Assembly: GCA_002784465.1 (NCBI GenBank)
Contig: PFLE01000004.1
Coordinates: forward strand, 91,855 to 141,683
Reading direction: 5' to 3'
From: Candidatus Shapirobacteria bacterium CG_4_10_14_0_8_um_filter_39_15
GTDB taxonomy: Bacteria > Patescibacteriota > Microgenomatia > UM-FILTER-39-15
DNA length: 49,829 bases
The position numbers and the translations under genes were made by a program. Positions 1 through 49,829 of the stretch are shown here, in pieces. Every line of letters begins with the position of its first letter. Positions within the stretch are counted from its first letter, which is position 1. Below the pieces are notes generated by a model. That model saw nothing but the letters and a program-made list of their open reading frames with translations. It ran no database searches and was not told the DNA's origin.

Positions 1-1
1 T

Positions 2-517
2 AACGCGCTTGGAACTGCTTGCGGCGCTTCTGGTTGCTCTTCTGGAGTTTACTATGATGATGCTAATCGGTGTTCGTGGTATTCTACTATTTATTCCTAT
101 TCTGTAGGCGGATCACCAGTTCAGGCGTATCTGGGCAGGGGAAGTTGTAATGCAAACGGAACCGGCTCTTGTTATAAATTAACCGGCGGCTCAACTGGTT
201 ATACCGATAGTACTGGTTGCGGCGCTTCCGATTGTGGTGGGGAAACTTATTATTCAGGCGCCACCGCTTGTTCTTGGATTCCTTTCTCAACAAAATTATA
301 TACTGCTTCCGGATCAACAACAAAAACGGTCGGTTCGGGAACTTGTACTAGCGATGGCACCGGAAACTGTTACAAATTAACCGGTGGTTCCAGTTATTAC
401 ACCGGCAATGGGGTCTGTGGCAGCGGTGGCTGCGGTTCGGGGACTTATTACACCGGTTCCACCACCTGTCAATATTACGCCGGAGCGGCCTGCAATTATC
501 ATGTTAAAAATCCTTAA
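2..517 (+). CDS. Cysteine-rich repeat surface protein, C-terminal part
   Basis: The frame is open from the left window edge to the TAA at 515-517, so the start lies outside the window; 171 codons are visible. The product is rich in Gly, Ser, Thr and Tyr and has 14 Cys. It contains about two and a half tandem units of roughly 66 residues, recognisable by CYKLTGGS (twice), paired Cys-Gly motifs and TYYxG. There is no recognisable catalytic motif. Disulphide-rich repeats directly ahead of pilin genes suggest a secreted adhesin or pilus-tip protein; that role is inference. It ends one base before the ATG of the first pilin, so the two are probably co-transcribed. The family was not recognised. 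Confidence 0.75.
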   Translation, partial: NALGTACGASGCSSGVYYDDANRCSWYSTIYSYSVGGSPVQAYLGRGSCNANGTGSCYKLTGGSTGYTDSTGCGASDCGGETYYSGATACSWIPFSTKLYTASGSTTKTVGSGTCTSDGTGNCYKLTGGSSYYTGNGVCGSGGCGSGTYYTGSTTCQYYAGAACNYHVKNP

Positions 518-518
518 A

Positions 519-923
519 ATGAAAAAAATATTTGGTTATACATTAATTGAGCTCTTGGTTGTTATTTCAATCATCGGCATTCTAATGAGTTTTGCTTTAG
601 TGGCTTTTCAAGGAACCAGAAAATCAGCCAGGGACGCTCGGAGAAAAGCCGATTTAGAACAAATCCGGGCAGCTTTAGAATTATGTTACAGTACTTCGGG
701 TAGTTATCCGGGATCAATAACGACCGGCAGTCCCATTACCTGCGGTGCACCTCCTGCTACTTATTTACAGGCAGTTCCTGCCGATCCTTTGGGCGCCGAT
801 TATCTTTACACCGGGGCAGCCAACAGTTATACTCTTTGCGCTAATTTGGAAGGCGGAGCTGAAAATTCAGGCTGTCCGGGATCCTGTACCGGTATCTATA
901 ATTATAAAGTTTGCAATCCATAA
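519..923 (+). CDS. Type IV pilin-like protein (pilin 1)
   Basis: The product has 134 residues and starts MKKIFGYTLIELLVVISIIG, a short basic leader with a class III prepilin peptidase site (G before YTLIE, Glu5) and an N-terminal hydrophobic helix. Next comes the RKSARDARRKADLEQI helix common in pseudopilins and major pilins of Patescibacteria, then a globular part with several Cys. The start at 519 was chosen because it gives the normal 6-residue leader; the frame is open further upstream but that would add an unlikely 45 residues. It is the first of five pilin-like genes leading into pilMNO. It could be the major pilin or a minor one. Confidence 0.88.
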   Translation: MKKIFGYTLIELLVVISIIGILMSFALVAFQGTRKSARDARRKADLEQIRAALELCYSTSGSYPGSITTGSPITCGAPPATYLQAVPADPLGADYLYTGAANSYTLCANLEGGAENSGCPGSCTGIYNYKVCNP

Positions 924-926
924 TAT

Positions 927-1529
927 ATGAATAAATCTGCTCTTCATCCACTTTGTGGTTTCACTATTATAAGAACCTTGATTGCCATCAAGAACCTTGA
1001 TATAGTTCAGCCCTTATCTTCCGGCTTCACGATAATTGAATTATTAGTGGTCATGGTGATAACTTCTTTATTGTTTGGTGTTGGTATAACTAATTTTAAT
1101 GAATACAATCGAAGGCAAACTGTTGCACAAGCAGCCGAAACGATTAAGAATAATCTTCGTTTAGCCCAAAGCAAAGCCCAATCGGGAGAAAAGGATTGTA
1201 GTGTTGGAGTCTGTGATGGTGATGGTAATGGAAAATGTTTGACTACAAGCAAAACTCTTAATGGTTGGAATGTTGATTTACCAAGCAAAACGGTTTATGG
1301 AGTTTGCCAAGATAAAACATTTGGCTCTAGTTCTTTTAGTCTACCGGCCGGAATAACTTTAACCGCAGCACCAGCAACCACGGTAATTTTTTTTCCTTTA
1401 TCCTCCGCTGCGACGGCAACAACAATTTGCGTAAGTAAATATACCTATTTTTATAAATTATCAGTAACAGCTTTAGGAGAAATAAAAGATGGAGGTTTTG
1501 TTGCCAACATTACCGATTGCCAGAATTAA
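927..1529 (+). CDS. GspH/FimT-like pseudopilin with a doubled prepilin motif
   Basis: This is a 200-residue minor pilin candidate. The mature-type motif GFTIIELLVVM lies at residues 33-43, giving an unusually long leader. A second, degraded copy, GFTIIRTLIAI, precedes it at residues 11-21 and lacks the Glu5 that minor pilins normally carry. A 12-bp direct repeat (AAGAACCTTGAT at 971 and 990) lies between the two copies, pointing to a small internal duplication. The remainder has Cys-containing loops. It begins 3 nt after the previous stop and overlaps the next gene by 41 nt, consistent with a minor-pilin operon. Confidence 0.8.
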   Translation: MNKSALHPLCGFTIIRTLIAIKNLDIVQPLSSGFTIIELLVVMVITSLLFGVGITNFNEYNRRQTVAQAAETIKNNLRLAQSKAQSGEKDCSVGVCDGDGNGKCLTTSKTLNGWNVDLPSKTVYGVCQDKTFGSSSFSLPAGITLTAAPATTVIFFPLSSAATATTICVSKYTYFYKLSVTALGEIKDGGFVANITDCQN

Positions 1530-1923
1530 ACAATCAGGTCAAAGTTTAATTGAATTGGTCGCCGCTTTGACGATTATTATGATCGTGCTTCTTGCTTTAG
1601 CCGGCGCCGGTCTAATGTCGATAAGAAACTCCGATTTAGCTAAAAATAAAGCCCTGGCAACTAAATATGCCCAGGAAGGGATGGAAAAAGTGAGAGCTTA
1701 CCGCGACCAAAACGGCTGGACGGTTTTTTCCGGGGCCTGCGATACCCTTGGAACATCTCTTGCCTTGCCTGCCTTACCAGCGCCCTTGACTCGGGCGATT
1801 ACCTGCGACGACACAATAGCAACTAAATTAAAAGTTATTGTTACCGTTTCCTGGATTGATACCAAAAATATTTCTCATAATTCCCAACTGGTTACTTATT
1901 TTACAAACCAATCCTCATGGTAA
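1489..1923 (+). CDS. PilV-like pseudopilin
   Basis: The product has 144 residues with the prepilin motif GQSLIELVAALTIIMIVLLAL after a 17-residue leader. The segment AKNKALATKYAQEGMEKVRA is typical of PilV/GspI-type minor pilins. It should be processed by the prepilin peptidase and join the pilus tip or assembly complex. It overlaps the preceding gene by 41 nt and the following one by 7 nt, which implies coupled translation. The ATG at 1489 is the only reasonable start that keeps the leader. Confidence 0.8.
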   Translation: MEVLLPTLPIARIKQSGQSLIELVAALTIIMIVLLALAGAGLMSIRNSDLAKNKALATKYAQEGMEKVRAYRDQNGWTVFSGACDTLGTSLALPALPAPLTRAITCDDTIATKLKVIVTVSWIDTKNISHNSQLVTYFTNQSSW

Positions 1924-2468
1924 AAAATAATCACAATCAAAATGCGGGTTTTACTTTATTTGAAGTCATTATGGTAATCTTTTTATTTTCTTTAATCAGC
2001 GTGATCGGTACCAGTTTATTTTTTTCCATTATGAAAACCACCAGCAAGGCGGAAGCGGAAAAGGAAGTCAAGCAAAACGGAGATTACGCGATGTCAGTAA
2101 TGCAAACCATGATCAGAAACGCCAAGCAGGTTACCCCCTGTGAAACCGGCGCCTCTTCTTTAACGATTGTCAATCAAAAAGGATCTACAAATACAATTGA
2201 GTGTTTTTATGAAGACGGGGTCGCGAAAATTTCTTCGGATAGTGGGACTTTAAGCAATGCTTTAACCGGCAGCAACGTAACAGTGGGAACTCCCGGAGGA
2301 ACTTCTTGTACGGGTAGTTCTGGCAGTACTTTAGTTTTTAATTGCCAGGATACCAGTCCACAAACAGTGGACATTGCTTTCACTTTAACAAAATCAGGCA
2401 TTGGAACCAAAGTCGAAGAACAAGCCAGTGTTTTTTTCCAAACGTCAGTGACTTTGAGAAATTATTGA
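1917..2468 (+). CDS. PilW/GspJ-like pseudopilin
   Basis: The product has 183 residues. The motif GFTLFEVIMVIFLFSLISVIG follows an 11-residue leader, with Glu at position 5 of the mature form. The following helix (SKAEAEKEVKQNGDYAMSVM) and the Cys-containing body resemble PilW-type minor pilins. The start overlaps the end of the preceding pilin gene by 7 nt. A 170-nt repeat-bearing gap separates it from the PilX-like gene. The pilin class is judged from the N-terminus only. Confidence 0.8.
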   Translation: MVKNNHNQNAGFTLFEVIMVIFLFSLISVIGTSLFFSIMKTTSKAEAEKEVKQNGDYAMSVMQTMIRNAKQVTPCETGASSLTIVNQKGSTNTIECFYEDGVAKISSDSGTLSNALTGSNVTVGTPGGTSCTGSSGSTLVFNCQDTSPQTVDIAFTLTKSGIGTKVEEQASVFFQTSVTLRNY

Positions 2469-2470
2469 AA

Positions 2471-2592
2471 CAGTTAAGTAAAACGGTAGGCCAGATAATC
2501 AGGTTAAGTAAATCTGAGAACAGAATATCGGTAACACTACTGATTCCTGATCTCGGATCTCTTTTCCCGATATTCTGATCAACTGATATTCT
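2471..2592. repeat. Intergenic repeat with perfect inverted repeat (family 3)
   Basis: The gap between two pilin genes contains a perfect 11-bp inverted repeat, CAGAATATCGG at 2521-2531 and its complement at 2567-2577. Around it are motifs such as AATCAGG and AGTAAATC that recur at 18310-18418 and 30823-30918. It may form a hairpin within the pilus transcript. It has no protein-coding potential that I can see. Confidence 0.6.
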
Positions 2593-2640
2593 TGAAAGAT
2601 ATATGTCGAATATGTTACATTGATAATAGTAAATCTGCCA

Positions 2641-3525
2641 ATGATATACCCTAAAAAAAATCAGTCAGGACAAGCGCTTCTTATTGTGCTTCTTATTATG
2701 GCGGTTTCTTTGACAATCGGCCTGTCGGTTATTTCCAGTTCGGTGACAGATATCAGTTTGTCGGGAAAAAGCGATGACTCGGCCCGAGCATTTTCGGCGG
2801 CGGAAGCCGGTATTGAGGAAGGATTGGTGACGGGAAATAGCACCGGCGTCTTACCTATTGGTGAAACCGGCGCAACCTACCAAACCGCCACGGTTAATTT
2901 GGGTGCCGGCCAAACTGCTTTTGCGTTTCCGGGAGAATACCGAATTGATCAGATACAAACGTTTTGGTTGGCCAGTTATAACAGTACTAATGGAACATAT
3001 ACTAAAGTTTATGATCGGACAAAACTGCGGGTGGTTTGGGGTAATCCTAACGGCACTGACAATCCAGCTTTGGAAGCGACCATTTATTATAAAGATGGTT
3101 CGGATTATAAAGTTGGCCGATTTGCTTTAGATCCAAATCCCGCTGCAACAGACTATTTTTGCCAGCCAAACTCAACTAATTGTCCGGCAACCGTTAGCAA
3201 TTTTTCCACCGGTGGGGAAACGGTTGACGGTAAGGATTTTAAATACGGAGCGACTCTCGATTTGAGTGGTTTTAGAAATGGAGGAACCAAATATTTGCTC
3301 TTTGCGCGTTTAAGAGTGCTTTATTCAGCCAGTGCCCAGGTTTTGGGAGCCGTGGCGGTCAGCGGGACGGGAACCAGCAATTTTCCTAGCCAAGGAATCA
3401 AGATCAGCGCGGTCGGTCAATCAGGTTCGGCAACCAGAAAAGTAGAAGTGAAACGCTTATTACCGGCTCCCCCATCGTTTCTAGATTATACGGTTTATTC
3501 GGAAGGAGGTTTGGTTCACCAGTGA
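2641..3525 (+). CDS. PilX-like pilus assembly protein
   Basis: The product has 294 residues. The N-terminus GQALLIVLLIMAVSLTIGLS resembles PilX N-terminal domains (short leader, hydrophobic helix), followed by SDDSARAFSAAEAGIEEGL, the RAFxAAEAGIE signature of PilX and related minor pilins. The long C-terminal region is beta-rich and not recognised. The ATG at 2641 was chosen over an upstream TTG because it gives the usual short leader. Its TGA overlaps the GTG start of pilM (GTGA), tying it to the pilMNO part of the operon. Confidence 0.8.
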   Translation: MIYPKKNQSGQALLIVLLIMAVSLTIGLSVISSSVTDISLSGKSDDSARAFSAAEAGIEEGLVTGNSTGVLPIGETGATYQTATVNLGAGQTAFAFPGEYRIDQIQTFWLASYNSTNGTYTKVYDRTKLRVVWGNPNGTDNPALEATIYYKDGSDYKVGRFALDPNPAATDYFCQPNSTNCPATVSNFSTGGETVDGKDFKYGATLDLSGFRNGGTKYLLFARLRVLYSASAQVLGAVAVSGTGTSNFPSQGIKISAVGQSGSATRKVEVKRLLPAPPSFLDYTVYSEGGLVHQ

Positions 3526-4556
3526 ACGTTTTTGGTTTAGATATTGGTTTAAATACGATTAAAATTTGCCAAGTTTTTCGTCAGGGAAATAAAATTAAGC
3601 CTTTGTCGGCAGGAATGTTTACTGCAGGAATAGTTGCTTCTCCCTTACCTGGGTTATTATCCGAAGCCGAAACGGATTTGATTTCCTTGGCCGGGATCAT
3701 TAAAAAATTACATTCCGATACTAAAGTTTCCACAAAAAAGGGCGTTTTAGGAATACCAGAAGCGCAAATATTTTCTCGAGTAATTGAGATGCCAAAAATG
3801 AAAGAGGAAGAATTGGCCGAGGCGCTTCCCTGGGAAGCCGAACAAATGATTCCTTTACCGTTGACAGAGGTGAATCTTGATTGGCAGGTGTTAGGCGAAG
3901 TCGCCGGAGAAGGCGGAATACCGAAAATAAAAGTTTTTCTGATCGCGGCACCGATCATCGTGATTCAGAAATATCAAAAAGTGATGGAGTTGGCCGGTTT
4001 GGAATTAGCGGCAATCGAAACTAATTTATTGGCTTCCAGCCGCGCCTTACTTCCGCCCAATTGCGCCCCAACAATGATTGTTGACATGGGTTCTTCTTCA
4101 ACCGAAATTGGGATTGTTGATAAAGGTATGCTGGTTTTTACCCGATCGATTCCGACGGCAGGTGAAGCGTTAACCAGAGCGATTTCTACCTCGCTGTCAA
4201 TGGAGATTGCTCAAGCGGAACAATATAAAATCGCTTACGGACTTGAGGATAGCCCGTTGGAAGGAAAAATCAGAAAAGTTTTGTTGCCGGTAATGGAAGT
4301 AATTGCCGGAGAAATTAAAAAAGTTCACTTATATTGGAATGATAACGAAAAGGAACCGATAAAAAATGTGGTTCTGTCCGGCGGAACCGCTAATTTACCC
4401 GGCACGACCGCGTTGCTGACACAGGCCCTGGGAATTGAAGTTCAAATAGGCAATCCTTTGGCAGCATTGGAAATGGATGAAAAACTTCGGGCCGGATTGG
4501 TTAATAAATCCGGATTATTAACTGTCGCCGTCGGGCTTTCGGAAAAGGAGGTATAG
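3522..4556 (+). CDS. pilM: Type IV pilus inner-membrane platform protein PilM
   Basis: The product is a 344-residue actin-like ATPase of the PilM/SHS2 family. It shows FGLDIGLNTIKICQV (phosphate-1 loop), MIVDMGSSSTEIGIV (phosphate-2) and VVLSGGTANLPG (adenosine motif). PilM sits in the cytoplasm and binds the N-terminal tail of PilN, linking the assembly motor to the envelope parts of the pilus machine. It starts with GTG overlapping the previous stop and is followed after one base by pilN, the conserved pilM-N-O order. The motor ATPases PilB and PilT are not in the window. Confidence 0.93.
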   Translation: MNVFGLDIGLNTIKICQVFRQGNKIKPLSAGMFTAGIVASPLPGLLSEAETDLISLAGIIKKLHSDTKVSTKKGVLGIPEAQIFSRVIEMPKMKEEELAEALPWEAEQMIPLPLTEVNLDWQVLGEVAGEGGIPKIKVFLIAAPIIVIQKYQKVMELAGLELAAIETNLLASSRALLPPNCAPTMIVDMGSSSTEIGIVDKGMLVFTRSIPTAGEALTRAISTSLSMEIAQAEQYKIAYGLEDSPLEGKIRKVLLPVMEVIAGEIKKVHLYWNDNEKEPIKNVVLSGGTANLPGTTALLTQALGIEVQIGNPLAALEMDEKLRAGLVNKSGLLTVAVGLSEKEV

Positions 4557-4557
4557 G

Positions 4558-5094
4558 ATGACCAATCGAGGAATTAATCTTCTGGTTCGAAAACAGCTGG
4601 ATACCAATCAAAATGCGGTCTTGGAAAAATATAAAAAGGGCTTGGTTTCGGCCGCTGTTTTTTACATCTGTTTAGTGGGAATCGTTTTTACCGCCTATTT
4701 AATTTTGGTATTTCAGGAAAATAAAGTAAAAGGAGATATTGCTAAGGCAGAAACAACAATTAAAAGCTTTAAAAAAACCGAAACGGTTCAAACCGCTCTT
4801 AAAAATAGGGTGAATACGATCAACGTATTATTGAAAGGGCAAAATGATTCCAGTTCCTCCCTTGGAAAAATTCAAAAACTTTTTCCCGAAGGGACGGTAA
4901 TTAATAAAATCAGTTTTGTTTCCGATGGAATGAATTTTGAGATTTCCGTACCGACTTTTGAGCAATTATCGGTGGTTTTTCAATCCGTAAAAGAGAACAA
5001 AGCCGATTTTGAGCAATTAATCGTCGGACCGGTGACACGGGAGCCAAGCGGTAGCTATACGATTACTTTTGATGGCAAACTAGCCGCTAAATAA
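4558..5094 (+). CDS. pilN: Type IV pilus assembly protein PilN
   Basis: The product has 178 residues. A short cytoplasmic segment begins with INLL (the PilM-binding motif is usually of the form INLLP), followed by one membrane helix at about residues 31-53, a coiled-coil stretch and a small ferredoxin-like domain. This matches PilN, which forms heterodimers with PilO in the inner membrane. Its stop codon shares a base with the pilO start (TAATG). The protein is weakly conserved in sequence, so the call leans on order and topology. Confidence 0.85.
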   Translation: MTNRGINLLVRKQLDTNQNAVLEKYKKGLVSAAVFYICLVGIVFTAYLILVFQENKVKGDIAKAETTIKSFKKTETVQTALKNRVNTINVLLKGQNDSSSSLGKIQKLFPEGTVINKISFVSDGMNFEISVPTFEQLSVVFQSVKENKADFEQLIVGPVTREPSGSYTITFDGKLAAK

Positions 5095-5783
5095 TGAAAA
5101 ACTTAAAAGAATTAGTTCTAAAAAGTAAACAGTTGACAACCTTTCTAATTGGTTTGATCGTTATCTTATTTAGTTATAAATTAGTTTTACCAAAATTAAC
5201 GACGGCTTTGGAAATTTATCGGCAAATCGGGGTCGAAAGAACCCGTTTAGCGATTCTTAAAACAAAAACGATCGATTTACAAAATCTGAACGAAAAAGAA
5301 CTTCAGGATAATAACAACCTGGCGTTAAAAGCAGTTCCCCCGCAGAAAAATGTCATTAATGTCATTTCCTCCTTAGATAATTTGGCCAATCAAAACGGGG
5401 TTTTAATTGACAATCTGACGATTTCTTCCGGTGGAAAAGAATCAACCGTCTCGACTCAAGGATTAAATCATTATGAATTTTCTTTACAAGTGATTGCCGG
5501 GATAGATCAAATTAACACCCTTATGGATAAAATTAAAACGTCATTGCCCATTTTGACGGTTAAAGGATTAACGGTTGATAATATCCAGCAGCAAACCGAT
5601 TTAAATATCCAAACCTATTATCTGAATTTTCCGCAAACTATCGGCGCGGTCGATACCCCGGTTCAAAAATTAACCAAGGACGAGGAGGATAGTCTTAAAA
5701 AACTTGCTTCGTACACGGCGATTTCCGAATTAAATATCGGTAGTGAAACCGGCGGCGGAAAAATCAACCCGTTCAGCCAGTAG
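5094..5783 (+). CDS. pilO: Type IV pilus assembly protein PilO
   Basis: The product has 229 residues: one N-terminal membrane helix (about residues 16-33), a coiled coil, and a ferredoxin-like domain with KSSLPILTVKG-type strands (here KTSLPILTVKGLTV). It partners PilN. It is the last gene of the pilus operon. Its TAG ends at the base directly before the stop codon of the convergent khpA gene, so there is no room for a separate terminator between the two operons. Confidence 0.85.
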   Translation: MKNLKELVLKSKQLTTFLIGLIVILFSYKLVLPKLTTALEIYRQIGVERTRLAILKTKTIDLQNLNEKELQDNNNLALKAVPPQKNVINVISSLDNLANQNGVLIDNLTISSGGKESTVSTQGLNHYEFSLQVIAGIDQINTLMDKIKTSLPILTVKGLTVDNIQQQTDLNIQTYYLNFPQTIGAVDTPVQKLTKDEEDSLKKLASYTAISELNIGSETGGGKINPFSQ

Positions 5784-6014
5784 CTATTCCTGAAGAATCA
5801 GTTGAATTCTTTTATTTTCTTTTACGGCGCGAGCGAACATCAGTGACCGCAGCGAGCGAATAATTTTTCCACCTTTACCGATTAATTTTCCCATGTCAGC
5901 TGAATCGGCTTTCACCGTAAATATCACCATACCGTTATCTTCACTTTCGGTAATTTCTACCTTTTTAGGATTGTCAACCAGGGAATTGATTAAATATTCA
6001 AGTAAATCTTTCAT
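5784..6014 (-). CDS. khpA: KH-domain RNA-binding protein KhpA
   Basis: The product has 76 residues with one KH domain. The GxxG loop appears as GKLIGKGGKIIRSLR. KhpA binds RNA, often with KhpB, and is commonly encoded next to rpsP. Its ATG overlaps the rpsP stop (ATGA), so translation is coupled. Length and neighbours match the family. Confidence 0.92.
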   Translation of the reverse strand: MKDLLEYLINSLVDNPKKVEITESEDNGMVIFTVKADSADMGKLIGKGGKIIRSLRSLMFARAVKENKRIQLILQE

Positions 6015-6235
6015 TTGGTTTTTTCAACGAGTTTTTTTAATGTTTCCGAAGGAAGAGCGCCTTTAGAAATCCATTCTTGATAAAGTTTTTTATTAATAGA
6101 AAATTCCGGATTTTCTTTTTTGGGGGCATAAAAACCTAAATAATCTTTTGCTTGGCCGTCTTTTTCACTAATAATAATTCGGTAAACTTTTTGTCCGTGC
6201 CGGCCTGATTTAGAAAGATGAATTCTTAGTCCCAT
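6011..6235 (-). CDS. rpsP: 30S ribosomal protein S16
   Basis: The product has 74 residues. It starts MGLRIHLSKSGRHGQKVYRI, the S16 signature (RI.L.R.G....P.YRI), and contains DYLGFYAPKKE matching the family's LGxYxP. S16 assists assembly of the 30S body. It lies between rnc and khpA, and a TATAAT at 6245-6250 lies 9 nt ahead of the start, so an internal promoter is possible. Confidence 0.95.
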   Translation of the reverse strand: MGLRIHLSKSGRHGQKVYRIIISEKDGQAKDYLGFYAPKKENPEFSINKKLYQEWISKGALPSETLKKLVEKTK

Positions 6236-6256
6236 AATTTGTTTATTATACCTGAT

Positions 6257-6937
6257 TTATTTAATTAGCTCAAGAGCCGCTTGAGCGGCGTTTTCTTCCG
6301 CTTCCTGTTTGGATCGGCCTTCGGCTTGAGCAACTTTCTTTTTGTCAAGAAAAACACCGACGGTAAAAATTTTAGCATGATCCGGACCAACCTCCTGTAT
6401 TACTTTATAATTAGGGGTGACCTTTTCTTTTTCCTGAACAATTTCCTGGAATAAACTTTTGGCATCTTTCAGATTATTACCAAGAATTACCGGAATCTTG
6501 GGTAAAAAATGTTTCTTAACAAACTTATCCGCCGCTTCAAATCCCTGATCCAAATAAACCGCGCCGATAATCGCTTCCAAACAATTGGCCAATAAAGTTT
6601 GGTTATCCCTTCCCCCGCCTTCATCCTCACCTCGGCTTAAAAGTAGAAACTTTCCCAATTCCAATTCTTTGGCAATTTCCGAAAGCGTTTTCGTACAGAC
6701 AATTTTGGCCCTTAAAGCCGTCAAGTCCCCTTCCGGCAGATCGGGATAATCTTCATAAATTTTTCGAGAAATTAATAATTCCAAGACCGCATCACCTAAA
6801 TATTCAAGCCGTTCGTTTGATTGAAGTTTTTTGTCCTGATGCTCATTAAGATATGAACGGTGAGTTAAGGCGCGGAACAGAAGATCGGAATGGTCAAAGG
6901 CGTAAAATAATTTTTTTTCTAATTCTTTGTTATCCAT
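6257..6937 (-). CDS. rnc: Ribonuclease III
   Basis: The product has 226 residues. The RNase III domain covers about residues 1-150 with the signature NERLEYLGDAVLELLIS (catalytic Glu and Asp), the second acidic motif in NCLEAIIGAVYLDQG, and a C-terminal double-stranded RNA-binding domain from about residue 157. It cleaves double-stranded RNA in rRNA processing. It starts one base after the stop of the ACP-like gene; the acp-rnc order is also common in Firmicutes. Confidence 0.96.
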   Translation of the reverse strand: MDNKELEKKLFYAFDHSDLLFRALTHRSYLNEHQDKKLQSNERLEYLGDAVLELLISRKIYEDYPDLPEGDLTALRAKIVCTKTLSEIAKELELGKFLLLSRGEDEGGGRDNQTLLANCLEAIIGAVYLDQGFEAADKFVKKHFLPKIPVILGNNLKDAKSLFQEIVQEKEKVTPNYKVIQEVGPDHAKIFTVGVFLDKKKVAQAEGRSKQEAEENAAQAALELIK

Positions 6938-6938
6938 A

Positions 6939-7178
6939 TTACAATAAAGGGTCGGAAACCAAAGTGATTAAATCTTCAACTGTTCTGATTTCTTCAAAAC
7001 TATCTTGGTGAAGTTTGATTTGTAATTCCTGTTCCAGTATCATGACGATTTCGGGAATATCTATCCGCTGGATATTCAAATCCCGGACTAAATCCGCTTC
7101 GGGAGCGATCTCTTCTTTGTTCATGCCCGCATGATTGGCAATAATTTCAATAATTTTTTCTCTTAATTTTTCGTCCAT
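6939..7178 (-). CDS. Acyl carrier-like protein lacking the phosphopantetheine serine
   Basis: The product has 79 residues with the ACP fold pattern: an amphipathic first helix (MDEKLREKIIEIIANHAG), an acidic loop, then helices resembling the recognition helix. Where ACPs have D-S-L this protein reads DLNIQRIDIPEIV; the serine that carries 4'-phosphopantetheine is replaced by Arg (codon CGG). It therefore cannot be charged in the usual way. It overlaps nusB by 16 nt and sits just ahead of rnc. It may serve as a structural or regulatory relic of an ACP. The fold is inferred from sequence; no function is assigned. Confidence 0.78.
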   Translation of the reverse strand: MDEKLREKIIEIIANHAGMNKEEIAPEADLVRDLNIQRIDIPEIVMILEQELQIKLHQDSFEEIRTVEDLITLVSDPLL

Positions 7179-7528
7179 TTTTTTAAAGTTGTTCCTAAAA
7201 CGCCATTGACAAAAGAAGGCGATGATTCCGCTCCGAATTCTTTGGCCAATTCTACTGCTTCATCAATAATCACTTTTAGGGGTTCGCTTTTAACAATTGT
7301 TAATTCATAAATAGCCAAGCGCAAAACCGCCAAATCCAATCGGTTTATTTGTTCAATCGGCCATTCCGGGGCGCAATCGGTAATAACTTTATCAATCGTG
7401 GCAAAATTTTTAATTACGTTGCGCGCTATCTCCGAGTCAACAGCGACTTTATCGGAAAAGCCCCAGGCAAATAAGCATCGGATCGCATTTCTTCGTCTCT
7501 GATGTCTGGGATCAAAAGGTGTTTTCAC
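7163..7528 (-). CDS. nusB: Transcription antitermination factor NusB
   Basis: The product has 121 residues. It has NusB features: an N-terminal helix RRRNAIRCLFAWGF, INRLDLAVLRLAIYEL, and VIIDEAVELAKEFGAESSPSFVNGVL, all strongly conserved. NusB binds boxA RNA with S10 and supports rRNA transcription. It starts with GTG overlapping the rpmF stop (GTGA). Confidence 0.94.
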   Translation of the reverse strand: MKTPFDPRHQRRRNAIRCLFAWGFSDKVAVDSEIARNVIKNFATIDKVITDCAPEWPIEQINRLDLAVLRLAIYELTIVKSEPLKVIIDEAVELAKEFGAESSPSFVNGVLGTTLKKWTKN

Positions 7529-7701
7529 TTTTTAAGAACCGGTTTGTCATTATAATAGCCGCATTTTGGACACACCTGATGCGCCGGTTTTAAAGCACCG
7601 CAATTGGAGCACGCCGATAAATTCGGCAACCCGATTTTTTGGGAAGCCCGTCTTTTGCCCGACCGCCTAGTTGAATGTCTGCGTTTTGGTAAAGGGGTCA
7701 T
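7525..7701 (-). CDS. rpmF: 50S ribosomal protein L32
   Basis: The product has 58 residues. It starts MTPLPKRRHSTRRSGKRRAS and has the zinc ribbon CSNCG...CPKCGYY, with four Cys. Upstream in-frame codons would add 19 residues not found in L32, and a TAAAAT box at 7709-7714 ends 7 nt before this ATG, which supports the start. It is the first gene of the rpmF-nusB-acp-rnc-rpsP-khpA operon. Confidence 0.94.
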   Translation of the reverse strand: MTPLPKRRHSTRRSGKRRASQKIGLPNLSACSNCGALKPAHQVCPKCGYYNDKPVLKK

Positions 7702-7708
7702 GGGGTAT

Positions 7709-7714
7709 ATTTTA
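7709..7714 (-). promoter_or_regulatory. -10 box of the rpmF operon
   Basis: On the minus strand TAAAAT lies 7 nt before the rpmF ATG, so transcription should begin at or next to the start codon. This is the same geometry as many other genes here. Confidence 0.55.
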
Positions 7715-7771
7715 ACTTTTTTAATTGGTGGTTGCAAGACGGAAAATGTTTTTTTCAATGCAGAAATGGTG

Positions 7772-7786
7772 CTATCGCAACGATAG
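7772..7786 (+). promoter_or_regulatory. Perfect 6-bp inverted repeat ahead of the accessory gene
   Basis: CTATCG, a CAA loop, then CGATAG form a perfect hairpin ending 17 nt before the ATG at 7804. It could be an operator or a short RNA hairpin controlling the downstream gene. It lies in the gap between divergent genes. Confidence 0.4.
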
Positions 7787-7803
7787 TCAGTTTTGGAGAA
7801 ATC

Positions 7804-8433
7804 ATGCGAGGTCGTGTCCGGAATTATGATTCAGGCTCCGGGGTTTATATGCGCAAATCGATTGTCAATATGGTACTACCAAATGGAAAAGCCTTCACTG
7901 TAAACCCCGATAACTTGCGAGCGATAAACCCTGAGGAATTTATTCGTCGTTGGAACGAATATAACGTCTGGGTTCAATCTTTGCCTGAAGGTGAAGGAGT
8001 TTTCGAGAGAAGCAAGCGAAATTATTTACGCGATTTGCCGGATACACCTTTTTGGGAGGGAGATGTTGTTAAGCAACTTCCAATAGAGGGGAATGAGAGA
8101 ACCTGGGTGGTTTGCGGCATTGATTGGTGGAATGAACCTTACTATAGTTTAGCGGAAACCATAGAAGACTTTTCTGGTCGTCGTTCTTACGCTAATGACT
8201 TGGTTTTAGTTTCCAAGGGAATGGTATTTTCTTCCCTAAGAGAAAAAGCAATTTTGTTTCAATTGATGGGGAGAGCAAGGTTGGTTCGCAATCCGAGCAG
8301 AAATGATAAGATGTTGTATCGATGGACCAGACAGGAAATAAAAGATTCAATCAAAAAGGGTTTGATCCATGGATTTACGAGGGAAAGCGGTTTGTTGGGA
8401 GAATTGGAAGATCAGAATGGAGTTTGGCAGTGA
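7804..8433 (+). CDS. Hypothetical protein, accessory
   Basis: The product has 209 residues, starting MRGRVRNYDSGSGVYMRKSI. The start at 7804 is preceded by a Shine-Dalgarno-like GGAG 6 nt away; the frame is open further upstream but would run into the divergent rpmF promoter. It is probably a soluble cytosolic protein, with many Trp and Arg, no membrane segment and no recognised domain. The N-terminal half looks like a small beta-rich domain and the C-terminal part (WTRQEIKDSIKKGLIHGF) is helical. It stands alone between rpmF and recG. Function unknown. Confidence 0.65.
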   Translation: MRGRVRNYDSGSGVYMRKSIVNMVLPNGKAFTVNPDNLRAINPEEFIRRWNEYNVWVQSLPEGEGVFERSKRNYLRDLPDTPFWEGDVVKQLPIEGNERTWVVCGIDWWNEPYYSLAETIEDFSGRRSYANDLVLVSKGMVFSSLREKAILFQLMGRARLVRNPSRNDKMLYRWTRQEIKDSIKKGLIHGFTRESGLLGELEDQNGVWQ

Positions 8434-8516
8434 GATATATTGATGAGGAAGTTGGTAAAGAGGTTGCAGCCGCGACGCTAGTCGGACTCCAACTACTTAT
8501 TTTATTTCAATTACGA

Positions 8517-8563
8517 GGGTGTCAAGCCATACCACCTGGAGGGTGGACTAGCTTGGCACCTGG
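8517..8563. repeat. REP-like hairpin, copy A (two-headed)
   Basis: This is a near-palindrome with a head on both sides: GGTGTCAAGC...CCACC, then GGTGG...GCTTGGCACC. It ends at the base before the recG stop codon and may act as the 3' end hairpin of the recG transcript. Confidence 0.8.
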
Positions 8564-10615
8564 CTAATTTGGTTCGACTTTGGGCTTAGATGAACGCTGA
8601 AGTTTTTCGGCAAGCAAGGGATACTGATTTAATTTACCAATTAGTGATTCTGCCGCCTGGCGGGTTTCTTGAATTAATTCCAGGTCGGAATAGCTGGCGA
8701 TTTTTAAATCGGGAAATCCGTGTTGAGTTATTCCATAAACTTCTCCCGGCCCGCGCATCCGTAAATCCATTTCCGCCAATTCCATTCCAAGATGACTTGT
8801 TTCCATCATTTTCAGGCGCTGGACGGCCTTTCCTTCGGTTAAATCGCTGAAAAGCAGACAATAAGATTCCTTCATTCCCCGACCGACTCTACCGCGCAGC
8901 TGATGGAGCTGGGCTAACCCGAATCTGTCAGCGGCCTCGATTAACATTATCGTTGCCCGGGGAATATCAATCCCAACTTCCACCACCGGGGTGGAAACCA
9001 GAATATCCAAATCCCCTTTCCGAAATTCTTCAATCGTTTGATCTTTTTCTTTTGATTTCATTCGGCCGTGCAAAAGACCTAATCTTAAATCCGGAAAAAC
9101 CTGATTTTTTAATTTTTCAAATTCGACGGTCACCGCCTTAACTGTTTTCAAGGATTCTGACTCCTCTATCAAAGGACAGATAACAAAAGCCGTTTCATCG
9201 GTATCTTTAACGTGTTTTTTAATCCAATTGTAAGCATCCTGGCGTTTGGTTGGCGGGACAACCCAGGTTTTAACTTTTAACCGGCCAATCGGCATTTCGT
9301 CAATCACCGATAAATCCAAATCTCCATATAAGGTTAAGGCAATGGTTCTGGGAATTGGAGTCGCGGTCATGGTCAAAACATGAGGCGTCTGACCTTTGTT
9401 AACCAGTTGGCTTCTTTGTTCAACGCCAAAGCGGTGCTGTTCATCGATGATAACCAGACCTAGATTGTTAAAAATATTTTTGTTGTAAAGAAGAGCATGG
9501 GTACCGACAACGATATCAGATTGTTTTATTGCTATATTGCTATATTGTTTTTTGGAGCTGGTCGTAAGATTAATTGTCAGCCCAAACGGAGTTAACAATT
9601 GTTTTAATGTTTGATAATGCTGATTGGCTAATATTTCCGTTGGGGCCATAATGGCGGATTGAAAACCATTGAGATGAGCAACATACATGGCGATTGCGGC
9701 AACCACCGTTTTTCCTGACCCAACATCTCCTTGAAGCAGACGGTTCATCGGTTGGGATTTCGTCAGATCAGCCAGAATTTCTTTGACACAGCGTTTTTGG
9801 GCATTGGTTAATTCAAAAGGCAGCGATTCGGTAAATTGAGAAATTTTTGACTGATCAATTGAAAAGGGTTTTGATAGTTTTTCTTTTTGCCAGTCATTTT
9901 TTCTTTTTAAACCTTTCAACTGAATCATTAAAAGTTCATCAAAAGCCAGCCTTTTTCTGGCCAAATCAATTTGATTTTGATTTTCAGGAAAGTGAATATA
10001 AATGAGTGCTTGAGACAAGGGAATCAATTGCTGCTGATCCAATAAATCTATCGGTAAGTAATCGATTAAGGTTGGTAAAAAATCTTTCAGTAATGGTGCA
10101 ATTCTGGATCTTAACCATTTAGAACTAACACCATAGGTTTCGGGATAAATAGGAACTAATCTGCCGGTGTGAATGGGTACTTTGTTGTTTGCTTGCACTG
10201 TAAGTGTTGTATGTTGTATATTTTCGTATTCGGGAGAGATCATGACAATCTGATGGCCGAAGAACTCGATTTTACCGGAAAAATTATAGCTTTCCCCTAT
10301 CTTGAATGTTTTAACTAAATATATTTGATTGAACCAGATGATTTGAATTTGTCCCGAATCATCAGCCACAATTGCTTTTTGAATTTTTTTGCCGTTTTTA
10401 GTATATTCGTTAACTATTGAAATGAGTTGTCCTTTGATGGTAACGATTTCCCCTGGTTGGACCTTAGCAATTGGAGAAATCAACGAAAAATCATCGTAGC
10501 GGAAAGGAAAATGAAAAATTAAATCTTCAATCGTTTCGATTCCCAACTTAGTCAATCTTCGGGCGTAAGTTTGGCCAACCATAAAAAGTTGGGAAACCGG
10601 GGTTTCAAGATTCAT
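8564..10615 (-). CDS. recG: ATP-dependent DNA helicase RecG
   Basis: The product has 683 residues. An N-terminal wedge/OB domain (about residues 50-170) is followed by the superfamily 2 helicase core: Walker A LLQGDVGSGKTVVAAI, the DEQH box IIDEQHRFGVEQR, motif III MTATPIPRTIALTLYG and motif VI QLRGRVGRG. RecG remodels stalled replication forks and Holliday junctions. The length is normal. A short array of two ATTGCTAT units plus a partial third encodes residues of about 355-362, in a variable loop. Three bases separate it from the upstream microprotein gene, so it belongs to the tyrS-recG transcription unit. Confidence 0.97.
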   Translation of the reverse strand: MNLETPVSQLFMVGQTYARRLTKLGIETIEDLIFHFPFRYDDFSLISPIAKVQPGEIVTIKGQLISIVNEYTKNGKKIQKAIVADDSGQIQIIWFNQIYLVKTFKIGESYNFSGKIEFFGHQIVMISPEYENIQHTTLTVQANNKVPIHTGRLVPIYPETYGVSSKWLRSRIAPLLKDFLPTLIDYLPIDLLDQQQLIPLSQALIYIHFPENQNQIDLARKRLAFDELLMIQLKGLKRKNDWQKEKLSKPFSIDQSKISQFTESLPFELTNAQKRCVKEILADLTKSQPMNRLLQGDVGSGKTVVAAIAMYVAHLNGFQSAIMAPTEILANQHYQTLKQLLTPFGLTINLTTSSKKQYSNIAIKQSDIVVGTHALLYNKNIFNNLGLVIIDEQHRFGVEQRSQLVNKGQTPHVLTMTATPIPRTIALTLYGDLDLSVIDEMPIGRLKVKTWVVPPTKRQDAYNWIKKHVKDTDETAFVICPLIEESESLKTVKAVTVEFEKLKNQVFPDLRLGLLHGRMKSKEKDQTIEEFRKGDLDILVSTPVVEVGIDIPRATIMLIEAADRFGLAQLHQLRGRVGRGMKESYCLLFSDLTEGKAVQRLKMMETSHLGMELAEMDLRMRGPGEVYGITQHGFPDLKIASYSDLELIQETRQAAESLIGKLNQYPLLAEKLQRSSKPKVEPN
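9528..9551. repeat. 8-nt micro-array inside recG
   Basis: Two perfect units of ATTGCTAT are followed by a degenerate third unit. It is in frame with RecG and falls in a loop between helicase motifs. It is short, so chance cannot be excluded for this copy alone. Confidence 0.45.
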
Positions 10616-10618
10616 AAA

Positions 10619-10729
10619 TTATTGGAAGAGAGTCATCAGGGCCGGTAAGAACGAAGTTAGAATTAACGCCAGGGAAGAGATAAAAATAATAATTGTCCAA
10701 AGTTTTTTCTGTCTTTTTGAAAGATTCAT
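10619..10729 (-). CDS. 36-residue membrane microprotein
   Basis: A small reading frame begins MNLSKRQKKLWTIIIFISSL and ends TAA at 10619-10621. It has a basic N-terminus (KRQKK) followed by one strong hydrophobic helix, so it should be a single-span inner-membrane peptide. Its ATG overlaps the tyrS stop (ATGA) and it ends 3 nt before the recG start; this tight fit between two genes supports translation. There is no known family that I can name with certainty. Confidence 0.7.
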   Translation of the reverse strand: MNLSKRQKKLWTIIIFISSLALILTSFLPALMTLFQ

Positions 10730-11913
10730 TTTATTTTGATTTTAACAAATTTTCTTTTGCCAACCTTAATAATACTACCATTTTTAAGAGATATTGGAGA
10801 CTGGATATTCGATATTGGAGAGTTATTAATATCAACTGCACCTTGTTCGATCAATCTTTTGGCCTCGGATCTTGAAGTGACCAGCTGGGAGTCAACCAAT
10901 AAGTCAATAATGTTCACTGGTTGGCTGGCTTGCCCTGAGTCTTGTCGAAGGGTTATTTGGTATTCTGGCAGATTGTCAGACGGAATTTCTTTTTCTTGAA
11001 AAACTCTTTCAAATTCATGCTGGGCTTTTTGAGCGGCATCTAATGAATAAAGTTGCTTAATTATTTCTGCAGCGAGTTTTTTCTTTTGATTCATGGGGGA
11101 AATATTCTCGGGTGATACATCCGTTAAAAGTTCATACCCCAAATTAATCATTTCATCCGGCCAGGACATAATTTTTCCGTAAATATCGTTTGGTTTGTCA
11201 ACTAAAGAAATAAAATTATCACCAGTTTTACTCATTTTTTCTTTTCCTGGTTCAGCCAAAAGTTTCGTTGTTAAAACAAATTTTTCTTTTCCTTTCATCT
11301 TTTTCATCAGGTCACGGCCAGTTAACATGTTAAAAGTTTGATCTGAACCCCCCACTTCTAGATCAACGTCCATCGCGACTGAGTCATATCCTTGCATTAA
11401 GGGATAAAGAAATTCACTTAAGAAAAGATCTTTACCCTCTTTTATTCTTTTTTGAAACATGTCTCTTTCGATGACTTGAGCATAAGTTAATAATGATGCT
11501 ATATTGGCGACTTCTGAATAGCTTAATTTATCAAGCCATTCGCTGTTATATTTTATTTCTGCGGGATTTCCCCCTTCAAACCTAAGAATTTTTGAAGCCT
11601 GTTCTTTGTAGTTTTTAGCATTCTCCAAAACTTGTTCCCTGGTTAATGGTTTTCTGGTTTCACTTTTTCCGGATGGATCACCGATCATACCGGTAAAATC
11701 TCCAATGAGCATAATTACCCCATGGCCTAAATCCTGGAATTGGCGTAATTTACGGAGGACAACCATATGTCCTAGATGGAGAGTGTTTCCAGTGGGATCA
11801 ATTCCATTGTAGAGCCTGATTTTCTTTCCCGAGCGCAAGACTTTCTCCAATTCTTGTTTGCTCGGATAAACGTTCGCTACTCCCCTACTTAAAACTTCAT
11901 CAATTTTATCCAT
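10726..11913 (-). CDS. tyrS: Tyrosyl-tRNA synthetase
   Basis: The product has 395 residues. The class I core has the HIGH-like motif HLGHMVVLRKL and the KMSKS-like motif KMSKTGDN, with a C-terminal S4 RNA-binding domain from about residue 330. The second of two ATGs (11913) is preferred because a TAAAAT box ends 6 nt before it. An array of 7-nt units (GATATTG type) encodes residues of about 363-374 and inserts ISNIQSPIS into the S4 domain. The gene is followed by the membrane microprotein and recG. Confidence 0.95.
   Translation of the reverse strand: MDKIDEVLSRGVANVYPSKQELEKVLRSGKKIRLYNGIDPTGNTLHLGHMVVLRKLRQFQDLGHGVIMLIGDFTGMIGDPSGKSETRKPLTREQVLENAKNYKEQASKILRFEGGNPAEIKYNSEWLDKLSYSEVANIASLLTYAQVIERDMFQKRIKEGKDLFLSEFLYPLMQGYDSVAMDVDLEVGGSDQTFNMLTGRDLMKKMKGKEKFVLTTKLLAEPGKEKMSKTGDNFISLVDKPNDIYGKIMSWPDEMINLGYELLTDVSPENISPMNQKKKLAAEIIKQLYSLDAAQKAQHEFERVFQEKEIPSDNLPEYQITLRQDSGQASQPVNIIDLLVDSQLVTSRSEAKRLIEQGAVDINNSPISNIQSPISLKNGSIIKVGKRKFVKIKIK
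10790..10824. repeat. 7-nt micro-array inside tyrS
   Basis: Five consecutive heptamers related to GATATTG occur, two of them identical. It is in frame with TyrS. The same unit occurs in pheS at 17996-18030. Confidence 0.75.
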
Positions 11914-11919
11914 AAACAT

Positions 11920-11925
11920 ATTTTA
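11920..11925 (-). promoter_or_regulatory. -10 box of tyrS
   Basis: TAAAAT on the minus strand ends 6 nt before the ATG at 11913. A leaderless transcript is expected. Confidence 0.55.
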
Positions 11926-11955
11926 TATAATATTTCTTTAGGTAGCAAATTCAAT

Positions 11956-11987
11956 CCCACCTGGAGGGTGGTATAGCTTGGCACCTG
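11956..11987 (-). repeat. REP-like hairpin, copy B (left flank of RAYT)
   Basis: On the minus strand it reads CAGGTGCCAAGCTATACC followed by CCACC/GGTGG-type arms. The head faces the transposase gene. It is inverted relative to copy C on the other side. Confidence 0.85.
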
Positions 11988-11992
11988 ATAGT

Positions 11993-12667
11993 TTATTCCA
12001 TTATTAAATGCTTTATTTTTTCCAATTCTTTGGCGTAGGCTATTTGATCATAAACGAAATTTCGATATTTATTTACAGAAGAAAACAAGCTTAATACTGG
12101 TTGTGTATTGCAAATATTAGTTTTTGATAAATTTAAGTATTCGGGAAATGAGGACCATGGATAGTTTTCTAATTCCTCCGGTTTTATTAAAGACGAGGAA
12201 ACAGGATTAAGATGAATATAGCGAGAAAGATGAACCAATTGTTCGTCAGATTCAACATAGACACTCTTGAATAATCCTTGAAAAATTGGGCCAACCCGAT
12301 CCTCCTTTGTATTATAATATTTCGTATAACTGTTTTCGAAATTTGAAATAAATCTTGCTATTCCCCCTTCTTGTTTTTGTTCCAAGATAAAATGAAAGTG
12401 ATTGGGCATAATCCCATATGCAAGAATATCTACTAATTTATTTATATTAGTATTGAATTTTTTGAGATAATTTAATTGGACATCTTGATTAAGAACCAAG
12501 AACTTAGAAAGCTTTGTTGGTAAATCAGAAAACCGATAGAATTGTAAAGCCAATACTGCCCTTGAGTATTCTCGTAAATTATTGAAAATAGGTTTCTTTT
12601 CTATACTACGATTATATATATGATAATAATAATTATTTCGGAATACGATTTTTCTAAAGGTAGTCAT
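11993..12667 (-). CDS. REP-associated tyrosine transposase (RAYT, Y1/HUH family)
   Basis: The product has 224 residues. Y1_Tnp features are in order: YYHIYNRSI near the N-terminus, the HUH metal-binding motif in GIMPNHFHFILEQ, the catalytic Tyr helix ISNFENSYTKYYN, and GPIFQGLFKSVYVESDEQL, HLSRYIHLNPV and YPWSS, the typical RAYT tail. HUH transposases nick single-stranded DNA at hairpins through a phosphotyrosine bond. The gene is intact, has its own TATAAT box 7 nt before the ATG, and is flanked 6 nt downstream and 35 nt upstream by inverted REP-like hairpins of a family dispersed through the window. This is the expected arrangement for a domesticated RAYT with its REP elements. Confidence 0.93.
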   Translation of the reverse strand: MTTFRKIVFRNNYYYHIYNRSIEKKPIFNNLREYSRAVLALQFYRFSDLPTKLSKFLVLNQDVQLNYLKKFNTNINKLVDILAYGIMPNHFHFILEQKQEGGIARFISNFENSYTKYYNTKEDRVGPIFQGLFKSVYVESDEQLVHLSRYIHLNPVSSSLIKPEELENYPWSSFPEYLNLSKTNICNTQPVLSLFSSVNKYRNFVYDQIAYAKELEKIKHLIME

Positions 12668-12674
12668 TTAATTA

Positions 12675-12680
12675 ATTATA
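12675..12680 (-). promoter_or_regulatory. -10 box of the RAYT gene
   Basis: TATAAT on the minus strand ends 7 nt before the ATG at 12667; the spacing predicts an almost leaderless mRNA. Confidence 0.5.
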
Positions 12681-12702
12681 TTAATCAAACCAGAAAAAAT
12701 AC

Positions 12703-12735
12703 CAGGTGTCAAGCTATACCACCTGGAGGGTGGGC
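12703..12735 (+). repeat. REP-like hairpin, copy C (right flank of RAYT)
   Basis: The head CAGGTGTCAAGCTATACC is followed by CCACC, a TGGAG loop and GGTGG. The head faces the transposase gene. It is the mirror partner of copy B. Confidence 0.85.
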
Positions 12736-12765
12736 GAAATATTAGATATTTATAAGAAAGATTGA

Positions 12766-12771
12766 TATAAT
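12766..12771 (+). promoter_or_regulatory. Extended -10 box of the PBP gene
   Basis: TGATATAAT (TGN plus TATAAT) ends 6 nt before the ATG at 12778, leaving no room for a leader or Shine-Dalgarno sequence. Confidence 0.65.
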
Positions 12772-12777
12772 TTATCT

Positions 12778-15369
12778 ATGTTTTGGAAAAGATTTTGGAA
12801 AAACAAAAGAAGAGAGATTAACTTCGCAAGATCCACCAGACCAAAAATTTCCCGGACCCAAAGATTGGCCAAACTGGCACCCTGGTTTTTTGGCTGTTTA
12901 CTGCTCGGAACGATTGTCTCCGCTCTTGTTTTTGCTCTTTACGCTAGAGAATTACCCTCACCCGATAAGGTTGTCCGCCGTGAAGGTTTTGCCACTCAAA
13001 TTATGGACCGGAAGGGAAAATTACTTTATGAAGTTTTTGAAAATCAGCGGCGGAATCCGGTTGATCTGAACCAAATTCCCACTTATCTTCGTCAGGCAAC
13101 GGTCGCAATTGAGGATAAAGATTTTTATAAACATTCCGGTTTTGATCCTAAAGGATGGCTGCGTATTCCTTATTATTTTATTACCACACATCAGCTTTCC
13201 GGCGGTTCAACCTTAACCCAGCAATTGGTTAAGAATGTTTTGCTCACCTCGGAAAAAACCATTAACCGAAAAATTAAAGAATTTATTTTGGCTTTGGAAA
13301 TCGAAAGAAAATATTCCAAAGACCAGATTTTACAGATGTATCTGAACGAAGCTCCTTATGGCGGCACGGCTTGGGGCGTTCAGGCAGCGGCCCAAGTTTA
13401 TTTTAATAAAGATGTCAGCGAATTGAATTTGGCAGAAAGTGCGTTTATGGCTGGTTTAACCCAGAGACCATCTTACTATTCACCGTATAGCAGTGCTGGT
13501 GATAAAGCTTATATATGGCGGACAAAAGCAGTTTTAAGAAGAATGCGGGAAGATGGGTATATTACCAAAGATTTGGAAGTGGAGGCAGGGAAACAGGTTG
13601 ATAATATGCAATTCACTTCGGAAGGAACTAATTTTAAAGCTCCCCATTTTGTGATGTATGTTAAACAATTATTGATTGACAAATACGGGGAAAATATGGT
13701 TGAACAAGGCGGATTAAAAGTGACAACTTCTTTGGATTTGGATTTACAGAATGAAGCTCAAAAAATCGTCAGCGAGGAAATTACCAAAACCGAGAGTTTG
13801 CATATTACCAACGGCGCGGCGATGGTTTTAAACACCAAAACCGGAGAAATTCTGGTAATGGTGGGTTCAAAAGATTACAGCGCTTCCAATTATGACGGCA
13901 AAGTTAATGTAACATTATCCAAACGCCAGCCTGGTTCCGCCATTAAGCCGGCAACTTATGTCACCGCTTTTAAAAAAGGTTATACCCCCTCAACTTTATT
14001 AATGGATGTTAAAACCAGTTTTCCTGGCGGCGATAAACCCGAATACGTTCCGGTTAATTACGACGGTAAGGATCATGGGCCAATTCAAGTCCGTTACGCC
14101 TTGGGTAATTCTTTTAATATTCCGGCGGTAAAAATGCTGGCGAGGGTTGGTCTAAAAGACATGCTCCAAACCGCCTGGGATATGGGTTTTACTACTTTAG
14201 AACCGACCACGGATAATATGTCAAAATTTGGTTTATCAATGACCTTGGGGGGTGGTGAAGTTCGGTTGATTGATATGGTTTCGGCTTATAGCGCTTTTGC
14301 CAACGGTGGAAATAAAATTGATCCAGTGGCAATTTTGAAGGTTGCCGATAACAGTAATAATGTTTTGTATGAATATAAACAAACGATCGGAAAACAAGTT
14401 ATTAGTCCTCAACAGGCTTATTTAATTTCCAATATTCTTTCAGATAACAGCGCCAGAACGGTGACTTTTGGCGATCACTCCTCAATTTATATTTCCGATC
14501 GGCCGGTGGCAGTGAAAACGGGAACGACGAACGATAAAAGAGATAATTGGACGGTTGGCTGGACGCCATCGATAATTGCGGGTGTTTGGGTTGGTAATAA
14601 TGATAATTCCCAGATGAAACAGCTGGTTTCCGGGATTTCCGGAGCGGCGCCGATCTGGCGGAGAATCATTTTAAAAGCATTGGAGAATAAACCAAAAGAA
14701 GATTTTGTGGTTCCGGAAAATATTGTTACGGCTGAAGTCGATTTGGTTTCCGGTTACCGGGCGCATGATAATTTTCCATCCCGAATTGAATCTTTTATTA
14801 AAGGTACCGAGCCGGTGGGTGACGATCCGGTTCATGTTCTGCTTAAGACTTGTAAATCATCCGGAAAATTGGCCACTCCGGTGGATATCAGCCGGGGCGA
14901 TTACGATCAAAAAGAATATTTTATTTTAAAGGAAGACGATCCGACCGCTGGACCGAATGATCCGAATCAATGGCAAAAAGGAATAAATGACTGGTTGTTA
15001 ACCCAGCCCGATACCCGTTATCATCCGCCAACCGATTATTGCGACACCAATAATCAAACAGACTTGAAATTTACTGATCCAGGCGACCATGCTCAAGTAA
15101 GCCAAAGTTTTCGGGTTGGATTAAGCGTTGTTTCTGCCAATGAAATTAGTTTAATCGAATTATTGGTAGATGGTTCATCAAGGGCAATGATTAACGGAAA
15201 ACCTTATGAATTTAATTTAACCTTACCTGATGGGTCTCATACTTTAAGAGCGAGAGTCCGCGACAGCAAAGGAAACGTAACGGAAAGTGAAATCAAAATC
15301 GGGGTCAATGTTGCTTGGGATTGGCAGCCGACCCCTACTCCAACCCTGACATTGACTCCTACTCCTTAA
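12778..15369 (+). CDS. Class A penicillin-binding protein (PBP1A type)
   Basis: The product has 863 residues. One membrane helix lies at about residues 36-58. The GT51 glycosyltransferase domain shows ATVAIEDKDFYKHSGFD (catalytic Glu) and GGSTLTQQLVKN. The transpeptidase domain has the SxxK motif in PGSAIKPATY (Ser about 387), SxN in GNSFNIPAVK and KTGTTN at about 580. A C-terminal Ig-like segment (about 770-850) is followed by a Thr-Pro tail. The enzyme polymerises and cross-links peptidoglycan outside the membrane. The last 11 nt overlap the convergent pheT, so no terminator fits between them. Confidence 0.95.
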   Translation: MFWKRFWKNKRREINFARSTRPKISRTQRLAKLAPWFFGCLLLGTIVSALVFALYARELPSPDKVVRREGFATQIMDRKGKLLYEVFENQRRNPVDLNQIPTYLRQATVAIEDKDFYKHSGFDPKGWLRIPYYFITTHQLSGGSTLTQQLVKNVLLTSEKTINRKIKEFILALEIERKYSKDQILQMYLNEAPYGGTAWGVQAAAQVYFNKDVSELNLAESAFMAGLTQRPSYYSPYSSAGDKAYIWRTKAVLRRMREDGYITKDLEVEAGKQVDNMQFTSEGTNFKAPHFVMYVKQLLIDKYGENMVEQGGLKVTTSLDLDLQNEAQKIVSEEITKTESLHITNGAAMVLNTKTGEILVMVGSKDYSASNYDGKVNVTLSKRQPGSAIKPATYVTAFKKGYTPSTLLMDVKTSFPGGDKPEYVPVNYDGKDHGPIQVRYALGNSFNIPAVKMLARVGLKDMLQTAWDMGFTTLEPTTDNMSKFGLSMTLGGGEVRLIDMVSAYSAFANGGNKIDPVAILKVADNSNNVLYEYKQTIGKQVISPQQAYLISNILSDNSARTVTFGDHSSIYISDRPVAVKTGTTNDKRDNWTVGWTPSIIAGVWVGNNDNSQMKQLVSGISGAAPIWRRIILKALENKPKEDFVVPENIVTAEVDLVSGYRAHDNFPSRIESFIKGTEPVGDDPVHVLLKTCKSSGKLATPVDISRGDYDQKEYFILKEDDPTAGPNDPNQWQKGINDWLLTQPDTRYHPPTDYCDTNNQTDLKFTDPGDHAQVSQSFRVGLSVVSANEISLIELLVDGSSRAMINGKPYEFNLTLPDGSHTLRARVRDSKGNVTESEIKIGVNVAWDWQPTPTPTLTLTPTP

Positions 15370-17239
15370 GTTTTATGCCCAATTTGATTTTTAAATGATT
15401 GATAATTTCTTCTCTAACTTTTTTAACATCTTTATCAGTTAGGGTTTTCTTAGGATTTTGATAAGTAATTCTAAAAGTCTTTGAATTTTCATAAGAATCA
15501 ATTAGTTTAATTGATTGAATGATTTTATTTGTTGATTCAATTAATTGAATTATTTTTTGAAACTTAATATTTTGAGGAATGGTAAAAGACAAATCTTCAA
15601 TAATGGGAGGATATTTTGGCCAGAGATAAACCTTCGGTTGAACAATCCCGTTAATAATTTTGTCTAAATCAACTTCTAAGTAATAAATATAATCTTCAGT
15701 TAGTTTAAATGATTGAACTGGAAAATCAGTTCCCAAAAGAGTTTCTAAAAAACCCTTAAAATCCTTAAATTCAGAATTTGTTTTTTTCCAAAAGGCAATT
15801 CCTAATTTTCTTTTTTCAAAATATCTTCCAGCGCGACGAAAATAAATTTTTCCAATTTCAAAAAATCTTGTTTCCTCTACTCTTTCGGATATTGATCGGT
15901 GAGTGAATTCCAGCAGGTTAGGATAAAGACTCATTCTCATTGTTTCGATTTCCGGGGATGGTGGATTAGTAATTAAAACTGGTCGGCCAACTTCCGATTC
16001 CTCGATAAGACAATTCCATTTTTGATAAAAAGGTTTCACAAAAGCCGAACTAATAATTTCATCAAATCCCAAACCGATCAATTTATTTTTAAGATTTAAT
16101 TCCTGATTTACAAAATTTGGCGTAATCACTGAAGGAATTTCCAGTGATAAAATTTTCGGCGGGATATTCTCGTACCCGTATATTCTTAGAACTTCTTCCA
16201 CCAAATCTTCTTCCTGCACAACATCAGTTCTGTAAGTCGGGCAGATAATGGATAATTCATCTCCCGAATTTTTCTTGATTCGAAAATTTAATCGATTAAG
16301 AATTTCAAGAACCGATTTCTTCTCAATTTCAACACCACCGATGACTTTAATCCGTGCCAAATCAAAAGCGATCGTTCGTTCTTTAACAGGATTTGGATAA
16401 TAGTCAAAAATTTCCGGCTCGATCTCTCCCCAATCGTTTTCCTTTATGATTTGCAGGAAGCGATAGAAAGCAATACTGACATTATTGAGGTCAAGTTCTT
16501 TTTCGTGTCTTAATCCCGCGTCGGTATTCAGATTGTGACGGCGAATTGTCCGGCGAATATTAACCCGATCATAATTGGCGGCTTCAAACAAAACATTTTT
16601 GGTATTGTTTTGTATTGAAAAATCTTTTGCCCCTATCGCGCCAGTCAAACCCATTGGTTTTTTGTTAACAAAGATAAGATCTTCTTCGGTTAATTTTATT
16701 AAAGTTCCTTCAAAAGTGGTAAAAGATTCACCTTTTTTTGCCAGCCGAAGGTCCATTTTTTTGCCTACCAGATCCAAATCAAAAGCATGCATTGGTTCAC
16801 CAGTTTCAATCATCACAAAGTTAGTCGTATCAACAATATTATTAATTGGCGGAATACCGTATTGCTCTAGTTTAACTTTCATCCATTCCGGAGAAGGTTT
16901 GATTTTAACATTATGAATTATGGTGGCCATAAATCTTTTCACTAAGGGAGTTTTAATTTCAATTTTGCATTCCGGCAAAGATTCCACTTTTCGCAGCGGT
17001 GGATGGATGGAAAATGTTTTAACTGGCGTATCAAAAAGAGCCGATACTTCTCTGGCAATTCCGTAAATTGAATAACAGTCGGCCCGGTTACCGCGGAGTT
17101 CCAAATCGATAATGGTGTTTTCTTTTTGATGTTCAACTTTGTCTAAAAGATGGCCAGCCATGGTTAATTTATCGGTCAATAAAGATAAATCTTTTGGCAG
17201 TTCAACGTAATCTTTAAGCCAAACAAGAGGAACTCTCAT
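15359..17239 (-). CDS. pheT: Phenylalanyl-tRNA synthetase beta subunit, short form
   Basis: The product has 626 residues, against about 800 in most bacteria. The N-terminus (VPLVWLKDYVELPKDLSLL) passes straight into NTIIDLELRGNRADCYSIYGIAREV without the inserted OB-fold tRNA-binding domain. The B5 region, the catalytic-like core and the C-terminal FDX-ACB anticodon-binding domain (YPPIIEDLSFTIP) are present. It works as an alpha2-beta2 tetramer with PheS. Its ATG overlaps the pheS stop by 4 nt. Confidence 0.94.
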   Translation of the reverse strand: MRVPLVWLKDYVELPKDLSLLTDKLTMAGHLLDKVEHQKENTIIDLELRGNRADCYSIYGIAREVSALFDTPVKTFSIHPPLRKVESLPECKIEIKTPLVKRFMATIIHNVKIKPSPEWMKVKLEQYGIPPINNIVDTTNFVMIETGEPMHAFDLDLVGKKMDLRLAKKGESFTTFEGTLIKLTEEDLIFVNKKPMGLTGAIGAKDFSIQNNTKNVLFEAANYDRVNIRRTIRRHNLNTDAGLRHEKELDLNNVSIAFYRFLQIIKENDWGEIEPEIFDYYPNPVKERTIAFDLARIKVIGGVEIEKKSVLEILNRLNFRIKKNSGDELSIICPTYRTDVVQEEDLVEEVLRIYGYENIPPKILSLEIPSVITPNFVNQELNLKNKLIGLGFDEIISSAFVKPFYQKWNCLIEESEVGRPVLITNPPSPEIETMRMSLYPNLLEFTHRSISERVEETRFFEIGKIYFRRAGRYFEKRKLGIAFWKKTNSEFKDFKGFLETLLGTDFPVQSFKLTEDYIYYLEVDLDKIINGIVQPKVYLWPKYPPIIEDLSFTIPQNIKFQKIIQLIESTNKIIQSIKLIDSYENSKTFRITYQNPKKTLTDKDVKKVREEIINHLKIKLGIKLKE

Positions 17240-18249
17240 ATTATTTGGTAAGAAATATCGCCGTTATATAAAGAACGAATATCATTAATTTCAAACCGAT
17301 CCATAACCAAGCGATCCAAACCCATTCCAAAAGCAAAACCGGTAATTTCTTTGGGATTATGACCGCAGTTTTTTAAAATATTAGGATGAATCATTCCGCA
17401 GCCAAGCATTTCCAGCCAACCGCGGCCTTTACAAACTGAACAGCCTTTTCCTTTGCAGAATGGACAATCCAAATCCAATCCCCCGCCCGGTTCGACTTCC
17501 GGGTAATATTTACAGCGGAATCTGACTTTCCTTTCTTGCCCAAAAAATTCTTTGACAAAATATAATAATGTTCCTTTTAAATCGGCCATGGTTAAACCTT
17601 TTTGTAAAGCCACCCCTTGAAATTGATAAAACATCGCGTTATTGCTGGCATTGACATTTTCATAACGATAACATTTTCCTGCCGCCACAATTCTAAAAGG
17701 CGGTTTACAGGTTGATAAAATTCTGGATTCAATCGAGGAAGTATGAGTTCTTAAAACAATTTCCGGATCTTCAATATATAAAGCATCCTGCAGACTTCTG
17801 GCCGGATGATCTTTAGGAAGATTTAATTTTTCAAAATTAAACTCATCGTTTTCAATTTCCCGATCCTCCATAAAAGAAAACCCCAGATGCTTGAAAATCT
17901 CAAACATTTCATTAATAACAATCGAGGTGGGATGAAGATGACCAATTTTAATTGGGGTTCCAGGTTCAGTCAGATCAACGATTTTTTCCTGACCAGATAT
18001 TGGATATTGGATATTGGATACTCGATTCTGGAGAACGTCTTCAATCGCTTTTTTGGCATCATTTAGGACTTTACCAAATTCACTTTTTTGTTCCGGATTC
18101 AAATTAGGAATTTGCTTGGTCAATTCAGATACCCGGCCGCTTCTTCCTAAATAGGCAATCCGCAAATTTTCCAATTCGTCTTTAGATTTTGCCTGAAGAA
18201 TGCTGGAAATCGCCTGGTTTTTTAAATTTTGAATAAGATTTATGTCCAT
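17236..18249 (-). CDS. pheS: Phenylalanyl-tRNA synthetase alpha subunit
   Basis: The product has 337 residues: an N-terminal coiled coil followed by the class II catalytic core with HPARSLQDALYI, VLRTHTSSIESRIL and FAFGMGLDRLVM (motif 3). A metal-binding-like CPFCKGKGCSVCKGRGW insertion lies between motifs 2 and 3. A 7-nt micro-array encodes residues of about 73-84 (SNIQYPIS), between the coiled coil and the catalytic core. A TAAAAT box 6 nt before the ATG suggests a leaderless pheST mRNA. Confidence 0.96.
   Translation of the reverse strand: MDINLIQNLKNQAISSILQAKSKDELENLRIAYLGRSGRVSELTKQIPNLNPEQKSEFGKVLNDAKKAIEDVLQNRVSNIQYPISGQEKIVDLTEPGTPIKIGHLHPTSIVINEMFEIFKHLGFSFMEDREIENDEFNFEKLNLPKDHPARSLQDALYIEDPEIVLRTHTSSIESRILSTCKPPFRIVAAGKCYRYENVNASNNAMFYQFQGVALQKGLTMADLKGTLLYFVKEFFGQERKVRFRCKYYPEVEPGGGLDLDCPFCKGKGCSVCKGRGWLEMLGCGMIHPNILKNCGHNPKEITGFAFGMGLDRLVMDRFEINDIRSLYNGDISYQII
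17996..18030. repeat. 7-nt micro-array inside pheS
   Basis: Three perfect GATATTG heptamers and two degenerate ones lie in tandem. The array is in frame and adds about 12 residues in a linker. The unit is the same as in tyrS. Confidence 0.85.
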
Positions 18250-18255
18250 GAAGAT

Positions 18256-18261
18256 ATTTTA
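18256..18261 (-). promoter_or_regulatory. Extended -10 box of pheS
   Basis: TGCTAAAAT on the minus strand ends 6 nt before the ATG at 18249. Confidence 0.6.
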
Positions 18262-18309
18262 GCACAAAAATGAAGGGGAGTATCGTTATATTGTAATGTA
18301 ACTAAAAAG

Positions 18310-18418
18310 AAGATCCGTTGATCAGATTATCAGGAAAAGTAGAACTAGAGATCTGATTATCAGAAAACAAATAACCAATCTCTGGTCCCTGTTTTCTTAA
18401 CCTGATTACACAGATTTA
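18310..18418. repeat. Intergenic repeat, family 3, second copy
   Basis: The rplT-pheS gap holds inverted and direct copies of GATCAGATTATCAG, plus CCTGATTAC and AGATTTACT (the complement of AGTAAATC), shared with 2471-2592 and 30823-30918. It extends into the last codons of rplT. Confidence 0.55.
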
Positions 18419-18765
18419 CTGGTAATCTTGATTTTATTCACAATTTCCTGGAAAGTTTTGGGATCGGAGACGACGAGATCAGCTAAAATCTTTCTATCCA
18501 ATTCAATTTTGGCTTTTTTCAAGCCGTTAATAAATCGGCTGTATGACAAATTTGTTCCGGATAATGCCCCGTTAATTCTGGTAATCCAGAGTTGGCGGAA
18601 ATCTCTTTTCCGGTTTTTCCGGCCGGCAAAAGCGTATTGTCCGGCATGAAGAACCGCTTCCGAGGCTTTTTTATAAAGCCTGTTTCGGGACATTCTGTAG
18701 CCTTTGGTTTGGCTTAAAATTTTATGATGTCTTAACTTTCTGGTTGGTCCGGTTTTTATTCTCAT
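18406..18765 (-). CDS. rplT: 50S ribosomal protein L20
   Basis: The product has 119 residues. L20 features: a basic N-terminus ([20 protein letters not shown]), [29 protein letters not shown] and the helical C-terminal domain. It lies 4 nt after rpmI in the canonical infC-rpmI-rplT order. L20 binds 23S rRNA early in assembly. Confidence 0.97.
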
Positions 18766-18769
18766 AGAT

Positions 18770-18973
18770 TTAGCGCTTGGCCAGTAATTGCTTAATTTTT
18801 TTATTTATACTGGATTTAAGTTGCGCCGGAACTTGATAACGCCTCAATTGAGATTTATTCTTTTTTGACCGTAAATGGCGGCTAAAAGAAGAACGATGTA
18901 ATACCTTCCCGTTTTTGGTTATTCTAAACCGGCGGGATATCGATTTTCTGGTTTTCTGTTTCGTTTCTTTCAT
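18770..18973 (-). CDS. rpmI: 50S ribosomal protein L35
   Basis: The product has 67 residues. The L35 pattern includes [23 protein letters not shown]. The ATG at 18973 is chosen; a TTG two codons upstream is possible. The start lies inside the end of infC (about 50-nt overlap), so translation is probably coupled. Confidence 0.9.
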
Positions 18974-19490
18974 TTTCAATTTTTTTAATTGGTGTTACGG
19001 TAGCGATTAAGTTTGGTCCCATCCATTTTGGATCGCTTTCGAATTCGCACTGGCCAGCGAGAGCAATTTTGACCTTTCTAATTATTTCATAGCCAAAATC
19101 TTTTTTTGTCAATTGCCGTCCGACAAATTTAACCACCACTCTGACCTTATTCCCTTCGTCTAAAAATCTCAAAACTCTTTTAATTCTAACTTCGAAATCC
19201 GCTTGAGCGATAAACGGGGTAAATCTGACTTCTTTAATATCCCCGCCATGGCTTTTCTTGCTTTTTCTGGCGCGCTTTTCTTCCAGATAAACAAATTTTT
19301 TGTAATCAATAATTTTGGCTACCGGCGGTTTGGCCGTGGAAGCAATTTCCACTAAATCCAATCCCGATTCTTTTGCTTTGGCAAAGGCCTCCGGTAGTGT
19401 TAAAATACCGATCTGTTTACCATCATCACCGATAACTCTTAATTTTGGCGATTTGATTAACTGATTGATTCGGTAAAACTTTTTCTCCAC
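18924..19490 (-). CDS. infC: Translation initiation factor IF-3
   Basis: The product has 188 residues. The N-terminal domain has FYRINQLIKSPKLRVIG, followed by the linker KIIDYKKFVYLEEKRARKSKK and the C-terminal domain KEVRFTPFIAQADFEVRIKR. IF-3 controls start-codon fidelity. The start is GTG with no Shine-Dalgarno sequence; a TATTAT box ends 5 nt before it. The C-terminal tail overlaps rpmI. Confidence 0.96.
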   Translation of the reverse strand: MEKKFYRINQLIKSPKLRVIGDDGKQIGILTLPEAFAKAKESGLDLVEIASTAKPPVAKIIDYKKFVYLEEKRARKSKKSHGGDIKEVRFTPFIAQADFEVRIKRVLRFLDEGNKVRVVVKFVGRQLTKKDFGYEIIRKVKIALAGQCEFESDPKWMGPNLIATVTPIKKIENERNETENQKIDIPPV

Positions 19491-19495
19491 GAGCT

Positions 19496-19501
19496 ATAAT
19501 A
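19496..19501 (-). promoter_or_regulatory. -10 box of infC
   Basis: TATTAT on the minus strand ends 5 nt before the GTG start, in the 16-nt gap between infC and thrS. Confidence 0.5.
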
Positions 19502-19506
19502 TGATA

Positions 19507-21420
19507 TCAGACTTGGCTTTTATTTACAATCTCGGATTTTATTTTGGAAAGAAATTTGTCAAATTCCATTGCCCCCAGGTCTTTTTGGCCTCGAGTTCTT
19601 ACAGAGACGGTGTTGTTACTCACTTCCCTATCGCCAACTATCAACATGTACGGAATTTTTTCCAATTCTGCGTCTCTGATTTTTACCTGCATGGTTCCTG
19701 CTTCAGGGGCAATTTCCACTCTAATATCTTGACCTTTCAACTTAGCGACAATCTGATTTGCATAATCATAATGCCGGGAGGCAATCGGAATTATTTGAAC
19801 TTGAACCGGTGCGAGCCAAACGGGGAAAGCTCCGGCATAATGTTCGATCAAGATTCCAAAAAACCGCTCGAGTGATCCATAAATAGTCCGATGAATCATC
19901 ACTGCCTGCTCCTCTAGCCCTTGATTATTAATGAAAGTAACGTTGAATCCACGACCCAATTTTTTCAGATATTTATCCAGTTTTTCCCTTGTTTGAAATT
20001 TATCTTTAAAAGTCTTTAATTTCCAGAACGAGTCTACCTCTTTGTCTGTCGTCTCCGTTCGAGAGGGTAAATTGAAATCAACCTGAATAGTTCCTAATTG
20101 CCATTCCCGGCCGATTGAGTCCTTTATTTTAGAATCAATTTTCGGGCCATAAAAGACTCCTTGCCCTTCGTCAATCTTGTAATCAATTTTTTCTTCTTCC
20201 AGCGCCTTTTTAAGGGAATCCTCGGCAGTTTTCCACATCTCATTGGTTCCTAGATATTTTTCAGGACGAGTGGCTAAATATGCCTGAAAATCTTTAAATC
20301 CATAGATTTTATAAATGTGTTTTGTTAGGCGGAGAACACCCCTAACTTCTTCGACGATTTGATCGGGTCGGCAGAAAATATGGGTATCGTCTTGGGTAAA
20401 TCCTCGTACTCGGGTCATTCCATGAAGGGTCCCTGCCCTTTCGTATCTATATACGGTGCCCAATTCTGCCATTCTGATAGGAAGTTCTTTATAGCTTCTG
20501 GGTCTTGATTTATAGATCTGAATATGGTTAGGACAGTTCATCGGTTTAAGCTGTTCTTCGGTAGAATAATCAGAGGCACTTCCTCCTTCGATATACTGAT
20601 GAAGCATTACCGGAAACATATAGTCAATATATTTCAAGTAATGCCGTGACAAAACGAACATATCCATACTGGCAATATGTGGTGTAAAGACGAATTTATA
20701 ACCGTTTTTTTGGTGTTCGTCACGCCAAAATTGTTCAGCCACGATCCTGGAAATGGCAAGCTTTGGGTGCCAAAGTACTAGACCCGGACCGGTTAAGGGG
20801 CTGAAGGAAAAAAGGTCCAATTCAGCGCCTAGTTTTCGGTGATCTCTTTTCTGGGTTTCAGCAATGAGAGCCAAATAATTATCCAACTCTTTTTTTGACG
20901 GGAAAGCCGTACCGTAAATTCTGGTAAGCATTTTATTTTTTTCGCTTCCGTGCCAATAAGCACCCGCAACCGACAATAGCTTGAAAGCCTTGATTTCACC
21001 GGTAGATTTTGCATGAGGACCGCTACAGATATCCAAATCACTATCCCCCATTTTATAAGTAGAAATTTTTTCTCCTCTTTTTTCAATATCCTGTATCCAT
21101 TCTAATTTATAGGGATTATCTTTAAATAATTCCCTGGCTTTTGCCGGAGTAATATTTTCCTGAATCATCGGCAGATCGGCATCAATCAGTTTTTGCATTT
21201 CTTTTTCGATCTTAGGAAAATCTTCCCCACTGATCTTATCCTGCAAATCAAAATCAAAGTAGAAGCCATCAGAGGTTGCCGGACCCATCGCTTTTTTTAA
21301 TTGCGGATACAGATTTTGCATCGCCGCGTGAAGAACGTGTTCGGCGGTATGACGCAATGCCCAAAGCTTTTGTTCTTCAGGCGTCATTTTTTCTAATTTA
21401 TCTTCAAGTTTTTGTGACAT
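19507..21420 (-). CDS. thrS: Threonyl-tRNA synthetase without TGS domain
   Basis: The product is about 637 residues. It starts directly with the editing domain: ALRHTAEHVLHAAMQ (HxxxH) and DICSGPHAKSTGEIKAF. The class II core shows MNCPNHIQIYK, RVRGFTQDDTHIF and the C-terminal anticodon-binding domain (VWLAPVQVQIIPI). The N-terminal TGS domain of the standard enzyme is absent. The ATG at 21420 is preferred over one at 21438, because a TATAAT at 21442-21447 would place the transcription start between the two. It lies upstream of infC-rpmI-rplT-pheS-pheT, the classical translation cluster order. Confidence 0.95.
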   Translation of the reverse strand: MSQKLEDKLEKMTPEEQKLWALRHTAEHVLHAAMQNLYPQLKKAMGPATSDGFYFDFDLQDKISGEDFPKIEKEMQKLIDADLPMIQENITPAKARELFKDNPYKLEWIQDIEKRGEKISTYKMGDSDLDICSGPHAKSTGEIKAFKLLSVAGAYWHGSEKNKMLTRIYGTAFPSKKELDNYLALIAETQKRDHRKLGAELDLFSFSPLTGPGLVLWHPKLAISRIVAEQFWRDEHQKNGYKFVFTPHIASMDMFVLSRHYLKYIDYMFPVMLHQYIEGGSASDYSTEEQLKPMNCPNHIQIYKSRPRSYKELPIRMAELGTVYRYERAGTLHGMTRVRGFTQDDTHIFCRPDQIVEEVRGVLRLTKHIYKIYGFKDFQAYLATRPEKYLGTNEMWKTAEDSLKKALEEEKIDYKIDEGQGVFYGPKIDSKIKDSIGREWQLGTIQVDFNLPSRTETTDKEVDSFWKLKTFKDKFQTREKLDKYLKKLGRGFNVTFINNQGLEEQAVMIHRTIYGSLERFFGILIEHYAGAFPVWLAPVQVQIIPIASRHYDYANQIVAKLKGQDIRVEIAPEAGTMQVKIRDAELEKIPYMLIVGDREVSNNTVSVRTRGQKDLGAMEFDKFLSKIKSEIVNKSQV

Positions 21421-21493
21421 ATATTTATCTGAAATCATTATATTATAATTTTATGTAAATTGAAAATTTATTAATAGAAGATGTATCAAGTAG

Positions 21494-21745
21494 TCAGGTG
21501 GTTACGATTCCAGTTTTCTGTTCGATAACGGTAATTCGATCCTCATGGTCGGAGATTCTGTGGCTACCCATTGATTGCTCTTCTCTAATGGTTTGCAGTT
21601 CACCCATAACTTGATCCATTTTCGAGTAAAAATCATCTTTTGTGGGAAGAAAACTTAATTTTTCATTGAGTTTTGTTTCCAGTTTTTCGTCAAGTTTCTG
21701 GTCAAGAAGATTTTCTATTTCATTGAGATCTCGTTGTGTTAACAT
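21494..21745 (-). CDS. Small coiled-coil protein
   Basis: The product has 83 residues from MLTQRDLNEIENLLDQK; a TTG 12 codons upstream is an alternative start. It is nearly all charged coiled coil: repeated DEKLETKLNEKL heptads, then TKDDFYSKMDQVMGELQTI and a second helical segment RISDHEDRITVIEQK. Similar small helical proteins are frequent in Patescibacteria genomes; their role is not known. No membrane segment or catalytic motif is visible. It borders the decayed island. Confidence 0.7.
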   Translation of the reverse strand: MLTQRDLNEIENLLDQKLDEKLETKLNEKLSFLPTKDDFYSKMDQVMGELQTIREEQSMGSHRISDHEDRITVIEQKTGIVTT

Positions 21746-21830
21746 ATTTTTAATAATCGCAGAAATTTTTTTTGTTGTCAATAACTTAAATATTTGCTAA
21801 AATTAAAGCAGAGTTAGTTAGAATCGCTGG

Positions 21831-21870
21831 TTGACAAAATAAGTAAGTGGTGTTAGTATAAAAATACTAA
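21831..21870 (+). promoter_or_regulatory. Promoter with palindromic operator before the NYN pseudogene
   Basis: TTGACA at 21831-21836 is followed after 17 nt by TGT-TAGTAT (extended -10). The -10 lies in a perfect inverted repeat (TTAGTAT, four A, ATACTAA; 21853-21870). This is one of the few well-spaced -35/-10 pairs I see in the window, and it fronts a dead gene. Confidence 0.55.
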
Positions 21871-21895
21871 ATCGCCCTGTGAGGTCGCAAGACAT

Positions 21896-22337
21896 TTGCA
21901 AAGATGTATCATTTTGATTGATGGAAGTAATTTCTATTTTAAGCTTAAAGACTTGGAGTTACACAATCTTCTCTCCTTCGATTTCAGTAAATTTATTAAG
22001 TTGCTTGAAAAACAAGATAAACTTGTAAGTGCCTGTTATTATGTAGGTCGTATTAGGCAAGATGGATCAAATAAGACAGAGAAACTGTTTGATTCGCAAC
22101 AAAAACTAAGCAGTTGATATACTAATCGCCGTTTACGAAAATTTAGCCGACAGAATCATTCTTGTTTCTTCTGATACCGATTTGGCACCGGCAATCAAAA
22201 AAGCGAGGGAAAAAGGCAAAATGGTGGAATATATAGGCTTTTCTCACAAACCAAGTGTTGCTATGGTTAGTTTTTGTACAGAATCACGTTTACTTACGAA
22301 AGAAGACATATTACAGTTTATAATACCAAAGCATTGA
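21896..22337 (+). pseudogene. NYN/LabA-like ribonuclease, internally deleted
   Basis: The first frame (TTG start) encodes CIILIDGSNFYFKLKDL with the first NYN acidic motif (IDGSN). It ends at a TGA at 22115-22117. From 22110 another frame continues in homologous order: AVDILIAVYENLADRIILV, then SSDTDLAPAIKKAREKGK, the second acidic cluster (SSDTD) of NYN nucleases. The middle third of the domain, including the part around the usual KGVD motif, is missing at the junction, so a deletion with a frame change has occurred. NYN proteins are PIN-like RNases. The remnant ends at 22335-22337. Confidence 0.8.
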
Positions 22338-22384
22338 AATTATAAGATAATTTGTTAGACTATAGAGATATTGGACTCGTAGCT

Positions 22385-22412
22385 CTCCGTATAACGCTTT
22401 GTGTTTACGGAG
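22385..22412. repeat. Hairpin upstream of tRNA-Val
   Basis: CTCCGTA and TACGGAG form a 7-bp stem, extendable by TAAC/GTT. It lies in the 140-nt stretch between the NYN remnant and the tRNA, which has no reading frame of note. Confidence 0.45.
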
Positions 22413-22426
22413 TAAACAGTTGGCTT

Positions 22427-22460
22427 GCACTGAAAAATCGTAGAAACAATTTTTTAGTGC
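22427..22460. repeat. 12-bp inverted repeat upstream of tRNA-Val
   Basis: GCACTGAAAAAT pairs with ATTTTTTAGTGC across a 10-nt loop (11 Watson-Crick pairs and one G-T). No T-tract follows, so it is not a classical terminator. Confidence 0.5.
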
Positions 22461-22480
22461 TAGACTTGCCCGACTTGATT

Positions 22481-22554
22481 GGACGATTAGCTCAGTTGGC
22501 TAGAGCGTCACATTGACATTGTGAAGGTCACAGGTTCGAGTCCTGTATCGTCCA
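22481..22554 (+). tRNA. tRNA-Val(GAC)
   Basis: The cloverleaf is complete: acceptor GGACGAT/ATCGTCC, D arm GCTC/GAGC, anticodon stem TCACA/TGTGA with loop TTGACAT (anticodon GAC), and T arm ACAGG-TTCGAGT-CCTGT. Discriminator A is followed by CC. Confidence 0.95.
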
Positions 22555-22559
22555 CCGTA

Positions 22560-22633
22560 TTATAATTAGTTCAATCAGGAGGGGCGTTTCATTGACATTG
22601 AAAAGGTCCCTCGTTCAAGTCGGGGCGAGTCCA
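22560..22633 (+). pseudogene. Decayed tandem copy of tRNA-Val(GAC)
   Basis: Six bases after the intact tRNA, a second copy keeps the anticodon loop TTGACAT with a changed but paired stem (TTTCA/TGAAA) and a paired T stem (CCTCG/CGGGG). The 3' acceptor half CGAGTCC has no complementary 5' half (TTATAAT there). It is probably non-functional. Confidence 0.65.
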
Positions 22634-22641
22634 CTAATAAT

Positions 22642-23091
22642 ATGTCTGAATTTCAGGAAACCCCACAACCCGCGGAACATAAAATTGACTTAAAAGGAGG
22701 TCGATGTTATGGTCCTTTCCAGTACCATGGAGAACCGGTAGATATTATGATGGCTGACCAACGTTTTTAAATAATTAAGGCAGATCCTAAAACTTTTAAT
22801 CCCGATTTCCCTCAAACAGGATATAAGGGTCTTTGGGATTCGCAAGAAGTTAGCTTTGGCCGTTATTATCCTTATAGATTTGAATATAGTTCTTCAGTTT
22901 CAAGAGAACATCTAAAAATAAAAGTCGAGAACGACCAAATCACAATTACCGACCTGAATTCGTCAAACGGATCAACAGTAACTGTAAGAGAAAACAACTC
23001 GGTACAGAGACAGGATACTAGAGCGGTATATGCGGAAAGGACGAGGGATTCCGAACCCGAAGATATTTTTGAAAGGGCGGGAAAAAAATGA
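22642..23091 (+). pseudogene. FHA-domain protein with an in-frame stop
   Basis: From ATG 22642 the frame encodes 42 residues (MSEFQETPQPAEHKIDLKGG...) and meets TAA at 22768. The same frame then continues to 23089-23091 with a clear forkhead-associated domain: SFGRYYPYRFEYS, SVSREHLKIKV and TDLNSSNGSTV, the phosphothreonine-binding loops. FHA domains read Ser/Thr phosphorylation, fitting the phosphatase remnant that follows. The two frames meet in a 7-A run, so the genes may once have been fused or overlapping. Confidence 0.78.
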
Positions 23092-23741
23092 ATATTTTGT
23101 GGATGGAAAAGTCGCCTATCTTCCCTCCAGAGGGAAAGCTGTATTTATAGGAGATACTCACGGAGATTCTTTATCAACAGAAGCGATTGTTAAATAAACA
23201 AGATTTATAGAGGAAATGGATCGGGGGAATGGAGATTATGCTGACAGGGGTACTAATGATGTAAGGAATTTAGAAATGGTTTTAGACCTAAAGGTTCGAT
23301 ATCCTCAAAACGTTGTTTTAATGAGAGGAAACCATGAAGAATATGTCTCTTTGTTTAACAAACTACCAGTTGTTCTTGTAACAGGTAATGGGTTAGTTGC
23401 GGTTCATGGTGGTATACCTACGGAAGAAGTCGTTAATCTCCAGTTCTCAAGTTCAAGAGTTTGGAGCGAGCGATCGAAGTGACAGATTCTCTATTTTTGG
23501 TCAAAAACCATTTGAAAGATTTATGTCAAGAATTGGGGCATCGGTTATGGTCAGAAGTCATGAGCGTGTAGCAGATGGTTATGAATTATTATTCAATGAT
23601 AAATTATTAACCGTATTTTCTAATGGTGGAAGAAGCGCGGAAAGCGGTTATCAAGGAAAAGTAAGCCCAAAATATTGCGTGGCTTCATTAACCGAAGAAA
23701 TATCCATGTTCGATAGAGCAAAAAACATAAAGGATCTTTAA
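23069..23741 (+). pseudogene. PPP-family Ser/Thr phosphatase, broken
   Basis: The pieces in order are VFIGDTHGDS (metal motif 1), stop TAA at 23195, then GDYADRG (motif 2, a few preceding residues lost), LMRGNHEEY (motif 3), LVAVHGGIP, a frameshift between about 23450 and 23480, and ASVMVRSHERVADGY with LTVFSNGG in another frame to 23741. All metal-site motifs of PPP phosphatases can be seen, but one stop, one frameshift and at least two internal deletions rule out a normal product. Together with the FHA remnant it marks a lost phospho-signalling module. Confidence 0.82.
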
Positions 23742-24196
23742 CCAGCTTGGGTTGACATGTAGCGGTCGGCGGAGAGAAGGTATTTGGAGCCGGATTTTTT
23801 AACCTGTCCCCAATAATGCGATTTTTTCTTGCCGCGGGCAAGATGCATTGACAACCAATTGGATGAGTGTTCAACTTGTTTGGTTAATAATTTAACAAAA
23901 GAAATCAGTTTTTCAAAGAATGTTAGATGATAAGTTCCCGTTTCAATAATGGTTGTTTGAATTGCCGCCACCTGAACTTCTTGATTAAGATGAACAACCG
24001 AAACGGAAAGCTTTTTTAATTCTTCCTGAAGCTTGGTGACTTGGGTTGCAGTTTCTTTTTTAGAATTTGAGAAAATTAAAAGTTCCTGTTTCCTGATTGC
24101 TTCCGACCGGATATACTTTCGTTCAAATTCCTGTTTTTCAGTCAGGCTGTCCCGCAAAATTTCCAGAGAAATATCGTTTTTTGAATATTTGTTCAT
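23738..24196 (-). CDS. DUF5660-like protein of Patescibacteria
   Basis: The product has 152 residues. It is helical with a coiled coil in the first half, then TGTYHLTFFEKLISFVKLL and the conserved C-terminus HYWGQVKKSGSKYLLSADRY. I recall this ending and layout from DUF5660-type proteins of Microgenomates; no function is known to me. No signal peptide or membrane helix is evident. Its stop codon overlaps that of the convergent phosphatase remnant. Confidence 0.7.
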   Translation of the reverse strand: MNKYSKNDISLEILRDSLTEKQEFERKYIRSEAIRKQELLIFSNSKKETATQVTKLQEELKKLSVSVVHLNQEVQVAAIQTTIIETGTYHLTFFEKLISFVKLLTKQVEHSSNWLSMHLARGKKKSHYWGQVKKSGSKYLLSADRYMSTQAG

Positions 24197-24213
24197 TAAT
24201 GCCCAGTATTATA

Positions 24214-25053
24214 CTAGAGATGGGAGATAAATTCAAGGGCCTTGCGCCGGAGAAGAATATTCCGAAGATATAATTTTTGTTCCGGCTTGGAAAAATCATC
24301 TTTTGTTTTTTGGTCACCAAGGGCATTGATGAAATCTTCCACTTCTTTTTCCGAAATTTCAAGTTTTTCTGTTTTAGACACTTCATTTAAAGCCAATTGA
24401 ATGGTTAAATCTTTGATAATTTTTTCCCGGTATTCTGTTCTAATTTGATCGCCGGTTTTACCAATTGAACCAAGATATTGTTCAACCGTCATCCCTAAAG
24501 AATTGGTTTGATTAATTAAACCGGCCAGCGAATGATTAATTTCGTCTTCAAGAATTATTTCCGGAATATTAACTTTTACGGTTTCTATTAATGCATCAAT
24601 TGCTTTTTGAGTTCGTTCCTCTTCAGTAATCGGAGGGGCATTGGTGATGATTTTTGAAGCCGCCAGAACGCCCTTAATTTTTTCTTTATAATCCCCCAAT
24701 TCAACTTGCGGACTTTCGCAGGTAGTAATCCTAATTTCCCAATCTTCGTCTTCTTTGGCTTTGAGTAATTCTACTTTTGGATTGATAATCGGGGTAATTT
24801 TGTGTTCCTGGACGGCTTCTAAGTAGGCCTTGGGAACAATTTTTTCAATTACCAATTCATAAATTTTTGACTTATCGGTTTTTTCTTCAACGGTTGAGCG
24901 CGGCGCTTTGCCTTTTCTAAATCCGGGAATTTCGGCTTGTTCTACCAAAGAAACCATCACCTCTTCATAGGTTTTTTTGATTTCCTCTTTTGGAATAGTA
25001 ATAGTAAACTGAACCGTTCCGTCTTCCTGTTTAGCTAAAATGCTTTTAGTCAT
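24214..25053 (-). CDS. tig: Trigger factor lacking the PPIase domain
   Basis: The product has 279 residues, against about 430 in the standard chaperone. The ribosome-binding domain carries GFRKGKAPRS, the signature loop that docks on L23. After about residue 140 the sequence goes directly into the helical C-terminal chaperone domain (VNIPEIILEDEINHSLAGL and onwards), skipping the FKBP-type prolyl isomerase domain. It should still bind nascent chains at the exit tunnel. It lies 6 nt after a 45-residue basic protein gene. Confidence 0.93.
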   Translation of the reverse strand: MTKSILAKQEDGTVQFTITIPKEEIKKTYEEVMVSLVEQAEIPGFRKGKAPRSTVEEKTDKSKIYELVIEKIVPKAYLEAVQEHKITPIINPKVELLKAKEDEDWEIRITTCESPQVELGDYKEKIKGVLAASKIITNAPPITEEERTQKAIDALIETVKVNIPEIILEDEINHSLAGLINQTNSLGMTVEQYLGSIGKTGDQIRTEYREKIIKDLTIQLALNEVSKTEKLEISEKEVEDFINALGDQKTKDDFSKPEQKLYLRNILLRRKALEFISHL

Positions 25054-25059
25054 ATGAGG

Positions 25060-25197
25060 TTATCCTTTATGTTGAGTGAGGCGGTTTTGTGGACGAAAAC
25101 CCCGATTTTTGGAAATAATCGTTCTTTCCTTGAAAAATTCCGGAGTTCGAAATCCAACTACCGGTTGGGTTTTATTTTTTTGAAAAGATTTAGGCAC
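25060..25197 (-). CDS. 45-residue basic protein ahead of tig
   Basis: A GTG-started frame begins PKSFQKNKTQPVVGFRTPEF and ends in RLTQHKG. It is strongly basic, with no hydrophobic helix. It fits exactly between the MBL gene (4 nt gap) and tig (6 nt gap), which argues for a real gene. Basic character and a position next to tig suggest a ribosome- or nucleic-acid-associated peptide, but that is inference. Confidence 0.55.
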   Translation of the reverse strand: MPKSFQKNKTQPVVGFRTPEFFKERTIISKNRGFRPQNRLTQHKG

Positions 25198-25201
25198 AAA
25201 A

Positions 25202-25813
25202 TTATTCTATCATAAGCTTAGCTTTTTTTACAGAGGTGGTTAAGCCGTGACCGGGGTAGATAATCGTTGAATCCGGTAATTTAAACAATTTAGTCAGAGA
25301 TTTTTGAAAATCGATTGGCGAAGAATAGCTTAAGTCGGTTCGGCCAAATCCGTCCGCAAAAATCATATCGCCACTAAAAAGTATCCCTGGAGTAGATAAA
25401 CTAATTCCTCCGGGCGTGTGTCCGGGAGTTTCGATAACTTTTAAAGTTTGCTTTCCAAAAATAATTTTATTCCCCTGCTGTAAATTGTTATCTGGAAATG
25501 GAGTCGGATCAGCGGATAAACCGGTAAAGCGTTTGGTTGTTTGGGAAGTTCTCTTGAGTAAGAAATTATCTTTGGAATTCATAAGAAAAGGTGCGTTGAA
25601 AGCCAACTTTAATTCAAGTAAACCGAGAACATGATCAAAATGACCATGGGTAGCAACAATAAATTTGACAACAAGCTTCTCATCAAGAATTTTGCGGATA
25701 ATATAATCGGCTTCGTCGGCCGGGTCAATCGCAATCGCCTCTTTGGTTTCTTCATCCCAAACAAGATAGCAATTAGTCAGTAATTGTCCCAGAACTAAAG
25801 TTTTAATATTCAT
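25202..25813 (-). CDS. Metallo-beta-lactamase fold hydrolase (glyoxalase II-like)
   Basis: The product has 203 residues. Metal ligands appear in THGHFDHVLG, in TPGHTPGG, in FSGDMIF and in IYPGHG, the standard order of the family. It resembles small hydroxyacylglutathione-hydrolase-like proteins; the true substrate cannot be read from the sequence. The ATG at 25813 is preceded by AAGGA, one of the few clear Shine-Dalgarno sequences in a core-type gene here. It is followed by the small basic gene and tig. Confidence 0.88.
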   Translation of the reverse strand: MNIKTLVLGQLLTNCYLVWDEETKEAIAIDPADEADYIIRKILDEKLVVKFIVATHGHFDHVLGLLELKLAFNAPFLMNSKDNFLLKRTSQTTKRFTGLSADPTPFPDNNLQQGNKIIFGKQTLKVIETPGHTPGGISLSTPGILFSGDMIFADGFGRTDLSYSSPIDFQKSLTKLFKLPDSTIIYPGHGLTTSVKKAKLMIE

Positions 25814-25822
25814 TTTTCCTTA

Positions 25823-25869
25823 TGTGTCTAGCTATATCACACCGGGGGTGTGCAAAACCGGGGGTGTGC
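25823..25869 (-). repeat. REP-like hairpin, variant copy D
   Basis: The head GTGTCTAGCTATA is followed by CACACC and GGTGTG arms, with the GGGGGTGTGC segment duplicated 16 nt later. The stem bases differ from the other copies but still pair. Confidence 0.6.
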
Positions 25870-25888
25870 GAATGGCGAAAATGACAAC

Positions 25889-27112
25889 TTATTTATAGTA
25901 TTTTTTTCCTTTTAATTTGTCTGGCAAAAGACTTTCTTTAGTATAAGAATCGTAGCCTTTACCGTAATTCAAATCTTTCATTAGTTTCGTTGGCGCATTT
26001 CTGATTACCAGAGGAATCGGCAAATTACCAAATTGTTTGACGTCTGCCAAAGCGGCCATGTAAGCGTTGTAAGCGGAGCGGTTTTTGGGTGATTTACACA
26101 AGTAAACCACTCCTACGGCAAGATTTTCCCGGCATTCGGGAAAGCCGATGGTTTCGCAGGCGCGGAATACTTCGTTGGCAACGACCAATGCGGTCGGTTG
26201 AGCCATGCCGATATCCTCGGAAGAAAAAACTACCATCCGGCGGGCAATAAATAAAGGATCTTCGCCAGCTTCAACCATTCGTGCTAAATAATATAAGGCG
26301 GCATCGACATTGCTGGCGCGCATACTTTTAATAAAAGCACTGATCGTGTTGTAGTGCTCTTCACCAAGCAGGTCATAATAGAGAGATTCCCGCTGAAGCG
26401 CATTCTGGATTACTTTTAGGTCAATTTGTTTCTTGGCGGGTAATAGTCGATCAGCTATTTCCAGAATATTCAGGACATTTCTAGAATCTCCGTTGGCCGA
26501 ATTGAGCAAAAAGTCTTTAGCATCTTTTGAAATCGTTTTTTTGAGTTCTTTTAGTCCTCGATCACAAATTATATCCAATTCTTCTTTTTCGAGTTGATTC
26601 AAGACGAATACGCGGCATCTGGATAGTAACGGACCGATGACCTCGAAAGACGGGTTCTCGGTGGTGGCGCCAATTAAAGTGATTGTTCCGTCTTCAACCG
26701 AAGGCAGAAAAGCATCCTGTTGGGCCTTATTAAAACGATGAATTTCATCGACAAATAAAATGGTTCGACTAGTTTTCTGGTTGTCTGGTTGTCTGGTAGA
26801 CGTAGAGCGAAGAGACAGTTGTTCACTTTTATTGATTCTTTCGCGGGCTTCTTTAATAATTTTTCGTACTTGATCTAAACCGGTAGTTACTGCAGAAAGA
26901 CTGACAAAGTGAGAGTTAGTTTCGGTAGCAATAATTCGTGCCAAAGAGGTCTTCCCTACTCCGGGCGGGCCCCAGAGGATCATTGATACCAGTTGATCCG
27001 ATTGAATAAGTTTTCTTAAGATTCCGTTCTGGCCGACTAAATGTTTTTGGCCGACAAATTCATCGAGATTTTTGGGTCTAACCCGTTCTGCAAGAGGGAT
27101 ATATGAATCCAT
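25889..27112 (-). CDS. rarA: Replication-associated recombination protein A (AAA ATPase)
   Basis: The product has 407 residues. Walker A is [14 protein letters not shown], Walker [17 protein letters not shown], sensor 1 [13 protein letters not shown], with the family C-terminus ([19 protein letters not shown]). RarA (MgsA) acts at stalled forks. An insertion of about 20 residues before Walker B (around [18 protein letters not shown]) is encoded in part by an 8-nt micro-array. It lies 3 nt after the preceding gene. Confidence 0.95.
26773..26804. repeat. 8-nt micro-array inside rarA
   Basis: Three units ending TCTGG (TTGTCTGG twice, perfect) and a degenerate fourth lie in frame just before the Walker B strand of RarA. 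Confidence 0.75.
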
Positions 27113-27114
27113 GA

Positions 27115-27417
27115 TTAATTATTGAAATTGATATTCAGATTAAGCGAAGGCATGGTCAAATCCGATTCGTTTAGATCAACGGAATTTAACTTTTTTTCAG
27201 TATTGCCAACCCGATCAATAATTGCCTGGAATTGATCACTGGCAATCGTGGGGGTTATTTTCGTCTCAATAATGGCGGGAGTCGGATTTGGATTATTTGT
27301 GGTGGAACTTGTTGTCGGACTGGTCATTTTAGCTTGAATAACCAGCAGAACGAACAGAACCAAAACCAGCAACGGTAATCCCAGGATAATGGTTTTTCCC
27401 AAATGTTTTTTAAACAT
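27115..27417 (-). CDS. Small membrane-anchored protein
   Basis: The product has 100 residues. A short basic start (MFKKHLGKT) is followed by one strong membrane helix (LGLPLLVLVLFVLLVI, about residues 12-29), a Thr/Pro/Asn-rich linker and an acidic tail ending in LNLNINFNN. It is likely anchored in the membrane with the tail outside. It overlaps the preceding gene by 8 nt, so the two are co-translated. The family was not recognised. Confidence 0.65.
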   Translation of the reverse strand: MFKKHLGKTIILGLPLLVLVLFVLLVIQAKMTSPTTSSTTNNPNPTPAIIETKITPTIASDQFQAIIDRVGNTEKKLNSVDLNESDLTMPSLNLNINFNN

Positions 27418-28216
27418 TTTTTACTCTATTAATTATTTCTTTCAGATCGGTAATTGTTTCTTTTAAGTATTGATTGGCGTCCACAAAAATTTGTTGGGAA
27501 TTATTTAAAATTTTAAGCATTTCATCCGGAGTGCTTTGAGTAAGCATGGTAGATACCGTTTGCTGGCCTAAGTTGTATTTCTCCTCCGCTAAAGATTCTT
27601 TGCCTTTGGCTTCAATCAACCAACGCTCTAAAGTGGAAACATCTTTGCCCGATTCCTTTAATTGATTAATATAATTTTCAAGACTGGTAATTTCCGATTT
27701 CACTTCATTTATTTCAATGCTGATTCTTCCTGACCAAAGGGCGCCCTTGGTTTGATAGGTCAAATAAACAGCGGTTGGATAATTTTTTTCAAATTTTTGG
27801 GAAACATTCATTAAGTCATCGATCGTGGAAACCGGAGAAATATCACTTTTGTTTTGTTGAAGAGAAGCAATCTCCCCGTCAATCTGAGGATAAAGAAGAT
27901 TCTTCTGATAATCGGTGACGCTTTGGTCTTCGTTTAGTTTCATTCTGGCCGCGGTTAAAAAAGTTCTTAAAGTGTCGGTTCTGGCGGTCAGCATTGTTTT
28001 TGTTTGGTCAATGGCTTTTGTTTGGGCGGTTAGAGTGTTATAGGTTTGGTACTCGCTTTTAGCTGACTGATAATTAAGATAAGCGCTCCGGTATTGACCG
28101 AAATTGTACAAGTAATCCTGATAAGCCCTGGCGTAGGTAAAGTCTTGGGCTTTTATAAGGGTAAAAGAGTGAAAGAGCAAGAGAGCAAGAGGGATTATAA
28201 ATAAAAACCGTTTCAT
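27410..28216 (-). CDS. Secreted coiled-coil protein
   Basis: The product has 268 residues. The signal peptide MKRFLFIIPLALLLFHSFTL is followed by a likely cleavage site after KAQ. The mature part is almost wholly helical with Tyr-rich helices (YARAYQDYLYNFGQYRSAY) and long coiled coils. A micro-array of five 8-nt units encodes about residues 6-19, that is, the hydrophobic core of the signal peptide. A TAAACT box ends 6 nt before the ATG. No known domain; a structural role outside the membrane is possible. Confidence 0.75.
   Translation of the reverse strand: MKRFLFIIPLALLLFHSFTLIKAQDFTYARAYQDYLYNFGQYRSAYLNYQSAKSEYQTYNTLTAQTKAIDQTKTMLTARTDTLRTFLTAARMKLNEDQSVTDYQKNLLYPQIDGEIASLQQNKSDISPVSTIDDLMNVSQKFEKNYPTAVYLTYQTKGALWSGRISIEINEVKSEITSLENYINQLKESGKDVSTLERWLIEAKGKESLAEEKYNLGQQTVSTMLTQSTPDEMLKILNNSQQIFVDANQYLKETITDLKEIINRVKNV
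28159..28198. repeat. 8-nt micro-array in a signal-peptide coding region
   Basis: Five consecutive octamers of the type GAGCAAGA (two perfect) occur. On the coding strand they give Leu-rich codons of the signal peptide core. Confidence 0.75.
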
Positions 28217-28222
28217 ATATTC

Positions 28223-28228
28223 AGTTTA
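28223..28228 (-). promoter_or_regulatory. -10 box of the secreted coiled-coil gene
   Basis: TAAACT on the minus strand ends 6 nt before the ATG at 28216. Confidence 0.5.
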
Positions 28229-28261
28229 GAGGATGATTAAAGGATTGTAAAGGAAAATAAA

Positions 28262-29152
28262 CTATTCATATCTTAAGGCGGTGATGGGATTTAGACGGGA
28301 AGCGCGAATGGCGGGGGCAACGCCGAAAACGATACCGACAGAAGCAGAAACAAAAAAAGCCAGAAGAACTGACCAAACAGTGACTTCACTTGGGAAAAAA
28401 CGGCTTTTGGTGTAGCCATGGTGTTCATTATCCCGATTCCCCCGACCAAAAGTGAAATGGCGGCAATACCTCCCAGAGCCAAAGTCAAAACGCCTAAAAT
28501 ATTATTGATGGTTGAAAGCATTTGGGCTTGATTCGAATTTTCTTTCCGCCAGGGTAATTTCTTTGCCGATTGGTTCCTGCGCGCCGAATAATTTTTCGGC
28601 CAATGACGGCCCGATGACCGCGACTCTTTTGGCCGAATCAAGATCGGCCGCAGATAAAAACCGGCCCTTTTCCATCCCCAGTTTGCGGACGCGGATGTAA
28701 TTTTCAGTTGACCCGATAATCGTAATGCCAACCTCTTTTTTTTGGTAAACGGCCACTTCCGCCGATTCGAAAACCGGCGCCACCGCCGTAATTGGCGGAC
28801 CAATTTTTTCAAGATCTCTAACATGATCCAGGGTTAATTTTGATCCTTGAATATTTGGCGCACCGGAAAAACCGTCTTCGCCGCCGAACGATCCCGGCAT
28901 AACGCCGATAATTACGCCCAGCATGGTTTAAGTTGCATTTTTCCGCAACTTCCAGATCGTGAGTAACAATCACTATCGTTTTCCCTTCCTTATTAAATTC
29001 TTTGAGGATTTTGATAATTTCTTCGCCGGTTTTGGTATTTTTTACCGTCGCTAAAACAAATTTTTGTTTACTGCCGAATAGAAAGCGGGAAGCAATAACC
29101 ACCAGAACAACCACTAAAAAACAGCCAAGAGAAATTTTTTACTTTTAATCAT
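28262..29152 (-). pseudogene. Remnant of a MacA-MacB type exporter
   Basis: Read on the minus strand from 29152, the pieces are: a membrane-fusion-like N-terminus MIKSKKFLLAVF, a frameshift, VVLVVIASRFLFGSKQKF; then abruptly TGEEIIKILKEFNKEGKT with VIVTHDLEVAEKC, the H-loop end of an ABC ATPase; then MLGVIIGV joined directly to MPGSFGGEDGFSG of a MacB periplasmic domain; the domain to about 28560; a frameshift; LLVGGIGIMNTM; and finally GVAPAIRASRLNPITALRYE, the MacB C-terminus, ending at 28262-28264. The order is right but most of the adaptor and ATPase and part of the FtsX domain are deleted. The locus is dead. Confidence 0.85.
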
Positions 29153-29161
29153 TTTTAGTGC

Positions 29162-30715
29162 TTATACAATAATTTCCTCCTTTTTAATTCTCACAAAATG
29201 AATCCATTCTTCGGCCACATTAAAGAATGCCTTGAATGGTGCTTCAATTATAAAGTCAAAAATAAAAATAAGAAAGTTTATCTGTGACAATTCTCCGGAA
29301 AGCCATTGGCCAACTCTTAAGATCGGCAGAAAAATAAAATCGCCTATCGGGGTAAGAGCAGATTCCTTTTCCATAATAACATAATCTTTCGTGTCCAGAC
29401 GAACACGGTAACTGAAAAAAGAAACCACGCACAAAAAGAAAAGAAAAATTCCCTTGCTGACGATACTGAAGCCAAGGCGGTTTAAAAAGGCAATGATTAA
29501 TCCAAAAATCAGAATAAAAGTTAGAGAGTAAACAATCGTAAAAGCGGTTGAACTTGGCTTGCTGACTTTAATTTGAATGTTATGGTTGGTGGGAATTTCC
29601 TCATATAAATAATTTTTTATCCGGTCAATAACCCTTTGAGTATTTTGGTTATCGGGAAGGCCAATGTTCGCTGTCGCGACAAACATTAAGGCCGGTGGGA
29701 AAATAGTATTAATGGTAATCGCCAGTAAATTTGTTTTCCGTACCAGTAAATCAAAAGGAACTTCAATCAAAATTGCAAGAACCATTTTGGTCAGAAAAAT
29801 ATAAATAATGCTCCGGGTGGCGGCGCGGCGGAGTTTTGTTTGGGTTTCCAAATAGCGTTTACTTAAAAGCGCTTCGGCTTTTTTCTGTAATAAATCAGGA
29901 TCGGTTAAAATCACCGGAAAATTGACCGGATCTTCTTCGACCAAATCTCTGATAACCAAAAACGGCGCGCATTCTCTTTTGATAAATCTTTTTAAGCGGT
30001 CTTTGGCCGGATGATTCAATTCTTTTTCAATTTCCTGATAGGTTTTTTCAAAATCTTTGGCAATTTTTACCGCTTCTTCAGGCCCTTGATCAATCCAGTC
30101 GGGATATTTTGACTGAAACAGCTGGAAGCGAATTACCGGTTCGTCGCTTTGGGCATAAGCGCGGTGAACGGCAATATAAACTTGAATATTTTTACTTTTC
30201 TGATCCCGTTCGTTCTCCAAAGTAATCTCGTTTTTAAGACTTTGATAGACAAAATTTATTAGGGCTTCCCGATTGGGCGCGGGGGCTAATTTTTTCTCAA
30301 TCTCACAGGAAGCAATACCGGTAAGCCAATTGGCATAATCGCTGTTTTTGGTAAGTTTGCAAACTTCGGTTTTTAGAGCGATATATTTATCAATCGTTTC
30401 TTGGATTTCATCAATTTTGAGAATTGGGATATGGCCGTTTTCCAGATATCTGGCCCAAAGAAGTTCTTTAATTAAAGCCTCGGCAATACCAGAGCCGGTA
30501 GATTTAATAATCAGCCTGCGTCTAAGGATCCGTTCGATCGCTGCCCGGCGGATTAAGTGCTCGGCCCGAAATTCGACCGCGTTTCTGGCGGCTTCATACA
30601 ACACGGCGGCGGCGGAAACGGTACGGCTAACCGTTACCCCTTGATCAGAGGGATTTTTAAGTTGAGCAGAAGCCTGAAAATTATCCAGTAATGTTTGAGA
30701 TTGTTTATTTAACAT
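29162..30715 (-). CDS. Conserved membrane protein of unknown function
   Basis: The product has 517 residues. A large helical soluble N-terminal half has AVLYEAARNAVEFRAEHLI followed by RRAAIERILRRRL. Membrane segments are predicted at about residues 300-325, 335-355, 393-415 and 420-440. I recall similar Arg-rich RNAIERILKRRL-type motifs from conserved Patescibacteria proteins of unknown role. There is no catalytic signature. It begins just after tRNA-Leu on the same strand and may be read from the tRNA promoter. Four other membrane or export genes, one dead, lie nearby. Confidence 0.75.
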   Translation of the reverse strand: MLNKQSQTLLDNFQASAQLKNPSDQGVTVSRTVSAAAVLYEAARNAVEFRAEHLIRRAAIERILRRRLIIKSTGSGIAEALIKELLWARYLENGHIPILKIDEIQETIDKYIALKTEVCKLTKNSDYANWLTGIASCEIEKKLAPAPNREALINFVYQSLKNEITLENERDQKSKNIQVYIAVHRAYAQSDEPVIRFQLFQSKYPDWIDQGPEEAVKIAKDFEKTYQEIEKELNHPAKDRLKRFIKRECAPFLVIRDLVEEDPVNFPVILTDPDLLQKKAEALLSKRYLETQTKLRRAATRSIIYIFLTKMVLAILIEVPFDLLVRKTNLLAITINTIFPPALMFVATANIGLPDNQNTQRVIDRIKNYLYEEIPTNHNIQIKVSKPSSTAFTIVYSLTFILIFGLIIAFLNRLGFSIVSKGIFLFFLCVVSFFSYRVRLDTKDYVIMEKESALTPIGDFIFLPILRVGQWLSGELSQINFLIFIFDFIIEAPFKAFFNVAEEWIHFVRIKKEEIIV

Positions 30716-30722
30716 CTAAAAG

Positions 30723-30806
30723 TGGGCTGGAGAGGACTTGAACCTCTAAGGTATTGCTACCGCAGGTTCCTAAAACCTGTCTGTCTACCAATTTCAGCAC
30801 CAGCCC
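30723..30806 (-). tRNA. tRNA-Leu(UAG)
   Basis: On the minus strand: acceptor GGGCTGG/CCAGCCC, anticodon stem CAGGT/ACCTG with loop TTTAGGA (anticodon TAG), a long variable arm typical of class II tRNAs, and T arm AGAGG-TTCAAGT-CCTCT. Discriminator A; CCA is not encoded. Confidence 0.95.
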
Positions 30807-30822
30807 ATATAAGTAAAACAGT

Positions 30823-30918
30823 AAATCAGAATATCAGGGAAAGTTGAACAGTGAACAGATTATCCGATCTCTGTTATCTTCACCCGATATAACTGATCCT
30901 CTGATTATCTCAAATTAT
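30823..30918. repeat. Intergenic repeat, family 3, third copy
   Basis: It begins AGTAAATCAGAATATCAGGG and continues with GAACAG, GATTATCC and CTGATTATC motifs shared with 2471-2592 and 18310-18418. The first 40 nt show a rough 8-nt rhythm. It lies between tRNA-Leu and a lysozyme-like gene. Confidence 0.55.
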
Positions 30919-30925
30919 ATCATCA

Positions 30926-31432
30926 TTAAAGTGTAGGAACTAGATTCGAGGCTTGTTCGATTTCGGTGGTAAAATGAGTCACGGCTCCTACCCAGATGAC
31001 AGAAGGCGGGGCGTAAATTCGGGCAATTTGGGGAATTTTTTTAGCGCCGCGGTCATAATATTTGGTCTTTAAGACTTCAGCGACGTGCCAGATTGAATCC
31101 GGCCAGGATTTAAATTGATAATCTCCCCCATTCCAGCCATAAGCATTGTAAGAATTATAAGGAATATATTTTCCAAAAGTTGACTCGATGCCAGTTATTG
31201 ATGGGATCAAACGCCAATCAATTTCATAATAATCGGCGGCTTTAATAAATTCCTTGGCATAAGGTTCTAAGGGAGAATTATATTTGTTCAAAAAGTTTTC
31301 CAAAGCAACAACCCTTTGATCTGTAATCAGAGATTGATTAATGAACATGGCGGATTCCACTTGGGCAAAAGCGGTTTTAGGAATGATAACGATTAAAAAA
31401 ACTGCCAATAAAGCAATAATCAATATTCTCAT
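30926..31432 (-). CDS. Secreted lysozyme-like protein 1
   Basis: The product has 168 residues. A signal peptide (MRILIIALLAVFLIVIIPKT, cleavage near AFA-Q) precedes a domain with YEIDWRLIPSITGIESTFGK, NAYGWNGG and FKSWPDSIWHVAEVL. This resembles lysozyme/glucosaminidase-like or lytic transglycosylase-like folds, with Glu of GIES the likely catalytic acid. It may trim peptidoglycan. It is a distant paralogue of the gene at 40477-41076 (shared NKYNSPLxPY block). A TATACT box lies 4 nt before the ATG. Confidence 0.72.
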   Translation of the reverse strand: MRILIIALLAVFLIVIIPKTAFAQVESAMFINQSLITDQRVVALENFLNKYNSPLEPYAKEFIKAADYYEIDWRLIPSITGIESTFGKYIPYNSYNAYGWNGGDYQFKSWPDSIWHVAEVLKTKYYDRGAKKIPQIARIYAPPSVIWVGAVTHFTTEIEQASNLVPTL

Positions 31433-31439
31433 ATAGAGT

Positions 31440-31508
31440 ATAAGCTTCGCTATAAAAAATCCTGACGTATGGTCTGTCGACCAAACCTCAGGATCTGGGA
31501 AGCATTAT
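31440..31508. repeat. Nested inverted repeat in the uvrB upstream region
   Basis: An inner stem ATCCTGA/TCAGGAT (31459-31465 with 31488-31494) sits inside an outer TATAAGCTTC/GAAGCATTATA arm pair. It lies between divergent genes and could be a bidirectional regulator or a terminator-like hairpin; no T-tract follows. Confidence 0.5.
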
Positions 31509-31544
31509 AACAGAATAACTATGGGATGTCAAGCCTTGGTGTGA

Positions 31545-31550
31545 TAAAAT
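31545..31550 (+). promoter_or_regulatory. Extended -10 box of uvrB
   Basis: TGATAAAAT ends 6 nt before the uvrB ATG. No Shine-Dalgarno sequence can fit in the predicted transcript. Confidence 0.6.
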
Positions 31551-31556
31551 GAAATT

Positions 31557-33599
31557 ATGAATTTTGAACTGAAATCAGATTATAAACCAGCCGGAGACCA
31601 GCAGCAGGCGATTGATAAATTGACAGCCGGAATTACTGCTGGTCTGCCTCATCAAGTATTATTAGGTGTTACGGGAAGCGGAAAAACCTACACGATTGCC
31701 AATGTCATTCAAAATATTCAGAAACCCGTTTTGGTAATTTCTCATAATAAGACCTTAGCAGCTCAACTTTATCAAGAATTTAAAGAATTTTTTCCCAATA
31801 ACGGCGTGGGATTTTTTATTTCTTATTATGACTATTACCAGCCGGAAGCCTATATTCCCCAAACCGATACTTATATTGCAAAGGAAACGGAAATTAACGA
31901 AGAGATTGATAAACTGCGTTTGCAAGCGACCAGTCTTTTGTTTTCCAGAAAAGACGTGATTATTGTCGCTTCTGTTTCCTGTATTTATAATCTGGGATCC
32001 CCGTTGGAATACGGGAAATATGTGATCGAACTGAAAAAAGGTCAGACCATTGATCGCGAGCAGTTTTTGTATAAATTAATTTCTTTGCATTATACAAGGG
32101 CAAAATTTGAGTTGGACAGGGGAAGCTTCCGAATCAGAGGTGAGGAAATAGAATTGATCCCCGCGTATGAGGACGTTATTCTTAAAATCACGATCGAAGA
32201 CGGTAAAATTAAAAATCTAAAAACAAGACCGTTGATTGCTGGTAATGAAAGAGAATTGGAAGGTTACTTAAAAATATACCCGGCAAAACACTTTTTAACC
32301 GATCCCAAGGTGTTTAATGAGTCGGAGAGGCAAATAAAACAGGATCTTGATATTCGTTTGAAAGAATTAAAAAAACAACGGAAAGAACTGGAGGCGCATC
32401 GGCTTGAACAGCGGGTAAAATATGATTTGGAAATGATTAAAGAAATCGGTTATGTCAATGGAATTGAAAATTATGCGCGCTATTTTGACGGCCGAATGCC
32501 GGGAGATCCGCCCTGGAGTTTAATGGATTATTTTCAGCATCTTTTTGGAGACGATTATTTGGTCGTGATTGACGAATCACATATGGCAATTCCCCAAATT
32601 CGCGGAATGCACCAAGGTGATTTAAGCCGGAAAAAAATGCTTATAAATTTTGGTTTTAGGCTTCCCTCGGCTTTAGACAATCGGCCTTTGAAATTTACGG
32701 AATATTTAAAAAGAGCGCCGCAAACAATATACGTATCAGCTACGCCCGACACATGGGAATTGGAATTGGCTGATACGAGTGCAAAGAAAATACAACAAAC
32801 AACAAAGAAAGAATTATACGGTGTTGTTGAACAGCTGATCAGACCAACGGGGTTAGTTGATCCGGAGGTGATTATTAAGCCGGCGGAAAAACAGATTGAA
32901 GATCTGGTGGAAGAAATTAAGAAAAGAAAAGAAAAGGGCGAAAGAGTGTTGGTGACGACTCTAACCAAAAAAACTGCCGAAGAATTGGCTTGGTGGCTGG
33001 AACAAGTTGAAAATACCAAGACTCCCCTGCTCGTTCATTATTTACACTCCGATGTTGGTACTTTGGAAAGAACAGATATTTTACGCGATCTGCGTTTGGG
33101 GAAATACGATGTCATTGTTGGTGTAAATTTATTAAGAGAAGGTTTAGATTTGCCTGAAGTTTCTTTGGTAGCAATTTTGGACGCGGACAAACAAGGATTT
33201 TTGCGGTCAAAAACTTCTTTAATTCAAACAATGGGAAGAGCTTCTCGAAATGTTGCCGGTCAAGTGATCCTTTATGCTGATCAGGAATCTTTGGCAATGA
33301 AGCAGGCGGTGGAAGAAGTGGGAAGAAGACGGAAAATCCAACTGGAATACAATTCAAAACATGGAATTATCCCAAAAACAATAGAGAAGCCGATCAGAGA
33401 AGGATTCGTAAACAGAAGCGAGAAGCGGGATGCGAGAAGCGGGAAAGTTTGGGAAACAGATTTTGAGTCATTGACACCAGGGGAAAAGAAAAAGATGATT
33501 CCTTTATTGAGAAGAGAAATGCGGGAAGCCGCTGGATTGTTGGATTTTGAGAAGGCAGCCATAATTAGAGACATGATTGAGGTTGTTTCAAAAAGATAA
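31557..33599 (+). CDS. uvrB: Excinuclease ABC subunit B
   Basis: The product has 680 residues. Walker A is VTGSGKTYTIANV; the beta-hairpin region is YYDYYQPEAYIPQTDTYI; further motifs are VIDESHMAIPQIRGM, YVSATPDTWELELA and QTMGRASRNVAG. A C-terminal UVR domain (REMREAAGLLDFEKAAIIRD) contacts UvrC. UvrB verifies DNA damage delivered by UvrA. The linker before the UVR domain (about residues 619-630) is coded by a 7-nt micro-array. uvrA and uvrC follow within 5 kb on the same strand. Confidence 0.97.
   Translation: MNFELKSDYKPAGDQQQAIDKLTAGITAGLPHQVLLGVTGSGKTYTIANVIQNIQKPVLVISHNKTLAAQLYQEFKEFFPNNGVGFFISYYDYYQPEAYIPQTDTYIAKETEINEEIDKLRLQATSLLFSRKDVIIVASVSCIYNLGSPLEYGKYVIELKKGQTIDREQFLYKLISLHYTRAKFELDRGSFRIRGEEIELIPAYEDVILKITIEDGKIKNLKTRPLIAGNERELEGYLKIYPAKHFLTDPKVFNESERQIKQDLDIRLKELKKQRKELEAHRLEQRVKYDLEMIKEIGYVNGIENYARYFDGRMPGDPPWSLMDYFQHLFGDDYLVVIDESHMAIPQIRGMHQGDLSRKKMLINFGFRLPSALDNRPLKFTEYLKRAPQTIYVSATPDTWELELADTSAKKIQQTTKKELYGVVEQLIRPTGLVDPEVIIKPAEKQIEDLVEEIKKRKEKGERVLVTTLTKKTAEELAWWLEQVENTKTPLLVHYLHSDVGTLERTDILRDLRLGKYDVIVGVNLLREGLDLPEVSLVAILDADKQGFLRSKTSLIQTMGRASRNVAGQVILYADQESLAMKQAVEEVGRRRKIQLEYNSKHGIIPKTIEKPIREGFVNRSEKRDARSGKVWETDFESLTPGEKKKMIPLLRREMREAAGLLDFEKAAIIRDMIEVVSKR
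33414..33448. repeat. 7-nt micro-array inside uvrB
   Basis: Heptamers AGAAGCG (three perfect) and related units occupy five positions. In frame, in the linker before the UVR domain. Confidence 0.8.
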
Positions 33600-33604
33600 A
33601 GGGA

Positions 33605-33650
33605 AGGTGCCAAGCTAGACCACCCTCCAGGTGGTCTAGATAGGACACCT
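33605..33650. repeat. REP-like hairpin, copy E (two-headed)
   Basis: AGGTGCCAAGCTAGACCACC, a CTCCA loop and the inverted arm GGTGGTCTAG...ACACCT form a long imperfect palindrome 5 nt after the uvrB stop. Confidence 0.85.
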
Positions 33651-33651
33651 G

Positions 33652-33700
33652 AAAAAATAAAAAAGAGCCAGGCTCTAATGAATATTAGAAACCTGGCTTT
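33652..33700 (-). terminator. Rho-independent terminator of the zinc-motif membrane gene
   Basis: On the minus strand a stem AGCCAGG/CCTGGCT with an AT-rich extension is followed by CTTTTTT. It starts 3 nt after the stop codon of the 33703-34362 gene. Confidence 0.75.
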
Positions 33701-33702
33701 GA

Positions 33703-34362
33703 TTAGTTACTTAAATGCATCACTGCAGAGGATTTGTGGTCAATGGACTCGAATGGTGGTGTCCATGGTACCAAAGGAGCATGTTTATAACAGAGCCAAC
33801 CTCCTTCATTAAACAAATAGCCATTATCCGGTTTCGTCCAATCAACTCGGCCTGTATTTGTATCTACCAATGGCATCCGGCTTTTCTTTCCGCACTCTGT
33901 GCATCGGAACTTCTTGCCTAGCGTTTTCCGTTTGGATTCGAAAGGAAATTGCCAATAGGCAAAAAGCGTAAGAGTTGTAGATGGGATAAACAAGATGTAC
34001 TCGTAAGTCCATTTCATTTCTTCTGGAAAATCCTTGGCAACAACTAATCCGTAGAAACATACGACGGTGATTAGTTCCCAGAGAACGATCAAATAGGTGA
34101 TAACCCTTGTTTTTTCTCTCGTGTGGTCAAGGAAGTTATATACGAGACAATCTTTAATTCCCCACTTTTTTGGTTTGTCCGAAAGCCATCGCAGAAATAT
34201 TATAGCCAGCGCTCCGAAAATGCCGATTACGACAAAAACCGTCCCTTTTATCATGGCTACTAACACTATCAGGAACATTGCAAAAGGAATGAATAGTAAT
34301 CCAACCCAGGCGACAAGCGCCAGCGACAAAAGCTTCCAAACCTCGTCCGATGACTTATCCAT
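33703..34362 (-). CDS. Membrane protein with C-terminal Cys/His motif, accessory
   Basis: The product has 219 residues. Membrane helices are predicted at about 12-33, 37-58, 84-106 and 119-138. The cytosolic C-terminus has CTECGKKSR and a later WLCYKHAPL, a possible zinc site (Cys-x2-Cys and Cys-x2-His). The ATG has a strong Shine-Dalgarno sequence (GGAGGGG 3 nt upstream), unlike the core genes, and the gene has its own terminator. It sits between uvrB and uvrA with no clear link to repair. The features suggest an acquired gene. The family was not recognised. Confidence 0.7.
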   Translation of the reverse strand: MDKSSDEVWKLLSLALVAWVGLLFIPFAMFLIVLVAMIKGTVFVVIGIFGALAIIFLRWLSDKPKKWGIKDCLVYNFLDHTREKTRVITYLIVLWELITVVCFYGLVVAKDFPEEMKWTYEYILFIPSTTLTLFAYWQFPFESKRKTLGKKFRCTECGKKSRMPLVDTNTGRVDWTKPDNGYLFNEGGWLCYKHAPLVPWTPPFESIDHKSSAVMHLSN

Positions 34363-34462
34363 TTCCCCTCCTTTTGTAGATTCTCGTTATCTAGCCCGAA
34401 TTGTTAATGTACTTCTGATATGAATGGACTACTTATAGTATAAGGCGTATGTCAAAAAGAGA

Positions 34463-34496
34463 AGGTGCCAAGCTAGACCACCTGGAGGGTGGTCTA
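34463..34496 (+). repeat. REP-like hairpin, copy F
   Basis: AGGTGCCAAGCTAGACCACC is followed by TGGAG and GGTGGTCTA. It lies in the 275-nt gap upstream of the accessory membrane gene, which otherwise holds only repeat sequence. Confidence 0.85.
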
Positions 34497-34581
34497 CGCC
34501 CGCCTTGACTCGGCGATGCAGGTTGACACGTGGAAAATGAATATAAGATTTGCTCTTGAAAAATTGTAAATTGTAATAAGA

Positions 34582-34638
34582 AGATCCTTCCCTGAAAACT
34601 GCTGTTTTGAGGGTAAACGCTACGCTCAGGATGACACT
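34582..34638. repeat. GATCCTTC/AGGATGAC palindrome, copy 1
   Basis: GATCCTTCC opens and CGCTCAGGATGAC closes the element; a small AAAACTGCTGTTTT hairpin lies between. It ends at the stop codon of the SurA-like gene. Confidence 0.65.
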
Positions 34639-35279
34639 TAGAATTGGACGAAGTAGCGGATGCTGGCGGATTTTCGAATATTATCCAACCAAGGTTGGAA
34701 AGCAGCGCTTAATTTTTGCTGATACAAAGTTGTCTTGATGCTTGCTTGTTTTTCTTCAAGTTTTGTTCCTTTGGGATAAGTGCTGGAATTGGTATTAAAA
34801 TAATCGCTGATTTCTTTATCGGTGATTTGAATATTTTTACCAACCATTTTTTCGACCAAAAGTTGAATTTTGATTTGATCCTGCAATTGAGCGCGAGTTT
34901 GCCCTTGCTGGGCTAGTAAATCATCCAATTTTTGACCTTGGGCGCTAACTTGGTCTTCAATTTGCTTTAATTTGGTATCAATTTCTGCTTGTGTCGCCGT
35001 TACTTTTTGTTTCGAAGCTTCATTAAAAATTAAGATTTCCGAAATTTTGTTTTCCAAAACCTGCTTGCCGCCTTGTTTTTCCAGCTCCCGATCTAAAGTA
35101 AAACGGCCAATCGGTTGATTATTAACTAAAGCGACTACAAACCAACTTTTTAGAAAGAAAGTGGCAACCAGAATTACTGCAATAATAAATATAGAAACTA
35201 GAACTTTCTTTTTGGCAACAAGTAATTTTTTAATATTCAATTTCTTTTCGGGTGGGTTTTCCGTCTTTTCTGTGGCCAT
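34638..35279 (-). CDS. SurA/PrsA-like membrane-anchored chaperone without PPIase domain
   Basis: The product has 213 residues. A basic N-terminus is followed by one membrane helix (about residues 28-45) and an extracytoplasmic helical domain with VNNQPIGRFTLDRELEKQGG, the SurA N-terminal domain pattern (I-n-g-x-x-I-x-x-x-x-F). The C-terminal helices contain ITDKEISDYFNTNSSTYPKG. The parvulin isomerase domain usual between these parts is missing. It probably binds unfolded exported proteins. It lies upstream of uvrA on the other strand. Confidence 0.8.
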   Translation of the reverse strand: MATEKTENPPEKKLNIKKLLVAKKKVLVSIFIIAVILVATFFLKSWFVVALVNNQPIGRFTLDRELEKQGGKQVLENKISEILIFNEASKQKVTATQAEIDTKLKQIEDQVSAQGQKLDDLLAQQGQTRAQLQDQIKIQLLVEKMVGKNIQITDKEISDYFNTNSSTYPKGTKLEEKQASIKTTLYQQKLSAAFQPWLDNIRKSASIRYFVQF

Positions 35280-35388
35280 ATGTATAAAGTCTATCAGAAA
35301 TTAAAAGTGTGTCAAGAGCAAAAATGTGTTATTATTGAGCAGACACGGGAAGCCGTGGAGATTTGCGATTGCTGGATTACACTAAATG

Positions 35389-35512
35389 TCATTCCGAGTG
35401 TAACCCTTACAGGGTTGAACGAGGAATCTAGCGAAGGGATGTACCAGACGGTACGTCCCGAAGCGTATGCGGCTTTCAGCCTAGATCCTTCACTTTGTTC
35501 AGGATGACACGA
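35389..35512. repeat. GATCCTTC/AGGATGAC palindrome, copy 2 (long)
   Basis: The left arm starts GTCATTCCGAG and has GAGGAATCTAG; the right arm reads CTAGATCCTTC...TTCAGGATGAC, its inverted counterpart. The whole resembles a small non-autonomous palindromic element. The uvrA ATG is 3 nt beyond its end. Confidence 0.75.
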
Positions 35513-35515
35513 ATA

Positions 35516-38170
35516 ATGAACGACTTTATAAAAATTAGAGGTGCTCGCGAACATAATCTTAAGAACATTGATGTTAATATTCCTAAGAATAAATTTGTGG
35601 TGTTTACGGGTGTTTCCGGATCGGGTAAATCCAGTTTGGCCATGGATACTTTATATGCGGAAGGACAAAGACGTTATGTGGAAAGTCTTTCTTCATACGC
35701 TCGCCAGTTTTTAGGGATGCTTCCCCATCCCGATGTTGATTCAATTGAAGGACTATCACCGGCAATCGCAATTGATCAACATGGTTTGTCTCATAATCCC
35801 CGATCAACGGTTGGAACCGTAACCGAAATTTATGATTATTTCCGGGTACTTTTTGCCAGAATCGGCCATCCCCATTGCCCTAATTGCGGCCGGGAAATCG
35901 CCAGGCAAACCAGCGAGCAGATAAGCCGGCAGATTATTGGTTTGGCACAAGAAGAATTAAAAAAGAGAGAAATAAAATATCCCCGGTTCATGATTCTTTC
36001 TCCGGTAGTGCGTGACAAAAGAGGTGAGTACAGCAAATTATTGGACAATTTAAAACATAAAGGCTTTGAAAAAGTGAGAATTGACGGCCGGTTTTTCTTT
36101 TTGTATGAAGACCTGACTTTGATTAAGACTAACCGCCACAATATTGATGTGGTGATTGATCAATTCGCTTTTGAGAAAAAGCTGACAGGAAATACGGCTT
36201 TTGGCCAAAGGGTTAAAGACGACGTGGAAATTGCCAAGGAATTATCCGACGGATTAGTAATTTCTACTCAAATATTAGATTCTAGTTTTGCCATTCCGGA
36301 CTATCCGCAAAAGACCAAAGACACAGTATTTTCTTCTCGTTTTGCCTGTCCAATCTGTAACATCTCACTTCCAGAAATCGAACCGAGAATATTTTCATTT
36401 AACTCTCCGTTTGGTGCCTGTCCGGAATGTAATGGATTGGGCGTTAAATTGCGGGTTGATCCCCGGAAAGTTTCCCAATGGCGCTTGTCAGAACTGGAGA
36501 ATCGTTATTACACGACAACTTCCGATGAAATCCGAGAAGAAATCGAGAAACTAATGATTAAGGAAACCTGCCAAGTCTGCAACGGTCAAAGGCTGAAAAA
36601 GGAATCCCTGAACGTTACGATTAAAAATCAAAATATTGCCCAGATTTCCAGCTGGTCTTTAGAAAAACTTAGGGATTGGGTTGCCGACTTGGAATCGGTG
36701 TTAATTTCTACTAAAGACAAAGAGATTGCCCAGCCGATTTTGTATCAAATATCAAGCAGGATCTCTTTTTTAATTTCCGTAGGCGTGAATTATTTGACGT
36801 TGGATCGTGCGGCCGCCACTTTGTCTGCTGGTGAAGGACAAAGAATCAGATTGGCTTCGCAACTTGGAAGCGGATTAACCGGCGTTTTATATGTTCTGGA
36901 TGAACCAACAGTTGGTTTGCATCCGCGGGATACGCATAAATTAATTGATACCTTAAAAAAATTAAGGGATTTGGGAAATACATTAGTGGTTGTTGAACAT
37001 GATCCGAAAATAATTGAAAGCGCGGATTGGGTGATGGATTTCGGGCCGGAAGGCGGGAAAAAAGGCGGCCATCTAATTGCCGAAGGAACACCAGCGGAAA
37101 TAGAAAAAAATCCAAATTCAATTACCGGAAAATATTTGTCTGGCGAAGAAACAATTCCATTATTAAATTTCAAGTACCCCTTCGACATTGGCTGGATCAA
37201 AATTGAAGGTTGCTCCGCCCATAATCTTAAAAATATTAATGTAAAATTTCCGCTTGGACAATTAACAACAATTACCGGCGTTTCCGGTTCAGGTAAATCG
37301 TCACTGATGACCGATACGTTATATCCGGCTTTGAAAAAGGCAGTTGAACCGGATTCAAGAGAAACACCGGGGAAATTTACCAAGTTGTCAGGTAACGAAA
37401 ATATTTCTCAAGTTTATTTAGTTGATCAATCGCCGATTGGTCGGACATCAAGAAGTAATCCGGCGACATATACCGGGGTTTTTACGGAAATCAGGGCGAT
37501 ATTTGCCCAAACGACCGAAGCCCGGCTGAAAGGCTTAACCGAAACGCATTTTTCTTTTAATACCGAGGGCGGCCGGTGCGAAGCCTGTCAAGGGCAGGGG
37601 CAGATTCGGGTCGAAATGCAATTTTTGCCTGATGTTTGGGTAGAATGCGAAGAATGCCATGGAAAAAGATTTAAGACCGAAGTTCTTGAGGTTCAATATA
37701 AAGAAAAGAACATTGCCGAAATATTGAAACTAACCATAAGCGAAGCTTTAATTTTCTTTGGGGCGATACCTGCTATTAGCCGAAAATTGGATGTTCTTAA
37801 GCAAATCGGCTTAAATTATTTAGAATTAGGTCAATCATCCCCGACTCTTTCCGGAGGCGAATCGCAAAGACTTAAATTAGCCAGAGAGTTGGTAAAGAAA
37901 GGAGAAGGTAAATCGGTTTATTTACTCGATGAACCGACAACCGGTTTACATTACGCGGATTTGAAAAATCTGCTTTATGTTTTACGGGCTTTGGTTGATC
38001 GCGGGGATACGGTCATTTTGATCGAGCATAATTTGGAAATAATTAAGCAATCGGACTGGCTTATAGATCTTGGACCGGAGGGTGGCGATGCTGGAGGATA
38101 TGTTGTTGGAGAGGGAACCGTTGGGCAGATTAAGAACAACAAGAAATCCTGGACCGGGAAATACTTATAG
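35516..38170 (+). CDS. uvrA: Excinuclease ABC subunit A
   Basis: The product has 884 residues. Two ABC modules: Walker [15 protein letters not shown] and [14 protein letters not shown]; signatures [12 protein letters not shown] and [12 protein letters not shown]; zinc fingers CPNCGRE... and CEACQGQGQ...CEECHG. UvrA finds lesions and loads UvrB. The ATG at 35516 ([19 protein letters not shown]) matches family starts; an ATG 21 nt upstream lies inside the repeat element and would add non-homologous residues. Confidence 0.97.
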
Positions 38171-38179
38171 CTAATAGTA

Positions 38180-38223
38180 TTTCGCTTTGTCTCTCAATGC
38201 TCACGCTTTCGAGAGTCGCGAAA
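38180..38223 (+). repeat. Tandem hairpin 1 in the uvrA-uvrC gap
   Basis: This 44-nt element has an outer stem TTTCGC/GCGAAA, an inner stem TCTC/GAGA, and a loop CAATGCTCACGCTT. It is the twin of the hairpin at 38263-38306, with compensatory stem changes. Confidence 0.8.
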
Positions 38224-38229
38224 CTTAAA

Positions 38230-38256
38230 ATATCGCATTGCTGAAGCAATCGATAT
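38230..38256 (+). repeat. Middle hairpin in the uvrA-uvrC gap
   Basis: ATATCG/CGATAT plus ATTGC/GCAAT with a one-base bulge and a TGAA loop. It sits between the two 44-nt hairpins. Confidence 0.7.
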
Positions 38257-38262
38257 CCCTTA

Positions 38263-38306
38263 CCTTGCTTTATTGCTCAATGCTAACGCTTTCGCAAGTC
38301 GCAAGG
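38263..38306 (+). repeat. Tandem hairpin 2 in the uvrA-uvrC gap
   Basis: This 44-nt element has an outer stem CCTTGC/GCAAGG, an inner stem TTGC/GCAA, and a loop CAATGCTAACGCTT. It ends 18 nt before the uvrC ATG. Confidence 0.8.
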
Positions 38307-38324
38307 GGCGTGATTAAAAATCAT

Positions 38325-39596
38325 ATGATAAACAAAGATAATCTATCTAAAATACCCAACAAACCCGGTACTTACTTGTTTAAGAATTCTAACAAGGAAG
38401 TAATATACGTTGGTAAGGCGCTAAACTTAAGAAATCGGGTAAAAAGTTACTTCATTGGTAAGTCCAAAGAAAATAGAACAGACAATTTACTCGAAAACAT
38501 TGAAAAGATTGATTATCAGATAGTAAACACAGAAATGGAAGCCTTGCTTTTGGAAGCCAGATTAATTAAACAGTACCATCCAAAATTCAATAAGCTTTTA
38601 AAAGATGATACTCGGTATTTGTATGTTGGCATTACTAAAGAGGAATATCCAAGAATAAAATTAATCCGCCAGCCGGAACACGAAGAAAATTTATTGGATT
38701 GGTATGGCCCATTCCCCTCCTCATACAGTCTGAAAGAAATTTTAAGATTTTTACGCCGGATATTTCCCTACTGCACTGATCCCCGCTGCAGTCCGAAAAA
38801 GCCCTGCTTTTATTATCGAATCAAGATGTGTCCCGGCGTGGGGATTGTTCCGTCATCTGAATACAAGAAAAATATTACTAAGATAAGAATGTTTTTAAAA
38901 GGCGAAGTAAGAAGTCTATTAAAAAAACTGGAAAAGCAAATGATTCTGGAATCAGCAAATTTAAAATTTGAACAAGCAGGAGAAACTAAAAAGAAAATCC
39001 AAATGATTAATAATCTTTTGGGAAAATATCAAAGAACAGACGAAGAAAGTAAATTTGGAAAACAATTAGCCGGCCTAAAAGAAATTTTAATCAAATATCA
39101 GGGGTTTGACCCGTTTATTATTAAAAGAATCGAAGGGTATGATGTTTCAAATTTAGGAAAAGGGATTGTTGTCGGATCAATGGTGGCTTTTATTAATGGC
39201 GAACCGGATAATTCTTTATACCGGCAATTCAGAATTGATAAATTTGGCGGCGATACCGAAGGAATTTACGAAATTTTGAAAAGAAGATTAAAACATCAGG
39301 AATGGATCTATCCGCAATTAATTTTGGTTGACGGAGGGAAAGGACAGGTATCAGCGGCGGTTAAAGCGGTAAAAGATCTAGGGATGTTGGGGAAGGTGGG
39401 GGTATTGGGGTTAGCAAAGGAATACGAAACCATTATAATTCCAAGATTCGGACAAGATTCAATTAAGGGATGGAAGGAAATAAGCCTGACTGCGAATTCC
39501 TTGCCACTACAATTGCTACAACATATTAGGGACGAGGCACATAGATTTGCACAACGTTACTACAAGAAAATTTATAAGAAAAATTTATTAAAATAG
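38325..39596 (+). CDS. uvrC: Excinuclease ABC subunit C, short form
   Basis: The product has 423 residues, against about 600 normally. A GIY-YIG nuclease domain (NKPGTYLFKN, VIYVGKALNLRNRVKSYF) is followed by a UVR domain (LEKQMILESANLKFEQAGE) and the RNase H-like 5' nuclease domain (EGYDVSNLGKG, LILVDGGKGQ). The C-terminal tandem HhH DNA-binding domain is missing. Both cutting activities appear present. The ATG at 38325 matches the family start; the upstream open frame covers the hairpin elements. A 9-nt micro-array codes residues of about 352-363. Confidence 0.95.
   Translation: MINKDNLSKIPNKPGTYLFKNSNKEVIYVGKALNLRNRVKSYFIGKSKENRTDNLLENIEKIDYQIVNTEMEALLLEARLIKQYHPKFNKLLKDDTRYLYVGITKEEYPRIKLIRQPEHEENLLDWYGPFPSSYSLKEILRFLRRIFPYCTDPRCSPKKPCFYYRIKMCPGVGIVPSSEYKKNITKIRMFLKGEVRSLLKKLEKQMILESANLKFEQAGETKKKIQMINNLLGKYQRTDEESKFGKQLAGLKEILIKYQGFDPFIIKRIEGYDVSNLGKGIVVGSMVAFINGEPDNSLYRQFRIDKFGGDTEGIYEILKRRLKHQEWIYPQLILVDGGKGQVSAAVKAVKDLGMLGKVGVLGLAKEYETIIIPRFGQDSIKGWKEISLTANSLPLQLLQHIRDEAHRFAQRYYKKIYKKNLLK
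39380..39415. repeat. 9-nt micro-array inside uvrC
   Basis: Four nonamers of the GGGGNNNTT type occur (for example AGGGATGTT and GGGGGTATT). In frame, producing Leu-Gly-rich residues in the nuclease domain. Confidence 0.8.
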
Positions 39597-39617
39597 ATTC
39601 CGGGTCAAGCCCGGAAT
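39597..39617. terminator. Hairpin after uvrC
   Basis: ATTCCGGG, a TCAAG loop and CCCGGAAT form a perfect 8-bp stem starting directly after the uvrC stop. No T-run follows. It is half of the GATCCTTC/GGAATGAC repeat family and may protect or end the mRNA. Confidence 0.5.
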
Positions 39618-39633
39618 GACAGAGAAGAAAAGA

Positions 39634-39660
39634 AGATCCTTCACTGCGCTTAGGATGACT
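39634..39660. repeat. GATCCTTC/AGGATGAC palindrome, copy 3
   Basis: AGATCCTTCACT and GCTTAGGATGAC arms. Its end touches the stop codon of the methyltransferase gene on the minus strand. Confidence 0.7.
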
Positions 39661-40396
39661 ATTTGGTTTTTTGACAAAGTAAAAATATAGAAGGACCAAA
39701 ATTCACTTTGGCGAGGGGTTTTTGGAGAAGATTTTCAAAAAATAACAGTAGTTTTTCTGGAACAAGTTTTTTTATCAGTGGATAACGGAAATTGGAAACG
39801 GAGAGCCTGTCAATAACAACGAAACCTGATTCTTTTAATAATTCTTCAATTCTTTTGGGATGATGATTGACAAAAATAATTTTCCCTTCTGTTTTTGATT
39901 TTTCCGAACGAACATCAATCGGTTCTAAACTTTTATCAACCCCTCTTAATCTAGCTAGTAAATGAATTTTATTGGCATATTCAAGAATAAAAGATCCTTG
40001 GGGTTTTAAGACTCTATAAACCTCTTTAAAGGTTGGTAAAGGATCGGGAAGATGATGAGCCACACGGATCATTAGAGCAACTTCAAATTGGTCTTTGGGA
40101 AGCGAGTCGCTATTGGTTTTTAGAAAAGTCAGGGAATTCGGGGACTTCAGGGTAATCAGGGATTTTCTTGCTTCAGAAAGAAGGGATTCGGAGGGATCGA
40201 CGATAAAACATTTCCGGAACTCCGGAATATATAGATTTGCCAATCTGCCATATCCACCGCCAATATCAATAATCGAATCACGGGAATGAATTTGTTTTAA
40301 AAATTTATTGATAGCGAGACGTTCGGATTGATCCTCATAATTACGATTCTTCCAAAACAATTTGTAGTTGCAGGAATCGTAGGGTACAGATGGCAT
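39659..40396 (-). CDS. SAM-dependent methyltransferase
   Basis: The product is a 245-residue class I Rossmann methyltransferase: motif I IIDIGGGYGRLANLY, motif II CFIVDPSESLL, and MIRVAHHLPDPLPTFKEVYRV with LKPQGSFILEY, which is UbiE/Methyltransf_11-like. The substrate is unknown. Residues of about 77-88 come from a 9-nt micro-array at the motif III region. An extended -10 box ends 6 nt before the ATG. Confidence 0.85.
   Translation of the reverse strand: MPSVPYDSCNYKLFWKNRNYEDQSERLAINKFLKQIHSRDSIIDIGGGYGRLANLYIPEFRKCFIVDPSESLLSEARKSLITLKSPNSLTFLKTNSDSLPKDQFEVALMIRVAHHLPDPLPTFKEVYRVLKPQGSFILEYANKIHLLARLRGVDKSLEPIDVRSEKSKTEGKIIFVNHHPKRIEELLKESGFVVIDRLSVSNFRYPLIKKLVPEKLLLFFENLLQKPLAKVNFGPSIFLLCQKTK
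40103..40108 (-). other. No separate element: internal AT-rich site in the methyltransferase gene
   Basis: Listed only to prevent confusion with the promoter of this gene, which lies outside the coding region at 40403-40408. I see no regulatory site here. Confidence 0.05.
40131..40166. repeat. 9-nt micro-array inside the methyltransferase gene
   Basis: Four nonamers of the AGGGNNTTC type (AGGGAATTC, GGGGACTTC and two more). In frame; the period keeps three-residue steps. Confidence 0.8.
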
Positions 40397-40402
40397 ACGT
40401 AA

Positions 40403-40408
40403 ATTATA
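40403..40408 (-). promoter_or_regulatory. Extended -10 box of the methyltransferase gene
   Basis: TGATATAAT on the minus strand ends 6 nt before the ATG at 40396. Confidence 0.6.
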
Positions 40409-40438
40409 TCAAAGATGAAGACGATTGTTAGATTGCTA

Positions 40439-40467
40439 ATAAGATCCTTCGTTACACTCAGGATGAC
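40439..40467. repeat. GATCCTTC/AGGATGAC palindrome, copy 4
   Basis: AAGATCCTTCG and CACTCAGGATGAC arms in the gap after the second lysozyme-like gene. Confidence 0.7.
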
Positions 40468-40476
40468 GCGAAATAA

Positions 40477-41076
40477 TTATCGAAGTTCTTCAAGATATTG
40501 ATTAACGCATTTGGCCCATGGACCGCCTTTATCAATTGACGGAGGAACATACTTGGGCATAATTTGATCCGGAGTAACCAGGCCAATATCATAATAATCT
40601 TCTTTCAAAGTTTTCGCTACATATTCAATCGCGCCTTCCCAAGAAGTAAATCTTGATCCGCCATTCCCAAAACCCCAGCAATTGTAAGAGCCATAAGGAA
40701 TTTTTTTACAGACATTCGATTCGCATTGAGCAATCGCCACAATCAAACCATAATCAAGACCATATTGCTGGGATATTTTAAAAATATAATCAGAGTAAGG
40801 AGTCAAAGGAGAATTATATTTGTCCAGATAATTTTTGATCAAAACCGGACGGGCATCGGCTGGACTAATTAATGAATCAATCGTGCCCACAGGCGGCGGA
40901 AGCGGACTAAAATATTCAAGACTTGTTGTTGAAGCTGAAAGCACGGAAACGACCTTAGGGCTAATAAGAACTTGAGCGGGAGCTGTTTTAAACGACGACA
41001 AAAAAACAATAACCGCGGCAGATAAAGTCAACGGGGTTAAAGAAAAGAAAAAGATTAAAGGGAAAACTTTTTTCAT
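40477..41076 (-). CDS. Secreted lysozyme-like protein 2
   Basis: The product has 199 residues from MKKVFPLIFFFSLTPLTLSA (signal peptide); a TTG 15 codons upstream is less likely. The domain contains DYGLIVAIAQCESNVCKK, GSYNCWGFGNGG and FTSWEGAIEYVAKTLKEDYY, parallel to the protein at 30926-31432, here with a Cys pair around the likely catalytic Glu. The block NKYNSPLTPYSDYI (here DKYNSPLTPY) is shared. It probably acts on peptidoglycan or another glycan at the cell surface. Confidence 0.72.
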   Translation of the reverse strand: MKKVFPLIFFFSLTPLTLSAAVIVFLSSFKTAPAQVLISPKVVSVLSASTTSLEYFSPLPPPVGTIDSLISPADARPVLIKNYLDKYNSPLTPYSDYIFKISQQYGLDYGLIVAIAQCESNVCKKIPYGSYNCWGFGNGGSRFTSWEGAIEYVAKTLKEDYYDIGLVTPDQIMPKYVPPSIDKGGPWAKCVNQYLEELR

Positions 41077-41139
41077 TAAATTTGTTAATCTAATAATTCC
41101 AAACAAAGGAATAATTGTCAAGTTTTTCGCACGATCTGG

Positions 41140-41145
41140 TAGAAT
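41140..41145 (+). promoter_or_regulatory. Extended -10 box of the DUF192 gene
   Basis: TGGTAGAAT ends 6 nt before the ATG at 41152. A TTGTCA 19 nt upstream is a possible -35 box. Confidence 0.6.
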
Positions 41146-41151
41146 AAAAGG

Positions 41152-41595
41152 ATGAGAAATAAAATACTTTTAGGATTTTTGGGGTCCTTGGGGTTGTTGG
41201 GGATTTTAATTATGCATAAAGACCAGGAAGAAAATTCTCTCATTATTAATAATAATAAAATCGAAGTCGAAATCGCGGACAATCTGGTTAGCCGCGCGCG
41301 CGGCTTGTCTGGCCGTAATAAACTAGAAAATAATCAGGGAATGCTGTTTATCTATGAAAAGCCAGGGATTTATACTTTTTGGATGAATTTAATGAAATTT
41401 AATTTGGATTTTGTTTATATTAACGGTAACCACGTGGTTGATTTTATCGAAGATGTTCCTTATCCAAAAACGGGCGAACTGCCAAAAATTGTTAATGCAA
41501 AAACGGAATTTGATAAAGTATTGGAGGTTAATTCGGGAATGATTAGGAGAATCGGGATAAAGATTGGTGATTTGGTAACGATTAAAACAGAATGA
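41152..41595 (+). CDS. DUF192 protein, membrane-anchored
   Basis: The product has 147 residues. An N-terminal hydrophobic helix (about residues 4-20) is followed by the DUF192 domain: VEIADNLVSRARGLSGR, GMLFIYEKPGIYTFWM, VYINGNHVVDF and the VLEVNSGMIRRIGIKIGD ending. The family has a small beta-fold and no firmly known role. The helix is coded by a 9-nt micro-array (residues of about 7-18). The stop overlaps the mtaB start (ATGA). Confidence 0.88.
   Translation: MRNKILLGFLGSLGLLGILIMHKDQEENSLIINNNKIEVEIADNLVSRARGLSGRNKLENNQGMLFIYEKPGIYTFWMNLMKFNLDFVYINGNHVVDFIEDVPYPKTGELPKIVNAKTEFDKVLEVNSGMIRRIGIKIGDLVTIKTE
41172..41207. repeat. 9-nt micro-array in the membrane helix of the DUF192 protein
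   Basis: Four nonamers (GGGGTCCTT, GGGGTTGTT and similar). In frame, giving Leu-Gly residues of the membrane anchor. Confidence 0.8.
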
Positions 41596-42788
41596 GCAAG
41601 AGTTTCTTTGTTTATAATTTTGGCTGCCGGGTGAATATGGCAGAAACATTGGAAATTCGAAGTGAGATGTTGGAAGCTGGATATGAAGAATCAGAGGACC
41701 AGCCCGACATTATACTTATTAACTCCTGCGCAGTGACCCAAAAGGCGGAAAAGGAAGTTCTTCAATTTATTAGAAGCAAAAGAAAAGAATTTCCCAAAGC
41801 AAAAATAATTGTAACGGGATGCGCTGCGGTGAAATGGGAAGGGAGAAAAGTACCAATCAACATCGAAAAAATTGGGAAAAAGAAAATCGACTCAGGAAAA
41901 AATATTTATGAAGAATCTGGGAGGACTTTAATTAAAATACAGGATGGATGCGATCAATTTTGCAGTTATTGTATAGTCCCTTATTTAAGAGGAAAGCCTA
42001 AGTCTAAGAAGATAAAGGAGATTATCAGGGAAATCAGGAATTTTGAGGTAATCAGGGAAATCATATTAACAGCGATAAATACCGATTTGTTTGGAAGCGA
42101 TAACGGAGAAAATCTTACTGATTTGATAAAAAAGATTTTGGATGAAACAGAAATAGAAAGATTGAGTTTTGGGTCAATTAATCAAAATTCAATAAACGAT
42201 GACTTGGTAAAAGTTTTTCAGTCACCCAGAATAGTGAAGTATTTCCATATCCCGATTCAGTCGGGTAGTGATAAAATTCTCGAATTAATGAACAGGAACT
42301 ACAAAGTAGAGGAAATTAGAGGAAAACTAGAGGAAGTTAAAAAACTTGACCCGTTGACATTTATAGGGACAGATATTATTGTTGGATTTCCGGGAGAAAC
42401 GGAAGAGAATTTCCAGGAGACTTATAAATTTTTAGAGCAATCCTCTATTTCCAGGTTTCATATTTTTAGATTTTCAAAAAGAGAAGGGACACTCGGTTGG
42501 AATTTGGAAAACAAGTTAGGAGCAGTTCCTGAATCGGTCAAAAAGTCTAGGTCTAAAGAACTGGAAGATTTGGGGAAAAGAAAATATCAAATATTTTTAG
42601 AGAAACACATTGGAAAAACATTTAAGGCTTTATTTCTGGTCAAGAAAGAAGGAAAATACCAAGAGGTTTTATTAGAAAACAATGTTCCTGCCTGGATTGA
42701 AACACAGAAGGATTTTAAGGGACAAATAATAGAAGTATCCATAGAAAATCTTAGAAATCGTCGACTTTTTGGTCAGGTGCCAAGCTAA
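41592..42788 (+). CDS. mtaB: tRNA t6A37 methylthiotransferase-like protein
   Basis: The product has 398 residues: an N-terminal UPF0004 domain with three Cys (NFGCRVNMAE, INSCAVTQKAE, VTGCAAVKW), the radical-SAM motif CDQFCSYCIVPYLRG, and a C-terminal TRAM-like part. Such enzymes add a methylthio group to t6A37 of tRNA. MtaB is preferred over MiaB because of the short linker and the GCRVN motif. The last residues (GQVPS) and the stop codon are supplied by a REP-like hairpin. A 9-nt micro-array codes residues of about 145-157. Confidence 0.88.
   Translation: MSKSFFVYNFGCRVNMAETLEIRSEMLEAGYEESEDQPDIILINSCAVTQKAEKEVLQFIRSKRKEFPKAKIIVTGCAAVKWEGRKVPINIEKIGKKKIDSGKNIYEESGRTLIKIQDGCDQFCSYCIVPYLRGKPKSKKIKEIIREIRNFEVIREIILTAINTDLFGSDNGENLTDLIKKILDETEIERLSFGSINQNSINDDLVKVFQSPRIVKYFHIPIQSGSDKILELMNRNYKVEEIRGKLEEVKKLDPLTFIGTDIIVGFPGETEENFQETYKFLEQSSISRFHIFRFSKREGTLGWNLENKLGAVPESVKKSRSKELEDLGKRKYQIFLEKHIGKTFKALFLVKKEGKYQEVLLENNVPAWIETQKDFKGQIIEVSIENLRNRRLFGQVPS
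42027..42062. repeat. 9-nt micro-array inside mtaB
   Basis: Four nonamers; the first and last are identical (AGGGAAATC). In frame, coding IREIRNFEVIREI-type residues. Confidence 0.85.
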
Positions 42789-42808
42789 TCCACCCTCCAG
42801 GTGGGATT
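42774..42808 (+). repeat. REP-like hairpin, copy G, containing the mtaB stop
   Basis: CAGGTGCCAAGCTAATCCACC, read with a CTCCA loop and GGTGGGATTA. The TAA of mtaB lies in AAGCTAA of the head, and the tgt ATG is 5 nt beyond the element. Confidence 0.8.
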
Positions 42809-42813
42809 ATAAA

Positions 42814-43962
42814 ATGATTGAGTTTAAGATAATTAAAAAATCTAAAAAAAGTAAAGCTCGGATTGGAATTTTGACAACACCGCATGGTGAAGTGGAAACG
42901 CCAGCTTTTGTTCCGGTGGCCACGCAGGGCGTGGTAAAAACCTTAACCAGTGAAGAAGCCAAGATGGCTGGTTGTCAACTTTTGATTGCTAATACTTTTC
43001 ATCTTCATTCTAAGCCTGGTGAAAAAATTATTGCTGAATCGGGTGGATTGCATCAGTTTATGAATTGGGATAGGCCGTTAATGACTGACTCAACCGGATT
43101 TCAGGTCTTTAGTTTGGGTTTCGGATCGGATTTGAAAGTCGGGAAATTGTTAAAATATTTTCCCGGAGAAAATGATCAAAAAATTATTATTGGTCAGCAA
43201 CCTAATAAAGTTAAAATTACTCATAACGGCGTGTTTTTTAAATCTCTAGTTTCGGGAGATAATATTTTTATCGGTCCGAAAGAATCAATGAATATTCAGG
43301 AAAAGCTAGGCGCGGATATTATCTTTGCTTTTGATGAATGTACGGCTCCTTTTGTAACTTATGAATACGCAAAGGTTGCTTTATCGAGAACTCATCGATG
43401 GATTAAAGTTTGTCTAGAGGAAAAAGATAAAAATCAGGCATTATTCGGTATTGTTCAAGGATCACGTTTTAAAGATTTGAGAGAAGAAAGCGCTAAATAT
43501 ATTGCGGGTTGTGAGGGAGTTGAGGGATTTGGGATCGGCGGAGATTTGGGAAACAGCAAGGAACAGATGATGGAAATTATTAGTTGGACTATTCCCAATC
43601 TTTCGGAGAATAAGCCAAGACATCTTTTAGGAATTGGTTATTTGGAAGATATGGAAAAAGTAATTGAGGCCGGAATCGATTTATTTGATTGTACTGTCCC
43701 CACTCATTATGCCCGCAGGGGGTTTGCGTTTACAAAAGAAGGACGATTGGATTTAAGCAAAACTAAATATTTGACTGATCGAAATTCGTTAGATTCGAAT
43801 TGCCAATGCGAAACCTGCAAGAATTATAAAAGGAATTATCTTTCCCATTTAGTGCGCGCGGATGAATGGACGGGATCTCATTTACTGACAATCCACAATT
43901 TGTATTATTTTAATAAATATGTTACAAATTTAAGAGAGAGAATTAAAAACGAAGAAATCTAA
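42814..43962 (+). CDS. tgt: tRNA-guanine transglycosylase
   Basis: The product has 382 residues. TIM-barrel enzyme features: LMTDSTGFQVFSLG (catalytic Asp; family usually DSGGFQ), DIIFAFDECTAPF, LFDCTVPTHYARRG (second Asp and the family's PTR-like segment), and a zinc site in CQCETCKNY with a later His. It swaps guanine 34 for a queuine precursor in GUN tRNAs. The ATG at 42814 is the family-like start (MIEFKI). The upstream open frame is REP sequence. Confidence 0.94.
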   Translation: MIEFKIIKKSKKSKARIGILTTPHGEVETPAFVPVATQGVVKTLTSEEAKMAGCQLLIANTFHLHSKPGEKIIAESGGLHQFMNWDRPLMTDSTGFQVFSLGFGSDLKVGKLLKYFPGENDQKIIIGQQPNKVKITHNGVFFKSLVSGDNIFIGPKESMNIQEKLGADIIFAFDECTAPFVTYEYAKVALSRTHRWIKVCLEEKDKNQALFGIVQGSRFKDLREESAKYIAGCEGVEGFGIGGDLGNSKEQMMEIISWTIPNLSENKPRHLLGIGYLEDMEKVIEAGIDLFDCTVPTHYARRGFAFTKEGRLDLSKTKYLTDRNSLDSNCQCETCKNYKRNYLSHLVRADEWTGSHLLTIHNLYYFNKYVTNLRERIKNEEI

Positions 43963-43963
43963 T

Positions 43964-44509
43964 ATGAATCAAGATAATTTAGTTCATTCTTTACCGGCTG
44001 GAAAAAATCCTCCTTTTGAAGTGAATTGTTTAGTGGAAATTCCCAAAGGAGGAACCAATAAATATGAATATGATCCGGAACTTAATATTTTTCGGCTTGA
44101 TCGTGTTTTATATGAAGCGGTTTTTTATCCTACCGAATATGGCCTTATGCCTCAAACTTTAAACGCGTCAGACGGTGATCCGCTGGACTTGATGGTTTTA
44201 TCGACCTATCCAACCTTTCCCGGTTGTTTAGTTTCCTGTAGGCCGATCGGTTTATTGAGATTGTCTGATTCCGGTGAAATGGATGATAAAATTATTACCG
44301 TGATGGCTGACGACCCGAGATTTTCGGGTGTTCATGACATGGTTGATTTGCCAATTCACGAAAAAAAAGAAATTAAAAATTTCTGGGAAAATTATGCCGA
44401 GCTTCAACCGGATAAAAAAATAAGAATTGAGGGCTGGAGCGGAAAAGAAAAAGCGCACGAAATCATTAAACAGGCAATCGAAGACTTCTCCAAACAAAAA
44501 GAAGAATAA
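43964..44509 (+). CDS. ppa: Inorganic pyrophosphatase, family I
   Basis: The product has 181 residues. The core motif DGDPLDLMVLSTYP carries the metal-binding Asp residues, with EIPKGGTNKYEYDPE, VLYEAVFYPTEYGLMPQT and IHEKKEIKNFWENYAEL. It hydrolyses pyrophosphate released by tRNA charging and nucleic acid synthesis. It begins 1 nt after the tgt stop. Confidence 0.96.
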   Translation: MNQDNLVHSLPAGKNPPFEVNCLVEIPKGGTNKYEYDPELNIFRLDRVLYEAVFYPTEYGLMPQTLNASDGDPLDLMVLSTYPTFPGCLVSCRPIGLLRLSDSGEMDDKIITVMADDPRFSGVHDMVDLPIHEKKEIKNFWENYAELQPDKKIRIEGWSGKEKAHEIIKQAIEDFSKQKEE

Positions 44510-44530
44510 CCTCGAACACTCCAAATTTGG

Positions 44531-44536
44531 TATAAT
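44531..44536 (+). promoter_or_regulatory. Extended -10 box of the tRNA-Arg/tRNA-Lys unit
   Basis: TTTGGTATAAT, 9 nt before the tRNA 5' end. The same extended box precedes tRNA-His. Confidence 0.65.
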
Positions 44537-44545
44537 AATAAATAA

Positions 44546-44618
44546 GCGCCTGTAGCTTAATGGATAGAGCATCACGCTTCGAACGTGCAGGTTGGGTGTT
44601 CGACTCACCCCAGGCGCG
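44546..44618 (+). tRNA. tRNA-Arg(UCG)
   Basis: Acceptor GCGCCTG/CAGGCGC, D arm GCTT/GAGC, anticodon loop CTTCGAA (anticodon TCG) on a CACG/CGTG stem with one mismatch at its base, T arm GGGTG-TTCGACT-CACCC. Discriminator G. Confidence 0.92.
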
Positions 44619-44623
44619 CACAA

Positions 44624-44695
44624 GGTCCTGTAGCTCAATGGTAGAGCATCCGGCTCTTAACCGGGTGGTTGGAGGTTCGAGCCCTCCCAGGATCA
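44624..44695 (+). tRNA. tRNA-Lys(CUU)
   Basis: Acceptor GGTCCTG/CAGGATC, D arm GCTC/GAGC, anticodon stem TCCGG/CCGGG with loop CTCTTAA (anticodon CTT), T arm GGAGG-TTCGAGC-CCTCC. It lies 5 nt after tRNA-Arg. Confidence 0.93.
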
Positions 44696-44703
44696 CAAAT
44701 ACC

Positions 44704-44736
44704 GGTGTGTCAAGCTAAGACACACTCGGAGTGTAC
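44704..44736 (+). repeat. REP-like hairpin, variant copy H
   Basis: The head GTGTGTCAAGCTAA is followed by GACACAC and ACACT-CGG-AGTGT. All three pairing segments changed together compared with copies A-G. It lies between tRNA-Lys and the convergent hydrolase gene. Confidence 0.65.
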
Positions 44737-44758
44737 GAGGCTAAATAAGGCTGAAATA

Positions 44759-46129
44759 TTATCGAAGAAAGTTATACCAGAAATTGGTGATTCTATTGAC
44801 TAAACGGTTGAAAAAGGTTTGGCTGGTGTTGGTTAACTTCCAGGCTTCAAAGACAGTAACTCTATATTCCGGAAGGCCTTGCCAGGATAATAAATATTCT
44901 CCTGCGGTTGAAGGAGTAGAAAATTTAAAATCAAAGGAATATTTTTCGTCTGGTTTAATAATTACTTTATCAGGGAGAATCAGGGATGTTGGGGATATCG
45001 GGGAAGGGAGAGATAACAAGCGAAATAATTTTTCTCCCCAAATCGACTGACCGGTATTTTTTAAGGTAATTTTACCGATAAAAGTATTATTGGCGGGAAT
45101 GAAGGAAGGAAAGGAAATACTGACAATTTCTATTTTTTTAATTTGTTCCGGCTGACCGGCAACCTTTAACAACTGCTTAATTGTTTCATATTGAGGGTAA
45201 GGATTTCCTTGAGAATCAAACCAAGAAAAATTGTTAAACGGTTTCTCGGGATAATTGAGAATAAAAGGCGTCACTGCCGCAACCCGCTTGTCTGGTAGCC
45301 AAACATTCGTGAATGCCTGTTCCAGATAACCAGAAGTAATCAATTTCGAATTTCCGGAACGCGGCCATCCTGTTTCCGTAATGAACACGGGCAAATCTTT
45401 TTTTAAGCCAAAATTATTTTTCAAAACCAAAAGTTCCCATTCATAACCTTTGACGCTCGCCTTGCCCGTTTCCCAAGGCTTGCCAGTATAACCATGATTC
45501 GGGTAAGAATGAGAAGCCCAGCCATCCAATTTATTAAAAATTCCCGGAACTTCAAAATTCATTTGTTGGAGAAATTTGTATTCTTCCATCGTTGAATTGG
45601 AATTTGGCGCGGCTTGATCGAATCCGGCATTAAGAATAAAAAAATCAGCATTTTTATTTTTAAAAATGGCAATTGCTTGATCTAAAATATGAGAATATTC
45701 TTTTGGCTTTGTTTGATTTCCCCATTCTTTTGTCTGGTTTGGTTCGTTGAAAATAATCACGTAGCGGTTTTTTATCGGCCAATTAAGAGAGTCTAAGAAG
45801 TCAGTCCAAGAAGTTAAGGAATCGATGGTGGGAATTTTCCAAGTCTCCCCTATCGGCTCGGCCGCGATTCTAACTAAAGGAATTAAGTGTTTTTCCCGGC
45901 ATTGGTCAAAGAAATTCTGCCACTTATCATGATCATAGTCGTTTTCCTGAATAACAATGGTGACATATCCCCAATCACCGTCATTGGAATTAACCAATTC
46001 AGCCGCCTTATCAATATCACCTAAATGAGAAATGTGAATTCCAAATTTGTTGTTCTCGGAAGCAAAAACTGGCGTTTTGAGGCATAAAAATGCTAGAATA
46101 AAGATCAGTAAAAGTATCACGCGTTTCAT
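44759..46129 (-). CDS. Secreted glycoside hydrolase-like protein (clan A barrel)
   Basis: The product has 456 residues. Signal peptide [20 protein letters not shown] with a cleavage site near VFA-S. The barrel domain shows VIIFNEPNQ (acid/base Glu) and [11 protein letters not shown] (nucleophile Glu), the paired Glu of clan A glycosidases. From about residue 345 there is a beta-sandwich ([20 protein letters not shown]) like the Ig-type domain next to many such enzymes. The substrate is not readable. A micro-array codes residues of about 374-386 in the C-terminal domain. An extended -10 box ends 6 nt before the ATG. Confidence 0.8.
44972..45008. repeat. 9-nt micro-array inside the glycoside hydrolase gene
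   Basis: Units such as AGGGATGTT and GGGGATATC, with one 10-nt step. On the coding strand they give Pro/Ser/Ile-rich residues. Confidence 0.75.
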
Positions 46130-46135
46130 ATCGGG

Positions 46136-46141
46136 ATTATA
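46136..46141 (-). promoter_or_regulatory. Extended -10 box of the glycoside hydrolase gene
   Basis: TGATATAAT on the minus strand ends 6 nt before the ATG at 46129, in the 26-nt gap shared with the divergent GTPase gene. Confidence 0.6.
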
Positions 46142-46155
46142 TCAAACTAACAGCG

Positions 46156-47268
46156 ATGGACGAAATTTCAGATCGAATCGAACAAATTAAAGAGGAAATG
46201 AGAACCACGCCGTATCACAAAGGGACGGAACATCATATTGGCCGGCTAAGAGCCAGATTAGCGGTTTTACAGGACCAATTGGTGGAAAGACAAAGTGGGG
46301 GCGGCGGGGGTGGTAAGGGATTTGAGGTAAAGCATTTTGGCGACGCCACCGTTGTTCTTGTTGGATTTCCTTCTGTCGGCAAGTCCACTTTGCTTAATGT
46401 CTTGACTTCGGCTCATTCAAAAATTGCTCCATATCCTTTTTCAACTTTAACCGTTATTCCGGGAATGATGGATTATTTGGGTGCGCAAATCCAGATTTTG
46501 GATGTTCCGGGATTAATTTCCGGAGCCGCTTCCGGTAAAGGTCATGGTAAACAAGTATTGGCGGTGGCCAGAAACGCGGATTTAATTGTTTTACTGGTAG
46601 AAACCAATCACCTTGAGCAGATTGCGCTGATGGAAAAGGAACTGGAACAAGCGGGCGTAAGAATTAACAAAACCAAACCTAACATTTTTATTAAGGAAAC
46701 CGAAAAAGGCGGAATTAAACTAAACTTATCAACTTCTCATTTAAGTTTGTCCAGAATGGAAATTGAAGGAATCGCGCAGGAATTTAGAATAACCAATGCG
46801 GAAATAACTTTTGAACAGGATATCACAATTGATAATCTGATTGATGCTTTTATGGCCAACCGTGTTTATATTCCGGCAATCACGGTGGTTAATAAAATAG
46901 ATCAAATTAGTTTGGGGGAGATGGGGGTTTTGGGAGAGTTGGGGGTGATAAGGGTAAGCGCGGAAAAAAAGATCGGGCTTGAGGAACTTAGGGAAAAGAT
47001 ATGGAAAAAATTAGGATTAATAAGAGTATATTTAAAAACAAAAGATGAAGAACCGGATTTAAGCGATCCGTTAATTATTAAGGAGGGACAGTCGGTAGAA
47101 GAGACGGCCAGAAAAATTCATGGGAATTTGGCTTTAACGATTAAAGAAGCGAAAGTTTGGGGTAAATCGGTAAAATTTCAGGCCCAAACTGTAAGCCCGG
47201 GACATATTCTTCAAGATGAAGATATTTTAATGCTGGTCAACCGCGAAACCAATACTCCTAATTCTTGA
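46156..47268 (+). CDS. DRG/Rbg-type GTPase with TGS domain
   Basis: The product has 370 residues. The N-terminal helical segment [19 protein letters not shown] and a Gly stretch lead to the GTPase: G1 [10 protein letters not shown]2 region [11 protein letters not shown]3 DVPG, and G4 NKID at about residue 249; a C-terminal TGS domain ([19 protein letters not shown]) follows. This order is that of archaeal and eukaryotic developmentally regulated GTP-binding proteins, not of bacterial Obg or YchF. DRGs bind ribosomes in eukaryotes. A 9-nt micro-array lies between G4 and G5. Confidence 0.88.
46912..46956. repeat. 9-nt micro-array inside the DRG-type GTPase gene
   Basis: Four nonamers of the TTGGGGGAG type and a degenerate fifth. 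In frame, coding Leu-Gly-Glu-Met/Leu repeats right after the NKID motif. Confidence 0.85.
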
Positions 47269-47972
47269 TTATTTAACTGTTCAAAAGATTTTTCCAAAAG
47301 AGACTCGGGTAATTGCAGATTATCTAATTTTACGACATTCTTAACTTTTGTTCCCCGATGGCTTGACAAAAATAATTCTTTAAACAAATATGAGTCTTGA
47401 TGAGCGGAAATCTCTTTCCTGGATTTGGGACTAAATTCAATTATAAAGGCGGGTGTTGGCGGTTGAGGAAAAAAATTATCTTTGGATAATTCTTTCAAAA
47501 CACGCCAATTGTAAAAAGTATTAACAAGCAAGGTTAATTTTCCAAAATTTGGATTTTGATAATCGGCTTCAATCTTGGAGTAAAATCTGGCCCCAAGAGT
47601 AAAAACCGCCTTTTTAATCGGCCAATTAAATATTTTCATAAATAAAGGTTCGATAATGTGATATGGAAGGCTTCCAATTAGGTATTTTGAGTTGCTTAAG
47701 TTACTTAAGTTTAAGGTAAGAAAATCGGCAAAAATAACCTTCAAATTTCGGTTTTTTTGTTCCATTTTTCTAAGATCACCGAAACGATCTTTATCAATTT
47801 CAACCGCAGTTAATTGTTTAGCATTTTTAGCCAGTAATTCAGTTAACCGGCCATCACCGGCACCGATTTCGGCAACAATTTGATTCTTGGGAACTTGTTT
47901 AGCAAGAAATTCAAGGGTTTCCTTATTGACTAAAAAATGCTGACCCAAATATGTTTTATGAATTATTTCCAT
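47211..47972 (-). CDS. rsmA: 16S rRNA dimethyladenosine transferase (RsmA/KsgA)
   Basis: The product has 253 residues. N-terminus [19 protein letters not shown], motif [24 protein letters not shown], and the catalytic motif IV as GSLPYHI, where the family normally has NLPY (Asn replaced by Ser). It should methylate two adenines near the 16S 3' end, unless the change affects activity. Its last 58 nt overlap the end of the convergent GTPase gene. Residues of about 85-94 are coded by a 9-nt micro-array. Confidence 0.9.
47691..47717. repeat. 9-nt micro-array inside rsmA
   Basis: GTTGCTTAA, GTTACTTAA and a degenerate third unit. In frame, coding LNLSNLSNS just before motif IV. Confidence 0.65.
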
Positions 47973-47978
47973 ATATGA

Positions 47979-47984
47979 ATTTTA
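47979..47984 (-). promoter_or_regulatory. -10 box of rsmA
   Basis: TAAAAT on the minus strand ends 6 nt before the ATG at 47972. Confidence 0.55.
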
Positions 47985-47991
47985 CACCATC

Positions 47992-48027
47992 AGGGAAATC
48001 TGGGATATCAGGGATATTGAGGTATAA
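47992..48027. repeat. 9-nt micro-array in the rsmA-RNHCP gap
   Basis: Four nonamers (AGGGAAATC, TGGGATATC and two more). The last unit contributes most of the -10 box of the RNHCP gene. Confidence 0.8.
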
Positions 48028-48028
48028 T
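48023..48028 (+). promoter_or_regulatory. -10 box of the RNHCP gene
   Basis: TATAAT ends 7 nt before the ATG at 48036. It overlaps the end of the 9-nt micro-array. Confidence 0.6.
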
Positions 48029-48035
48029 ATAAAGA

Positions 48036-48452
48036 ATGTCAGGATTTATATGTCAAAATTGCGAGAAGAAAGTATCGACTGATAATTTTATTGGGACTGC
48101 TTTTCGGAATCATTGCCCCTTTTGTTTATGGTCAAAACATTTGGGACAAGGCAAAACGATTGACAAGGTTAGACCTTGTCAATCAATGATGGAACCGATT
48201 GGACTGACTTTTAAGCAGGAAGGGTTTGATAAATTTACTAAAGAAGCAAAACAAGGTGAGATTATGATTGTTAATCAGTGCTTGGGCTGCGGAGCCGTAA
48301 CGATCAATCGAATTGCGGCGGATGATGATCCGAAAGCAATATTAAAATTATTGAGAAGATCCTTCGCTCCGCTCAGGATGACTCCTGATATAAAAGTTTT
48401 AGATGAGAAAGACGAAAAAGAGGTTAAAAGACAATTATTTGGTATAATATAA
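48036..48452 (+). CDS. RNHCP-domain zinc-ribbon protein with a repeat read in frame
   Basis: The product has 138 residues. Zinc-ribbon-like: ICQNCEKKVS, FRNHCPFCLWSKHLG (the RNHCP motif), MMEPIGLTFKQEG and VNQCLGCGAVTINRIAADD. The family is short and of unknown function. After ILKLL the sequence RRSFAPLRMT (about residues 108-117) is the translation of a GATCCTTC/AGGATGAC repeat copy, followed by the normal-looking C-terminus. The repeat sits near the end of the domain, so the protein may tolerate it. Confidence 0.85.
   Translation: MSGFICQNCEKKVSTDNFIGTAFRNHCPFCLWSKHLGQGKTIDKVRPCQSMMEPIGLTFKQEGFDKFTKEAKQGEIMIVNQCLGCGAVTINRIAADDDPKAILKLLRRSFAPLRMTPDIKVLDEKDEKEVKRQLFGII
48356..48381. repeat. 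GATCCTTC/AGGATGAC palindrome, copy 5, inside the RNHCP gene
   Basis: AGATCCTTCGCTCC and GCTCAGGATGAC arms, in frame with the gene. The same element is otherwise intergenic in this window. Confidence 0.85.
48443..48448 (+). promoter_or_regulatory. Extended -10 box of tRNA-His
   Basis: TTTGGTATAAT, 11 nt before the tRNA. It overlaps the last codons of the RNHCP gene. Confidence 0.6.
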
Positions 48453-48459
48453 AGACTAT

Positions 48460-48533
48460 GGTGGTGTTAGCTCAATGGCTAGAGCGCGTCCCTGTGGAGG
48501 ATGAGGTTGCGGGTTCGAATCCCGTACGCCACC
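48460..48533 (+). tRNA. tRNA-His(GUG)
   Basis: The encoded G-1 precedes acceptor GTGGTGT/ACGCCAC; discriminator C. Anticodon stem CGTCC/GGATG with loop CTGTGGA (anticodon GTG). T arm GCGGG-TTCGAAT-CCCGT. Confidence 0.95.
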
Positions 48534-48592
48534 CCGGATCATAAATAAAGTTCTTTAACTATTAGGCATTAAGGGAAAAGGGAGGGAAATAA

Positions 48593-49000
48593 ATGAACGT
48601 ACTGCTGGTTGCAGTCGTATTGGTTGCCCAATTGTTCGGATTACTGTCAAACAGTTCATTGGAGGAAAAGAAAAGCCCACTCATTGACGGGATTGTGTCC
48701 CCAAACTGCCTTCCTTCTGGGCAGGTCGATGTGATAGCGGTAATTTGGAACACCAGACCAGCCCGGGGCTCAAGGTTTCAAATTAATGTATATGCGTATA
48801 AAGGGAATATTGGGGTTGGAGTGGCGGTTAACAGTAAAAGAGTTTGGCGTTCAGTGCAACCTCTAACTGCATCTCTAACCATAAACCCTAAAGACAAAGT
48901 GACATTTTTCTGGACAGTTACTGTTACTCGTGGGTCAATCTTCCAAGAAACCAAGTATTTTGCGCAATCTGGTCAGTTTTCTTGTTTTGGTTTTGGTTGA
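48593..49000 (+). CDS. Small secreted protein, accessory
   Basis: The product has 135 residues. An N-terminal hydrophobic stretch (MNVLLVAVVLVAQLFGLLS) looks like a signal peptide or anchor. The rest is beta-rich (INVYAYKGNIGVGVAV, ASLTINPKDKVTFFWTVTV), like a small Ig or jelly-roll fold, with two Cys. The ATG follows a clear Shine-Dalgarno GGAGG, and a strong terminator follows the stop. It stands alone between tRNA-His and tRNA-Arg, a usual spot for acquired genes. The family was not recognised. Confidence 0.7.
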   Translation: MNVLLVAVVLVAQLFGLLSNSSLEEKKSPLIDGIVSPNCLPSGQVDVIAVIWNTRPARGSRFQINVYAYKGNIGVGVAVNSKRVWRSVQPLTASLTINPKDKVTFFWTVTVTRGSIFQETKYFAQSGQFSCFGFG

Positions 49001-49013
49001 TTATTTGTTTCAT

Positions 49014-49070
49014 ACAAACGGGGCGGGTTCACCTAGGTTCGATTCAAATACCCAGCCCCGTTTGTTTTTT
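49014..49070 (+). terminator. Rho-independent terminator of the small secreted protein gene
   Basis: ACAAACGGGGC pairs perfectly with GCCCCGTTTGT (11 bp, extended by GGG/CCC with a bulge) and is followed by five T. The strongest terminator in the window. Confidence 0.9.
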
Positions 49071-49163
49071 CCTCCTGCTTATTTTTTGGCCCCGTAGCTC
49101 TGGATAAGCTGATTTCTTCGAAATTATCTTGTTCCATTTCGCTACGTGGGCTCGTTGACACTC

Positions 49164-49236
49164 GCCCCCGTAGCTCAATGGATAGAGCATCTCGGTTCTA
49201 ACGAGGTGGTTGGAGGTTCGAGTCCTCCTGGGGGCA
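49164..49236 (+). tRNA. tRNA-Arg(UCU)
   Basis: Acceptor GCCCCCG/TGGGGGC, D arm GCTC/GAGC, anticodon stem TCTCG/CGAGG with loop GTTCTAA (anticodon TCT), T arm GGAGG-TTCGAGT-CCTCC. Discriminator A, then CC. Its 3' end borders the recombinase gene. Confidence 0.94.
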
Positions 49237-49829
49237 CCATTTGGGAAATCGCGAAATCGTTGGGTGCGGCGTTCGCAACGCCGCCGCCCGTTGCGAGCGC
49301 CCTAAAGGCAAAATTCAAACTCGCCGAGAGCCGCCGATTCATTAAAAAGAAGTTCGAGCCGACTTTTTTTGCCATGATTGATAAATCATGGCAATTATTT
49401 TTTGCGCGCGCGATTTTTTGCGCCTGTAAGGCGCAATTTACGAATTCTCTCATGGGTTCGAGCCAAACAGTTCCATTTTTAGAAATTTGCGATTTTTTCT
49501 CTTCAAATTTTAGTTTTTCGTCAAACATTTCATTTTTCTTTTGTTTGTATATTTCCGGTTCAATAACTTGGTCGAGATAACCATCAAGAAGCCGATTGAG
49601 TTTTATTTCTGATTCTTGAATTTGTTTGTTCACTTGTTTTTCTTCAACCTCAGCGGTTAGTTTGTCTTTTTCTTCAGCTTGGGAAATCCATTTTTCAAAA
49701 TATGGTTCCCAACCCTCGTGCAAGCCGCAATCACTGACAATTTTTCTTAATTGTGTTTCTGCATCAGATTCCGAAACATATTTTTGATTACAAGGTTTTA
49801 GTTTTTTCGTACAGCGGTAATAAATAAAG
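49175..49829 (-). CDS. Large serine recombinase, C-terminal part
   Basis: The frame is open to the right window edge. The visible part begins with a zinc-ribbon-like YRCTKKLKPCNQKY, then a helical region and the coiled-coil end of large serine recombinases: LLDGYLDQVIEPEIYKQKK, WLEPMREFVNCALQAQKIA and KKVGSNFFLMNRRL. The N-terminal catalytic resolvase domain must lie beyond the window. The last 20 or so residues are antisense tRNA-Arg sequence, so the frame stops only inside the tRNA gene. This is what an element inserted at the tRNA 3' end would give. Confidence 0.82.
   Translation of the reverse strand, partial: FIYYRCTKKLKPCNQKYVSESDAETQLRKIVSDCGLHEGWEPYFEKWISQAEEKDKLTAEVEEKQVNKQIQESEIKLNRLLDGYLDQVIEPEIYKQKKNEMFDEKLKFEEKKSQISKNGTVWLEPMREFVNCALQAQKIARAKNNCHDLSIMAKKVGSNFFLMNRRLSASLNFAFRALATGGGVANAAPNDFAISQMVPPGGLEPPTTSLEPRCSIH

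Follow-up and report, generated by a model that had tools for sequence, protein, structure and literature searches.

Genome-wide arrays of short degenerate tandem units, 7 to 9 nucleotides long, in a Patescibacteria genome

Results

The window, the whole stretch of 49,829 nucleotides that was analyzed, carried short tandem arrays in and between its genes. Each array was given a lag-match score (match +1, mismatch −1), and array coordinates are given below on the + strand with the period (p). All of the arrays listed in the initial annotation were present. In the case of recG (8564-10615, −), an octamer block of the ATTGYTAN family was located antisense at 9520..9547 (score 16, p8) with the units ATTGTTTT ATTGCTAT ATTGCTAT ATTG. 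It covered residues 357-366, QYSNIAIKQS, which were variable in three relatives, and both the family and a TTTT variant were found again in other coding copies. A two-unit copy of the family (ATTGTTAGATTGCTA) was located at 40424..40438 (G000:C19:132278-132292, G000 being the source genome), between genes 39659-40396 and 40477-41121. tyrS (10726-11919, −) contained a weak heptamer block of the GATATTG family at 10790..10819 (score 11, p7), covering residues 367-377, where relatives showed 2-residue gaps. In pheS (17236-18249, −), three GATATTG units and two degenerate units at 17996..18032 (score 22, p7) encoded residues 73-85, the linker ahead of the catalytic domain. The same linker in relatives was encoded by different 7- or 8-nt arrays or a palindrome (AAATTAG x5 in G049 and AAACTGGA x4 in G011, against CAATATC x3.6 in G000). 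The rarA gene (25889-27112, −) carried an octamer block of the CTRGTNNN family, CTGGTTGT, at 26769..26797 (score 17, p8). Its residues 106-115 sat in a 17-residue insert that was missing from most of 29 class relatives. Another octamer block (TAAAAGAG/CAAGAGAG) at 28154..28191 (score 18, p8) fell in the signal-peptide region of ORF 27410-28216 (−), its N-terminal hydrophobic segment. The uvrB gene (31557-33599, +) contained a heptamer block of the AGAAGCG/GAAGCGG family at 33414..33445 (score 15, p7). It encoded residues 620-630, RSEKRDARSGK, in a linker that was hypervariable when UvrB was aligned with 29 relatives, and the near-identical peptide KRSEKRDAGSGKK was encoded by another gene, C12.

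The remaining arrays were nonamers. Four GGG at spacing 9 were found in uvrC (38238-39596, +) at 39381..39413 (score 10, p9), and in one relative the array residues aligned ungapped and were conserved in part (GKVGVLGL vs GKVGLLGL). A similar block of four GGG at spacing 9 lay antisense in a methyltransferase gene (39659-40396, −) at 40126..40161 (score 13, p9) and had 21 nt in common with an array at C16:28533. In the DUF192 gene (41152-41595, +, Pfam DUF192), the GGG nonamer block TTGGGGTCC at 41168..41207 (score 15, p9) was in the N-terminal hydrophobic segment. mtaB (41592-42788, +) carried ATCAGGGAA units of irregular spacing at 42024..42063 (TRF 9-nt, 63% match; score 6, p9). The ATCRGGGA nonamer units of a glycoside hydrolase ORF (44759-46129, −) were antisense at 44972..45004 (score 9, p9), with three exact GGG at spacing 9. 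In a DRG-type GTPase gene (46156-47268, +), four GGG at spacing 9 at 46913..46955 (score 12, p9) encoded residues 253-267, which were variable in archaeal and class relatives; a scan of the genome collection with this GTPase gave archaeal relatives only. The last two were the block TTAAGTTAC in rsmA (47211-47972, −) at 47687..47711 (score 12, p9) and the block ATCAGGGAT between rsmA and the RNHCP gene at 47989..48017 (score 14, p9).

With periods 7-9 pooled, 12 segments of the window scored >=12, while third-order Markov copies of the window gave about 1.05. The initial annotation had named an equal yield of arrays in control sequences as refuting, and the controls fell short of this. Ten of the 14 named arrays scored >=12 where about one per window was expected by chance, and these ten were therefore individually convincing. 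The tyrS, uvrC, glycoside hydrolase and mtaB arrays were not separable from chance on their own scores; the last three were all members of the GGG-nonamer family, which was over-represented genome-wide.

A lag scan was performed on 808 kb of the source genome (0.82 Mb, 97% complete; relatives 0.5-1.7 Mb), sizes that point to Patescibacteria. It gave 116 self-match segments at lag 7, 71 at lag 8 and 34 at lag 9, compared to 0-1 in simulations. Lags 5, 10, 11 and 13 were near background, and the excess was concentrated at 7, 8 and 9 and their multiples. This supported the earlier proposal of a genome-wide process. Synonymous codons were shuffled inside genes, and the coding counts fell from 72 to 3-6 (p7), from 28 to 0-2 (p8) and from 21 to 4-7 (p9). 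Since the shuffle removed most of the coding signal, the signal arises at the DNA level, and protein-level selection for repeats was rejected. An assembly artefact was unlikely because identical patterns were seen in two single-contig genomes. These results confirmed that the micro-repeat arrays are a real, genome-wide feature. The claim that nearly all arrays are in frame inside conserved genes held for the window. It did not hold genome-wide, where nonamers were mostly coding, octamers mostly intergenic and heptamers both.

At least seven unit families recurred. An exact unit was shared with another array in 64 of 84 octamer arrays (controls 2-4) and in 80 of 116 heptamer arrays (controls 21-29), as expected from the suggestion that loci have unit families in common. 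Spacing was family-specific and fixed within each motif family. GGG runs of three or more numbered 61 at spacing 9 and 2-20 at spacings 6, 7, 8, 10, 11 and 12. In the ATTGYTAN family, runs of AWTG were enriched at spacing 8 only: 14 had four units, 15 had five and one was longer. GAAG at spacing 7 gave 15 runs of four and 2 of five. AAAA runs of four were enriched at spacing 7 only (n=36), with no runs of five, and the four-unit peak of AAAA, GTAGA and AATCY recurred in other species. Blocks of the AAAA family, and those of GTAGA and AATCY in G037, are part of ordered composite elements, so that their four-unit counts are not independent, a point against the explanation favored below. Free slippage does not predict that several families should have most blocks at four (to five) units. 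The term "expands" in the initial annotation was too simple, as no geometric fall was seen in these families and as the uvrC residues were conserved in part, with no gap, in the one relative. However, GGG nonamers fell smoothly with unit number (38, 20, 3) and one G037 family was open-ended, with up to 15 units. This is the behavior that slippage would give, and it counts against the explanation favored below. In the GAAG and GGG families, the letters at degenerate positions were nearly independent of unit index and block partner, and most blocks are therefore not recent copies of a single master. The ATTGYTAN family was found in 15 of 380 phylum genomes. The AAAAKTC family was found in 73 of 187 class genomes, and its reversed pattern gave few matches.

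The leading (GC-skew) strand carried the G-rich blocks, even where the gene had the opposite orientation. Among 44 confidently oriented GGG loci, of which 37 were in called genes, the leading:lagging ratio was 39:5, a bias for which composition partly accounts (single GGG 1.6:1; 1.6 cubed is about 4:1). Within lagging-strand genes, GGG and GAAG blocks were 11:0 on the leading strand. Single GAAG in such genes was 529:693, the opposite direction to GAAG blocks.

Seven inverted pairs of ATTGYTAN blocks were found, and the arrangement was identical in all seven. Folding gave mixed results. One G037 island formed an imperfect hairpin of about 450 nt (z −3.6), and among six inverted elements of the source genome three gave z −3.8 to −5.2 and three gave z −0.7 to −1.8. 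In the three ATTGYTAN pairs inspected, the two arms often mismatched at the variable T/C position. A hairpin kept by base pairing was rejected on these arm mismatches and on the three of six elements that folded little better than shuffles. RNA folding of five in-gene arrays followed no consistent pattern: three were within z ±0.6 and two reached about −2.

The comparison relatives of the source genome all came from outside its species, genus and family, and the comparison with G056 covered 279 kb. In 155 array-ortholog pairs, gaps occurred at array-coded residues in 61%, compared to 15% in control windows, and identity was 21% compared to 48%. In-gene blocks therefore lie where orthologues are gapped or variable. 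These gaps, together with the RarA insert and the PheS linker, agreed with the expectation that relatives differ, at gap positions, in having or lacking an array, and the RarA insert is an example of the small length changes anticipated in widely conserved proteins. The contrary pattern named in advance, orthologues with the same residues and no gaps, was seen in part for uvrC in the one relative, against the 61% of pairs gapped overall. In the congeners G037 and G016, islands of 158-581 bp lay opposite short spacers, and empty sites were seen at 459 bp vs 22, 336 vs 33, 158 vs 18 and 384 vs 48. The G037 islands (150-680 bp) reused modules, and several had no counterpart in G016. No obvious target-site duplication was found at the insertion junctions examined in this comparison. 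These results showed that two species of the same genus differ in their blocks and in longer mosaics of blocks.

Discussion

The initial annotation had called this process unrecognised and had referred to short tandem repeats of cyanobacteria. The word "unrecognised" was not supported, and neither was the idea of a restriction to cyanobacteria; this kind of element is already known from other lineages. Judging from part of the published description (PMC2700814), the elements of Geobacter metallireducens are closely similar. They are multicopy tandem octa- and heptanucleotide elements, described as "global regulator binding sites" of classes 1-3 and Gmet_H4, and class 1 sites have insertion sequences at a fixed distance. 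As here, there are many loci and several families, with blocks of four tandem octanucleotides (GTTGCTYN) that form opposite-strand pairs at varying distances and four-heptamer blocks (GGACCGG) in and between genes. The ATTGYTAN family showed both of the former traits, blocks of four octanucleotides at spacing 8 and opposite-strand pairs, the seven described above. The unit sequences in that part of the description differ from ours; GTTGCTYN and ATTGCTAN have the core TTGCT in common and differ at other positions. The same part contains no replication-strand orientation or protein-gap test.

The GGGNATC heptamers of Xanthomonas and Nostoc (PMC4692102) are also G-rich and genome-wide, and four units are preferred. 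However, their period is 7, while GGG here was enriched at spacing 9 and hardly at 7. In Xanthomonas they are 89-93% intergenic, at more conserved places, and have no leading/lagging preference, in contrast to the mostly coding, leading-strand nonamers here. The TAACTGA heptamers of Beggiatoaceae, cyanobacteria and Bacteroidetes (PMC4679880) resemble our arrays as short direct heptamers that are patchy across lineages, some of them lying in ORFs at protein peripheries. They consist of a single favored word, near-miss words are rarely repeated, and they are mostly directly upstream of start codons, whereas we found many degenerate families, several mostly within genes. The intron heptamers reported in 2002 are degenerate, pair in a hairpin and vary in copy number, but occupy one intron position and are not genome-wide. 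Borg tandem repeats, according to the part of the report used here (PMC9879509), evolve fast and create new protein segments, but belong to archaeal extrachromosomal elements. Simple sequence repeats of phase variation are near-perfect and open-ended, whereas the present units are degenerate and in several families most often number four to five, with GGG declining smoothly. TIGR arrays alternate 8-12-nt repeats with 9-nt spacers, the unit being repeated 5-15 times (PMC12045711), and were rejected on architecture, as our blocks are isolated single-motif runs without alternation.

The recurrence and turnover of the blocks point to a DNA-writing or motif-maintaining process. Our tentative preference is that the arrays are genome-wide micro-elements of about four (3-5) degenerate 7-, 8- or 9-nt units, which a trans-acting, replication-coupled process may write or maintain in a motif-specific manner. 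A postulated nucleic-acid-binding factor or polymerase habit would stop near four units. New blocks would land widely. Purifying selection would retain blocks in two kinds of place: between stop and start codons, where they often form an inverted pair able to fold as a hairpin, and in frame within loops, linkers, signal peptides or membrane helices; the rest would be removed.

Block copying, REP-transposase mobility and free slippage were each a poor fit alone. Dispersed copy-and-paste, in which blocks, notably the intergenic inverted pairs, would be non-autonomous REP- or MITE-like palindromes copied whole and then decaying, with coding arrays as landed copies, is possible although we consider it unlikely. 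The ordered AAAAKTC blocks with conserved flanking units, the reuse of modules by the G037 islands and the absence of several of these islands from G016, the uniform inverted pairs and the folding of the G037 island and of half of the six inverted elements (the other half being weak) are consistent with it, and the few exact shared blocks (28 nt GAAG, 33 nt ATTG) mean that some copying happens. However, block sharing was barely above that of randomly dealt units (GAAG 1 vs 0.8; ATTG 5 vs 1.7, maximum 6), with AAAA as the exception (4 vs 0.3), which weakened master-copy transposition as the main source, and the junctions had no obvious target-site duplication. REP palindromes are likewise dispersed intergenic inverted elements, and Y1_Tnp genes are common in this class, but REPs have no tandem 7-9-nt blocks, and in the cases that were compared the content of Y1 (REP-type) transposase genes did not follow that of the arrays. 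G058 had 90 AAAAKTC matches and no Y1 match, G018 had 18 Y1 matches and no AAAAKTC match, and one of four Y1 genes recovered in the source genome was near an array, compared to 33% of similar-size genes, which is no enrichment. On these comparisons, the Y1 transposase was rejected as the mobiliser.

Less probable still is that the blocks are selected recognition sites, putative clusters read by a DNA- or RNA-acting protein with four sites. The four-unit peak and the paired four-octamer sites in the Geobacter description agree with this, as do the ATTGYTAN degeneracy, unchanged in distant genomes, and the two-letter degeneracy at free positions (GAAG[CT][GT][AG], ATTG[CT]TAN), an apparent constraint that is partly by construction because the search required motif anchors. 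However, the reader protein is hypothetical, and blocks in unrelated housekeeping genes, at sites differing between relatives, fit poorly with a conserved regulatory site. A further alternative is plain slipped-strand duplication, acting on local seeds of 7-9 nt, in which families would result only from the commonness of some words. The narrow period range, the degenerate units, the falling GGG counts and some long open-ended arrays in G037 agree with it. We regard it as improbable, since identical units were shared far more often than units drawn from the genome, spacing was family-specific with a peak at four, and identical families occurred in other genera. Clusters of a Chi-like recombination hotspot are very improbable. 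GAAGCGG is a Chi-like heptamer in Staphylococcus aureus (PMC8022716), its copies were 162 leading vs 52 lagging, and an open frame of about 1000 aa with a PDDEXK_1 nuclease domain was present in most class genomes. However, GAAGCGG was not over-represented (162 vs 155 expected, order-5 Markov), 14 of 90 same-composition words exceeded its strand share, and it would account for one of at least seven families.

What is new is that the elements occur in Patescibacteria, belong to many families at once, are abundant inside genes, have G-rich blocks oriented by replication strand and peak at four units across families. Earlier reports, from Geobacter, cyanobacteria, Xanthomonas and Beggiatoaceae, were piecemeal, and a separate explanation was offered for each (regulator site, quadruplex or translation control). 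The co-occurrence of many families in a single reduced genome, in which spacing is fixed by family and a size of four units recurs, suggests a common origin that was invisible to single-family studies and is now testable. As a broader and rather speculative extension, a postulated replication-coupled activity in Patescibacteria and the lineages with similar elements might write blocks of about four 7-9-nt units, of few degenerate motifs, at many sites. In this view a single-strand binder with four sites, for example four OB folds that each cover about 8 nt, could determine both the length and the number of the units. The arrays provide a concrete DNA-level source for lineage-specific linker and loop insertions in PheS, RarA, UvrB and similar proteins. 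If it exists, the replication-coupled block-writing activity would be a continuing supply of small in-frame insertions in essential proteins.

Arrays in the window and in the genome

The window covers positions 91855-141683, at the end of contig C19, in a genome of 815,648 bases and 21 contigs. The initial annotation had named 14 arrays of degenerate 7-, 8- or 9-nt units, and Tandem Repeats Finder listed nearly all of them. When matches were scored +1 and mismatches -1 at a lag equal to the period, 10 of the 14 reached at least 12, and those in tyrS, uvrC, the hydrolase and mtaB were individually weak. Across the whole window, 12 segments of periods 7-9 scored at least 12, compared with about 1 expected. 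An exact 21-nt match and the encoded peptide LKSPNS were common to two GGG nonamer blocks that lie antisense in separate genes, at 40126-40161 and at position 28533 of contig C16. Five tRNA genes were present, all on the + strand (22481, 44546, 44624, 48461 and 49164). The DRG-type GTPase at 46156-47268 (+) had only archaeal relatives in the genome collection (Altiarchaeota, Nanoarchaeota, Woesearchaeota and Micrarchaeota; 41-47% identity). It was also present in class members and may have been acquired long ago from DPANN archaea.

Genome-scale counts were made on 808 kb, taken as stretches. Runs and scored segments were in excess at lags of 7, 8 and 9 and at multiples of these. Segments scoring at least 14 numbered 116, 71 and 34 at lags 7, 8 and 9, respectively, versus 0-1 in order-5 Markov copies. 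Lags 5, 10, 11 and 13 were near background under the same scoring. Within genes, the excess at periods 7, 8 and 9 was 72, 28 and 21 versus 3-6, 0-2 and 4-7 after synonymous codons were shuffled with the protein kept. The in-gene excess outlasted this shuffle, and therefore the array signal is of DNA-level origin.

Unit families and their placement

Recurrent units were the heptamers AAAAGTC/AAAATTC, GAAGYGG, GATATTG and TTTCGAA, the octamers ATTGYTAN, CTGGTTNT and ACAGTAAA, and the nonamer ATCRGGGAA with its relatives. The sharing of families among many loci was borne out, since 64 of 84 octamer arrays had their exact consensus unit elsewhere, versus 2-4 for randomly drawn units. Each anchor, the core word of a family, favoured one spacing in runs of at least three (AWTG 8, GAAG 7, GGG 9) or, for AAAA, in runs of four (7). 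For AWTG, GAAG and AAAA, unit numbers had their peak at four to five, and a peak at four was also found for AAAA in the relative G016 and for AAAA, GTAGA and AATCY in its congener G037. GGG nonamers fell smoothly with unit number without a four-unit peak, and one G037 family was open-ended.

By an approximate gene call, nonamers were chiefly coding, octamers chiefly intergenic, and heptamers in both. Many intergenic ATTGYTAN blocks started within ~20 nt past a stop codon, and seven had an inverted partner downstream, often near the next start codon. Six of seven coding copies were antisense; several carried a TTTT variant, which we read as avoidance of an in-frame stop. Blocks of the GGG and GAAG families tracked the GC-skew leading strand, and in oppositely oriented genes 11 of 11 did so. 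Single GAAG in such genes preferred the coding strand (529:693), contrary to the blocks. Composition accounts for part of the GGG-block bias.

Orthologues and relatives

Arrays had been predicted to sit at orthologue gap positions. Among 155 array-orthologue pairs, a gap lay in or beside the array in 61% versus 15% of control windows, and identity over array residues was 21% versus 48%. Conserved ungapped residues did occur as exceptions; those of uvrC were partly kept without a gap in the relative G056. The RarA array lay within a 17-residue insert absent from most relatives, and the UvrB array sat in a hypervariable linker. In the PheS linker, this genome and the relatives G049 and G011 each had a different 7- or 8-nt array, G056 had a heptamer-like stretch, and G035 had a palindrome. 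Palindrome-like inserts encoding RHPERSEGS, LPRRQAG and GGGCGAATCACGATTCGCCC were seen in the same protein loops of other lineages (stretches L089 and L086, RarA; L120, PheS). A ~1000-aa PDDEXK_1 nuclease-domain protein, widespread in the class, contained three micro-arrays (C16:30636-33618).

The 7/8/9 period excess was common to the class. AAAAKTC pairs occurred in 73 of 187 class genomes and ATTGYTAN triplets in 15 of 380 phylum genomes. Three-unit ATTGYTAN blocks were also seen in 15 IMG/VR contigs (L263-L277; phage or bacterial fragments). The congeneric single-contig genomes G037 and G016 were ~75% identical at one syntenic locus. Their first 200 kb, stretches not mutually orthologous, held 107 and 22 heptamer segments. 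Several G037 islands stood against short orthologous G016 spacers (459/22, 336/33, 158/18 and 384/48 bp), a gain or loss not polarised by an outgroup, and no obvious target-site duplication was seen in this comparison. One island, missing from G016, can fold as a ~450-nt imperfect hairpin. The islands (L201-L210; e.g. 122231-122690) were 150-680 bp of consecutive heptamer blocks with recurring modules (AAGTAGA, AATCTAT, TTTTGAG, CGGACAT and GTATTAT).

Origin of the blocks

The arrays had been put down to an unrecognised process; that label was not supported, since elements of this kind are already known. In Geobacter metallireducens, four octanucleotides in tandem make up each of 48 class 1 sites, which are paired on opposite strands, and 49 elements of four heptamers lie within and between genes (PMC2700814). 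GGGNATC heptamers of Xanthomonas and Nostoc prefer four units and are mostly intergenic, in Xanthomonas with no replication-strand preference (PMC4692102). TAACTGA heptamers occur in Beggiatoaceae and cyanobacteria (PMC4679880). No description of such arrays in Patescibacteria turned up in the literature searched, which had few subscription papers. What is new, as far as could be found, is that many families occur together, that their spacing follows fixed rules, and that the four-unit peak extends across families.

Exact block sharing between loci was about that of units dealt at random, except for AAAA blocks, and variable letters were independent of unit index in GAAG and GGG blocks. Therefore, recent copying from a single master does not account for most blocks; some order was seen in ATTG and AAAA blocks. 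Y1 transposases were considered as the mobiliser and rejected, because in the genomes and loci compared their presence did not follow that of the arrays. The genome had 13 Y1_Tnp (REP-type) matches in 0.82 Mb, among the highest class counts (e.g. C15:19021-19287 and C3:5337-5609). Some inverted pairs of this genome folded well, and in-gene arrays showed no consistent RNA folding. On the block-sharing, Y1 and folding results, we favour a motif-specific process at the DNA level that would form or maintain blocks of four units. The formation step is what we infer from these patterns, and selection may decide where the blocks survive.
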